Shown: positions 1 to 64,000 of the stretch, piece by piece | Numbering within the stretch: the first letter of the stretch is position 1 | Layout: each line of letters begins with the position of its first letter | DNA from: Rhizopus arrhizus | Taxonomy: Eukaryota; Mucoromycota; Mucoromycetes; Mucorales; Rhizopodaceae | Assembly: GCA_024220505.1 (NCBI GenBank) | Contig: JAKZZE010000012.1 | Location: 1,727,928 to 1,791,927, forward strand | Direction of reading: 5' to 3' | DNA length: 64,000 nucleotides | Position numbers and translations under genes: made by a program | The notes under the pieces: model-generated | Databases searched by the model: none | The model's input: the letters and a program-made list of their open reading frames with translations, nothing else | Told to the model about the DNA's origin: nothing

Positions 1-237
1 AAGGAAAAAATAAAAGAGGGGGTTTGGGCTACGTGCAAAATCCAGTTTTGAGTTTATTATCTAAAGTGATGATAGTAGTCTTCTTTCTGGATGCCTCGTC
101 TCTCTTTTCTGAGTAAATGATGTGAAAAAGTGGTTTGTGTTGGGTGACAGGAACATAGGATCATGTTTTAATAAGAATTTAACAGAATTTACAAATCATC
201 TGTGTTGGACAAGTTACGTAACAACAAAATAAAGAAC

Positions 238-279
<42 letters not shown>

Positions 280-288
280 CTTTTATCA
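1..288. other. Upstream region of the LMBRD2 homologue
   Basis: No coding sequence is seen. The region holds a T36 run at 241-276, just upstream of the chosen start codon. It probably contains the promoter and 5' leader, but I see no clear TATA box that I would defend. Confidence 0.5.
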
Positions 289-3110
289 ATGGAACAACCT
301 CACAAAGGCAGTTGGTTACCACTGATAAGTGTAACTCTTATACTCTTTGCTGTTGTCATTGTCAACTTGACGAGATATGGCAATATAAAGACTCAATCTT
401 GGTATGTGTCTCTTGTATGCATTGTAGGCTGGTTTTTCCCTTTTTGGATCATTGTTCTTTTACCACTTGATTTAGCCTCGGCAAGTATCACTATAGATTG
501 TGCGTCAGTGACTAACATAATGTATAGACTATTTATGATAAACTGGACGGTAGATTACCATTTGCTTATGTATCTCGCTCGTTTTTATTTGTTGCATGGA
601 GAGTGATCTATTGGACTTCATTCTCTTTAACTTGGTATTTAATAAAAGAAAAAGAAAAAAAAAAGAGAGAGAGAGAGAGAAAGAGAGAATAATGATTAAA
701 TGGGTGAGGTGAGAATATATAGGTTTCTGATTCCAATGATGCAAGCCTATGTGAACACTGGCGACTTTTCTATTTCGAAGCGGTTGAAAGCAGCAGTACA
801 GACCAATCTTCGATTTTATTCAATTTATGTTGTCGTTGGGTTCTTTGGTTTGATTTATTTGATCTTTGGTAGTGGTTATACGACAAGGTACGCAAAAAGA
901 ATGAAGAACGAGGTGGGACTGATTGTGTTTTACAAAGAGAAAAGATTCAAAGCTATGTGATGGCAGCAGCTAATAGTTGGGGGCTATTTTTAGTAATTGT
1001 ATTTATGGGATATGGATTGGTGTCTGTGCCTCGTCGCCTTTGGTATTCTGGAGATTTCACACGTCACTTGATTCAGCACTATGCCAACGCTGCTAAGCTA
1101 AAGGAAGAATGTCTAGAGAGTGAAGCAGAATTTAATGAAGTGGCAAAAGTAAATAGGATGATAGAAAGAGCCATCAACTTATTTATGATAGAAAATGAAT
1201 ACGATATCCAACAGATTGAATAGAGAAATACCACAGATAAAGTACTGTATTCAGACAATGATCAAAAGATTTCCATTCATAAAAGATGAATCATTCTCAG
1301 AAACTGGTGTGAGTGTACCATCAGAACTTACAGAAGAATACCTTGTCAAGCTGTCTCGAAGGATGATTTTAGCTATCCGAATGAAGGATAGAAAACGAGC
1401 GTAAGTGGAGAAGATGACGGGGATGACAATAGTTTTGATGATGTTAGGCTTTGGAATAATTTGCTAAAGGAAGCATTTTATCTTCAAGATGTGGTAAAGA
1501 ACAAGGATAGATCGAATCGGTAAGTGTACAAAAAGAACCGACAGTGACTAACGGTTCACAGCCAGTTCTTTTCGACATTAAAGGTACCAAAAGAGGAGGG
1601 TCGATGGACATACCTGTCAGCAGCTGTTGGTAATAGCAAAAAAGATAAAAAAAAAAAGGAGGTGAGATATTGACCTGATAGAATAGAATGGTGGTGGGTG
1701 ATTCGGGTATCACCACTTTTGAACAGATTCCTGGCCATTCTGTTCTCAATCTTTAGTCTCTTCATCATCTGGTCTGAACTTACCTTTAACGTCCAAAGGC
1801 CGACACTGTCTATTGTTTCTTTGATTTTGAAAGCATGTGGTACAAATTATGCCGCGGTTGAAGTAAGTGAGATGAAATGAAGTGATGAGGTTAACATGAA
1901 ATAGTGGATGGCATTCTTTACACTCATGTACATGTGCATCTGTGTTTATTCTTCGTTATTCAAGATCAGATTCTTTAATCTCTATTTATTGATTCCAAAT
2001 CATCACACGGATGAAAACAGTCTGTTATGGTTTACAGGATACATGTGTAAAATGATGTAAGAAAGAAAAATTGTCAAGTCTTGCTTATTTAACTATTAAT
2101 ACTAGGGCACCTTTGTGTTATAACTTTATTAACCTTGCAGGTAATGCGCCAACAGAAGAAGCACCTGCAACTGAATCTGTATTCAGCACAGTAAATAGAA
2201 AAAAAAAAAAAAAAAAAAAAAAAAGATGGTTACTCATGTTTTATCGTTAGTTTATGGGAAAGGCGGATCTTTTTGAATTCTTGGGTGCCTTTGTTGACTG
2301 GTTTCCTGTGGTGATCTTGATTCCATCCTTTTTATTGTTCTTTAATATTCAAGACCGTTTTCTCTCTATTTTTGGTATAAAGAGTGTTTACAAGAATAGC
2401 GATGATGATGAAGAATCTGGTGGTGAAGGATTACTTGATGCAGATTATGAAGAAGGAAAGGCGCTCGTGCTTGAAGGTAAAAGAAAAATAAAAAGAAAAG
2501 CGCTAATATTGTTTATAGAAAGAGCGATAAAGGAAAGAGAAATAAATCCGAATGCGAGATTATTTAGTGGACGACAACCACACAGTCCAGTAAGCTCAAT
2601 CATCTCTACCGATTCTTTCTCACTCATTCATCATAGCCTCATATGCAAGCTTACATAGCCAAATATAGATTAAATCAACCTCAGAAATCGCGTAATGAAC
2701 GGAACAGAAAGATCAATGAACTGTTGGATGGATCAAGGATAGCAAACCAATATCATGACGATACTTTATCGGCGTCATCATTATCACCAAATGAACCTAC
2801 AGCAGATGTAAAATCATTTGGAGACATGATGAAACAGATGTTAGGTGACTTTTTTGGTTCTATGAAACGTAATAATCAAACTGGCAGGCCAATCTCCTTA
2901 CATCACCAATCTCCAGTAGAACCATCGTCGAGACCAAAGTCAACCGGTCGAAATAGTGGCCGGATCATTGGTAGACCTAGTATGGAAAATGATGAAAGAA
3001 GTAGAAATGAATCATCCAATTCAACTGCTAATGATAGCTCATCCTTTATGAGATTTGATGGTATTCCTTCTACAAAAACACAATCTCATTCTATATTTGA
3101 TGACATTTAA
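289..3110 (+). CDS. LMBRD2: LMBR1 domain-containing protein 2 homologue, 13 exons, 735 aa
   Basis: Polytopic membrane protein of the LMBR1/LMBRD2 family. Exons by my reading: 289-480, 528-634, 723-887, 938-1148, 1192-1400, 1448-1519, 1562-1629, 1687-1862, 1905-2056, 2106-2190, 2251-2476, 2519-2589, 2637-3110. They sum to 2208 nt in one open frame. Family-like stretches appear in order: LPLDLAS after the first membrane segments, WRVIYWTS, PMMQAYVNTGDFS, AAANSWGLFL, GYGLVSVPRRLWY, a basic/coiled middle, EWWW before the next membrane block, IIWSELTF, APLCYNF, and FEFLGAFVDWFPV. The C-terminal tail is hydrophilic and serine-rich, without membrane segments. Human LMBRD2 is about 695 aa, so the length fits. 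I start at ATG 289 because the upstream ATG at 202 would translate a 36-T run. Family members have been linked to receptor signalling in animals; the fungal role is unknown to me. AATAAA-type signals follow the stop. The first intron has a GC donor. Confidence 0.87.
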
Positions 3111-4097
3111 TAAAGATCTATTGACTATTTGAATAAAGCAAAATGTAAATAAATCACATTCTTTGTTTAACCCCTCCCCTTGTTTTTTGAATAATGAACT
3201 GATGCCAAAGAACAAATGAGACAAGTCCTTTTTGTTTGTTGAAAAGAATGCCACAACTGTACAAAAAAGATTTGTTTCCTTTTTAAGCATTCCTTCTATT
3301 CACCCCATCCAAGATGGATTTGGGCAGGGAATGTGATCAAACGATAGAGCTGAAGATCGGAATGTAATATTAGTAGACTATAGGACATGTGTTTCTGAGC
3401 GCAGTGGACACACAAAGATGACTGTCAAAACCCAAAGACATTGGCCCGAGAGAGTCTGTTGTTTGTTCAAAAAGGAATAACGACAGTTTATATTCAAACT
3501 GAGACGTAATATAGATTGTTAAAGTCAACTTGTAAGACAAAAGAAGGGTCAATTGGATACAATGTTGTATAATGGTAGAAGTAATAAAAGAATAGGTGGA
3601 AATAAAGATCAAGAAACAGTTTGGATACGTTTTGAGATTGATCTTTATTTCAGTTTAAGTTAAAGTAAAAATTATTCTAATTGAAGACAGGTATTTATAT
3701 CTTATTGAGTGAGTGGCTTGATATCTTCTATTGTAAGCGTTCTTCTAATATTCAGGTACTTTAGCAAGTGTCATCTATAATTATGATTATGAAAACTTTT
3801 CATTTGTTCTTTTGTATGTCTGTCATAGATTATCTTTTATTTTGGGAATTCCTCACTGATTTGAATAAGGTTATTTTACGCGTTATTTCAATTATGTGAA
3901 AGATTAGCAATATTCCTGATATTGGATTGGATCTTGTTATTTTAGTTGATACTTCTTCTTATCAAAGAACTCTTATTAATACAAAGCATATTCTAAAAGA
4001 ATATGTTTAATTGGAATTGATTGTATGATCTTATTTAAATAAACTTATATTTTTATTTTATTTAATTATGATCTTGTATTAAGACTTATATTTATCA
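3111..4097. other. Intergenic, AT-rich, no gene seen
   Basis: AATAAA-like motifs just after 3110 can serve as the 3' end of the LMBRD2 homologue. Short open frames here lack family motifs and biased composition. I see no repeat boundary. Confidence 0.5.
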
Positions 4098-4259
4098 ATG
4101 TCTACTACGATCAGTTACTGTTCTACAACAATCGGTGCTATCTCTACAAAAGGTGTCATTCATATTGCGTTGAGAAAGCCTCCTCCACGACCTGTGAAAG
4201 ATACAAAGAAACGTGTGAGGGACAATAAAGGCAAGAAGACCAAGTTAATGCATTCGTAA
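4098..4259 (+). pseudogene. Small fragment resembling a fungal IS630/Tc1-like DDE transposase segment
   Basis: A 53-codon frame contains ISTKGVIHIALRKPPP followed by a basic run. This resembles the segment just before the second catalytic aspartate in IS630-like fungal transposases, where a strand with G-hydrophobic-hydrophobic is followed by a basic linker. No DDE residues are present and the frame stops after the basic stretch, so it would be a broken remnant. Recognition is from pattern memory only; a short unrelated frame is possible. Confidence 0.28.
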
Positions 4260-4709
4260 AAAAAGGAACAACTGACAACAGTTATTATTATTTTTATTAT
4301 TAAAAAACAAAAAAAAGAAAGGACTTTAAGCCAGTTTTTGCAACGAATCGATTGGCCAGATCGGTTTGGTGCCTCACTAATCATGGCACCATTGCCGTGC
4401 AGAAAAAGAAAAAGAGCTGGGCAAAAATGAGTTCTCTCTCTTACGTAATAGTTGTTTCCATCTGTTCGAAAAATGAAAAAATCAGATAAGATCATTAATC
4501 TTATTTTTTCTTTTCTAATAGGATAGTTCAATGTACATTTATAAATTGAAAAAAAAAAAATATATGTAAATAACCATAAATGTGTTGTAAGACGAACAAC
4601 AAACTCCTATCGTCAACTGTTTATTTGTTTGTGATCATAAAGGATAAGGTTATGATGATGGTGAGTAAGTTGGGGTGGTGAAGAAAGAACTTGGCACTAT
4701 TGAATCCGA
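4260..4709. other. Intergenic, no gene supported
   Basis: Contains A- and T-runs and open frames on both strands without recognisable motifs. It may be decayed transposon sequence continuing from the fragment at 4098-4259. Confidence 0.4.
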
Positions 4710-4925
4710 TTACTCCATAATTGATCGAACCAATGGACCGGAAGGTCGATCCACATTCACACGTTCTTCAAGTAACTTGCTCTCAACTTCCTGTGCATGT
4801 AAAAATTCAATCTATAAATGTATAAATACAATACTTGTTAGTATAATGAAATAACCCGATGCAACAATCATTATCCAGAACCCCCATTCATCACCCGTTT
4901 GCCTTACGTAAAGTGTTTCCAATAA
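4710..4925 (-). CDS. Possible 3' end of an unrecognised spliced gene
   Basis: On the minus strand, an intron with a GTAAGG donor (starting at 4907), a TACTAAC branch-point match and a TATAG acceptor (ending at 4812) would join a small exon 4908-4925 (LLETLY) to a last exon 4811-4710. The last exon encodes an acidic, probably helical tail ending GPLVRSIME. The exact TACTAAC branch point is the main support. Upstream exons are not seen, and an LTR-like sequence lies immediately beyond, so the gene may be truncated. I do not recognise the protein. Confidence 0.3.
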
Positions 4926-4985
4926 CTGTTTAGGAAAGGGGAGTTTTAAGTAAATATAATATAGCAATCAAAGATAAAGAAATAC

Positions 4986-5400
4986 TGTTAGAACTTGGTA
5001 TCTCTTTATTAAGTTAAGATAACTATGATTAGATTAAAAAATAAATTCTACATGTAAAAAGTGAGAGTATTTATAGACATGATACGGATAAAGAATTAGG
5101 ACAGATTTATAATCAACTTGACAGAATAGATGATTACTATTTCTAATTATTAGTTTAGCCTGTTCCTAGCTTGTATTGTCAATTATGCTATTGGGATGGT
5201 TTCAGATAACTCTGGATAAAGGATTATTTAAGGAGACGGTACGGATGAATATAAAGACTTTTAGTTCCGTGATTGGATATCATTGCTGACAACAATATCT
5301 CAGTCAGGATAGATGTTTTCATGACTAATGATGATCCGGTAAGTAATCGTCATTCCTTATTCAACATGCTCATATTATCAATAAACTATATTACAACCAT
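4986..5400. repeat. Possible decayed solo LTR
   Basis: Starts TGTTAGAACTTGG and contains a segment (gagagtatttatagac) at the same relative place as the TATTTATA-containing segment of the other LTRs in this window (gypsy-3 and the solo LTR in Tc1-F). I could not find a matching 5-bp target duplication or a definite 3' end, so limits are approximate. Confidence 0.28.
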
Positions 5401-5551
5401 GTCATCTTATTTGACTATGTGAAGTTAATATGAATAAAGCTTAATATAAAAATCTAATCGAAGTATTTTATTGATCTGTGTTGGGAATAACGTTATAAAT
5501 GATTCCAAGTTATGTCAACATATTATTCAGGATCATATTTGATTCCTTTTA
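5401..5551. other. Short AT-rich spacer, nothing recognised
   Basis: No motif, repeat boundary or reading frame that can be defended. Confidence 0.4.
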
Positions 5552-6330
5552 CTAAAATAAAGTGACTATAATCTTATGTATCCTTAACAATAACTCCAAA
5601 TATTCCAGTATTAATATGTGATCATCCCATGTTCTTGGTATTTGTGATGACCGCATTTCAATTTTTTTCCAACGGTTTTTGTCATGAATCATCGTCTTGC
5701 TCAAGGTCACCTGCGTTTTAATGATTTGAACTCCATAAGCACCAAGTTTCTTAAATGTTTCCAAGGATGCATTTTCATAATGAGAAGCCTCCCCCCTCAA
5801 AGCAGTGACGTTGCACTCAAGGATCTTCACTGAATCCTCAAGACTATGCGTTGTGTGTTCTTCAACCATACCACTATAGGTATTCATAAAAAACAAATTA
5901 ATTATCAGATTATTATATTCATGTGTTATCAATAATAGTATAGTTATATTTTAATTTAATACCTTGATGATTCTACAACCACCATCTCCATATTATTTTG
6001 CGTCTTTAAAATACCCAAAGTATCGATGTATTTTGCAGGTAGAGTAGAACGATCATCATAATTACCATCCTTCAAATATAATGTTTTGGGCAAGGGCAAA
6101 AGATAGGTCCCGGAGATCGCTGGCCTCAATTAAGCTCCGATCTGCATGAAACTCCGAATATGCATTCTTTTACCTCGTATCATCTTTGATGCCAAATTTG
6201 GTAAGATTTCAATCAGCGCATCAGGTTCTATTGGCCATTGAATTTGCCTAGTCTACCACTTAGTAAAATGAAATTGGGTGACCAAGATTTCAGAATTGGT
6301 CCAGCAGTTGCGGATGAGAAATTTATAGGA
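5552..6330 (-). pseudogene. Decayed spliced gene of unknown function
   Basis: Two coding blocks lie on the minus strand. The 5' block (about 6330-5970) reads on through FTKW-stop, then QWPIEPDALIEILP, and a second in-frame stop after SFMQIGA. A plausible intron (GTATTA donor, CCTATAG acceptor, roughly 5965-5882) then joins it to a block with SGMVEEHTTHSLEDS, ALRGEASHYENASLE and IPRTWDDHILILE. The frame is coherent across the intron apart from two stop codons, so this looks like a once-functional gene. The soluble, helical C-terminal part has no domain I can name. It is not obviously a transposase. Confidence 0.45.
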
Positions 6331-7080
6331 GTAGATACAATAAGCTTTATTAAAGTCTGTAACAGTAATTAAACTTTATTAAATGAATAAAACTGCACTG
6401 ACTATGCACGATGAACTCTACGAGACCTTCTGTGTTGTCTAGTAGTAGGTGTTTCCAGACTAGAGCGACCAGCTAAATCGGTCATTGCATCCATTATCGG
6501 AGCTGTGGGATCAATCATTCCAGGAGTTACTGCTGTAGAGCGAGTAGGGGGCATCCAGTCCTCGTCATCTGTACTATCCTCGCTTGAAGAAGCATCAGAA
6601 TGATAGTCGTGCTCGAACTGGAATGGCTCATGCCGGTCTTCTTGACTATCATCGATCTCAGCACCAACGTTTCCATCTGCAGCACGAGTAATACATTCAT
6701 ATGAGTCAATATTATCTTCTGTTACCCCTTCACTAACTGTTCGCTGAGATGATACCTCTTGCAAGCATCGCTCCATCCCGCGGATAAGTCCATTGTCCCG
6801 ATTTTCATACCTCCATAAGTACTCTAATAAACGTGCTGGGCAATGCTTTGCGGTGCGATAACGAGGGTGAACCAAAGATTTGACATCTCGCCATAGACCT
6901 TCTATAGTGTTTGTATTTATCATGCCCTCTGTATGGTTACCCTCTACATTATCCCGAGTAGCAAAGCCATGGGAATGGTTAACAACCTCATGCCGACGGA
7001 AAAAAAACTCACTAGAGCTATAGTTTGCAGGAGCGAATATATGATTCTGCAATCTTACATCATCAGGATGAAGTGAGGAA

Positions 7081-8697
7081 TACAGTGGGTGAAAAAACTC
7101 TAAAAACGTTATGATATTATTAGCGTTTTTGGATGCTCTGTTTTATCAAGTTGGTGTATCACCGTGAAATTTTGCACATATGTAGCACAGATAGTAGCAT
7201 ATCGTATGCTATATTTTCAATCTCAGCTGATAAATACTGATCCGAAATCAACTGCTAAAAGAAGACTGGCTTATTTTTAGAGTTTTTTCACTTCCATAAT
7301 TGTCGGATACACGGACCGACAGACAGACTTTGCGGACTTTTATTGATATATTATGAGTCATAAAGTCTCCAAAAGTATAAACAAAGTCATTTTTCTCTTT
7401 TTCTTAAAATTTTTCCATTTAATTTTTTAAATTTCCTAAACACTTCAATTATGCCTAAATCTCTCTCAGCTGACATCAAAAACAATATAAAGTCCGCTCT
7501 ACTTGCCGGAAAAGACTCTATGGATGTTGCAAGCCGCCTTGGAGTTACGTATGCAACGGTTAATAACTATGCGAACAAGTTTTTCCCTAACCGACAGCGT
7601 GGACTTGGTGGTAGACCGATGGTTGTGTCCGCTCAGACGAAGAGATTCATCAAAATTCAGGTGGTACATGGCCAACTCAAGACTGCGAGGGAAGTACATG
7701 ATAAACTTATGGAGCTAGGGTATTCCATATCGTACAAAACCGCTATAAACGTATTAAAATCGATGAACTTCTTTTCTGCGATTAAGGTCAAAAAGCCTTT
7801 ATTAACCACAAAACACATGAAGAGACGGCTAGCATGGGTCAAGAAGTACCAAAACTGGACTACAGATGACTGGCGACGTGTAGTGTTCTCTGATGAAACA
7901 AAAGTCAACATTTGGGGCTCTGACGGATGTAAATACTATTGGTCAAGACCAGGGGACCCTCTTAAGCCTCACCATATCGACGTAACAGTTAAGCATGGAG
8001 GCGGTAGTTTAATGATGTGGGGGTGCATGACCTATGAGGGACCTGGGTACGCCTGTCAAATATACGATGGAACTATGAACTCGGATCTTTACCAACATAT
8101 ATTGGATACAACACTTCGGGAAACAATGGAGTACTATGATATGGATTGGTCTACAGCATACTTTCAGCACGATAGTGATCCAAAGCACCGTTCCAAGTCA
8201 ACTATCCAATGGCTAAATGCCAATGGAGTTAACTATATTGATGACTGGCCAGCTCAAAGTCCTGATCTTAACCCTATTGAGCATCTTTGGCATCATTTGA
8301 AGTTGAAGCTATCGTTATATGACAAGAAAGCCAAGGGTGTTCATGAATTGAAAAGGAATGGAACTCCTTTGATAAAGAAGTTTGCAGAAGGTATATTGAC
8401 ACTATGCCTGCACGTATTAAAGCAGTAATCGATGCCAATGGTGGATCTACGAAGTATTAAGTCATCTATAACATAATAAAAGGAAAAGGAAAAAACTCTA
8501 AAAATAAACCTACAACACTTCCATCGCATTTACGGACTGTTAAATAATATTCTGAGATTAAAAATTTCATGAGACGTAACAGAAAGTCAAATAAACATGT
8601 CATAAAGTTGTTGCATCATCTAAATCACTATACATGCTCACAGAGGCTAAAAACAGAAAAAATGTCTGACGTTTTTAGAGTTTTTTCACCCACTGTA
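7081..8697 (+). mobile_element. Tc1-A, Tc1/mariner element, 1617 bp
   Basis: Bounded by TA on both sides. The terminal inverted repeats are perfect for about 29 bp (start TACAGTGGGTGAAAAAACTC; mirrored at 8669-8697). A second, inverted copy of the core motif (tttttagagttttttcac) lies about 200 bp inside each end, near 7275 and 8491, resembling the double binding sites of IR/DR Tc1 elements. It carries one transposase gene on the + strand and sits inside the ISXO2-like gene. Confidence 0.92.
7451..8460 (+). pseudogene. Tc1-A transposase, frameshifted near the C-terminus
   Basis: DD34E transposase. The N-terminal helix-turn-helix region ends in GGRPM, the GRPR-like linker. The catalytic motifs follow: VFSDETK (first Asp), FQHDSDPKH (second Asp) and SPDLNPIEHLW (Glu). 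After VHEL the frame goes off: a deletion of roughly 10 nt removes the expected WERV-like residues. The true C-terminus (EKEWNSFDKE through GGSTKY) is in another frame and ends at 8460, while the original frame stops at 8428. Otherwise it matches the other Tc1 transposases here, which are 343 aa. Confidence 0.88.
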
Positions 8698-9054
8698 GGC
8701 CCTCCATCCATCGCTACGGATGACTGCTCCTTCCTTGCAAAACTGGTAAAGGATAGGCAACAATGTAGCAGCAATCCTATTCGGAACGGTACAGAGCATA
8801 CGGCGTCCAGCAGAGAACTTCTGTCTCGTCTCTTGAACACCAGTTGTACAGTAAGGGACAAAATCAGTCCGTTTTTTGGTTTTTTCGCAATGCCTCGCCG
8901 GGAATTAAGCTTAGAACTCTGCTTTGCTGACGAAAAATTTGTCTCTTCCTTCAACAAAGTTGACAATATTTGTCGGAAATGGTATTTTTTATTTTCCGCC
9001 ATGTTATAAGAAGATATATTGAAAATAATGTATTTTTATTTTTTTGAATTTCGA

Positions 9055-9756
9055 TTAGTACTTGGTATCGCGGCCCTTACGCTGGATTACGTCCCGAACT
9101 CGACGGGGCATAGAGTGAATAAGGTTTCTACAGTACTCTGGAGTTGCTAGGTCGTACCAAAGCTTCGAAACCCGGTCAAAAAATGCTTGGTCAGTCTCAA
9201 CCACAGAAGAAGGTGGTCTTGTCATCTGTTCCTTCTTTTTAAGCATGGCCCATGCATTTTCAATCGGGTTAAGGTCAGGGGAGTATGCTGGCCAACTCAG
9301 GAGCTTAATCTTGTTCTTTTGGAACCATTTTGAAGGAGCTGAAGCACAATGGATGCTTGCATTATCTTGTTGAAAGATCATGTCCTTACTTTGCAGGCCA
9401 TAATACTTCAATGTCTCCTTGTATTCCTCCTCAAGTACTGACGTGTATAGCTCACCATTTACATTACTTTGTAGCCAGGACATGTAGCCCCCTCCATGTA
9501 TAGTTATGCAACTCCAAAGCATGATCCCGCCTCCTCCATAAGCATGTTTCTTTTTGTAGTGATGGTCTCGGTAAGGTGCATTATCCTCTTTCCAAGCGTA
9601 TTCTAGACCATTAGACCCTCTTTTTTTGGATCTTTGTCTCATCAGAAAAGACAACGCGTTCCCAATCAGTCTCGGACCAGTCTTTATGAGCCTTTGCCCA
9701 ATCATATCGTGCCTTTTGCTTGTCATTATTAAGTGGAAGTACCGTCTTTTTCTTAG
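9055..9756 (-). pseudogene. Tc1-B transposase, catalytic part, frameshifted
   Basis: Continues from the N-terminal part across the gypsy-1 insertion (KKKTVLPLNND, then WAKAHKDW). First Asp in VFSDETK; about 10 codons later an A-run (near 9625) carries a one-base frameshift. The rest (YGGGGIMLWSCITIHGGGY, FQQDNASIH with the second Asp, SPDLNPIENAW with the Glu) is in the shifted frame and ends GRDTKY-stop. The frameshift lies in a homopolymer, so a sequencing error is possible. The insertion alone already inactivates the gene. Confidence 0.82.
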
Positions 9757-10493
9757 TGTTATAGGTAGACATAATAAAATAATAAATTATGCTATAAACC
9801 AAACATCTCCAACACTAGCATAGTTAAACCATAAAGATCTGACGATGAATTATATCATAAAGAGTAATAAATGTCTTGCATGTATAATACCAACCTGTTA
9901 TAGTATTAAGTCTTTGCATAATCTCTTTTATGATCCAATGTATTTAGTTGCATTGAGACTATGTGTGTCAGAATAGAATATTGTTTTTCTTGCATAGTAA
10001 CTTTATCGATCTAAACGAATGATTGAGAAATATTCTTATCAATAATCCGATTGGTGCCTTAATGACTCCTGTTGTCTCCATTATTAGGTTTCAGTCTTTC
10101 TGTACTAATTTAGTAACCAAGTTTACTCAAACCCAATAACCATTCAGGAACAAAATACAAGTGCCGTCTTAAACAACAATTCCATGGATGCCTATTTATA
10201 AATGCAACACTAGTAGCTTAGAACAATGATTTATAATATAATTATACAAGATAAGATTCCATGGAACAAGATATGATGGCAATGCCCCAATCCAGAATGA
10301 AACATCAAGAAAGAACCAATTGATTTAACTCAATCATCCCCATGAATTATTCTTCAAAAGAATACAAATATCCCACCTAAATCCTCATTGAAAAAAGAAT
10401 AACTTTAACTTGGATATAATCAAGAATAAAAAGTATCTCAAAGTAATTATCGTTTTGGTGCTTTTTTATTTCTTTTTATCTTCGTTTATTACA
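9757..10493 (+). repeat. gypsy-1 5' LTR
   Basis: TG...CA LTR of 737 bp, nearly identical to 21933-22669. The one difference changes TATAAATA in the 3' LTR to TACAAATA here. No TGG-type tRNA primer-binding site follows; instead a T-run and TTACTTTGA (10498-10506) follow, complementary to TCAAAGTAA at 10438-10446 in the LTR. Confidence 0.92.
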
Positions 10494-10541
10494 TTTTTTA
10501 CTTTGAATTTATTTTTATTCAAACTTTACTAAATATTATTT

Positions 10542-12095
10542 TTGATTCTTGGTAGTATGTCTGATAAACATAACCCATTGAAATCAAAGTCCACTGATAC
10601 CGCTGGTACTGTTGGAAAGTCCATTGAGACAGTGAATGGTGACATTACGATGGAAGAGGTTGATTCTTCTTGTCAAAATGTTCAGCCTTTGGTAAACTCT
10701 GTTGCTTCGTTGCCTGGTACATCCAGTGGAACAGAAAGTAAAATGGAAACATCCAAATCAATTGTAGAAAACCTACAGGTCATGATGACCGAATGGGAGA
10801 ATAAGCTGTTGTCCTTGGCCAAAGAGTACAATCAGGCTACTGAGAAAGATGATACTTTGCGTAAAAAAGTATTAGAAGCAGAAATGAAGAAGGCTCAAGA
10901 GAGCATTGCTTACTTCAAGAAAAGTGTTTCGTCATTAAAAGGAATCTGTCAAGACACAGAAGCTACTACGACCAAAAGAGATATTGCTAGGGTCGGGTTG
11001 ACTTTAACCAGAAAAGATTTACCTAAGTATCAGTTGGCGTCAAGCATTCGTTTACCATTCCCAAATGACGAAGCATTTGACTCTGAAGAACATTTTTTAA
11101 GAACGTTTGAAAAGGTGGTATATTCCGCTGGGATGGACATCGAGTTGGTGTGGGACAAATATTTACCACTTTGTATCCATTATGACCATGATCCATGGGT
11201 AGAAACCGAACTGAAAAGGTGTCATGACTGGAAGCTGGCAAGAAAATGCTTTTTAAACAAATTCACCACTCAACATCGTACAAGAGAGTCAGCTACCATG
11301 GTTTTTACAATGGTGATGAGAGATACAGAGACTGTAACTCAATACAGTACTAGATTTTTGCGTGCGGTGAATGACGCAGGATTGAATGCTTCCGATCCCA
11401 TGCTGGCACAAAGGTTTATAGCATCTTTGACACAGTCGGTTCAAGTCTGTACACGTATTGCCTTGTATGGTAAAAATGAATCACATGGTGATCTGACGAT
11501 TGAAGATGTGGCCAAGGTTGCAAGAGACATACTGGGTGACAATTATAGAAGCTATGCGGCTGAAGCTGCTCTTGTAAATGCTGGTTTGAATTTGACATCT
11601 GGCACTGGGTCAAGTTCGGGCTATAGTAGAAAGAAGCAAAGAATGAACAATGGAACTTCCGCACCTGCAACTTCAAGCCGAGACCCTCGTATCCGGGATA
11701 AAACATTTTGTAAGAAACATGGTTGGAACAAGAGCCACAGTACACAAGCTTGCTTTAGTACAAAGGAGAAAGAAAAGGAAACAAGTTATGGCCTCAACAA
11801 TAGGTTTTTTGGTCAAAAAAACAAACCTCACTCTGCATCGGATGAAAAAAAGGATTGTCTGTATTGTAAAAAACCTTGGAGTCCTGGGCACAAGTGCAAA
11901 GAGTATTTTGAACAGAAAAAGAACATGTCGATTCTCTCTGTCAAAACCAATAGTGATCAACAACCTACAAATGAAAGAGCTCACAACAAAAACAATGAAT
12001 CTTCCCCATCTGCAAAGGATGATGAGAATGATTTGGAAAATGGAATCAAAGATATTATGATGGATGACATCGATTATGATTGTAAGTCTCATTGA
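10542..12095 (+). CDS. gypsy-1 gag
   Basis: 517-aa Gag-like protein. It has a hydrophilic N-terminus, a helical segment around residues 85-145, a retrotransposon Gag core (FDSEEHFLRTFEKV, LARKCFLNKFTTQH, ATMVFTMVMRDTETVTQYSTRF), then a basic linker and a zinc knuckle, CLYCKKPWSPGHKC, near residue 440. The tail is acidic. The frame stops at TGA (12093-12095), and the pol frame continues without shift from the next codon, CTA. It forms the particle shell and binds RNA. I chose the first ATG of the long frame, which lies about 50 bp downstream of the LTR. Confidence 0.88.
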   Translation: MILGSMSDKHNPLKSKSTDTAGTVGKSIETVNGDITMEEVDSSCQNVQPLVNSVASLPGTSSGTESKMETSKSIVENLQVMMTEWENKLLSLAKEYNQATEKDDTLRKKVLEAEMKKAQESIAYFKKSVSSLKGICQDTEATTTKRDIARVGLTLTRKDLPKYQLASSIRLPFPNDEAFDSEEHFLRTFEKVVYSAGMDIELVWDKYLPLCIHYDHDPWVETELKRCHDWKLARKCFLNKFTTQHRTRESATMVFTMVMRDTETVTQYSTRFLRAVNDAGLNASDPMLAQRFIASLTQSVQVCTRIALYGKNESHGDLTIEDVAKVARDILGDNYRSYAAEAALVNAGLNLTSGTGSSSGYSRKKQRMNNGTSAPATSSRDPRIRDKTFCKKHGWNKSHSTQACFSTKEKEKETSYGLNNRFFGQKNKPHSASDEKKDCLYCKKPWSPGHKCKEYFEQKKNMSILSVKTNSDQQPTNERAHNKNNESSPSAKDDENDLENGIKDIMMDDIDYDCKSH

Positions 12096-15000
12096 CTACA
12101 TAGCAAACAAGATGCATTTAAATTAATTACTCCTATTTATTTAGAGGTGTCGTATTTACCTCATTAAATACTATTATTCGTATGAGATTACTCAGATCTT
12201 ATATAAGAAATAACAAGTACTGAATAGATAATATTACTTATTACATATTCCTTAAAAGCTCATATACAATGTTTATATTGTTCAAGCTCAATACTAAAAT
12301 TGACCTTGAACTCACTTCGGTCCCTGAATAATTTCATTTCCTATATAAAGGCGTAGTTTGATTAAATGGGTTCTCTCTCTCGTCTTGAAATCTAATAAAG
12401 AGGTTACATAGAGACTCATTCACTAGTTTTCAAGCACTTTTTCCTTTCTTTTTTCTCACTTTATTATCTGCAAATATCTCATTTTTTTGAATGAATTCTT
12501 CTATTAATCAATCCCCTGCCAAAACGTTGAAAAGGATTCAGCTGATGAAGTAGCTAAGTCCTTGGATAGAATGGATCTTGAAACTCTCGAAAGTAGAGCG
12601 TCAAACCCATCCATCCATCCTCGTGATGATGCATCCATTGAAACTGATGTTGAGATGGATGAAGTTACTGATTCTTCTCCTGCTGTTCCTTCTTCGGACC
12701 CTTCCAAGTATATGGAGAGGTTAATGGCTCAAAAATCCTTGTTCTTTGATTTAATTGAAAAATTAAATAATAATAAAGCGAGTTTTATTTTAGAAAATAA
12801 GCTAACTTTACTTGAAGAAAATGAAAAGCAATTGAGCTATGCTGTATCAGCCTTAAATGATGTTGACGCTCTTATTGCTTCCCAGTTAGAACTGCGTAAT
12901 CATGAGTTGAAGGGCAATGGATCTAGAAATTCATCACCCAAGGATAGACTTATCCCAAGCCGTGAAATCCCAAAATTCAACGTCAACCCTACCGCTAGTG
13001 CTCTGTATCAGCTCACTCTTCGCGAAGGTGATAAAAACGTCAATCCAAGTAATGAACCATCTTTGGATATGTTTATTAGAGATTTCCAAAGAAAATTCTT
13101 GGATTATGATGTATCCGTAGAGGATCATTGGTTGCACTACCTGGAAGTTTCATTTGAAAAGTCTGACAGTGATACCGACCATGACTGGTTCGAACGATTC
13201 ATTAAAAGACGTTGTATGGATAAGAAAACCGCTTTGAATTGGGATCAGGCAAAAGAAGTCTTGAAACAACGCTTCGATCTTGCTTCACAAACTACACCAG
13301 AGATGTGGTTTAAAAATCTTATCAATTTCAAGCAAGAACGTTGTGAAACTTTGACCCAAGCAATGGATCGATATCGTCTTTTCTCTCTTGGTGCAAAGGT
13401 TAACATGCATGATAACACTTTCTTGATTGGACATTTCATTTCGAGGCTTTACACTGTCAAGTTTCAGGAAATTGTCCAAGATACTGTCAAAAAAAATCTT
13501 CCCTCGCTTGTCTCTACTAGCTCCAATATCACTGGAGAAAGTATTTATTCAACACGCAACTTACCTATTCCTCTGCCTAAGGAATGGAATGTCCTTGAGT
13601 CAATTCTCATTAAAGAAATGGCCAACTTGGAATCTGCTTTGTTGAACATCCTTAAGGATAAGAAAAAGGAAGATAATAGCAAAAAACTCGTTGAACAGGA
13701 CGATAACGCCAATACTAAAAAAAGAAAAATGGTACATCAAAGTGAACATAAGAACCAAAAAGTTTCCAAAACATTTGTTGAATTTCAGCAAGAAATTGCG
13801 GATTTAAAGAAACAAGGTATATGCACATTTTGCAAAACTGCCAAGTACTCTCCTGGTCATTATTCATCTTGTTCTGTAAGACTTGAACATATCAAAAGAA
13901 AATATGGCAAACAAATTGTAAGTAATTCTTCTAAAGGAAATGACAAAACTGTTAGCAATTTAGAGTTGTCCAACTCAATCACTAGCATTAGTCAGATAAA
14001 TAAATCTCCTAAAAACAGAGTTACTGATTTATCTTTATCTCCTAGTAAAAATGAATCTACCTCGCAATCGTATGAACAATGTGAATCATCTGATGACGAA
14101 TTTGAATTTCTTTATAAACATTATGACAGAAATATAATCTGTTCAAATAAAAATATAAATACTAGTTTTGATGAAGAGTATAACAAAAATGTCTTTGCCA
14201 TTCGTAATAATAAAGTTGGAGAAGATGATAGTCTATTCGAATCGGATAATGTGGCTTATTCCCCCGTTACTCCAATCACGCTTAATAATGTGAACACTTA
14301 TGGTATCATAGATACTGGTGCACGTGTCTCTGTCATAAATAAAAAATTTGCAATAGACAATAATATTAAATTTCATTCAGTTCCTGGTAACCTAGTTTTA
14401 GCAAATGGCGACCAAATTCCCAGAATGAGATCTATTGACTATGTGAATGTCGAATACGACAACATTGACCACATTATTAAACATAAGTTTGATATTATTG
14501 ACGATCATGCTTCCTCTCACAACTGTAAAATTCTTATTGGAACAGATTTGCTTCCTAAACTTTCCATTCATTTAATGAATGTAGCAGTTAAACATAAGAG
14601 TACTGAAAAAGAATTAGACGACTCTATTCTAGATAAAGCTTATGAACCAAATATTACACGAGCCGGTACAGAAAAAGAACAAAAAGTTTTTGATATGGCT
14701 ATTAAACCATACATCGAAGCAAATAAAAACTTAAATAAGAATTCTTTATGTAATATTAAAGAGGCTGTTTTACATCTTCCAACACCAAAAGATTATGTTG
14801 CCAATATAAAACAATATCCAATAGCATATACCTTACAGCCTAAAGTAATGGATATAATAAATAGTTGGTTAGATGAAGGTATTATCATTCCAGCAACTCC
14901 ATCTGGATGGAATCTGCCTATGACAGTAACTCATAAAAAAAATTTAGACGGCACTAAGACAGATAAAATTCGATTAGTGTTGGATCCTAGAATGTTAAAT

Positions 15001-18000
15001 AAGGTCTTACCAGTTGATAATCATCAACTTCCATTAATTAACGACATATTCAATTCTATGTCTGGTGCAGTCATTTTTAGCACGTTAGATCTAAAATCTG
15101 CATTTAATCAGTTTCCTGTAAATAAGGATGATCAAATTAAAACTACTTTTACTGCACCCAATAATTTACAATATATGTATAGAGGTGCTCCTTTTGGAAT
15201 ATCTACAATAAGTCAGTTATTCTCTCGTATAATGTTAACATTATTTAAAGATCTTCCTTATGTAAAATGTTTCGTTGATGATATCTGTATATTCAGTTCA
15301 TCTATACATGCACATTTTCTTCATGTTAAAAAAGTACTACAAATATTAACTGATGCTAATTTAAAAATCAATTTTGAAAAGACCTATTTGGCAAAATCTG
15401 CCGTTTACTTATTAGGATATTCTATTTCTGCCTCAGGAAAGCAGATAGATGCCCGAAAATTAACAAATATATACGATTGGCCTCGTCCTACTACTCAGAA
15501 GCAAGTGCAAAGTTTTCTTGGGTTTGTCAACTATTTTAGACAACATACTCCCAATGCTGCACTTCTCATGGCTCCCTTAGATGCTTTGCGTTGCCATGAT
15601 GAAAAAGTTAAAGGTCCTTTCGAATGGACAAAAGAGCATCAAATGCACTTTGATAGTATCAAGCACATTTTGTCTTCAGAATTGATGTTATCCCATCCTG
15701 ATTTGTCAAAACCATTTTGTATCGCTACTGATTCATCAGATTACAGTACTGGTTGTTGCTTATATCAAGAGTTCGAGGTGACTAAACCCAATGGCGAAAT
15801 ATCTAAAATCAAAAGATACATTGGTTTCATGTCCCGTTCCCTGTCAAGAAGCGAAAAACGCTACAGTGTTACAATGCGTGAATTGCTTGGTGTAGTTTAT
15901 GCCTTAACCCAATTTCATAAATTTATATGGGGCACACGATTTACTTTATACACTGACCATAAAGCTTTATGCTATATTCATTCCCAAAAGAATGCAAATA
16001 GTATGCTTATTAAATGGCTTGACGTCATCCTTGATTATAACTTTAGTGTCATTCATGTTCCAGGTTTGGAAAATGTCTTACCTGACAAACTATCCAGATT
16101 ATATCCGCCAAAGGATACGGTCGAGCATGAAAGCGATATCAAAAAAGGCAAACGATTATCCTCGTATAGACAGAATCATGCTATTTCTGAGACAATCAAT
16201 ACAAAGAAAAGACATCGAGCTTATTCTAAATACAATGCTGCTATTAACATTATTTCAGTAATACAAGAAACTACAACTTCTGATGCACAAAAGGACATCA
16301 ATCAAGTTAAAGAAAATACTGATCTAAGAAATATTGATAATAACATCAATGATCAATACCTATTTTATGTACAATCTGCACAGCCATTATATTCGGATTA
16401 TCTTACACCGCCTTTGGCTGAACACCAACAGTTACTTATAGATGCCCATAATAAAATTGGTCACTATGGTGCTGAACAAATGGTCAAACATCTCCATAAT
16501 GACGGTATTCATTGGCCTAACCTGATAGGTGATTGCATTAAATTCATTAAGCAATGCAAAGATTGTATGAAACATAATATAGAAAAAAGAGGCTTCCATC
16601 CTCTACGCAGCATTTATAGCTACTACCCTGGTGATCATTATGCTATTGATCTTGGTGGTCCTATGCATACTACTTCCGTTTACAATAATAATTATTTTAT
16701 GGTTATCATCGATGTTTGTACACGTTTTTGTATACTTCGTGCTCTACCTGATAAAAGATCAGATACAATTTTACGCTCTCTTATTGACGTATTCTCAACT
16801 ATGGGTTTTCCTACAAAACTTCAAACTGATAATGGAACAGAGTTTAAAAACTCGCTCTCTAAAGATTTAGCTGATGCTATGGGCTATGATCATCGATTCA
16901 TCACCCCTCTACACCCATCTGCTAATGGAATCAGTGAACGTACTGTACAATCAGTCAAAAAATTACTGGCTAAAGCCACTCATGGTGTTGGCAATGATTG
17001 GGATTTATATCTTCCATCTATTCAACTTGCTATGAATAATCGTATATCCAAACGGTTAAATTCCACACCTTTCTCTCTCATGTTCGCACGTAAAATGAAC
17101 GAACCTTATGGTTTTCGATCTGACAAAGATAAGCTCAAAGAAGTTAAAGATAAACCACCAATGTCTCATGAAGAACTCATGAAACGCATTGACTATATGA
17201 CTGATATTGTATTCCCAGCTATTGTAAATAAAACCAAAGCACAAATAGAACTTGAACAAGCAAAGTTCAATGATTCTCATAGACTTGTTGATTACACACC
17301 TGGCTCTCATGTCATGGTTCGTATTCCAAATAAATCTGGTCAACTTGCTCCTGCTTATGAAGGACCATATACAGTCGTACGTAAAAATAAAGGAAATGCC
17401 TATATCTTACGTGACGAAACTGGTGTCCTTATGCCTCGTGCCTACACTTCTGTTGAGCTGAAATTAATCTCTAATGAAGAAGTGATCGAACTGGATGATG
17501 AAGGTAATGAAATCATAAATTTCGAAATCGAGGCAGTTATAAACCATCGTGGCCCTCCAAAAGACCGTGAGTACCTTGTACGTTGGAAAAACTATAGCAG
17601 TGAGTGGGATGAATGGCTATCTGCAGATAAGTTTAATGACCCTAACACACTACGCAACTATTGGAAGAATCTTGGTAAAAAGTATATTCCTCCAAAAAAT
17701 GCTCCAATTACCAATTCTCCATCTTCATCTGAAGTATTAAAATCTACACCATCTGGTACTATAAGTGCTGCGATGAAACATTTCTCTTCTGATGATGAAA
17801 CCAATTCTAATTTGGTTGATAAAAATCCACAATTAATTCTAATGTTGGCTCTTCAACACGATCTGTTAAAAGAACTCGTCGTAATAAGCCTTCAACTAAA
17901 AACGTCTGTAATACTTCATCCACAGATACTCGATCCAGTAAACGACTTAAATCTCTTCATAAGTAAATTACTTTTCAAAAAAAAAAAAAAAAAAAAAAAA

Positions 18001-21000
18001 AAAAACATATATATTAAAAATAGTCACAAGATTTTCTTCAAAGTAATCTCATACTGGTCGGGGGCTATGTCGTATTTACCTCATTAAATACTATTATTCG
18101 TATGAGATTACTCAGATCTTATATAAGAAATAACAAGTACTGAATAGATAATATTACTTATTACATATTCCTTAAAAGCTCATATACAATGTTTATATTG
18201 TTCAAGCTCAATACTAAAATTGACCTTGAACTCACTTCGGTCCCTGAATAATTTCATTTCCTATATAAAGGCGTAGTTTGATTAAATGGGTTCTCTCTCT
18301 CGTCTTGAAATCTAATAAAGAGGTTACATAGAGACTCATTCACTAGTTTTCAAGCACTTTTTCCTTTCTTTTTTCTCACTTTATTATCTGCAAATATCTC
18401 AAGAGGGAATTAAACTACTAGCAAAAATTGACACTGGTAGTGACGTAACATGCCTTAAATATAAAACTTTTAAAAATATTTTGAAGTTAAATAAAATTAA
18501 ACAATTATCTGGCAGTTTAAATTTTGCATCTGTTAATAGTTCAGCTAAAAGAATTGGTAAAACTGAGCCTTTAAACCTGTCTTATATCAACAACATCACT
18601 TTTAAGCATGAATTTGAACTTGTAAATTTCAACCATGATCTAGAATTTGACGTATTACTTGGTGCCGAAATTTTACCTAAAATGGGAATAGGGCTTACAG
18701 GTGTAGCAGTCAATTGGAATGATGGTGAAAATGTGTATTCTAAAAATAAACAAAAGGATGAATTGTTTAATAGCCTCAATATTGATCATGATGAGCTATA
18801 TGAACCTGATAACTCTCCTGCTGGAACATCTGAAGAAAGAAAGGCTTTTATGAACATTATCCAGCCTTCAATTGATAAAAATCAAAAGATACCAATAACT
18901 TCTTTTTGTACGATTCCTGAATCAGTTGTTAGACTTCCTACAGAAAAAGGTGCTACCTCATATCAGAGACAATATCCTATTGCACATAGCTTAAGGCCAG
19001 TGTTGGATAAGCAAATTGAAGAATGGCTAGAAAGTGGTACAATAAAACGAACTACAATTAATACCAGCTTTAACAGTCCTTTACTGTTGGTTCCAAAAAC
19101 AAATAAAGCTGGCGAAATTGTTTCACATCGTGTTTGTGCGGATGTGAGAGGATTAAATCGTTTACTGCCTGATGTCAATTATCCAGTACCAATAGTAAGA
19201 GATATATTTGACAATCTTGCGGGTAAGAAAGTATTTACCACCTTAGATTTAAAGAGTGCATATAATCGTTTTTTGGTTCATCCTGATGACCAACACAAAT
19301 TAACCTTTACGCATAATAATAAGCAATATAGTTTTCAAGGTTGTTGTTTTGGTGTAAAAACGGTAACAGCTATTTTTTGTAAGGTAATGGATATCCTCTT
19401 TGAAGATATGAGAGATATTGTTCAGACTTTTGTCGATGATTGCATAATCAGCAGTTCGTCAATTAACGAACATGCTAGAGACGTCAAAAGAGTCATTGAT
19501 CGTTTAACTTCTGTTAATCTGATCTTGAACCCTGAAAAATGTAGCTGGTTTCAACATTCTGTACACATGTTAGGTTTTGTTGTTAATGCTACTGGAATTA
19601 AAGTAGACAAAAATAAACTGACAAATGTTGAATCCTGGCCTATTCCAAAAACGTGTAAGGACATTCAGCGATTTATGGGATTGATCAATTATTTTAGAGA
19701 CTTCATACCGATGATCTCTGAAGTTGCTGCACCTATTGACAGCTTAAGAAATGATCCACATGTTGATAAAAATTGGACAAGTTTACACACTGAAAGGTTC
19801 AAAGCTTTGAAAAACATTCTACAATCAAAGCATATTTTACATTATCCTGATTTAAATAAAAAGATGTACGTGGCAACTGATGCTTCACAGTACGGCGCTG
19901 CTGCTGTCTTATTTCAAAAGGATGAAAAAGGACGCATTAAGCATATTGCTTTTGTTTCTCAGTCATTATCACCTAGTCAAAGAAACTGGAGTACGACTAA
20001 AAGAGAATTATATGCAATTATTCTTGCCTTAAAAAAGTTCCGCGTTTTTCTGTTAGGTAAACAATTTGAAGTACAGTGTGATCACAAATCACTCGTCTAT
20101 ATTCACTCACAGAAAGAGCTGTCGCCCATGTTGGTTGGCTGGCTTGAAACAATCCTTGAATTTAATTTCAGAGTAGTGCATATTAAAGGAATCTTAAATA
20201 TACTACCTGATGAACTTAGCCGCTTGTATCCTCCTAGAGATGAATCCAAGCTGGAAGGGGGTAAAACACCTTATAGAAATAATAAGAAGGCAATGAATAA
20301 AAGAAAAGCTTACAGTAAAGATAAAAATGTAAATGTACTTGCTGTAAAGTTAGTAAATAACAAGCATGCTACTTTAGACTATATATGCCCTCCTGAGGAA
20401 GAGAGAGATAAGATCTTAAATGAAACCCATGAATTTGGTCATTTTGGTAGTGAAAGCATTGTTCAAAGGATTCATGCTGACGGTATGCATTGGACTAGTA
20501 TTTATAAAGATGCAGTAGAAACTGTAAAATCATGCTCTGAATGCCAAAAACATAACATTAGTAAAAGAGGTTATCATCCCTTAACTAATATAGTAGCACA
20601 TGCACCTTTTGACCATGTGACTTTAGATTTAGCAGGTCCATTACCAGTGACCGAAAATGGCAATATATATTTATTTGTGCTTACAGATATTTGCACAAGA
20701 TATACAATATTAAGAGCATTGGCCAATAAGCAATCCGATACAGTAGCAAAGACTCTAGTCCAGATCTTTGGAGACTATGGCTTACCTAAAATTATAAGCT
20801 CTGATAATGGAGGAGAATTTAAAAATTCCCTTCAACATGATATTATGAAAACACTTGGTATTGACAGACGCTATACTACGGCTTATCATCCACAAGCTAA
20901 TGGGAGTGCTGAATCAGCTGTCAAAATTGCACTAAATACAATCAGAAAGATGTGTAAATCTAATGCACAAGATTGGGATCATTATCTTCCTATAGTTCAA

Positions 21001-21717
21001 TTAGCTATGAACTATAAAATAAGAAATAGAACAAATTCTTCTCCTTTTTCTCTGATGTATGCAAGAACCATAAATAAAATAAAAGACTATAATAGTGAAG
21101 AAGAAATAAAACAAATGCCCTCTCACTATATGTCTGAAGAAGAGCTTATAGAAAAAATAAAAGAAATGGAAAAGATAGTGTTTCCTGCAATTAAAGAGAG
21201 AACACAAAGAATTATAGAAGAATATAGCAAAAGATATAACAGAAGGAAAATGCTAATTGAAATTGAAAATGGTACTCATGTGATGGTGAAACTACCACAC
21301 AGACCAAACAAATTAGCACCTCTTTACGAAGGTCCCTATACAGTTGTTAGACGTACTAAAGGAGGATCATATGTATTGAAGGATGAACAAAATGAACTTT
21401 TGCATAGAGATTATACTCCATCTGAATTAAAAATTGTATCAATTGATGAATCCATCATTGAAGATGAATATTACACAGTTGAGGAAATTCGTGATCATCG
21501 TGGCCCTTCTGGTAATAGAGAGTATTTAGTTAAATGGGCGGGTTACGGTGATAGAGCCAATACATGGGAACCAGCCAGTAACTTTTCTGACCCAACATTC
21601 ATCAATCAATATTGGGATAAGCGAAAACAATTAGAAGAAAGATCTAATAAAAGAAAAGTAGCCTTTTTAGGGGAAAAGAGCATTAAAAGGAAAACAAGAA
21701 AAACTAATTACTACTAA
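12096..21717 (+). CDS. gypsy-1 pol, interrupted by gypsy-2
   Basis: Reads from 12096 in the gag frame to the AGAGG duplication at 12147, then resumes at 18407. The protease site IDTGSD is just past the junction. RT has TTLDLKSAYNRF and FVDD (near 19430). RNase H has VATDASQYGAAAVLF. The integrase HHCC region has HEFGHFG, H-x-DGMHW and CSECQKHN, followed by LDLAGP, SSDNGGEF and NGSAES, so all three catalytic acids are present. A chromodomain closes it (VEEIRDHRG through EYLVKWAGYG and WEPASNF, about 21478-21610). The basic C-terminus ends at 21717. Apart from the nested element the frame is open, so the element was probably active recently. Confidence 0.9.
12148..12481 (+). repeat. gypsy-2 5' LTR
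   Basis: TGTCGTATT...TATCTCA, 334 bp, same as the 3' copy. Contains CTATATAAAGG near 12340 and TAATAAAG near 12393; TCATTCA (12416-12422) lies about 25 bp after the latter. The sequence after the LTR (T-run then TGAATGA, 12488-12494) is complementary to that TCATTCA and has no tRNA-type TGG start. Confidence 0.93.
12562..17966 (+). CDS. gypsy-2 gag-pol polyprotein
   Basis: Gag core (WLHYLEVSFEK, ALNWDQAKEVLKQRF) and a knuckle-like CTFCKTAKYSPGHYSSC run straight into pol with no stop. Protease has IIDTGARV. RT has STLDLKSAFNQF and CFVDDICIF (near 15275). RNase H has IATDSSDYSTGC and YTDHKAL. Integrase has CKDCMKHN, AIDLGGP, QTDNGTEF and NGISERT. A chromodomain follows (IEAVINHRG, YLVRWKNYS, EWLSADKF). 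The long frame drifts off near 17820-17850; the expected basic tail (VKRTRRNKPSTKN, SKRLKSLHK) lies in another frame and stops at 17966, while the original frame runs through an A-run into the 3' LTR. So there is one late frameshift, or an assembly error. Start chosen at 12562; a short upstream frame from 12491 overlaps it. Confidence 0.9.
17977..18005 (+). repeat. A-run near the 3' end of gypsy-2
   Basis: About 28 A just after the true end of the gypsy-2 polyprotein. A similar A-run (21732-21771) lies just after gypsy-1 pol, in the same position relative to the 3' LTR. Confidence 0.7.
18068..18401 (+). repeat. gypsy-2 3' LTR
   Basis: 334 bp, no difference seen from 12148-12481. Followed by the AGAGG duplication and then by the gypsy-1 protease frame. 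Confidence 0.95.
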
Positions 21718-21730
21718 TGGAGATAAAAGA

Positions 21731-21773
<43 letters not shown>

Positions 21774-21932
21774 AAATATATATATATATGATAATAGTAA
21801 CAGTAATAATAATAATAATAATAATATCATTTGATTCAGAGCATTGCATGCCAATAAGAACTAATGAAAAGATATTACTTTACTCTAATAATCTTTGTCG
21901 ACTTAGGTAAGACTAAGTCTGGTGGGGACGCA

Positions 21933-22669
21933 TGTTATAGGTAGACATAATAAAATAATAAATTATGCTATAAACCAAACATCTCCAACACTAGCATAGT
22001 TAAACCATAAAGATCTGACGATGAATTATATCATAAAGAGTAATAAATGTCTTGCATGTATAATACCAACCTGTTATAGTATTAAGTCTTTGCATAATCT
22101 CTTTTATGATCCAATGTATTTAGTTGCATTGAGACTATGTGTGTCAGAATAGAATATTGTTTTTCTTGCATAGTAACTTTATCGATCTAAACGAATGATT
22201 GAGAAATATTCTTATCAATAATCCGATTGGTGCCTTAATGACTCCTGTTGTCTCCATTATTAGGTTTCAGTCTTTCTGTACTAATTTAGTAACCAAGTTT
22301 ACTCAAACCCAATAACCATTCAGGAACAAAATACAAGTGCCGTCTTAAACAACAATTCCATGGATGCCTATTTATAAATGCAACACTAGTAGCTTAGAAC
22401 AATGATTTATAATATAATTATACAAGATAAGATTCCATGGAACAAGATATGATGGCAATGCCCCAATCCAGAATGAAACATCAAGAAAGAACCAATTGAT
22501 TTAACTCAATCATCCCCATGAATTATTCTTCAAAAGAATATAAATATCCCACCTAAATCCTCATTGAAAAAAGAATAACTTTAACTTGGATATAATCAAG
22601 AATAAAAAGTATCTCAAAGTAATTATCGTTTTGGTGCTTTTTTATTTCTTTTTATCTTCGTTTATTACA
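21933..22669 (+). repeat. gypsy-1 3' LTR
   Basis: 737 bp, TG...CA, followed by CTTAG. Carries the intact ATATAAATAT motif (22538-22547). The stretch 21718-21932 before it holds an A-run of about 40, a TAA repeat and the polypurine-tract candidate. Confidence 0.92.
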
Positions 22670-22996
22670 CTTAGTCGATTTTAGACCTTTGCGTTTCAAA
22701 GTACGAGCAATTGTTTTTGGATTGACCATTTGATCTGGTTTTTTAACACCAAAGGAAGCATCGGCTGCGCTTTTAGATAAGCCAAGTCTTATGTCTCTAG
22801 CTGCTTTGGTTTCCTCCCTAGGTGTGAGTAAACGATGTCTACCCGCGCTATTTTTTGACTGCAACTTGGTTTTCCTTGAAATTCTTCGAATCATGGACTT
22901 TCCACAGCCTACTTTTTTTTTAATTACATCCCATGGAATGGAGTGGTTCAACATGTTTTCAATTTGGGCATGTTTGTCGGCATTCTTTGCTGTCAT
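22670..22996 (-). pseudogene. Tc1-B transposase, N-terminal part
   Basis: Starts at ATG 22996 (MTAKNADKHAQIENML). A helix-turn-helix pair follows, with VGCGKSMIRRISRK in the first and GRHRLLT as the GRPR-like linker. The frame reaches the CTTAG target duplication (22670-22674), where gypsy-1 interrupts it within TLKRKGLKSTK, and continues in the same frame at 9756 on the other side. Confidence 0.8.
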
Positions 22997-23370
22997 GGCG
23001 TGTTTGGCTAATCTGAGATGAGGTAAATGAGGAAAAAGAAAAAATGTAAAAAAATAAAAGAAGCTAAAATATGAGAACACGTTAGCGTTCACTGACGTCA
23101 TAAGACGTACCAAACTAAATCTCAAGTCAGTCCAGTGACTGTTTCTGGAGATATGGTGTCTAATGCAAAATCGGGCGTTAGCAACAATCACGGAAAATCA
23201 CTTTTTCCGCCATAACTATAGAGAAAATGGTGGTAGAAGCAATTAGGTTACACCAATAATTTTGTCTAGCTTGCGTGCAAATGTTTCGTCAGCAAAGCGA
23301 AGCCCTAAGTTTAATTCCCGGCGAGGCATTGCGAAAAAACCAAAAAACGGACTGATTTTGTCCCTTACTG
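22997..23370. other. Tc1-B right subterminal region
   Basis: Non-coding sequence between the transposase start and the right inverted repeat. The stretch mirrors 8849-9050 only near the terminus. Confidence 0.6.
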
Positions 23371-23892
23371 TAGTACCCATACTGCCAAAAAAGTCTCTGA
23401 ATGGCTGGAAAACAATAATATTACTGTATTAAGATCGCCTCCTCACTCTCCTGACTTAAATCCTATTGAGAGTCTATGGTCAATCGTAAAACGTCGTTTA
23501 TTACCATATGAAAAGCAGCCTGACGGAATGCTGGAATTATGGTCAAGAGTAGAGAACGTTTGGGAATCAATTACTCAGAATGAGTGTCAAAAGCTCATAG
23601 AAAGTATGCCTAAACGCATTAAAGCAGTTTACAACGCAAAAGGAGGACATACTAAATATTAATTGTTGTTAAATAAAAATTCCACAAAACCCTTCAAGTG
23701 TGTATCTGTTTTTAAAATGTCATTACTCCGCGGTCAGTGCATGGAGCGCGGAGTTTAAATATTAACCAAATACCCTGCCACCGCAGCTTTCAAATGAGGT
23801 ATAGCATGCTACCAATTGTAGTACTCAATGCTTCGTGACAAGCAAAAAACGAAAAAAAGCAAAACACTTGAAGGGTTTTGTGGGGCACTGTA
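23371..23892 (+). mobile_element. Tc1-C, right part of another Tc1 element
   Basis: Right terminus gggttttgtggggcactgta ends at a TA (23891-23892). The motif ccacaaaacccttcaagtgt is also present in inverted orientation inside (about 23682-23702 against 23863-23883). The left terminus and the 5' half of the gene are absent: the sequence begins abruptly at the TA that ends Tc1-B. It is inserted in exon 3 of the accessory gene of unit A. Confidence 0.8.
23373..23662 (+). pseudogene. Tc1-C transposase, C-terminal remnant
   Basis: Reads VPHTAKKVSEWLENNN, then SPPHSPDLNPIESLW with the catalytic Glu, and ends KGGHTKY-stop. No N-terminal or first-Asp region exists in the window. Confidence 0.82.
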
Positions 23893-24444
23893 CGAGCAGT
23901 ACAAGGATCAAGGCGTTTACGAAAGCTATCCAAACTGTGAGTATTTGCTTCAACAGCAATACATGTCTGAAGAAGAAGACATGTACAACAATGATACAAT
24001 CGACAAGGTGGAGGAAATTCTTCTGGAACAAAATCCAGATAGAATGGCTCCTTTTACTGAAAAGGAACGTACAGTGACTCCCAAAAGTGTCCCAATGTTT
24101 TGTAATTTTGTCTTTCACTGTCATTGGTGCTATTGCTATTTGCATAAAATATGCCTTGTTGTACCTCATTTGAAAGCTACGGTAGTGTAGATGTACGTGG
24201 TACAAGTTACGTCTCAATTGATGTAGCGCAGGCGGAGATAAATCATATACAAAACGAGTGGTGCATTGGGACACTTTTGGGAGCATATTGAAAAAATCGG
24301 AATATCTACAAAATATCCACCCACAACTTGCATACAATCACCAAACTGCATATATTAGCGTCGCAAACGTATCTGATGCCCAAATTATTATTTGCTAAAG
24401 TTTTAAGCTCCTACTCTGCTATAACTCGCTCATTAAATCTCAAT

Positions 24445-27400
24445 ATGAAACACGTCCCCCAAGGCATGGTATTTCAAGCTGTTTCTCTCTTTAAACAAGG
24501 TAAGTCGGTTCGGGAGGTGGAAGAATTGACGGGTTTAAGCAAGAGTACGGTTGGGAGACTCCGAAAAACCCATTGCGCTGGTGTTATGAAGCCAAACATG
24601 GGCCGACCCAAGGTGTTGTCTGCAGCCGATGAACGTTACTGTGTACGCCAGGTCACCAAAAATCGTGTTCCTAGTGCTGTGAAGGTTACCGAATGCCTTG
24701 AAAACGATATTGGAAAGAAAGTAGGTGTCGAAACAGTTCGTAGAGCCCTTCGGAAGGCAGGCTTAGGTGTGATTGAGAAGCCAAAGAAGCCATTACTCAG
24801 CGCGAAGAATATCCGAAACAGACTTTCTTGGTGTATTGCTCACAAGGACTGGACAGTAGATGACTGGAAACGTGTTATTTGGTCAGACGAAACAAAAATA
24901 AACAGATTTAATTCGGATGGACGCACCTGGGCATGGATTCGATCAGGGGAAAGCCTAAAATCTCATCATGTGAAGATGACTGTTAAACACGGTGGAGGCA
25001 GTATTATGTTGTGGAGTGCTATTACCTACAGTTGTTGGAATAATTGTTCGGATGTTTTGCAATTTTATACGTTTTGCTTTGTATCTCTGCAGTCAGATAG
25101 GATAGAGCTACTTACAATACCTCATTAGAAAGCGACAGCTGTCACATATAACATATAAAAAGTTAAGGTTAGGGGATTACTTCCATATATAGTAAGGTCA
25201 AATTGTGTCAAGCATGTGCATTCGAACAATTTTTCCAACTCAATGCATTCTATAATGATGATATCATTGACGTTTCTGACGTAATAATGAAATAGCGCTT
25301 TTGCTTTTAGTCAGAGCTTAAAATATATAAATAAGGCTGGATTTTGCAGTGTTTCCCTTCTACCTCGTACAGCCTATACTTCTTTATATCATGGTACACC
25401 CTTTATCTCGTAGCAAGCAAGAAAGCATCCGGTCGTTGTTGAAAAAGGGTTTATCATACTCAGAAATCATGAAACGTGTTCCAGGAGTATCAAGGTCCAC
25501 TTTGAGCAAGTACAAGAACTTGTATGCACCTAAACGTACTCGAGGTCATGCTGGTAGAAAGACTACTATAAGCTCAACGACAAAGAATTACTTGAAGAGA
25601 GAGCTTATAAATGGCTCATTTCAGACTGCAAAGAGCGTATGGTCATATTTAAACAGTATTGGCTGTAAGATAGGCTATTTTGGTACAGTAAAAATGCTTC
25701 ACAGCATGGGTTTCAGTACCCAAATTAAGAAGAAAAAGCCTCTCCTCAAAAAATCACACATGGAAGCTAGACTAAAATGGGCTAAAGCTCATAAAGATTG
25801 GACAGAAGATGACTGGAGGCGTATGGTGTTTTCTGATGAGACCAAGATTAATGTTTGGGGCTCGGATGGTTGTAAATACTTTAGGAGAAGACCTGGTGAC
25901 AAATTACAACTTCATCATCTTGACCTTACAGTCAAAGGAGGAGCTGGCAGTGTGATGATTTGGGGTTGTATGACATGGGATGGTCCTGGATATGCCTGTG
26001 CAATTGAGGACGGTACTATGAAAGCATCAGATTATGTTCATTGTTTTGCCAAGTATTAAAATAAGAGACAAAAACTAAAAAAGACAATAGTTGTGAAACT
26101 AAAGATTATATGTTGCTTTATTAATAAAAACATTTGAGGCTATTTATACTTTTGGATGTCTGGATCTTTACCGCTATTTCAATTAATCGGTTAAAAGAAT
26201 GATGTGGGAAGAATGGGAAGATAAAGGAAAGATAGTAGATAATCAATAGCCGCTGTCTTCTTGACGAATCAAGGGACAATGAAGTAGATAAATTATTGAT
26301 CTAACGATAATTATCGAATAAGATTGGATTAGACTGCCGTTGTTATAATCAGGTTCCGATATAGTCGTGGGAACGCCAATAGAGACAACAGGGCAGAGTT
26401 AGCTATTGCGGAGATCTCTCGTTTATCCATGAATGTTCACTGTCATGTTTTGACATGTCAATAAGATACAGTCTTATCATTCTGGACTAAATCTTTACAA
26501 ATGAGTTTGAATAAGAATAGAACCTGATAATTATCACTGCCCTAAACAGCCAAGTTTCACTTTCATCTCAACAGTTGATTATTAACATCAGTCTATAAAA
26601 TTTTTCTTATACATGTCAAATCATATCGGTCGTAACTATTTTTGTCATCTAATCTCAGGTCTTGCTCAACTAATATAAATAGCCTTGAAATCTTTCTTTA
26701 ATAAAAGTATTCGACTTTAGAACTATTGTTCGGTCTCGTTAATTCTTCTTTATCTTATTTTTGAATACTTAAAACACTTCATTCACTTTACTAGTTGTGT
26801 GGATACAACATTCATATCCTGTCAACTACACTGATGGACAGTCTGAACTACTGTGGCTACAAGCAGGAGGCTATCTATTTTCAACAAGATAACGATCCTA
26901 AGCACACATCGAAGCTTGCTCGTGCTTGGTTTAAAGAAAATGGGTTTAAAGAAGAGTACACCTTCAATTGGCCAGCTCAAAGTCCTGATTTGAATCCTAT
27001 GGAGCATCTCTGGCACCATTTAAAGTTGAGGCTGAATTTATATGAAACTAGGGCTAAAGGAGTGCATGATCTCCGGTCTAGAATCGATAAAGAATGGAAC
27101 TTTTTTACTAAAGAGCAATACCAAGCATATATCAAGAGTATACCAGCTTGTTGTAGAGCAGTCATTAAAGCTAAATGCGGTTATACACGATATTAAATAA
27201 AAGATGATTCAGTTGGAAAAATTGTTCGAATGCACATGCTTGACACAATTTGACCTTACTATATATGGAAGTAATCCCCTAACCTTAACTTTTTATATGT
27301 TATATGTGACAGCTGTCGCTTTCTAATGAGGTATTGTAAGTAGCTCTATCCTATCTGACTGCAGAGATACAAAGCAAAACGTATAAAATTGCAAAACATC

Positions 27401-27872
27401 CGAACAATTATTCCAACAACTGTATGCTGGAGTCGGTTGGATGTGCAAAATCAATGGTAATATGGACAAAGAATTGTATAAAGAGATTTTGGAGGATGAA
27501 CTGGAGCGTACAATTGAGTATGGTGTCAGTAAATTAGGCTTCGAACGTCACCAGGTGATTTTCCAGCATGACAACGACCCTAAGCATACATCAAAAGTAG
27601 TAAAGGAGTACCTCCAAAAACAATTTTATACTGTTTTACAATGGCCTGCACAATCTCCGGACTTAAACCCTATCGAAAATATGTGGTCATTGCTGAAAAG
27701 GAGACTTAATGACTATGAAACCGCACCAAAAGGCATGAACGAGCTTTATGAACGTGTGACTAAGCTTTGGTACGACCTTATGAAGCCGGAAGAGTGTCAA
27801 AAAGTTATAGAAAGTATGCCACAACGTATACAAAAGTGTATTCAGAACAAAGGACGTTGGACAGACTATTAA
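24445..27872 (+). CDS. Tc1-D transposase, interrupted by Tc1-F
   Basis: Parts 24445-25028 and 27425-27872 join in frame (SAITY then AGVGWM) to 344 codons, stop included. N-terminal HTH (VREVEELTGLSKSTVGRL), linker GRPKVLS, first Asp in IWSDETK, second in FQHDNDPKH, Glu in SPDLNPIENMW, C-terminus KGRWTDY. No other defect is visible, so this copy was probably functional until Tc1-F entered. Confidence 0.9.
25391..27196 (+). CDS. Tc1-F transposase, interrupted by a solo LTR
   Basis: Parts 25391-26041 and 26816-27196 join at KASDYVH-ILSTT to 344 codons, stop included. Motifs: YSEIMKRVPGVSRSTLSKY (HTH), FSDETKINVWGSDG, FQQDNDPKHTSK, SPDLNPMEHLW. I start at ATG 25391 (MVHPLSRSKQ), which matches the family length better than the ATG at 25349. 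Frame otherwise intact. Confidence 0.88.
26042..26810. repeat. Solo LTR in the Tc1-F transposase
   Basis: 769 bp, TGTTTTGCC...GATACAACA, flanked by TTCAT (26037-26041 and 26811-26815). No internal gypsy genes: the remnant of LTR-LTR recombination. A degraded relative lies at about 48566-49100. Confidence 0.88.
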
Positions 27873-28479
27873 TAATAAATAAATAAAGATATTCCGATTT
27901 TTTCAATATGCTCCCAAAAGTGTCCCAATGCACCACTCGTTTTGTATATGATTTATCTCCGCCTGCGCTACATCAATTGAGACGTAACTTGTACCACGTA
28001 CATCTACACTACCGTAGCTTTCAAATGAGGTACAACAAGGCATATTTTATGCAAATAGCAATAGCACCAATGACAGTGAAAGACAAAATTACAAAACATT
28101 GGGACACTTTTGGGAGTCACTGTATGTCTGTCTTGTGCAAGAAAACAGTTGATTATTTTGAAGTTCGCGTACCAAAGTACAGATCACCTGCTGTAAGTTT
28201 AATTAATATCTTTTTAAGCGCAATCAACTAATTATCCAATATTCAGTGTACCGAATTTTTTAAGCTGTTGGATGATCAGATAGCAAGTGACAAGGCAAAG
28301 AGGCAAAGAACTGGAAATAACAGCATCCAATTTCTTCCTCGTGTTCAAAGAAAATGCTCGTTGCCTGTTCCTGACTTCATCAAAAAAGAAAATATAACTG
28401 AAGAGAGTATCGCTTGGGCTTTTGGTAGTGAAATAGAGTTGGATGAAATCAACTTGCTGTTTTAAAAAAAAAAAAGTAA

Positions 28480-29764
28480 AAAAAAAAAAACTTGTGAAAT
28501 AAATAAAACAAAAAAAATGAAAGCGGTGTTTAGATCTTTAAATTTAATTTTTTTTTTTTTTACCTTTGTTTCATTCTAGATTTGGTTACAGATAAAATCA
28601 GTTTGCCGTTTGTATTGTGGTCTTTGAATCTTATTTTAGATTTCTGTTTGATGCTTTCCACCTTCGTCATATTTGGTCCACCTTTATTTTTTTTAATGAA
28701 AAAAATTTCTAAAGCACTTTTTTTTTAAAACCCAAATTTAAAACGCTGCGTTTTTTATTCAAGTTAAAACAGTACATTGAATGGAGATTCCTTTTGTAAT
28801 GTCAATACTGGGAATGTAATTTTTTTTTTTACAATTTCAACATTGCCACTTTTTTTTTTTCAAAAGTACTCAGTAACAATATACTTTTTCTTTTGTTTTT
28901 AACTTTTTCATAGAAATCTCAAGACATGTAGCATAATAGACATTCATTCCGTTGCCGCCTTTTTTTTTTCTTTACTCTCAAAAAATAAAAATGATTATCA
29001 AAAATACTCTGTTTTTTTTATGCCGTGATCTTACTATTTAAAACATATCTTTTTCAGCTTTAAAACAAGTTTAACTTCTTTAGAGCCAAAAGAATCCTTC
29101 TTTTTTTTATATATTTTATTCAATCTTTTAAATTTTCTACTATATTCACATTCTTTTTTTTTTGTTCCAATTTATAAACACATACTTTTATACTTATTAT
29201 TATAGCGATATTATGCACTTATATAAGAGTTTCATCCCTCTTATTCATATGTATCTCTTTACTCTTTCTTTTTTTTTTTTTTTTTTCTTTTGTTCATTAG
29301 TAACCAAAATAAATCTCCTTTTGTATTAAACAAAGTTTTTTTTTTTGGTAAAATACGACATGAGAACCGAAGAATGCTTGAAAAGAAAACGCCACGACTC
29401 AATCACTTGGATTTCCGAGCTTGTAGGCCAATAGAACTGTGTTTTCGATCTTTGTTGAAGTTAAAAAATATTGCACTGAAGTTGAAAAAGCATAGTCTTC
29501 CCAATTTGTAATCTTGTATGGCATCATGTAGCACAACAGAAAATTATTTATTTTTTTAAAAAATACAATGTCTTTTTATTCAACAAACATATTATATACT
29601 TTTGATTATTTTTTTAGATTTACAATCTATTTTTTTCAAGCTTTCTTCTGATATAAAAATCAGCTTTCTAACATTTAAATCCGAGTTCTCACTCATTTAA
29701 TAGAATTACCACTATCAAAAAAGATCAACTTTATCAACTTGGATAACGGTGATTGGGTGCAATG
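28480..29764 (+). other. Conserved region X1 of CACTA-like unit A
   Basis: AT-rich, with many T-runs, and homologous throughout to X2 (about 49250-50648). The most conserved part is a 46-codon frame, 29374-29511, starting MLEKK and ending LPNL-stop, aligned without gaps to 50258-50395. Some differences are synonymous (Leu TTG/TTA, Lys AAG/AAA). X1 ends GATTGGGTGCAATG. It is either the last exon of a third gene or subterminal sequence needed in cis. Confidence 0.5.
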
Positions 29765-30478
29765 TTCATTTGAGAAAAAGAGGCGGCCCTGGTCAACATA
29801 GCACATATCAGATCCTGACAGTTGCTAATATGTTTGTTATGTCTAGTTTCGCTATACGGTGAAGTGATAACAGAAACCAATTAATAGAAGACTGTAAAAG
29901 ACTATTAATGTACAATAACAACAAAGTTAACAATATAAACTAGTTCTTGACTTCAATTGCTTGAACGTGCAAAAAGAATTTACTCGGCACCCAAAATTAA
30001 TTTTAGCGGGAAGAAAGCCTTTCTTTTATTACTTTACAACAATTGATACTTTTAGAATAACATATTAATATAAGGTAATAGGGGAAAATATACAATTATA
30101 AAGGGAATGATGGTAATTTTTGATAAATAAAGTAAATAATGTATCAATTGAGTGTTCGTCTTCATGTTGATTTTTATGGTGTTCTTTTCTGTTTAGTGTG
30201 CTGGCACATTGGGTGAATAATGCGTCCAGAGATCGTCTTCTTGATGTATCCTATGAGGGATAGAAAATAATAGGTAAGAAAAATAATGTCGGCCAATTGT
30301 GACGTGTGTCTTTTCAATTCCCGATGCGGTGAAGCTGATTATTTTCCTTTCCCCTTATTTTCTTTTACATTTTCTTCAATAACGTCTGTTAGAGTTATCC
30401 AACCACACCGAAAAGCATACCATTCGAATCGCCATGAAAAGGAGCATCTTTTGAATACAAAATAAGCTTTAAAAATCA
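29765..30478. other. Spacer between units A and B, nothing recognised
   Basis: AT-rich, no coding frame with family motifs, no repeat boundary identified. Confidence 0.4.
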
Positions 30479-30493
30479 CACTGCAAATAATTG

Positions 30494-31656
30494 CTATATA
30501 TATAGTATTATATTTGACAGAATATAATGAGATATTTCGGGTTTACGTCAATATATTTACAGATTCCATAAAATATGTACTTCGTATATTTTGCTCGAAA
30601 TGTTAAGATATGTATATAAAATACCGTGTTACTTTTGGTGACGCGCCGCTTCATTGTTCTTTCTACGATGATACACAAACATAACGCTTTTCCATTGGAC
30701 CTTACATGCTTGCGTTTCTCTTTGATGCTACTTCTTTATTGGCTTATTGCCTTTTCACAATACTTTCTTATTGGTTTATTATGATTATATATAGCTCTGG
30801 ATGATTTGTATTAGGAAAAAAATAGGCTTAAAACACGGTATTATTGGTCAAAAATGTGGTTTTATTCATTTATTTTTGGGCTCTTTTGCCATATTGATTA
30901 TATATTATTGGTTCATTTGATTATTAAATATGATTTAAAAAAAAGAGTGGGGGGGGGGAGGAGCAGGGAATTTATGGGAATAATGAAACATCACCTTTAA
31001 ACGGTAGATACAAAAAAATTTTTTTTTTTTCAAAATTGCACTTACCTTGACCTCAGAAGCATCAAACAATAGAATATAGCAGACAAATCAGACAAAGCAA
31101 ACAAATACAATGAAGCAGCCTCAAAAGAGATCAAAAGCAATATAAAGATGAAGACAGTAGACTAAGCAGGAGGAAAGTAGAGTCAAAGCTAAATAAAATG
31201 AAAGATTAATTACAGTGAAACATGATGTACCCGATTTTCTTACATTAAACCTCTTTAAAAACCAGAAGACGATGCCAAACTATTCAAACAGCTTCAGAAT
31301 CAAGCCTAGAAAACCAAATTTGATTGTTAATAAAGATAATGAAGGTTTAAAAGCATACTTACCACATAAACAGATACAGAAAAGACTCAAGAACTTATGA
31401 CAGCCATGAGTATATCTATAAATCTTTAATAAAGAACATTAGAAAAAAAAATTTTAAAAAAAGAGAGACTTACTTGGGATAACAAATCAAAAAAAAGAAA
31501 GAAAGAAAAGAAAAGATTCATCTGAGACATCAATCCTTTTATAGATTTTTTGACTTGAATAGAACTGAGTTTACAGTTGAACGCAATAGTATTTAAGATG
31601 TATCTAGCTTCAATGTTATGTTTCTTTACTTTTCCTTCAAAATACCTTCTATCATT
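30494..31656. other. Left subterminal region of unit B
   Basis: AT-rich leader before the accessory gene, with a G-run (near 30950), A/T-runs and a 61-codon frame at 31215-31400 without recognisable motifs. Holds the promoter of the accessory gene by position. Confidence 0.4.
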
Positions 31657-32673
31657 ATGTCTGACCGTATTATCGAATTCAACCCTGCACCTGCCAATGC
31701 TCGTGGTCCTAGCTCGACTGGGCAGCCAATTGCTGTTCCTTCCCGTGTTGCTTTTCCTGAGGTTGCCTCAAGCGATGCTGTTTTTGATAGCTTTGCCTAT
31801 CCTAGACCTGGCTTCCCTCCTATTACCAATGTGCAGAAGCGAATGCGTGAGGCTGAGGACATTGGAAGTGATGAATCTTCTCTTTCCTTCTCCATTTATA
31901 TGGATATGAAAAAGGAAATTGACTCTCTGAAGGAGATGTTAAGGAAAGAACAGGAAGAAAAGCGTGCCTTGCAAGTGGCATTTAGCAAGCTGAAAGAAGA
32001 ATATAGAGAGCTTGAGGAAGCCTCAAGCAAAAGTGCAAAGCCAATTGCAACAGCTATCAAAGTAAGATTATTAATAATTTAATTTTAAACAAGTGTACTA
32101 AGTACTTTTTTTTTTTTCTTAAAATATAGGATGCTGTGAGGAATCATTACAATGATTTACCTCCATCATCTAAGTACGATCTCAGCAAGCCTTTAAAGTC
32201 TGCTGAGAATCAGAGAGTATTTAAGCTGTTGCAAGAGTATGTCAACAGCCATTATGCTTACAAGAGTACTAATGGCCGAGACTTACGAAGATACCTTGAA
32301 CGACAGTACTATACCAAGAAAGCTGGTATGGCTGGAGAAGAGGTTGGTTTTGTCGACGAGTTTATGAAAAAAAGAAAGGCTGCCAAAACAACTCGCAAAA
32401 ATACGGTAAGTAAAATAAAAGTCATTATTATCATAGTTGACTTTTTTTTAGAAAATCAAGGCACGTAAGGCTATATACGAGCAGTATAAGGATCAAGGTG
32501 TTTATAACAACTATCCCAACTGTGAATACTTGCTTCAACAGCAATACATGTCTGAAGAAGAAGACATGTATAACGACGAAACAATGGACAAGGTGGAGGA
32601 AATTCTTCTTGAACAAAATCCAGATAGAATAACTCCTTTTACTGAAAAGGAACGTATGTCTGTCTTGTGTACG

Positions 32674-33070
32674 TGTGATATTTAGGGTTTATAATATAAA
32701 AAAGTACTAAGTCAATCAACAAATATAAAAAATAAGTGAGACTCAAAGTAGGTTGTCCTTTATTCAAGTTAAAAATATGAGGGTATTTATACTTTTCTAT
32801 CCACGGCTAAATAATAGTATTTACAGTATATGATTATTGATTATTAATCGATATTAGACGATGCGTTAATTACATGATTGGTATTGTTTAACATCTTTTA
32901 TCAAGAAGTAATTATTAATCCTGATTCAGGAACTTGTTAGAATATTCTGGAGTGGATCGGGATATGATTTTATTTGACGTGGCATAATACAATGTCCGAT
33001 ATTCCTAATTTGGATGATCATTGTTCGTAGTAATTTACAGTATTACTTTATTATATGTGTAAATACCACA
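32674..33070 (-). repeat. gypsy-3 3' LTR (left copy)
   Basis: 397 bp. On the + strand it starts TGTGATATTTAGGG and ends AATACCACA. Differs from the right copy at two sites (gagactc/gaggctc and tatttacag/tattcacag). Confidence 0.9.
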
Positions 33071-33102
33071 TCCCTCCCTGCCAGGTTGGGACAATCGTTT
33101 AT

Positions 33103-36100
33103 TTATGTACGATTTCTTTTGCTTCGTCTTAAGTCGTTAATATCTGTGGCTTTTCTTTTAGTTTTATTATGGGTCTTGTCTATGTCTTTAGATAATTTAT
33201 ATTTATTATCCTGATTAACTTTGGCGTCCTTATCATAGAGTGATTTAAGTGATTCTGTAGCTTTATGTAAAATTCCCTTTTCATTATTGTGTTTATGTAT
33301 TAAAGGCTTATTTTTTATGGGACCTTTCTTGAATTTATTTTGTGGATGTAATCCCATTCTTTTCATATAGTTCTCAATGGTAGAGGTATGAGTGATTTTA
33401 TCAGGCGTAAGCCATGAGTCTTCATCCTTACTATACCCTTTCCAACGTACTTTGAACTCTCTGTTATTACCGCTGCCTCTGTGATCTACGATTCCTTCGA
33501 TTTCATAAACCTCTTCATTGTCCTCATTTATATTATGCAGATCAATTGGTTTTAATTCGGAAGGAGTATAGTCTCGAGACATTAGTAATCCCATTTCGTC
33601 CTGGAGCACGTAGGATCCACCTCTGGTTTTACGAATCACTGTGTATGGGCCATCATATACAGGATTTAATGAACCAGTCATAGTAGGAACTTTAGCCATG
33701 ACATGACTTCCTTCTTTGAAGTCATCAACTATTGTGTTATGCTTTTCAAACTGCTTTCTCATGTTTTCAACATACTTGTCAGTTTTATCTTTAATGGCTG
33801 GGAAGACTACTTGATTCATATGATCAATTCTTTCCAACAATTCTTCGTATGAGAGCGGTACGGCTTTCTTAGGATCCTTTTTTCGGTAATCTTCGAATCC
33901 GTTCATTTTTCTCGCAAACATCAAAGAAAAAGGTGGAGTGTTGAGTCTTTTAGATACTTTGTTATTTATAAATAACTGTACACTAGGTACATAAAAGTCC
34001 CAGTCTTGTCCTGTTCCTTGTACTGATTTAGCAATAGCAATCTTAGCAGTCTTAACCCATCTTTCCGCACTGCCATTTGCTTGCGGATGATAAGGTGAGA
34101 TAAGTCTGTGATCTATGCCTGTACTTTCAGTTAACAGTTTCATTGTGACATTTTTAAATTCGGTTCCGTTGTTTGATTGTAAAATACGTGGGTAACCAAA
34201 GTCACTAAAAACTTGAACAAGAGTTCCAGCAATAGTTTTGGCTTTCTTATTTGGTAAACACCTTAGAATACAGAATCGTGTGCATATGTCTAATAGCACT
34301 AATAAGTATTTATTGTCATTCGGAGTTGTGGGTAATTCAGCTAAATCCATTGACCAGTGATCACCAGGTAGATATGAGTATACTGGTCTTAGAGGATGAT
34401 ACCCTTTTCTGGTTATATTATGCTTTTGACAAGCAACACATGATTTAACAAGTTCGACTGCGTCGACTATCATGTTTTTCCAGTGCAATCCGTCATTATG
34501 TAATACTTTTACTATATTTTCAGCACCAAAGTGACCCATTAGGTGAGCCCTTAACATCAGTTGCTTCCTTTCATTTTCAGGAGGAGTCATATAGTCACAC
34601 TGCTTATGTTGTGCAGGTTTTTTTACTGTGAATTTTTTACGATTATTTGATCTTATAGCTCTTATTGCTGTATGTATAATGCCATTTTTAGCTCTAGTAT
34701 CCTGTTCACTCCCCCTCAGCATTTGATCCGTAGGGAAAAGGCGAGATAAATGGTCAGGTAATATGTTCTCCATACCAGGAAGATGAATTACCTTAAATTG
34801 GTAATCGAGAATGGTATCAAACCAATTCATCATCATGGTATTTGCATATTTTTGTGTATGAAGATAAGTCAGAGCTTTATGATCCGTATAAAGTGTAAAA
34901 GGATTACCCCATAAAAATTTATGAAACTTTTTGAGTGCAAATACGATTGCTAAAAGTTCTCTCTTCGTGGTACTATAATTTCTCTCGGACTTGGAAAGAG
35001 AACGTGCCATGAAACCAATATATTTTATCGTGGTCTTTTTCTTTCCTTTGTTCTTTAAAACATTATCGTTTTTAGCTACATCTGTAGAATCAACATTAGA
35101 TGTCAACTCCACTTGTTCTTGATATAGCACAGCACCAATACCGTAATTTGAAGCATCAGTTGCAACAAAGAATGGCTGTTGGAGATCAGGTTGACTTAAT
35201 ACCACATTAGAAAGTAAAACTTTCTTTATTGCCTCAAAATGAGTTTGATGCAATGGTGTCCAATCCTTTTCAGTTATTATTTTGCTGTTACGAAGATGAT
35301 CTAAAGGAGCAGTTAACATGGCTGCTTTAGGAATGTGTTCGCGAAAATAGTTTACAACACCTAAGAATCGCTGAACATTAGTGCCACATGTAGGTTTGGG
35401 CCATTCCTCAATATTTGTTAGCTTACGAGTGTCTAACGAAGATCCTTTAGCAGAAATACAAAAACCGAGTAAATAAACACAGTTTTGTGCAAAATGACAT
35501 TTATCAACGTTGAGAACGAGATTCACCCTGGTAAGCGCTTCTATGGCAGCTTTTACATGTACAGCATGCTCTTCCATATTTTTCGACATTATAACGATAT
35601 CGTCAATGAAAGTTCGTACAAAGGGCATGTCTTTAAATATCTGCGTTATCACTCTTTGGAATACGTTTGATAGGAACTTTATCCCAAAACGAGCACCAAC
35701 AAACATATACTGCTGACCGTTATATGTAAATGCGGTTTTAGGTTGGTCTTCATCATGAATTTTAAAACGATGAAACGCAGCAGTTAAATCCAAAGTAGTG
35801 AAGATTGAGGATCCAGATAATTCATGAAAAATATCCGTTATGAGAGGTATAGGAAATTTATCATCTGGTAATAGAGCATTTATATGTCGAGGATCTAAAC
35901 ATGGTCTTTTTCCAGTTTTATTTCCATTTGCATCCTTTTTATCAGCTAAAGTTAATGGAGAATTCCAGGCTGTATTTACAGGAGCTTTTGTGATGGTACC
36001 ATTGTCCAACCATTTATTGATGGCTTCATCCAAGACAGGTTTCAATTTATACGCTATGGGATATTGCTTATGATTTACAATTTTTCCTTTTTCCGTGGGT

Positions 36101-36848
36101 AAGTGGATTATGGATTCAGGTACTGTGCAGAATGCATCTTTGGGTATGTTCATATTTTCAGTAAGTAAAGGCTGAATTTTTTCTATGAACTGGGTTCGTT
36201 CATGCTCAGTGCCAGCAGGAGAGTTGTTGGGTTTAACAGTGTCATCAATTGAATCATCAAAGATGACTTCATTATCATCCCAATTATGAGCGACTCCAGT
36301 GAGAGCAATACCCAAATAACTTAAGATATCAAGTCCAAGAATGACATCACTTTTGTCATCTTCGTTAAAATCCATAATCTCAAATGAATGATGGAATGTT
36401 TTTCCATTATACTTTAATTCAAGTGGTTCAGTAATACCAATTCTTTTTACAACATTGTCTTTTCCAGCTAAATTAATAAGACCAGTTTTATTATAGAATT
36501 TAACTTTATTTATTTCAATAAATTTTCTATTTATAACTGATATTTCTGCACCAGTGTCAATCAAACCAAGTGCTCTATTCGTCTGGATGATAATAGGAGT
36601 ATATAAAGAAAAGGAATTGTGAGTCAACAAGTCATTTTTTTCTTGTTTTATTGCTCTTATGCACTTACCAAGTTGCATTTTATCCTCTAGTTCATCATCA
36701 GTACTAGATTTCTTGTTATTTGATTGTCTCTTGGCAAATTCATTCCATGCCTTAGTAGAGGGGTGATCAAATTTTTTAACTTCTTGTTTTCGTTTTTCTA
36801 TTTTCCTTATTGTGCTTTTATTCTTTTGAGCAAAGAATTCCATGCACT
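33103..36848 (-). pseudogene. gypsy-3 pol with a substituted integrase residue
   Basis: Open from the zinc knuckle to a basic tail ending RRSKRNRT. Protease LIDTGAEI; RT TTLDLTAAFHRF and FIDD; RNase H VATDASNYGIG; integrase HLMGHFG, CVACQKHN, SMDLAE, then QSNNGTEF where the family has S/T-D-N-G, and NGSAERW. The second catalytic aspartate is therefore Asn (a GAC to AAC type change). Chromodomain: IEGIVDHRG, FKVRWKGYSKDEDSW. With the intact frame but a missing catalytic residue, integration by its own integrase should fail. Gag damage and Tc1-H make the copy dead in any case. Confidence 0.87.
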
Positions 36849-38490
36849 TACAGTAGGTCAAAAAATTGCTGCAAGGAATTGCAAAATACCGGTTTTACAG
36901 CTGGTTGTCTATGGATACTGCATGAAACTATCTCAAACATTGATTGTTTGTACCTCACTAGAAGGGGCATTTATTCGTCGATTATCTGATATGGGCAATG
37001 ATTATTGGTGGAATTTGATATCGTTAAAGGGAATTTTATAAACATCCGGCATTTTTTACTTGTTTACATATGTTTGGAATGACGAATTTTAATACGACCC
37101 AACCGGTTGCTATCATAATTTTTCACATTCTTGACATGATTAGAATGTTGTCAGTATATAAAAGCGCTTACAATTCCTTTATTCTAAATTTTAAATTTTC
37201 TTATCTAAATTATTTCTCTTTTTTACCTTATTACCAATCGCATGCCTAAACGACTGCCAGAAGAAAAAGTAAACGATCTCAAGCAAGCATTAACTGGATC
37301 CACATCAACGTACGATATTGCTAAGGAGGTTGGAGTACATGAATCAACTGTTAGTAGATACTCTAGGCGGTTGTTTTCAAATAGGACAATGGGCTCAGCT
37401 GGTAGACCTACATTAGTCTCCAAAGTGACGAAACGGCTAATCAAAAGAAAAGTCATTGAAGGGGTTCTAAAGACTGCCAAAGAGGTACACCGGGAGCTGG
37501 TTCAACTTGGCTATGATATCTCATACCAGTCAGCAATTAGCGTCCTGAAATCAATGGAGTTCCATTCTTCAATAAAAAAAAGAAGCCGTTTCTGACAAAA
37601 GCTCATATGCAGCATCGATTAGAATGGGCCAAGAAGCACCAGGATTGGACAGTGGAAGAATGGCGAAAAGTAATCTTTTCTGATGAAACCAAGATCAACG
37701 TATGGGGCTCTGATGGTTGCAAGTACTATTGGAAAAGACCAAGTGATCCTCTTCAACCGCATCATCTAGAGTTTACAGTCAAGCATGGAGCCGGCAAATT
37801 GATGATGTGGGGCTGCATAACATCTGAAGGACCAGGATATGCTTGTCAAATTTACGATGGGAACATGAACGCGGATGTTTATCAGCATATATTAGACACT
37901 ACACTTCGTGATACTATGGAGTACTACAATTTCAACTGGTCCAACATTTACTTTCAGCATGATAATGATCCAAAGTACAAGGCAAAATCTACAATAGCCT
38001 GGTTAGATAATCATCAAGTGCGCTATATTAGCGATTGGCCAGCTCAGAGTCTGGACTTAAATCCAATAGAACATGTATGGCATCAACTGAAGTTAAAGCT
38101 CAGCTGTTACGAACGTAAAGCAAAGAATACGGATGAGCTTTGGGAACGAGTAGAAAAAGCATGGAATGAATTTGATAAAGAACTTTGCCAAAGGTATATC
38201 GATAGCATGCCGGCAAGAATTCAAGAGGTTATTAATAAAAAAGGAGGACCAACTAAATATTAATAAATAAACCCATTTCGTTCAAATTTTCGTTTTTTCA
38301 AATTTTCAAATTGCGCGCCTCATATTTCCTTCAATACTTATCCAATGGGGCTTAAACTCTTTCGGATTTTTCAAGACATGTAGGAAATCTACTATGTAGA
38401 AACAGAAGCAGTTTGTACCATTGTGACAGGATGTACGCTACAAAAACTGAGAAAAATGGATTCCTTGCAGCAATTTTTTGACCTACTGTA
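36849..38490 (+). mobile_element. Tc1-H, Tc1 element in gypsy-3
   Basis: 1642 bp, TA-flanked, TIR TACAGTAGGTCAAAAAATTG. It splits the gypsy-3 zinc knuckle between GHK and C. Confidence 0.92.
37242..38263 (+). pseudogene. Tc1-H transposase, one frameshift
   Basis: N-terminal HTH (STYDIAKEVGVHESTVSRYSRR) and GSAGRPTLV linker in 37242-37595; then a one-base loss in an A8 run near 37580. The rest is in the next frame (KAHMQHRLEWAKK, FSDETKINVWGSDG, FQHDNDPKY with the second Asp, SLDLNPIEHVW, GGPTKY-stop at 38263). Total 1022 nt, one short of 341 codons. DPKYK and SLDLN differ slightly from the usual DPKHK and SPDLN. Confidence 0.87.
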
Positions 38491-39726
38491 TGTCCCTTGA
38501 ACCATGTATCTTTACAATATAGACACTTTTGGGATTGGAGGAGTCAGAAGAGCTTGAAGAGGTGAAGTGACCATTAGAACTCTTTGGTTTCTTTATAAAG
38601 TCACCATTTGAGGACTCAGAATGACCTCTTTTTGCAGCCTTGAAACCATGGCGTTCACTTTTAGAGTTCTTGTATGGAGCGGAAGCAGCATGGGGTTGAT
38701 GCTTGTGTACTTCCAGAACAGAAGCAAGTTTTTTCACTTCCCGAATTGAGTTTATGTCTTGCAGGAAAGTAGCACCATAGTTGGATGACAGTACCGTTCT
38801 TATATGAAGGTTTAAATCATCATGAAGAGAATTGATATATATACGTGCAAGCATGTTTGAATCCGTACATTGGGCTGTTTGAGCAAGGCGGTTGAAGCGA
38901 GCAGTGAAATCAGACACCGTTTCATTGTTTCTTTGCTTGGATGAAAGTAGGCGTCCAAACATTTCAATTGCCTTAGCAGGGTTTTCAAAGTGCTTGCGTA
39001 TTATATCCTTGGCTTCTTCCCAAGAGTACGAAGGGCTGTGTGATTCGATTGTCTCTTGGTACCAATCTAAATTGGTTTCACCAATGGATAAAGCCATGTA
39101 GTCACGCCAGTGGACCAAGATATTGACTTGATTGATCCTGAAAATACGCTCGAATGTCTTGAAAAATATTTCCAGTCAGCAGGGTCAGAATCCTTCTTGT
39201 CCACCGAAAGATGAAGAATGGGAAGCTCAGAGCGGCTGATCTTGCTGTTGTTGAAACTTGACCACTCGTCCTGTGACGCATGTTCCTTATTGAAAGCAGA
39301 TCTAGAGTTCCCAGCGTGAGATAATATAGGCTTATGCATCCTATTTTTCTTGCATTCATTGTATAGTTCAACTATACCGTTATATCGGTATTTAGCCTGT
39401 TGAACTACCTCTCTTCCTTTGTTAATTTCTTCCATAGAAGCCTGAGGATTTGCATACATACGAGTGAGTTCCACCCGAACTCGTTCAAGGAGGTCATATG
39501 CCATCCTTTTAGCATTTTTCATTTCCAACAAATTGTCTTCAGAAGAAGAGGAATTGGCTCGGTTATCTTCATTTATAGATAGCTCATTTAAAGAGCTAGT
39601 GTAATCTTCTGTTTCCTTTAAGACGGCATCAGCAGCTTGCTCAGGAGAGTTGATCAGTTCCATGGCGTAGTCAATGGGAGCAGAAGCATTGGGAGTAGCA
39701 GGAGTAGAGTTACCAGTAGCAGACAT
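38491..39726 (-). pseudogene. gypsy-3 gag, two frameshifts
   Basis: Starts MSATGNSTP at 39726. The first frame holds acidic and helical regions up to DPADWKYFS near 39165; a shift then leads to KTFERIFRINQ, VHWRDYMALSIGE and the Gag core (YSWEEAKDIIRKHF, ETVSDFTARFNRLAQ). A second shift in AAAAG near 38535 is needed to reach CLYCKDTWFKGHKC, the knuckle that continues into pol after Tc1-H. Gag and pol were therefore probably one frame, as in gypsy-2. Confidence 0.8.
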
Positions 39727-39768
39727 CTTGATTTTAGAACAATAGCGTAGTGTATTCACTTAAAAAAA

Positions 39769-40165
39769 TGTGATATTTAGGGTTTATAATATAAAAAAGT
39801 ACTAAGTCAATCAACAAATATAAAAAATAAGTGAGGCTCAAAGTAGGTTGTCCTTTATTCAAGTTAAAAATATGAGGGTATTTATACTTTTCTATCCACG
39901 GCTAAATAATAGTATTCACAGTATATGATTATTGATTATTAATCGATATTAGACGATGCGTTAATTACATGATTGGTATTGTTTAACATCTTTTATCAAG
40001 AAGTAATTATTAATCCTGATTCAGGAACTTGTTAGAATATTCTGGAGTGGATCGGGATATGATTTTATTTGACGTGGCATAATACAATGTCCGATATTCC
40101 TAATTTGGATGATCATTGTTCGTAGTAATTTACAGTATTACTTTATTATATGTGTAAATACCACA
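39769..40165 (-). repeat. gypsy-3 5' LTR (right copy)
   Basis: 397 bp. In element orientation GAATAAAGG lies about 25 bp before TCACTTA; the sequence after the LTR (T-run, then TAAGTGA) is complementary to TCACTTA. No tRNA-type primer site. Confidence 0.9.
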
Positions 40166-42956
40166 GTACGAAAACCATTGATTATTTTGAAGTTCGTGTA
40201 CCAAAGTATAGATCCCCTGCAGTGAGTTTAATTAATATCTTTTAAGCGCAATTAACTAATTATCCGACATTTAGTGTACCGAATTTTTCAACCTGTTGGA
40301 TAATCAAATAGAAAATGACAGGGCCAAAAGACAAAGGACTGGAACCAGCAACATTCAGTCTCTTCCTCGCATTCGAAGAAAATATTCGTTGCCTGTTCCC
40401 AGCTTGATAAAAAAAGAAAATATAACTGAAGAAAGCATCGCCTGGGCTTTTGGTGATGAGTTAGTATCGAATGAAGATAACTTGCAGTTGTAAAAATAAT
40501 CATTTGCGAAATAAAAAAAAAATTAAAAAGGAATACGGAATTTGAATTTTTGGTTTTATTTTTTATTTTATCTTTTTATTCTTCACTTTTTTTTTTTTTT
40601 TTTTTTTACAAGTCAATGGTTTTTCTTGGAAGAGGTTAAAAAACAACATGATTATCAGGATAGCCTTTTTTCATTGCAACGCAAGTAAAAATACGTGATA
40701 CCGGAAGAATGCAGTCTGAATCAGCAGGTCGAAATGAGTTATGATAGTACGCGGCACCAAGACATTCAAACCCTTGAAAGGGATGAAGTGGAGGATTGTA
40801 CCAACGTACAAAAGCAAAGGTATGCTCATCAAAGACTTCTGGCACAAAGACTTGACCATTTGGAAGGACAGATTTTTTCATTTGAAGCTGATGGCTAAAA
40901 TAATATTGAACTTCGCCAATTCGCATTTCAGGCTCTTGTCCAAGAACAGCAGAATTACAAGCAACTTCAATATAGCAACCACGAGTAGCACGCGATGCCT
41001 TTGACCGATATCTTTGTCCAAGAATTTGAATTTCAGAAAAAAGAGAAATATCGGGAAGCACCATTGTAGACAACTTGTTAAATTCTTCTGGAGTGAATGC
41101 ACTTGCAAACGTTCGATCAGCATATACTAGTTTGTAAAAAGAGAAAAGATAACCATAGTGTTCTCGATTCAATCTATCTACATTAACTTTGTGTCTAACG
41201 AAAGCTTGCGTATCAGGAGGTAGAATTTCAGCACCAGTGAAGATATCATTCAAACGTAGAGGAGCACTGACAAATAAACTGAAATCAAAGCAGGTCGAAG
41301 TAGATGAAGAAGCAACTAGGGAATCAGAAGGCGTTGGTGACAAGTAACCAAAGGAAGACATCATCACAGGATTCTGTTTAATTCCTTGTGGTAAGTTACG
41401 GATGTAGTCACCATAGTGCACAACGGAAAGAAACTTCTTCATATATGTAACTTCGAACGCTGTTTTGTAGTTTACTGTCATCTTCTTAATGTCGCCATTA
41501 AGCCTCTCAAAGCCATACAACCAAAATGCGTATATTGGGCCAAAGTCTTGGATAGAGTCCTTTAGATGCAGATGAAGATGCATATTTGGAGTGACCATCT
41601 CTGGACCATACAATTCAACAACACCTATGACAAACTCATGGAATAGCTTGTGGGCCATCATGGCTTCATTCTGAGTAATGCATGGACGACATACGATGTG
41701 ACAGGCCTGTACAAACTTTGCCCAATTTTCTTTGTGACGGACTGGAAGACGAGACTTCAGTAAAAGGGGCGAAAGAGCAAGACACCAGGTTCTCCATTCA
41801 TCAGCTTTTAAGTCAGAAAAATTGCTGGCAATTTTCTGATTGATTGGCGTGTATTGTGCTGGCAGTATGATATCGTTTGCTTCCTTTTGCATTTCTTTCA
41901 CGTCAGCATCGGTCAAATATAATTCATGGGTAAGGTCACAAATAGTAGTACGCCATATTTTAACCATTTTCTTTGCTGTTCCTAGGAAAAGGCCATGCAT
42001 AGGATCAATGGCAGTACAACGAACAAGATCAAGGTATTCCAAATCATGTAGGGCAGAAAATCGAGTACCAAATTTCTGTTCCAAGTCGGTCCTTTGTTTC
42101 TTTGTAGATGCTTCTTTCCAATTTCTTGCATGATGACGATTTTCAATATTGGTACGAAGTGACCAAGCATCAAGATCTTCAAGACCAAAAGAAAAATCAC
42201 GTTGAAGATTTGTATTACAACGAGCAGGAAATGCTGTTGAGCATTTATTACAAGGTACAGTTGCATTGAATGAAGTAAACCCACTAACCTTTCGGCTAGC
42301 AGGAATATCGCAAGCAACCAAGAATAAAGCAGCACGAACTTTGACAGGAGTATTGGGAGAATCAGCTGTACATGTGAAGAAGTCACCATAATAGAGATCC
42401 CTTAGCTCCTTCACCAAAACTTGCAAATAGTTGTTGATTTGCATGTCTTTAGGCTCTTTGGGTCCAGGAATAACACAAACCAAGATGATATTTTCTTTTT
42501 TGTATCTGATGGATCTTGGAAGATTATTTATTGTCAAGTAAACAGCACCAACAGAGTACACGGTTCTTTTTGAAGATTGAAACCAATCGACATTCAAAGT
42601 GAACAGAAGAGATCTAGCTTGACTGGTAAATATATTACCATCTCTATCTTTGAATTCATTCCAAAATTGACCATCATAGATATCGTACATAGTGTTGTTA
42701 TGACGAGTACGATAGCGCCATGCTTCAATTGCTGATTCAAAGCCTGGTCGTGAGAACATCACTGTCAAAGCGTACTTGATCGAATTGAATGCCGAGACCT
42801 TGTTAGCGTACATCTTGCTTGCACCAATATTCACAGATTGAAAGAGCTGTGCATTGCAAATGCCTTGGAATTCGGAAAAAGTACACCTTGAGTCACAATG
42901 AATTGCTTCAGGTTCATATAGTGTGTGGCATTCAGGGCAGACAACAAGGCGAAACA

Positions 42957-44633
42957 TACAGTGGGTGGACTAATTGTCCCAGTGTTTCAACATTTTTTAC
43001 TTTGGACACTGTAACTCGACCAATTCTTAGGCTATGTGGCTAGTTTTATGCTCATTAGAAAGGTCGCACGTCGTGCTACATAATATTAAAGAGCCATTGT
43101 TCGGAGTTAGCACAGTCTGAGTTAATCAGCAATAGAAAAAAAACACCGCACTGGGACAATTTTTCCGCTTGAACGTAAATTTTATTTAATAACGGGTATG
43201 TCCCCCTTTAGCATTAATAACTGCTTTACAACTATCCGGCATGCTATCTATATATCTTCTACACTCATCCACTGTAAAAGTATTCCATTCTTTTTCGATT
43301 CTTTCCCATAACTCATGCACTCCTTTAGCCTTAGTGTCATGTACACTCAGCTTGAGTTTAAGGTGATGCCATACATGTTCAATAGGGTTTACATCGGAAC
43401 TTTGGGCTGGCCAGCTAAAGATATGATCACTCTTGAAGTTATTATCCACAAACCATTGCTTAGCAAGCTTCGAAGTGTGCTTGAGATCCTTATCTTGTTG
43501 AAAATAGATATTCTCAGGATTGTATCCATAGTACTTTACTCTGTCCATAAGTGTAGTTTCCAAGATATTTACATAATCCTCAGCTTTCATAGTTCCATCA
43601 TGTATCCAACAAGCATACCCAGGGCCATCATAAGTAATACAACCCCATACCATGACACTTCCTTGGTCGCCTTTCACTGTAAGGTCTAAGTGATGAGGCT
43701 GCAATACATCGTCTGGTCGGCTCCAGTAATACTTGCAACCGTCTGATCCGAAAACATTAACTTTAGTCTCATCACTAAACACCATACGCCTCCAGTCATC
43801 GGTTGTTCAGCCTTTGTGGGCCATAGCCCATGCTAAACGTCGTTCCTTGTGCTGTTTACTGAGCAGAGGCTTCCTCGCTTTGATTTTAGCTCTGAAGTTC
43901 ATACTTTTAAGAAGCTTCAAGACTCCAGAATAACCAATAGTATATCCCAAACCATTCAGATATTGATGTACTGCTTTGGCTGTCTTGAGTTCACCATTTA
44001 TTACTTGTCTACGGATGTATGACTTGGTAGTTTCACAAATAGTTGCTCTTCTACCAAGGGCTGCCTTCATTTGATTTGGAAAAGACTTGCTCACATACCT
44101 ACCTAAAGTGAACTTTTTCAGTTCTGGGATGTGTTCCATAACTTGTTCATATGTCATATTACTAGCCAAAAGCATTTGGATTTGTTTCTGAACAGATTTG
44201 CTGATAGTAGGAGTCATTTGATGCGGGACAAAGTCGTAAGAAGTGCAGTATATAAAGAGACTAAGAATAATGTTAAAAAAAAAGAATAACATAAAGCTAT
44301 TTATACTTTACATTAAAGATATGAGTCATAGATTATCATAGATAAGACTGGTACGTAAGTTCCGGTGATTTCTGATTGATAAAAAGGCGATGTTTAGAAC
44401 ACATTGCAAAATAAGCAGGTAGCGGAAAAATTGTCCCAGTGCGGTGTTTTTTTTCTATTGCTGATTAACTCAGACTGTGCTAACTCCGAACAATGGCTCT
44501 TTAATATTATGTAGCACGACGTGCGACCTTTCTAATGAGCATAAAACTAGCCACATAGCCTAAGAATTGGTCGAGTTACAGTGTCCAAAGTAAAAAATGT
44601 TGAAACACTGGGACAATTAGTCCACCCACTGTA
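42957..44633 (-). mobile_element. Tc1-E, Tc1 element in the unit B transposase gene
   Basis: 1677 bp, TA-flanked, long inverted repeats of about 190 bp starting TACAGTGGGTGGACTAATTG, again with a partial inner inverted copy of the end motif (ccgcactgggacaatttttccgc-like). Minus-strand transposase. Confidence 0.92.
43186..44217 (-). pseudogene. Tc1-E transposase with one nonsense codon
   Basis: 344 codons long, the same as Tc1-D and Tc1-F. HTH (MTYEQVMEHIPELKKFTLGRY), linker LGRRATI, FSDETKVNVFGSDG, FQQDKDLKHTSK, SSDVNPIEHVW. In AHKG-stop-TTDDWRR the stop TGA replaces the Trp codon of the usual HKDWT, a G-to-A change. DKDLKH replaces the usual DNDPKH. Confidence 0.88.
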
Positions 44634-45671
44634 CCTTTATAGGTATAGTCGATTCCAACAGCATTTCGAAGAGTATCCAACTTGGCAGGAAAGATTGGTT
44701 CGTAATTCAAGAGGACAACAAGATCGTTAGCAAATTTCATTACTATTTCCGCAGCATATTCAGAAATGAAAAACAGCTGGAAATAGGTCAAGAAAATTGC
44801 TATAAAAGCAACAACATCATTTTGGAATCCTTCAAGTTTAACTAAAAGTTGACAGGGTAAGTATTTTATCTTTTACTAACACAATTTTAGAAGACGTTTA
44901 CCTTTGGGCACATTAAATTCAACAACATCCATACAACTGGAGGCATCATCTTCACCATCGTCAGTGATTTACCAATTAGAAAAGTCTTCATCACCATCAT
45001 TCTCAGAATCATTTTCACTTGACGGAATCACTTCATTATTGGCATTAACTTCTGGAGTTGCCTCTGATTCACCTGTTTATATATGATGCGTTAGCAAAAG
45101 AATTATTTTAATGTAAGTAACAAACCTTTAACAGCTTCTTTTTTTCTATGGCGAGCAAGAGTCCATTGGGTAACAACTTGGTACTTGCCTGCTTCTCCTC
45201 CAGAGCATTGGGTACAGTAACAATGGAATTTGTATGGGCTTGAAGAGTACATTATAAATACAATAAAGAATTTGTATTACTAGATACAGTAGCGGACAAA
45301 ACTGGTGCACAAAAATTAAAATCAACATTGTATCTCCGCCATATGTCTGCGACTTTTGTGGCATATACCATCTGAAAGACAGTCCAAAATATACATTATG
45401 TTATGTAAACCGGAACTGTACCGGACATCCCCCAGGCATAAAGTCATTTTTAGTGCTTTTTTGCATATTTCAATTTTCGCCAAAAATGTGGTGCTTGTCT
45501 AGCCTTCTTTCAATTTTCCCCATATCTCTCCCGTTTGCTTTCAGATTTCACCGCATATTAGTGAATTTTAGTAGCTCTTAAAAAATATATAAAACCGTAG
45601 TTATTTTGTATTTCCCATTGAATCCCCCCTTTTGTTTTTACCCTATTCACTATAACAAAGTACTAGCCTTA

Positions 45672-47321
45672 TACAGTTGTTGGAATAATTGTTCGGATGT
45701 TTTGCAATTTTATACTTTCGCTTTGTATCTCTGCAATCAGATAGGATAGAGCTACTTACAATACCTCATTAGAAAGCAACAGTTGTCATGTATAACATAT
45801 AGAAATTTAAGGTTATGGGATTACTTCCATATATAGTAAGGTCAAATTGCGTCAAGCATATGCATTCGAACAATTTTTCCAACTGAATCATCTTTTATTT
45901 AATATCGTGTATAACCGCCTTTAGCTTTAATGACTGCTCTACAACGAGCTGGCATACTCTTGATATATGCTTGGCACTGCTCTTTAGTAAAAGAGTTCCA
46001 TTCTTTCTCGATTCTAGACCAGAGATCATGCACTCCTTTAGCCCTACCTTCATACAAACTCAGCCTCAACTTCAAATGGTGCCAGAGATGCTCTATAGGA
46101 TTCAAATCAGGACTTTGAGCTGGCCAATTGAAGGTGTGCTCTTCTTTAAACCCATTTTCTTTAAACCAAGCACGAGCAAGCTTCGATGTGTGCTTAGGAT
46201 CGTTATCTTGTTGAAAATAGATAGCCTCCTGCTTGTAGCCATAGTAGTTCAGACTGTCCAGCAGTGTAGTTGACAGGATATGAACATAATCTGATGCCTT
46301 CATAGTACCGTCCTCAATTGCACAGGCATATCCAGGACCATCCCATGTCATACAACCCCAAAGCATCACACTGCCAGCTCCTCCTTTGACTGTAAGGTCA
46401 AGATGATGAGGTTGCAATTTGTCACCAGGTCTTCTCCAAAAGTATTTACAACCATCCGAGCCCCAAACATTAATCTTGGTCTCATCAGAGAACACCATAC
46501 GCCTCCAGTCATCTTCTGTCCAATCTTTGTGAGCTTTAGCCCATTTTAGTCTGGCTTCCATGTGTGATTTTTTGAGGAGAGGTTTTTTCTTCTTAATTTG
46601 GGTACTGAAACCCATGTTGTGAAGCATTTTTACTGTACCAAAATAGCCTATCTTATAGCCAATACTGTTTAAATATGACCATACGCTCTTTGCTGTCTGA
46701 AGTGAACCATTATAAGCTCTCTCTTCAAGTAATTCTTTGTCGTTGAGCTTATAGTAGTCTTTCTACCAGCATGACCTCGAGTACGTTTAGGTGCATACAA
46801 GTTCTTGTACTTGCTCAAAGTGGACCTTGATACTCCTGGAACTCGTTTCATGATTTCTGAGTATGATAAACCCTTTTTCAACAACGACCGGATGCTTTCT
46901 TGCTTGCTACGAGATAAAGGGTGTACCATGATATAAAGAAGTATAGGCTGTACAAGATAGAAGGGAAACACTGCAAAATCCAGCCTTATTTATATATTTT
47001 AAGCTCTGACTAAAAAGCAAAAGCGCTATTTCATTATTACGTCATTTTGTAATGCTGTATTTGTGACGTCAGAAACGCCAATGATATCATCATTATAGAA
47101 TGCATTGAGTTGGAAAAATTGTTCGAATGCATATGCTTGACGCAATTTGACCTTACTATATATGGAAGTAATCCCATACCTTAAATTTCTATATGTTATA
47201 CATGACAACTGTTGCTTTCTAATGAGGTATTGTAAGTAGCTCTATCCTATCTGATTGCAGAGATACAAAGCGAAAAGTATAAAATTGCAAAACATCCGAA
47301 CAATTATTCCAACAACTGTAT
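45672..47321 (-). mobile_element. Tc1-G, Tc1 element of the Tc1-F family, inside R1
   Basis: 1650 bp, TA-flanked, TIR TACAGTTGTTGGAATAATTG and long inverted repeats. Inserted in R1 at ccttaTAtgttt; R2 shows the empty site. Confidence 0.93.
45899..46929 (-). pseudogene. Tc1-G transposase, one-base deletion
   Basis: Close to the Tc1-F protein. One A is missing from an A-run in the sequence corresponding to KRELINGSFQTAK (near 46710), putting the HTH region and the catalytic region in different frames. DDE motifs are intact (FSDETKINVW, FQQDNDPKH, SPDLNPIEHLW). Confidence 0.88.
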
Positions 47322-48565
47322 GTTTAAGAAAATAAGCAACTGTAAAAACGAAGCTCTGAGATCTCGAATACACTTAGTTCGTACGACAACAGATATTTCT
47401 AGAATAACAAGAATCTCTAAATGGACAATCAACAGGAGAAAGAGGGAAGAAAGAAACTTAATGCCTTGTGATCATGAAGGTCTCCCGCTTTTAGTCTGAA
47501 AAGTTACTAGCTCAATCACTAACCTAAATCTTGGACAAGGTCCGTTACACACAGTTTCCGATGCTCAGCACATTTTGAGGACCTTAAGATACAGTATTAG
47601 CAAATTGTCAGTCTGAAGGCACTGTACGAAGCTAGATTTTGAGTCTGGAAGTAAGGAATCGAAGAATTTCATCAGCTGTATAAGTCGGAAAAAGCGATGA
47701 ATGTGGTATCACAACAAGCCATTGTATACAATAGAGGGCTGGAAGTCTGCTATCTTTAGCAATGAAACAAATATGAACATTATGGATGCAGATAGTATAC
47801 ACTAATATTGAAAGCAAGTCGAGCAACCTTAGCGATTTTTTCACGGTGATCAAACAATGAAGCAAGCTGGCTGCTCTGTTATGTTTTAAGGCTGTATTAG
47901 ATATTGAGGACCAGAATATGTGTGTCAGGTATACGATGGTATAATGAACTCATAAATATACACATATATTTCGCTTACTTCATACCACAAAAGCCTAGCG
48001 TATAGTGGTCTAAAACGTCGTAATCTCTCGTTTCAGTATGACAATGACACAAGGCACAAGTCAACGCATGTCACAAACTCAATATTTGATAACAGCGCTT
48101 CTGTGCTACAAGTTTAGCCGCCACTAATCCCGGCCTAAGTCCGCTTAAGCATGCCAGGTGGCAATTGATGGCAAAGGTATGATGATACGACACTAGATCA
48201 AAAAGGGTCGATGATCTTTGGAAAAGAGTAGTTAAAGAGCCGGGTTCTTTTATTGAAAATGATATACACGCATATTATTAGCATATGCAAAGAAGAACAT
48301 CCGATGATATCAAGAGATGAGATGATTATATAAAGTCTAAGATTTTAGCCACTTTTGCGGTTTTTAGAAAATATAAAATTTTATAAATTTAAAGCACGCT
48401 TATCGCTCAGTTTTAACAATGTCATGCTTAGAACATACATAAATTACAATGACTAGTATATCCTCCTTCTAGTACAGTTTCATGACTATTGCAATTACCA
48501 TGAGCAGGTAATGGTAGTTAAAAGCTGAAAAAAAGTTTTGTGCACCAGTTTTGTCCGCTACTGTA

Positions 48566-49150
48566 TATACTATTTGATTAATAGCAACAATTGATGTTAT
48601 TTATACTTTTTGAATATACAAATTTTACCGTTATTTCAATTCATCGGCTAAAAATAATAATACAAGGAGGATGGGAAGATGCAGAAAGATAATGGATAAA
48701 TATGACATGTTGTCTTCTTGACGAATCAGTCAAGAATGGTGTGAATTGTTCATTGATTTAACAATATTTATCAAATAGGATTACATTGATCTGCTATCCT
48801 TAAAAACAGGTTCCGATATGGTTCTTTAAATACCGATATGAACAATACATCAAAAGACGATCATTGCAGAAGTCTCATATTTATTTATAGAGATATGGTT
48901 TTACTATGATTCAGTAGTATTAAATTTATCTATGAGCATTTACTTTTTGTATAAATACAACAAAAACTTTTATACAATTGATATGTCGCTTTATGAACTC
49001 CTTATATACAGCTCCAAAATCAAACAATAAGAATCTTTAATACTCAGTTTGAAGTTCCAGAGGAAGAACAAGTTTCAATTGATGTTGTTATGTTACCGAC
49101 ATTATACAAGTGCCGCTAAACAAGAATAAATTTTCATCAAGTAAAATCAA
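48566..49150. repeat. Degraded LTR related to the solo LTR at 26042
   Basis: Shares segments in order with 26100-26400: a TATTTATACTTTT stretch, taccg-tatttcaatt-atcgg, gtcttcttgacgaatca and aggttccgatat. No clean ends or target duplication; limits approximate. Confidence 0.5.
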
Positions 49151-49199
49151 TTCAACTTTTGTGTTAAGATATTTGAATCTTTTCCCATCATATTCAGTA

Positions 49200-50648
49200 T
49201 TATATTGATTGACTTACATAAGTGCACTACTTTACAAAAAAAAATGATGGAGTTCAGTTAAGTGTACTACGGTAATCCAAAAAAAAAAAAGAAAAGAAAA
49301 GGCAAAGTGATGATATTCTTAATCAAAGATAGGACAAAAAGCTCATAAATAAAGGGCATATATATTGAATAATAAATTGTAATTAGCGCACAAAGGCAAA
49401 TGAATTAAAACATTTGAAATTGCCGGCTCAGCTAGATTTTTTTTTTTTCAAAGTACTTAATCAAAAAAAAAAATAATTCCAATTTCAGTGCAATTTCTAA
49501 AACCGCTTTTTATAACCCAAAGTAAATCTCTGTATGCTCTATGAATAAAACGAAGATCCTGTAAGTAGGTTTGTTCAACTTAAGGCAATTTGTAAAAGTA
49601 AGTATTCTTTTGCAATTTCACTTAACATTCTTTTTTTTTAACATGCAAGTAATTCCAACATTGCTTTTTTCACATGCAAGTAATTCCGACATTGCAATTC
49701 TCTAATTTCAACATTACTTTCTTTTTTTTCTAAATCTATCAAAATGTTCGATTTTATTTCATTAACAATAATCCTTTCTTATAGTCTCTGTTATAAGGAA
49801 TCTCGAGACATGTAAATTCACTTGATTTTAATATTGTTGTTTCTTTTGCAGTTAAAAATAAAAATGATTATCAAACCCATTCCCTTCTATTTTCTGCTTA
49901 GCTTTAGTCCTTTAAACATTGCACTATCATCTTTGATAGATGCTATTTTCCTTACGGTCAAAAAAGAAATAACATTTTCTTTTTTTTTCTTTTTTTTCCT
50001 TTTTTCTTGTTCATTTTTGTTTCTAGCTTTTATCTTTTATTTAACATTTATATTTATTACTTCCCTGTAGACCATTCTTTTATTTCAATTGTAAATAATT
50101 AATTTTACTCTTCGTTGGATAAAAGCATTGAACTCATGTTCCCTTTCACAATTTAAGTAATGTTGCTCTCTATCTTTCATTATAAACCTACAAAATTATT
50201 TTTTTGGGTAGATGTACTATGTACTTTCTTTTTTTTTTGCAGTATAGCAAATCGAGTATGCTTGGCAAGAGGAGGTCGCAGCTCAAGCAGTTAAATTTCC
50301 GAGCTTACAGTCCAATGGATTTACTTCATTGACCTTTGTTGAAATTAAAAAATCATACACTGAATTTGAAAACTTTTCATTTTCCCAATTTATAAGTTTG
50401 CATGGATTCATGTAGTACAAAAGAGAGAAAAAATTTTTTACAAGAAATACAATTTCTTTTTATTCAATATACAGATTATAAACATATATATATCATTATA
50501 GATATAACATATATTTTTTTCTAGGTTTTTTTTGATACAAATATTATATATCTATCCTGCAAATTCCAAATTTGTATTATTTATTCGAAGTTCAACTGTT
50601 AAAACACCCGAAGTATAATAATTTAGAATATAGGGATTGGGTGCAGTG
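49200..50648 (+). other. Conserved region X2 of CACTA-like unit B
   Basis: Homologous to X1. Holds the matching 46-codon frame at 50258-50395 (one internal stop), preceded here by a T-rich stretch and GCAG that could be a splice acceptor. A short motif, aagtaattccRacattgc, is repeated at about 49647-49700. Ends GATTGGGTGCAGTG, one base before unit C starts. Confidence 0.5.
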
Positions 50649-50924
50649 TCACTGCAAATAATTGGAGATATTAAACGTAGTTTTTTAGCATAAATGAGCG
50701 CAACAACGCGAAGTTTAACGCAACTCCACGGAATTTTATTGCTCTTTTAAAACGATTTTCGAGGCAGAGCAGTAATCGTTAAATAACTTTTACGCAAGCA
50801 AGAGGAGGTCGTTAGTGTTCTTTTACCAACCATTTTTTTACGTTTCAATTAATACTAGTCAACGTTTGGGCACGAATGATACGTTTAAAACATTACTTTA
50901 TATGTCTTTTGTTCTTTTATCGAC

Positions 50925-51110
50925 CGCTCATATTGCCTTATATACTTCTTCATCGAACACTCCTATTGCCTTATATACTTCTTTATTGACCACTTCATAT
51001 TGCCTTATATATTCTTTATGAACCACTCATATTGCTTTATATGGCTTCTTTATGAACCACTTATATAGCTTATATACTTCTTTATTGACCATTCATATTG
51101 CAATAAAATA
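50925..51110. repeat. Tandem repeat of about 35 bp
   Basis: About five imperfect copies of a unit built around catattgccttatatacttc followed by a tttattgaccac-like part. Subterminal in unit C. Confidence 0.75.
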
Positions 51111-51465
51111 TTGCTTTATATATACAAAAAAATAGGGATTTGGTTATAAAAATAGCTTTTTTTTTATTTAAATAAAATAATAATAACAATACATAGTATT
51201 TCTTTGCTTGTAGCGTTTTAAAAGTGTACTTGACTTACCTAATGTCACCAGAATAGCAGCATCTAATCTAAAAATACATCAACTAGTCTCGTGGAACTCA
51301 AAAAGTTCTCAAAAGAAAAAAAAAAAGCCAAGCTCAAGGATTCAGAGACACAAGGATTCAAGAATTCAAGGACTTGGGCACTCAAAGCAAAAGAAAAGAC
51401 ATCAGTACTTAAGAACCAAAGCGAAATTAGGAAAGAAACAGAAAGAGGCCAAAGCAGAGCAGCAT

Positions 51466-51683
51466 TCATCTATAACAATTATTAGCTATCGTGTATATGT
51501 AGTAAAAGTAATAGTACCTTTCTTTAGATAGACCATGGGAAGAAAACTAGCTAAGCGTATACTCACAAGTAAAAAAAGCAGCAGACATCTATAATAATTA
51601 TTAGCTATTGAGTATATATAATAAAAGTGATAGTACCTTTCTTTAGATGGGCTAAGAGAAAAACCTTGCTAAGCTTTACCAAC

Positions 51684-51750
<67 letters not shown>

Positions 51751-51880
51751 AAGCAGTACTCCTCTATAATAATTAATTAGTTATTGAGTATATAGTAAAA
51801 GTAATAGCACCTTGCTTTAGGTGGACCATGAGAAAAAAAAAGAAAAAGAAAAAAAGACAGCAGCCAAGCTTATACTAACA
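51466..51880. repeat. Three tandem copies of a roughly 130-bp subterminal repeat
   Basis: Each copy has a CTATAA-AATTATTAG-like start, GAGTATATA, AAAAGTRATAGYACCTT and GCTTTA/CTTTAG-type parts, then an A-rich end. The middle copy ends in a 61-A run (51688-51748). Subterminal arrays like this are typical binding regions in CACTA transposons. Confidence 0.7.
51688..51748 (+). repeat. A61 homopolymer
   Basis: Uninterrupted run of A within the subterminal repeats of unit C. Confidence 0.95.
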
Positions 51881-52382
51881 GCAAAAGAAGAAGCAACTAT
51901 AATCCTGGGAAAAAGACTTTATAAAGACCATTTGAAACATCAAGAAAGCAACTAATACGATTTACTAAAGTTCAAGTACCATCAGAACAATAATAGAGTA
52001 CATATATATTAAGAACTTACCTTTTAGAAAGAATGTTTTGTTAAAAAAAAAAGAAAAAAAAAGGAAAAAAAAAAGTAACTTTTTTTATAGCCTCATTTTA
52101 CCAGTGTTACAGTTACCCACTATCGATTAAAAAATAAGTCTTCTTTAATACTGTTTAACTATTGAAACATTCAGAGAGGCTATTCATAAACAGTTTAAAC
52201 TTTCTCTTCTTCTTCTTTTTTTTTTTTATTTAAATGTAATATCTTTAACTCCAAAGGCTTTTTTTTCTTTCGCTTTTTTTGTAGAACAAACAAAAGTATC
52301 AGGTTGTTTTGTGTTCATCTTTAGTTTATTTTGTACTCTTGTTTTTTTTTTTTCTTCCTTTTATATAGATTTATCTTGAAAA

Positions 52383-55260
52383 ATGTCTCGTCGTCGCGCT
52401 ACCCCAATCATGTTCCCAGTAATGCCCCTAAAAGGGCAAGAATATCTTCAAGCATTACTGGATCATCATCCACCGTTCTCCCGTCCTCTTCTCCTGCCCC
52501 CACTGCTGTTGGCGTCTTTTGACAGCTTTGAGCCTTCTCGCCTTCAAGGCCCAGTTGGGCTCTTCTGCAAATGGCCAACCCTTGAGGCCATCTTATGCTC
52601 AGATGCAGCAGCAGGAGCAGATTCAACGCCGACAGAGGAGAATCAACGTCGGCAGGAGCTGAAGATTGAGCAGCTAACTCGAATTGCTGCAACACAACAA
52701 CAAAGGGCAGCAACAGCATCAGCAGCAGCCTCCACAGCAGCCTCCACAGCAGCAACCTTCTGAGGTCAAAGAGAATAGGGCCTTGACCAGTGTAATTTGA
52801 ATTTAAAAGCTAAATTAGCATGTGCAAAATAATAACTACAATTTTTGTTTTAAACCCTTTTTGAAATATAGGCTTTCATATTGAAGTACTACAGAGAGCA
52901 TCTGGTCCCTCGTGGTATCACCTTTGACCTGAAGGAGGTCTTGCGCTACAAGCAAAACGCAAAGGTCAGAGATTTGCTTGTAGCAGCTGCCAAGAAGGAG
53001 CCATTTTCTGCTGGCATTACTGTTTCTGACATGCGCAGCATGGTCAGAAACAATTCAACTACATGGTGAGAGAAAATAAGGGCTGACGGCTACGTCAGAA
53101 GAATCAACGCGCCGTAGTCGTGTGCATGCAGTAAGTAATTAATATTGGAAAATTGAAATATAGTGTTTGAAGTACAGTAGCGGACAAAACTGGTGCACAA
53201 AATTAAAATCACATTGTATCTCCGCCATATGTCTGCGACTTTTGTGGCATATACCATCTGAAAGACAGTCTAAAAATATACATTATGTTATGTAAACCGA
53301 ACTGTGCCGGACATCCCCCAGGCATAAGGTCATTTTTAGTGATTTTTTGCATATTTCAATTTTCCGCCAAAAATGTAGTGCTTGTCTAGCCTTCTTTCAA
53401 TTTTCCCCATATCTCTCCCGTTTGCTTTCAGATTTCACAGCATATTAGTAAATCTTAGTAGCTCTTAAAAAATATATAAAATCGTAGTTATTTGTATTTC
53501 CCATTGAATCCCCCCTTTTGTTTTTACCCTATTCACTATAACAAAGTACTAGCCTTATATGTTTAAGAAAATAAGCAACTGTAAAAACGAAACTCTGAGA
53601 TCTCGAATACACTTAGTTCGTACGACAACAGATATTTCTAGAATAACAAGAATCTCTAAATGGACAATCAACAGGAGAAAGAGGGAAGAAAGAAACTTAA
53701 TGTCTTGTGATCATGAAGGTCTCCCGCTTTTAGTCTGAAAAGTTACTAGTTCAGTCATCAACCTAAAGCTTGGACAAGGTCCGTTACACACAGTTCCTGA
53801 TGCTCAGCACATTTTGAGGATCTTAAGATACAGTGTTAGCAGACTGTCAGTCTAAAGGCACAGTAGGAAGCTAGATTTTGAGTCTGGAAGTAAGGAATCG
53901 AAGAATTTCATCAGCTGTATAAGTCGGAAAAAGCGATGAATGTGGTATCACAACAAGCCATTGTATACAATAGAGGGCTGGAAGTCTGCTATCTTTAGCA
54001 ATGAAACAAATATGAACATTATGGATGCAGATAGTATACACTAATATTGAAAGCAAGTCGAGCAACCTGAGCGATTTTTTCACGGTGATCAAACAATGAA
54101 GCATGCTGGCTGCTCTGTTATGTTTTAAGGCTGTATTAGATATTGAGGACCAGAATATGTGTGTCAGGTATACGATGGTATAATGAACTCATAAATATAC
54201 ACATATATTTCGCTTACTTCATACCACAAAAGCCTAGCGTATAGTAGTCTAAAACGTCGTAATCTCTCGTTTCAGTATGACAATGACACAAGGCACAAGT
54301 CAACGCATGTCACAAACTCAATATTTGATAACAGCGCTTCTGTGCTACAAGTTTAGCCGCCACTAATCCCGGCCTAAGTCCGCTTAAGCATGCCAGGTGG
54401 CAATTGATGGCAAAGGTATGATGATACGACACTAGATGAAAAAGGGTCGATGATCTTTGGAAAAGAATAGTTAAAGAGCCGGGTTCTTTTACTGAAAATG
54501 ATATACACGCATATTATTAGCATATGCAAAGAAGAATATCCGATAATATCAAGAGATGAGATGATTATATAAAGTCTAAGATTTTAGCCACTTTTGCGGT
54601 TTTTAGAAAATATAAGATTTTATAAATTCAAAGCACGCTTATCGCTCAGTTTTAACAATGTCATGCTTAGAACATACATAGATTACAATGACTAGTATAT
54701 CCTCCTTCTAGTACAGTTTCATGACTATTGCAATTACCATGAGCAGGTAATGGTAGTTAAAAGCTAAAAAAAAAAGTTTTGTGCACCAGTTTTGTCCGCT
54801 ACTGTACTTACATTACTTCTTTAAAGCTCGCCATGAGGCGAAATGCTTACAATGCAGCCCCAGAGGAATTTGAAGCTCGTTTTCCTTTTGGAAAAAAGCT
54901 TCTGATAACCGATTGGACCTCAGAGGAAGAAGATGGCCCTGAGGATGAACATGGTCCTGTGTTTGTGGTAAAAAGACCACTCTTTCGAAGTAAAGCAGTA
55001 AGTAGTAATTTTTGTTATAGTATTTATTTTCTAATATACCTTTAATTAATCTACAGGTGGACGAATTCCATGCTTCTCTTCAAAAAGCATGGAGAGACTC
55101 CTTGTCGAAAAAAGGCACCATCAATAGAACAAGAAGGGTGGTGGACTACTTCGACAAGGAGTTCCCCACAAACCTTGACCATGAGGATTATCCCTCTTGG
55201 GCCTTTTCTTCTCCTGGCCTTGGCTTTTCCTCTTCTGCTGCTGCTAATCCTATGCAGTAA
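52383..55260 (+). pseudogene. Accessory gene of CACTA-like unit C, decayed
   Basis: Homologue of the unit A/B gene with conserved gene structure. Exon 1 starts 52383 (MSRRRATPI) and becomes glutamine/alanine-rich but changes frame more than once. Exon 2 (about 52872-53131) has FDLKEVLRYKQNAKVRDLL and DMRSMVRNN, then TGA and TAG stops. R2 lies in the next intron. Exon 3 (54827-54997) has ITDWTSEEEDGPEDEHG and VKRPLFRSKA; exon 4 (55057-55260) starts VDEFHASLQKAW. The last intron is at the same position as in unit B (after RSPA/RSKA). Both stops could be C-to-T changes (CGA, CAG). Confidence 0.65.
53173..54806 (+). mobile_element. R2, uninterrupted copy of family R
   Basis: 1634 bp, TA-flanked, same TIR as R1. 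Located in an intron of the unit C accessory gene. Transposase relic in three frames with many stops; a few base differences from R1. Confidence 0.92.
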
Positions 55261-55345
55261 GCGTTTACTTTCTCTTTTCTCTCTCCCTCCTTTTTTTTTT
55301 TTTTTTTGCTGCCTTTTTGTTGTCTCTGCAAATTGAATAAAAATT

Positions 55346-58300
55346 TCAAAAAAAAAATAACAATAATAGTCTATTGAATGATTCTTTAGTAAAATAAATA
55401 ATAATAATAATAATAAAAGAATGTTTGAATAATTTAGCATAGTTGTTACATATAAATTCTTCTTGGCAGAGCGAGAGTAAGAAGGTGGTTATCAACATAT
55501 GGACATATAGCACAGGGTTGAAAATCCTGTAAATTGGAAGTATATTGCTGCTTGTAACTGGATCAAATTGATTCTTCCACACTTGGATGCCAGTACCATC
55601 AAAGGTGGGAAAATGTTGGGTCGCATGGCTGTACCAATTGACGAATGCAAAATAATGAGTGGTATTGTTGAAGGAATGTGAAAAAAAATATAATATTTGA
55701 CCAATTCGTAGTTGGTTATTTACAACGGCTTGAATGTATGATGATGATGAATGACTGTCTGATTGTTGGTAACGTTGTCCAAGCAAGTTAATTTTCTTAA
55801 ATGATTGTATGATTGTACTAATTGTATTCATAATAGGTGTTTCATAGGTATCCATATACAGTAGCGGACAAAACTGGTGCACAAAACTTTTTTTTAGCTT
55901 TTAACTACCATTACCTGCTCATGGTAATTGCAATAGTCATGAAACTGTACTAGAAGGAGGATATACTAGTCATTGTAATCTATGTATGTTCTAAGCATGA
56001 CATTGTTAAAACTGAGCGATAAGCGTGCTTTGAATTTATAAAATCTTATATTTTCTAAAAACCGCAAAAGTGGCTAAAATCTTAGACTTATATAATCATC
56101 TCATCTCTTGATAATTATCGGATATTCTTCTTTGCATATGCTAATAATATGCGTGTATATCATTTTCAGTAAAAGAACCCGGCTCTTTAACTATTCTTTT
56201 CCAAAGATCATCGACCCTTTTTCATCTAGTGTCGTCTCATCATACCTTTGCCATCAATTGCCACCTGGCATGCTTAAGCGGACTTAGGCCGGGATTAGTG
56301 GCGGCTAAACTTGTAGCACAGAAGCGCTGTTATCAAATATGAGTTTGTGACATGCGTTGACTTGTGCCTTGTGTCATTGTCATACTGAAAACGAGAGATT
56401 ACGACGTTTTAGACTACTATACGCTAGGCTTTTGTGGTATGAAGTAAGCGAAATATATGGTTATTTATGAGTTCATTATACATCGTATACCTGACACACT
56501 ATTCTGGTCCTCAATATCTACTACAGCCTTAAAACACTAACAGAGCAGCCAGCATGCTTCATTGTTTGATCACCGTGGAAAAAATCGCTCAGGTTGCTCG
56601 ACTTGCTTTCAATATTAGTGTATACTATCTGCATCCATATGTTCATATTTGTTTTCATGGCTAAAGATTAGCAGACTTCCAGCCCTCTATTGTATACAAT
56701 GGCTTGTTGTGATACCACATTCATCGCTTTTTCCGACTTATACAGCTGATGAAATTCTTCGATTCCTTACTTCCAGAATCAAAATCTAGCTTCCTACTGT
56801 GCCTTTAGACTGCGACAGTCTGCTAACACTGTATCTTAAGATCCTCAAAATGTGCTGAGCATCAGGAACTGTGTGTAACGGACCTTGTCCAAGCTTTAGG
56901 TGATGAACTGAATAGTAACTTTTCAGACTAAAAGCGGGAGACCTTCATGATCACAAGACATTAAGTTTCTTTCTTCCCTCTTTCTCCTGTTGATTGTCCA
57001 TTTTAGAGATTCTTGTTATTCTAGAATATCTGTTGTCGTACGAACTAAGTGTATCGAGATCTCAGAGTTTCGTTTTTACAGTTGCTTATTTTCTTAAACA
57101 TATAAGGCTAGTACTTTGTTATAGTGAATAGGGTAAAAACAAAAGGGGGGATTCAATGGGAAATACAAATACTACGATTTTATATATTTTTTAAGAGCTA
57201 CTAAGATTTACTAATATGCTGTGAAATCTGAAAGCAAACGGGAGAGATATGGGGAAAATTGAAAGAAGGCTAGACAAGCACTACATTTTTGGCGAAAATT
57301 GAAATATGCAAAAAATCACTAAAAATGACCTTATGCCTGGGGATGTCCGGCACAGTTCCGGTTTACATAACATAATGTATATTTTGGACTGTCTTTCAGA
57401 TGGTATATGCCACAAAAGTCGCAGACATATGGCGGAGATACAATGTTGATTTTAATTTTTGTGCACCAGTTTGTCCGCTACTGTAATAATTTTGTAAGAC
57501 TTCATAGTGTTCAGGGCATAGATTGTTGTTTGTTGTTGGTTTTTGAAGGAAGGGATTTTGGTGGCAGAGGCTCACTACCAGTAATTGTCAGGTTAAATAG
57601 ACTTGGTCCGTCTATGAACTGAGCGTAATCAAATGGCGTTAGACCACTCTCGTCATTCGTAACTTCGCCTATTTCCTTATAAAGTTGAGTAGTAGGAGCA
57701 TGTCTTCGTTGTTGGTATTAAAAAGTTGTTGATAATGAATGTATAAGATCTTGTGTATGTAGTGTTTGTGTAAGCATAGTGACATAGTAGTTTCGAAGCC
57801 TGTCTTGTTAATTGATATTTATCTTTTTGACATCACCATTCAAGCGTTTCAAACCATAGAGCCAAAAGGCATAAGAGGGACCAAAGTCCAAAAGCATTCT
57901 TTCAATGCATGTGCATATGCATATTTGGTGTTATACTTGTTTTTCCATAAAGTTGAGCACAAGTCTTGCCAAAGGTCTTAAATAATGAATGTGCTGTGTG
58001 TATTTCTTCAATTGTGATCAAGGACCAGTCACCAATCTTACTGCTTCTACATATCGCAATCCATTGATGAAATGTTCACCGATTAGTCTTTGTTTTTAAC
58101 AGAAAAAGCGAAAGCACAACACACCACGTTCTCCATTCATCGGATTTCATATTGCTAAAAGTACTTTCAATCTTGCCTTTTTTTTTTTTGTTTTTTTTTT
58201 ATACAAAAAATTAGTGTTCAGAATTATCACATAATTAATTCTTTTATATTTGTTGCATACCTTTGGAGATTCTGCAGTACTGTGAAGGAATAGCAATTGA

Positions 58301-59892
58301 AGCTGATTCATCAGCCATGGCTTTGAAATCAGCCGTAGAAAGAAGCCCGTGATCTACCCAAACTTCAACCATTCGTTTTGGCGTACCTAGAAATAAATTG
58401 TGCATAGGATCAACTGTTGTTAACCTTACAACATCAAAGTATTCTAGTCGGTGAAGTTCACTCCATTTACTTCCTGTGTCCGTCTGCAGGGTTCTTTGTT
58501 GTGTAATGTGAGTGGCATTAAGCCAAGCATATGCTTCTTGGCGCTGCTGGGTATTGTTTCGCAGAATCCAATGCTCATCGTCAAAGTCTGAAAAATCTGG
58601 CTTCGTTGAATTTGCACCAGTACTGATTCGCGAAAACACAGTGGAACACTTGTTGCAGGCTTTGTGCGCGGATTGACCCATGAATCCAGCTACCTTACGA
58701 GCTGCTGGTATATCACAGTTAACGGACATCAAAGCAACACGTACCATCTCACCGTTTCTGTTCTGGTACGTTGGCATCATCATACCTCCGTACAAGGTAT
58801 TCAGCTCTGCAATCATTGGTCGCAAGAAATTTTGGAGCTGGTCATCCGTGGGTCTCGCCAGGCCCAGGAATCATACCAACCAGGATGATGTTGGAAACCT
58901 TCATCCTGGAACCCCTTGGAAGGTTGTTTGATAGTGAGATATACACCACCGCAAGAGTAATGCATACCATCACTAGGTTGAAACCAATCAACGTTCAATG
59001 ACACCATTAATGATCGTCTTTTATTCACAAATGGCTCCCCAGCTGAGTCGAACCATCTCATTCCAGACTCTACCATCATAAATGTCATACAACACACCTT
59101 CCTCCACATATCGCCTCTCCACTGTTCAATTTCTGTTTCAAAGTTCGGACGGACAAAGAACTTCTTCAACGTTTCGACAATTGAGTTGTACGGGAACTCA
59201 AGGACGGGCTTCAGGCTGCTGCCAACAAAAAGTGAATTACCACATGGGCGCTCTTGTCTGTGGGGGTTGTTTGCAAACCTGACAAAAGGGCATAGTCGGG
59301 TATGCAAACTTCCCGTGTCATAAACACTTCTACAAAGAGAACAGACAAGGAAACGGGAGACACCACTACTGGCAGAGGAATAATTGACCATGGCACGAGC
59401 AGTGGAGATCTTTGTAGGAATCTCCATGCCATGGCCAAGGGCACGAACAAAGAAAGAAAGAAAGGCCAACAGTTCTTCACCGGCTTCAACAGAAAGGTGC
59501 TTTGCTTGAAAAGCACAAGGTAAAGGACCAGGAGATACTCCAATTGTTGGTCGTTGGTCATTCTTCTTCCATGTCGACATCCATGTCAGCATCAAGGTCG
59601 AATTCTAAATTTGTTTAATAAAAAAAAAGGGTGTGTTTATGAATATACCTTCAAACGTGCTTCTTTCGGTAGAACTGGAGGGTTGCTCGAAGATATTTTC
59701 TAATCTTCTTTGTCTCAAAACTATTTTAATTGCACTTTAGTCTTTCTGCATTTCTTTAAAAAAAAGTACCTTCTCCAACTTTGTCAATACGCTTATGAGT
59801 ATTAGCGGTTTCTTGGCAATCATTCTGAATCCTTCAGGACATTTGCTGCATTTGGTGCATTGGCATTTAACTTTGTTGTTAGTGGCGTTCAT
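55346..59892 (-). pseudogene. Tnp2-type transposase of unit C, decayed
   Basis: Starts at ATG 59892 with CQCTKCSKCPEGF, the zinc cluster. Then (59595-58825) VNYSSASSG, FLVCSLCRSVYDTG, MVSLNVDWFQPSDG; frameshifts near 58910 and 58840; then (58825-58244) VNCDIPAARKVAGF, CNKCSTVF, VDPMHNLFLGTPKRMV. A later part (58200-57486) has KSDEWRTWC and TPNMHMHMH with stops. R3 interrupts; across it EVLQNYYMDTYETP lines up with the unit B protein, followed by LGQRYQ and FAFVNWYSHATQHF. It is convergent with the accessory gene, as in unit B. Clearly a pseudogene. Confidence 0.72.
55857..57485 (-). mobile_element. R3, copy of family R in reverse orientation
   Basis: 1629 bp, TA-flanked, nearly identical to R2 reversed. 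Inserted in the unit C transposase gene, whose frame closes when it is removed. Confidence 0.92.
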
Positions 59893-60661
59893 TTCAAAAA
59901 AAAATAATATTCAGGATTTAGTAGAGGAATAAGATAGAAAAAAATGCGTGATCAAAAAAAACTAAAGCAAATATACTAAATTTGGATGTCGTTTCCTAAA
60001 CAGTAACAGTTTTACGTGTACTAAAGAAATGTTTTTTTTTCCTTGTTTTGTTTCAGAGAACATATTTAACATTGAGGATACAAAAGATATAAAAGAAAAC
60101 TCAACAATGGTTAAATGTAAGTTTGTAACAACAAAAATAATACCAGGTCTAACGTCGTTTTTCTTTTTTTTTTTCTTTTTATATTAAGGATTTCTAATGG
60201 GACACAAATGGATGACGAACATGAACCTCATGAGTAAAGTTATTCTTTCCAACAGATAAAACTATAAGAATATCAAACTTATATTACTGCTTGTTGCTGC
60301 AAAGTTTTTTTTTTGATAAAGGTTGGCAATGTTAACATCTCTAATGGCTAATGGCAAATTACACCCATGTGTAAACATAAAGTAAGTAATGAACTAATAT
60401 AAGCTTAAAAACATATATTCTTTTTATTGTATGTCATGAAAAATAATAAAGCAATCATTTACTTGAAAAATAAAAACCCTGTGCTTGTATCTATTGATTA
60501 TAATTGCCTTGTAACAAGATGTTAACAAAGCTTCTTTTTTTTTTATTCTTTTTAGAATATACACGTATTCTTGTTATAATGTACAAGCATTTGTATTTTT
60601 ATAAAACATGTTTACTGTTAGGTTATTGTTTTCATTTGAATAAGTAACATTTTATTGCTAT

Positions 60662-60697
<36 letters not shown>

Positions 60698-61203
60698 AGG
60701 TCTTTTTTTTTTAACCTTGTCTTTTTTTTTTTTACTTCTAATTTTCCAGCTTCTTTTTTTTTTTCCCAACACGCAACTATTTTGTTACGTTCTGTTACAC
60801 GCTTCAAATGAACTAAGCTAAAGATCACAGACTGCCTTCCTAATATGTATTCTTTGATCAAAATAATCACAATGTTGTCTTTTGTTTGCCGCATTTTGCC
60901 CTCAAAATAAAAAAAGAAAATATCGGTCTTTCAACCGATAGAGGAGAACAGGCTTTCCAAAAGAGACTATTTGAAAAAAAAAGACACTTTTTTTAAAACA
61001 TGAATAACTCTAGAATACTTACACCACAAAAAAATAATAAAATTATTAAATTTCTTTATTTTTTTCGCACTAAATCTTTTTTCAAAAATTCAAAAAGGTG
61101 CAATACAGAGCATTTTAATTTTTCGTCGTTAATCAAAGTATTTTAAATCGTTGAAATTTTGATGTTAGAAATGACTGCCAATGACTGATAACGCTGAAAA
61201 TCA
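59893..61203. other. Right subterminal region of unit C
   Basis: AT-rich, many T-runs (longest at 60667-60694), no supported gene. The equivalent position in unit B holds X2, but I see only short shared motifs (e.g. ggcaatgttaacatc), not clear homology. Confidence 0.45.
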
Positions 61204-61219
61204 CCAACTATTTGCAGTG

Positions 61220-61268
61220 AACACATTTCACCGAGAACGAGAAGTCGACCTTTCATACCAAAGTAAGC
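61220..61268. repeat. Direct repeat of LINE sequence next to the right end of unit C
   Basis: acacatttcaccgagaacga and the following roughly 30 bp recur at about 61553-61601 inside the LINE, with a few differences. This copy starts directly after the GCAGTG end of unit C. Confidence 0.8.
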
Positions 61269-61452
61269 CAGGTGAAGAGGGATTAGCTCAGTCGAAAATT
61301 TATGTTTTTATTTAAAGATTAATGCAATCGACCTTTAGGCATTATGTGCTATCAAAGTACAAAAAAGAGAATATACATGATACGAAAAAAAGTCCTAGCG
61401 ACCATTTGATGGACCAAAAAAAGAGGAGAGAGAAGAGAAGCCAAAAGAGAAA

Positions 61453-64000
61453 TCAAAGAGCTAATTTGTAGGATATCAGTTCGTGGTCTCCTCCGCATCG
61501 TGCACTAAGTGGTGTGGCAGTGGGAAGGTAGAAGCCAGAGGAACAATCAAAACACATTTCACCGAGAACGAGAAGTCGACCTTTCATACCAGAGTAATCC
61601 AGGTGAAGGATCATTGGTGTAATCACCATCAGGGTTGCAAAGCTGGTCAAAGTGCCAAAGGATGGTACAAAGACTGACCCAGAACGGAGGACAACGAGCA
61701 GAAGGAGAAACAGGCAACAAAGACAAGAGATAGTCAATGTGCAGCTCGGTAGAACCAGCAGGAGGGAAAGGAAGACAACACCAGAGAGCCGATGGGACCT
61801 GAGGACAGACCATGAGATGGGCACGAGTGGTATGACCAAACAGACAAGCACAAGGACGAGGATCACCAGGCAGCCAACCCATACGCCAACGTATAAGCCG
61901 ACTACGATCAGCACGCGAGGCAGGAACATAGAGGATTGGATCCACTCGCAGTACAGGACGACAGGCTCGAATCAAGACTTGAGATGTAGAAGCCAGGAAC
62001 TGATGAAACTCTTGCTGACGATACGCATGTAACCAGGTTTTAAGCCGAGAAGGAGCCGTAACTTCTGGTGGGTGATCCAGCACAATGCGTCGAGAGCGAA
62101 GAGTTGATAGTAGTGACGATGGCAGCGAAGAAGAAAGCAGCGACAGAGACAGTCATCAGGCAAAGACTGGACACGAAGGCAAAATTTTAGCACCAAGGTA
62201 TCAGCACGGAAACGCATCGACGGTAGGTTACAGATGTGCCGAAGCACAACCGTCGACGAGGTCTTGTGGCCACCAACGATCAGACGCAGACATCGGCTTT
62301 GAGCGCGCTCTAGCTCGTCATAGTCCTTTTTGAGCAGCTTCGAGATGGCTAGGCCATACTCTAACTTGGGACGTACAAACATAGCATAGAGGCGAGAAGA
62401 GAACAGCAGCGAGAAACCAGACCTATTGGCACCAATTGCAGACAGTTGAGACATCTTGAGTTGTGCACCAGGCTTGCGGTGAGCTACCAGACGAGACGGA
62501 GAGATACCATTGCGAACGAATGGCACACCAAGATAAACGAACTCATCGACAGACGGTATGTCTTCATCATAGAGAGTGAGACGGACGTATCTTGACGACG
62601 TCGGATCTGGAGCATTAAGGATGGCACATTGGTAGGACTCCATCTGTAGCCGAGCACTGTGAATGGATTTGGGCCAGGTCAAGCATCTGTTTGACTTCGC
62701 TTGCAGAACCGAGAATAGCCACATCATCAGCATAAAGGAGAGAGTTGATGGCTGTGGGTGACAAAGACAGAGAGGAGACATCCAATGTCGGACCAAAAGG
62801 AAGACCAGGAGAAAGACCAAGATCAGAACCAGGAGGACCAGAAGGAGACAAGGATGAGACCATTGCTGTGGTACGCGTGGCAGCAGAACGAAGAAGAGCA
62901 GGCAGCGTGTTGATGTAGATCGAGTACAGATGCGGACTCAAGACAGAGCCTTGAAGTACACCTGTACTCGGAGTGAATGGCGTCGAGACTTGATTAGACA
63001 TCAGGACCGAGATTGAAACATCATCAAAGAGATGAGCCAAGACAGAGACCAGAGCAAAAGGAGCAGAGACAGCCAAGAGTGATTGCCATATGACACGTCT
63101 GTCGACAGTATCATAGGCAGCCTTGATATCAAGAAACGCCACGACAGGGAAATGACGCTTTCGACGATAGTACTCCTGTATCAAGTCATGCAAGCAGAGG
63201 GCTTGGTCAAGAGCACTTCGCTGTGGACGGAAACCACCTTGAGCAATGTCCAGTGGAGGCGAGACATCTTCTAAATGTGGAAAGAGACACATCTCAAACA
63301 GCTTTCGGATGATGGACGTCAAGGAGATCGGCCTGAAGTTTGACGGTTGATGAGGATCGCCCTTCTTGTAGATAGGCACGACCTGCGCATGACGCCAAAG
63401 AGAAGGAGTGTAAGACCATTGGCAGCAGATATCAAAGAGACGAGCCAAGAGCAGCTACTTGTTTGCGTATGGGAATAAGCATCTCTGTACGAAGATGATC
63501 AGAGCCAGGAGCTTTGCGCAGAGGAAGTCGACGCATTGTGTCAGCAACAGTGTCAGCCGAAAAAGAAGAAAGACCAGAACCAGAACCAAGACCAGCACCA
63601 AGACCAAGACCAAGACCAGAACCAGATGGGTCATCCTCAGACAAGGATCCAAGATCAAAAGGGACATGATCATCAGACGATGGAAGAGGAGGAGGACGGG
63701 TGGACGGCAGACCAGAGCCAGAGTAGACAGATGCAAGATGATCCGCATAGCATTGGCACCAGCGACAGGGCCATCAGGATGAGCATATGAGACTTGAGGA
63801 CGACGACGGTTATGGACTTGCTTGACCCTACGCACCGCAGAAGAAAAGTCGCCACGAGCGAGGGAGTCACAAAAGGCACGCCAAGATTCTCGTTTAGCTC
63901 GCTTGACAGCCGTGCGGAAACGGACATGAGCTTCTTGATGGAGACCCCACCAGTAAGCTTTGTCAATCCCAAGAGACCAACGCCACTTACGGTAGAGCCA
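61453..64000 (-). pseudogene. LINE (non-LTR retrotransposon) ORF2 fragment with RT
   Basis: Minus strand, running off the right edge. From the edge: WRWSLGIDKAYWWG and a basic stretch, a low-complexity G/L/S repeat, then RT: LPLRKAPGSDHLRTEML, VVPIYKKGDPHQPSNFRPIS, AFLDIKAAYDTVDR, GVLQGSVLSPHLYSIY and LLYADDVAIL (catalytic YADD, near 62735). A frameshift near 62670 leads to MESYQCAILN, FVYLGVPFVR, RPKLEYG. Another leads to the C-terminal part with RWRMGWLPGDPRPCACLFGH and a Cys/His cluster, ending near 61559 or 61453. No endonuclease domain is in view. The region is visibly GC-richer than the rest of the window. At least two frameshifts make this copy inactive. Confidence 0.82.
63572..63630 (-). 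repeat. GACCAA/GACCAG hexamer repeat in the LINE frame
   Basis: About ten imperfect copies of a 6-bp unit (aagacc / cagaacc variants). In the RT frame it codes for alternating Gly with Leu or Ser, just upstream of the RT domain. Confidence 0.75.

Follow-up and report, generated by a model that had tools for sequence, protein, structure and literature searches.

We describe two-gene transposons of Rhizopus arrhizus that stand at a fixed distance and in a single polarity upstream of tRNA genes, stack end to end, and carry beside a Tnp2 transposase gene an apparently undescribed second (accessory) gene that bears the marks of purifying selection. It is likely, in our judgement, that these are CACTA-superfamily transposons whose insertion upstream of tRNA genes is oriented and tethered to Pol III, that they stack there, and that the accessory protein is a partner in the transpososome. 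Three of them, units A, B and C, lie in the window, the whole 64,000-nt stretch of DNA that was analysed (GCA_024220505.1, contig JAKZZE010000012.1, 1,727,928-1,791,927, forward strand).

Elements in the window and their classification

Units A, B and C are members of a group of elements that are bounded by CACTG ends and carry two convergent genes, one for Tnp2 (Transposase_21) and a four-exon accessory gene.

23891..29764 (pieces 23891-24069 + 28124-29764), + strand: unit A, the right part of an accessory-only derivative of 3.87 kb (blastn to L018, 96.5-97% identity)
23891..28192, + strand: unit A accessory exon 3, broken by a Tc1/mariner copy
about 24072-28123: Tc1/mariner insertion splitting unit A (inverted repeat at insert ends)
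28247..28465, + strand: unit A accessory exon 4
28565-28591: unit A deletion junction
30479..50648, + strand (accessory orientation): unit B, family-1 CACTG element with nested insertions (termini; blastn to L017)
31657..32061, + strand: unit B accessory exon 1 (also present in L017, which is uninterrupted)
32130..32405, + strand: unit B accessory exon 2
32452..32673, + strand: unit B accessory exon 3, left part
32674..40165, strand not given: Ty3-type LTR retroelement within unit B exon 3
40171..40221, + strand: unit B accessory exon 3, right part
40275..40493, + strand: unit B accessory exon 4, including the stop
40636..42957, - strand: unit B open frame for Tnp2 (Transposase_21), convergent with the accessory gene (PF02992 match)
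50642..50656: units B and C joined end to end, TGCAGTG-T-CACTGCA (termini)
50650..61219, + strand (accessory orientation): unit C, decayed C-type CACTG element with nested insertions (termini, blastn)
52383..53069, + strand: unit C accessory exons 1-2, frameshifted (homologue P0026)
54826..54997, + strand: unit C accessory exon 3 (SEEED, FRSKA)
55057..55260, + strand: unit C accessory exon 4
55346..59595, - strand: unit C fragments of Tnp2, convergent with the accessory gene (blastn to L024)
61277..61292, + strand: tRNA gene stub (A-box TAGCTCAG), implied start 58 bp past the unit C right end

Unit B begins and ends CACTGCA...TGCAGTG, its left flank finishing in TCA, and its pieces are each 96-99% identical by blastn to L017, a 7.8-kb copy without interruptions; the match resumes at 44632-45286, past a Tc1-like insert, and the LTR retroelement in exon 3 is bordered by a 5-bp duplication, GTACG, at 32669-32673 and 40166-40170. 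Many Tc1/mariner copies and this one LTR retroelement interrupt units A-C. ARAGORN reported no intact tRNA in the window. An earlier note on this DNA had described three units with a homologous accessory gene, two of them with a convergent Tnp2, and this description stands; unit A, however, whose right terminus is the mutated form TGCAATG, does not represent a full element in decay: it belongs to a set of 63 places with the junction of a derivative from which a deletion removed Tnp2 while sparing the accessory gene. The derivative status of unit A, the frameshift in the unit C accessory gene, the end-to-end stacking and the tRNA-gene targeting were all absent from that note.

The borders of the elements were taken first from alignment ends between copies and then fixed by the CACTGCA/TGCAGTG termini, which were present on both ends in 14/14 elements; a 3-bp target site duplication (TSD) was found in 10 of these 14 elements having both ends, and the other four had no matching TSD. 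CACTR ends and a 3-bp target duplication are also features of plant CACTA elements. The unit B Tnp2 matches PF02992 (E 1.9e-15) and, genome-wide, 149 of 150 scored Transposase_21 places lay above the cut-off. By these sequence characters (CACTG ends, 3-bp target duplication, Tnp2) we assign the elements to the CACTA superfamily, as predicted cut-and-paste transposons with a dedicated second gene, in agreement with the two-gene, CACTA-like reading of the earlier note.

Position, polarity and stacking at tRNA genes

The family-2 right end occurs 78 times in the genome as an exact copy; 41 of these copies abut another CACTG element and the other 37 lie at the upstream flanks of tRNA genes. Fifteen of the 37 non-junction flanks hold an intact tRNA called by ARAGORN, and all 15, which represent 12 isotypes in one polarity, start 55-61 bp away. 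At 24/37 flanks an A-box motif implies a tRNA start 56-65 bp away (shuffled sequences gave a mean of 1.15 and a maximum of 6). No intact tRNA was seen at the remaining 13 flanks, which were placed by likeness (12) or by eye (1): seven resemble A-box flanks, five resemble the flank of L016, a comparison made without a shuffle control, and L098 is near-A-box by eye. The 37 flanks form 18 distinct clusters, hence not all are independent; seven of the 18 have more than one member and five have at least three. Distances to the tRNA start were similar in family 1 (L016, 58 bp; L017, 59 bp; L026, 55 bp) and in C-type elements (C16, 58 bp; C1, 57 bp; unit C, 58 bp), and two derivatives that kept the accessory gene (L020 and L031) are still located at tRNA genes. 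A fixed distance and a single polarity with respect to tRNA genes, a trait of elements targeted to Pol III genes, is thus what we observe. Viewed from the tRNAs, occupancy is low: a family-1 or family-2 end lay at 56-58 bp in 3 of 63 scored tRNAs (out of 2,878 candidates), and a C-type end at 57 bp in at least 1 of 20 scored tRNAs on C1-C10.

Stacking was evident throughout the genome, with 165 end-to-end junctions having a 0-6-bp spacer versus one with a control spacer of 20-26 bp. At the 41 family-2 junctions the spacer was 2-5 bp in 39, 1 bp in one and 9 bp in one; the element that follows has a CACTGCAAATAAT-type start at 32 and CACTGCACATAAT at nine. Neighbour orientation, judged by eye from end sequences, was the same at 32 junctions, opposite at two and unassigned at seven. 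In L014 and L018 the TSD includes the final G of the element before it, which must therefore already have been in place. Together, tRNA-gene targeting and stacking explain why units like A-C stand in tandem.

The accessory gene

The unit B accessory gene encodes a predicted 390-aa protein across four exons, a reconstruction put forward in the earlier note and borne out by the uninterrupted L017 copy, which is likewise 390 aa long (exons of 405, 276, 273 and 219 nt). The B and C accessory families are homologous by profile comparison (hhalign 95%, E 2.5e-8) and have three phase-0 introns at corresponding places. Both proteins have the SEEED motif and a version of the RS-x-A motif (VRVPKYRSPA in B, FVVKRPLFRSKA in C) with an intron immediately after it, as had been noticed earlier; a third proposed motif, FDL-x-K-x-L, is kept only partly (YDLSKPL in B). 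Models predict a coiled coil (long helix) and a helical core, and the sequence has an acidic S/T-E-E-E-D stretch; the helix and acidic stretch are common to the families. A DNA-binding fold, raised in the earlier note, did not emerge: the Pfam search of the accessory protein gave no family above its cut-off, the only matches being sub-threshold (MUS81-like winged helix, E 0.035; LexA, E 0.079), and a fold search with the models, which are of low confidence, gave no convincing match. In family 1, family 2 and C-type elements, repeats of 32-33 bp lie subterminally at the 5' side, ahead of the accessory gene; in these same groups they were looked for at the 3' end and not found.

The gene is multicopy, its named homologues come from Rhizopus only, and we found no single-copy cellular homologue away from Tnp2, a finding that would have spoken against the earlier note. 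As that note had anticipated, homologues lie convergent to Tnp2: within 10 kb in 63 of 70 C-type loci (7/70 lack it) and, among the 35 B-type loci without the deletion junction, within 10 kb in 28, 20 of these at 1,724-2,436 bp. The full set of 88 B-type loci comprises 53 with the junction of one Tnp2 deletion (the unit A type), 28 with Tnp2 and seven with neither. The accessory gene has been retained beside Tnp2 across a large divergence. Eight of 20 accessory copies are broken. The substitution pattern shows purifying selection, also after Tnp2 loss: (i) pN/pS was 0.21 between families; (ii) it was 0.16 and 0.23 in comparisons with or within Tnp2-less derivatives, the value of 0.23 coming from four copies in two distinct lineages; and (iii) codon-position counts among derivatives from four lineages were 14/11/28 (p 0.009). 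Since the gene stays under selection in transposase-less derivatives, its product probably acts preferentially on the copy that expresses it, or in the expressing nucleus.

Mechanism, alternatives and known systems

In the working model that we favor, insertion would occur about 57 bp (55-61) upstream of a tRNA gene regardless of local sequence, putatively tethered to the Pol III machinery and oriented so that the Tnp2-side end faces the tRNA. Repeated insertions at one tRNA would yield end-to-end arrays in which the newest copy is closest to the tRNA. The accessory protein, for which the earlier note suggested a TnpA-like role in transposition, probably serves as a partner in the transpososome, on the analogy of the TnpA-TnpD pair. 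A more specific scenario, which we offer tentatively, is that it brings the transposase to dock at the initiation complex of Pol III, with oriented, fixed-distance insertion as the outcome and serial hits forming the arrays, and that Tnp2-less derivatives spread by means of the docking protein.

It is highly improbable that the arrays reflect tandem duplication, end recombination or assembly error instead of serial targeted insertion. The junction of units B and C in the window does look recombinant, as its 1-bp spacer and differing tRNA neighbourhoods do not fit simple serial insertion, but families are mixed in the arrays (starts of the two types at 32/41 and 9/41), spacer length varies between 1 and 9 bp, and the preceding element's last base is part of the TSD in two cases. 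Direct reading of the DNA upstream of tRNA genes, not of bound protein, could account for the recurring flanks (7/18 clusters with more than one member, 5/18 with three or more); we regard it as improbable given that there are 18 distinct clusters and that the 55-61-bp distance is constant across the 12 isotypes of the 15 intact tRNAs.

As to what the accessory protein does, it may possibly be the tether itself, binding a Pol III factor such as TFIIIB and bringing the Tnp2-DNA complex to the tRNA gene. We entertain this as a plausible, if less than even, prospect. It is the second gene of intact elements, a predicted long helix and acidic stretch are common to its families, derivatives that kept it (L020, L031) remain at tRNA genes, and the ORF1 protein of TRE5-A contacts TFIIIB (PMC5911963); yet the long part of Tnp2 beyond its domain might tether just as well, and Tnp2 acting in trans would direct the derivatives in any case. 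Rather unlikely, to our mind, is a role in regulation or protection of the element (promoter control, anti-silencing), with the protein dispensable for the cut-and-paste steps. The 5' subterminal repeats, found upstream of the accessory gene and not at the other end, would suit such a role, and maize TnpA, too, controls its promoter (PMC1636069). Selection in transposase-less derivatives favours a role in the spread of the derivatives themselves, although protection from silencing would fit too.

Among known systems, plant CACTA elements (En/Spm, TnpD plus TnpA) likewise pair a Transposase_21 transposase with a second protein (PMC1636069), but in Rhizopus the second gene is separate and convergent, shows no relation to TnpA in the Pfam search and the low-confidence models, is accompanied by subterminal repeats found on one side only, and belongs to an element targeted to tRNA genes. 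SmTRC1 and the fungal TRC elements, for which TBLASTN hits in Rhizopus oryzae were noted, share Transposase_21 and make further proteins via splicing; its authors found no similarity between their accessory proteins and fungal elements, and the available portion of that report does not mention tRNA targeting (PMC1636069). CNIRT6 of Cryptococcus is also a fungal CACTA-superfamily element with a CACTG end motif, but it has one transposase gene, and neither an accessory gene nor tRNA targeting is mentioned in the portion available (PMC12810828). Our literature search found no CACTA element targeting tRNA genes. Dada elements are DNA transposons specific for small-RNA genes and occur as tandem copies; they belong to another transposase superfamily, have a TSD of 6-7 bp and hit specific sites inside RNA genes, one gene type per family (PMC3706591). 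We rejected an identity with Dada, as the Rhizopus elements have a 3-bp TSD and stand 55-61 bp outside the gene. Dictyostelium TRE5 and NLTR-B insert 40-54 bp and 39-64 bp upstream of tRNA genes, and yeast Ty3/Ty1 also insert upstream of such genes; TFIIIB is contacted by TRE5 ORF1 and Ty3 (PMC5911963). These, however, are retrotransposons with reverse transcriptase, unlike the predicted cut-and-paste element of Rhizopus.

Targeting of tRNA genes has so far been described for retrotransposons and, inside genes, for Dada. Natural arrays preserve serial insertion, so that sequence alone reveals the distance, polarity and order that make up the rule. The model also gives a concrete candidate role to a conserved second gene; one earlier survey was unable to follow genes of this kind from animal to fungal CACTA elements. 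A CACTA-type transposon using the tRNA-gene haven from outside would mean that such targeting had been invented independently once more, this time by a different class of enzyme.

The elements and their accessory gene

The window lies at the end of contig C4 in the 50.26-Mb genome and holds three tandem CACTG-ended units of the CACTA superfamily:

Unit A: end at 29764, terminus mutated
Unit B: 30479-50648, ends CACTGCA...TGCAGTG
Unit C: 50650-61219, ends CACTGCA...TGCAGTG

Read from uninterrupted relatives, the plan runs from the 5' end through a four-exon accessory gene and a convergent Tnp2 (Transposase_21) gene to the 3' end, with lengths of 7.8 kb in family 1 (unit B), 7.0-7.5 kb in family 2 and 7.3 kb in C-type elements (unit C). 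Gaps against uninterrupted copies, together with inverted repeats, revealed inserts within the units at 24072-28123, 42957-44632, 45286-48564, 53069-54869 and 55813-57501; several carry Tc1/mariner frames and the rest have no such assignment.

The accessory protein has 390 aa in the unit B type and 354 aa in the C-type, and hhalign matched the B-type and C-type profiles, built from shallow alignments, across 306 columns at 95.2% probability and E 2.5e-8. All three introns are in phase 0 and at matching places, namely after ...AIK (B-type) or ...ECS (C-type), after NT in both, and after RSPA or RSNE, the last of which bears out an earlier note that units B and C have a common intron after the RS-x-A motif. 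The named protein relatives all come from Rhizopus delemar or R. arrhizus (one match, P0017, has no name). Models predict one long helix plus a helical core, and a search with the C model gave no convincing fold match; a partial literature search found no description of the family. In three Rhizopus gene models (P0016, P0018 and P0036) accessory exons are joined to other coding sequence, for either an Sds3-type protein (PF08598) or a Tc1-type transposase domain (PF13358); faulty annotation or capture of exons may explain this.

The same note asked whether accessory homologues lie convergent to Tnp2. At C-type loci 63 of 70 had a convergent Tnp2 within 10 kb and 7 did not. For the B-type, a listing of 150 out of 217 matches condensed to 88 loci when matches less than 1 kb apart were merged. 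Of these listed loci, 39 had a convergent Tnp2 closer than 10 kb when judged by distance only, and 9 had a Tnp2 at that range in another arrangement; 11 of the 39 were derivatives (accessory-only elements sharing one Tnp2 deletion) next to another element's Tnp2, leaving 28 true pairs. The deletion junction lay downstream of 53 of the listed loci, 7 had neither junction nor convergent Tnp2, and none of the 20 with Tnp2 within 2.5 kb was a derivative. With up to 2 mismatches allowed, the 27-nt junction is present at 63 places; it is identical in all five derivatives aligned. Unit A is one of these derivatives.

By projected exons, 12 of 20 accessory copies read were open throughout. Comparing families 1 and 2 gave a pooled pN/pS of 0.21, and comparing derivatives with autonomous family 2 gave 0.16. 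Among four derivatives, which represent two distinct lineages, the value was 0.23; family 1 alone gave 0.86, but on nearly no changes. Variable sites at codon positions 1/2/3 numbered 14/11/28 (p 0.009; four distinct derivative lineages). Because the derivative lineages have one deletion in common, these sequence comparisons give moderate evidence, from few lineages, that the accessory gene was retained after Tnp2 was gone.

Distance to tRNA genes

ARAGORN placed tRNA genes 55-59 bp past element ends (by subtraction from the termini) in 6 of 20 loci. Three of these six (L014, L020 and L031) are also found among the 78 exact genomic copies of the family-2 right (Tnp2-side) end, whose flanks were all read. 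The next CACTG element begins 1-9 bp away at 41 of these ends; an intact tRNA starts at 55-61 bp at 15, and ARAGORN found no tRNA at the remaining 22. In 24 of the 37 non-element flanks a motif resembling an A box would put the tRNA start at 56-65 bp; 1,000 shuffles gave 1.15 such flanks on average and at most 6. Among the 13 flanks lacking it, 7 resemble A-box flanks far above shuffles, 5 match the flank of locus L016 (tRNA-Gly at 58 bp) by alignment score alone (39-45), and that of L098 has a near-A-box stub by eye. The 37 flanks form 18 clusters, and the constant is therefore distance, not sequence.

Seen from the tRNA side, 63 tRNAs out of 2,878 candidates were scored. Three of them have an end of family 1 or family 2 lying 56-58 bp upstream, in every case facing the tRNA; for 4 more the nearest family-2 end is 1.2-2.8 kb away, and a C-type end lies at 57 bp for 1 of the 20 on C1-C10. 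These families are thus absent from most of the tRNAs scored.

In the window, a tRNA stub beyond the right end of unit C implies a start 58 bp away. By eye, the right flank of unit A is like that of L106 (intact tRNA-Glu at 61 bp), and the left flank of unit B also lies left of L015 and L016, the latter with tRNA-Gly on its right. Each unit therefore looks like a tRNA-linked insertion.

Truncated flanks, by eye, were of two kinds: the tRNA is cut after its first 15-20 bases by another element, or an LTR-like sequence directly precedes it. Recurrent sequences cut tRNA genes at the A box in this way at window 61277-64000, where reverse-transcriptase frames follow on the - strand, and at L041, L048, L051, L052, L054, L063, L069, L098, L100 and L108; it seems that tRNA genes are also entered internally by another class of element. 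LTR-like sequences (TGTGATAT..., TGACAGTTGC...) begin just before the expected tRNA start at L047, L060, L065, L067, L088 and window about 29816, a placement as for Ty3-type elements.

End-to-end arrays

TGCAGTG-N(0-6)-CACTGCA occurs at 165 places in the genome, compared with a single place for N(20-26) and none for the reversed control. Spacers at the 41 family-2 junctions were 2 bp (14), 4 bp (13), 3 bp (8), 5 bp (4), 1 bp (1) and 9 bp (1), and the next element, judged by eye from end sequences, had the same orientation in 32, the opposite in 2 and was unassigned in 7. At L014 and L018 the 3-bp duplication takes in the preceding element's last base, so that element was already there and arrays grow towards the tRNA, as expected if the tRNA gene sets the distance for every insertion. 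The B-C junction (window 50642-50656) has a 1-bp spacer and outer flanks from different tRNA neighbourhoods, and is probably a recombination between element ends.

A possible tether and known systems

A fixed distance without a fixed sequence suggests that insertion is tethered to the Pol III complex, for which TFIIIB would be a candidate contact. Repeats of 32-33 bp around CTTCTTTATTG were found subterminally at the 5' end of all three families (1, 2 and C-type) and not at the other end. They lie at:

L017: 1823-2019
L014: 1965-2203
L024: 7704-7868

A TnpA-like role in DNA binding is thus possible for the accessory protein.

A partial literature search found no CACTA element with tRNA targeting. 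In the excerpts seen, En/Spm-type elements make up 0.68% of a Rhizopus assembly, with tRNA co-localisation reported for LTR elements (PMC2699053); Dada inserts inside small-RNA genes with TSDs of 6-7 bp (PMC3706591); and the tRNA-adjacent elements in a review table are retrotransposons (PMC5911963). Among the latter, TRE5, whose ORF1 contacts TFIIIB, inserts at 40-54 bp and NLTR-B at 39-64 bp (PMC5911963, in part), distances from the tRNA gene similar to the 55-61 bp of the Rhizopus elements.
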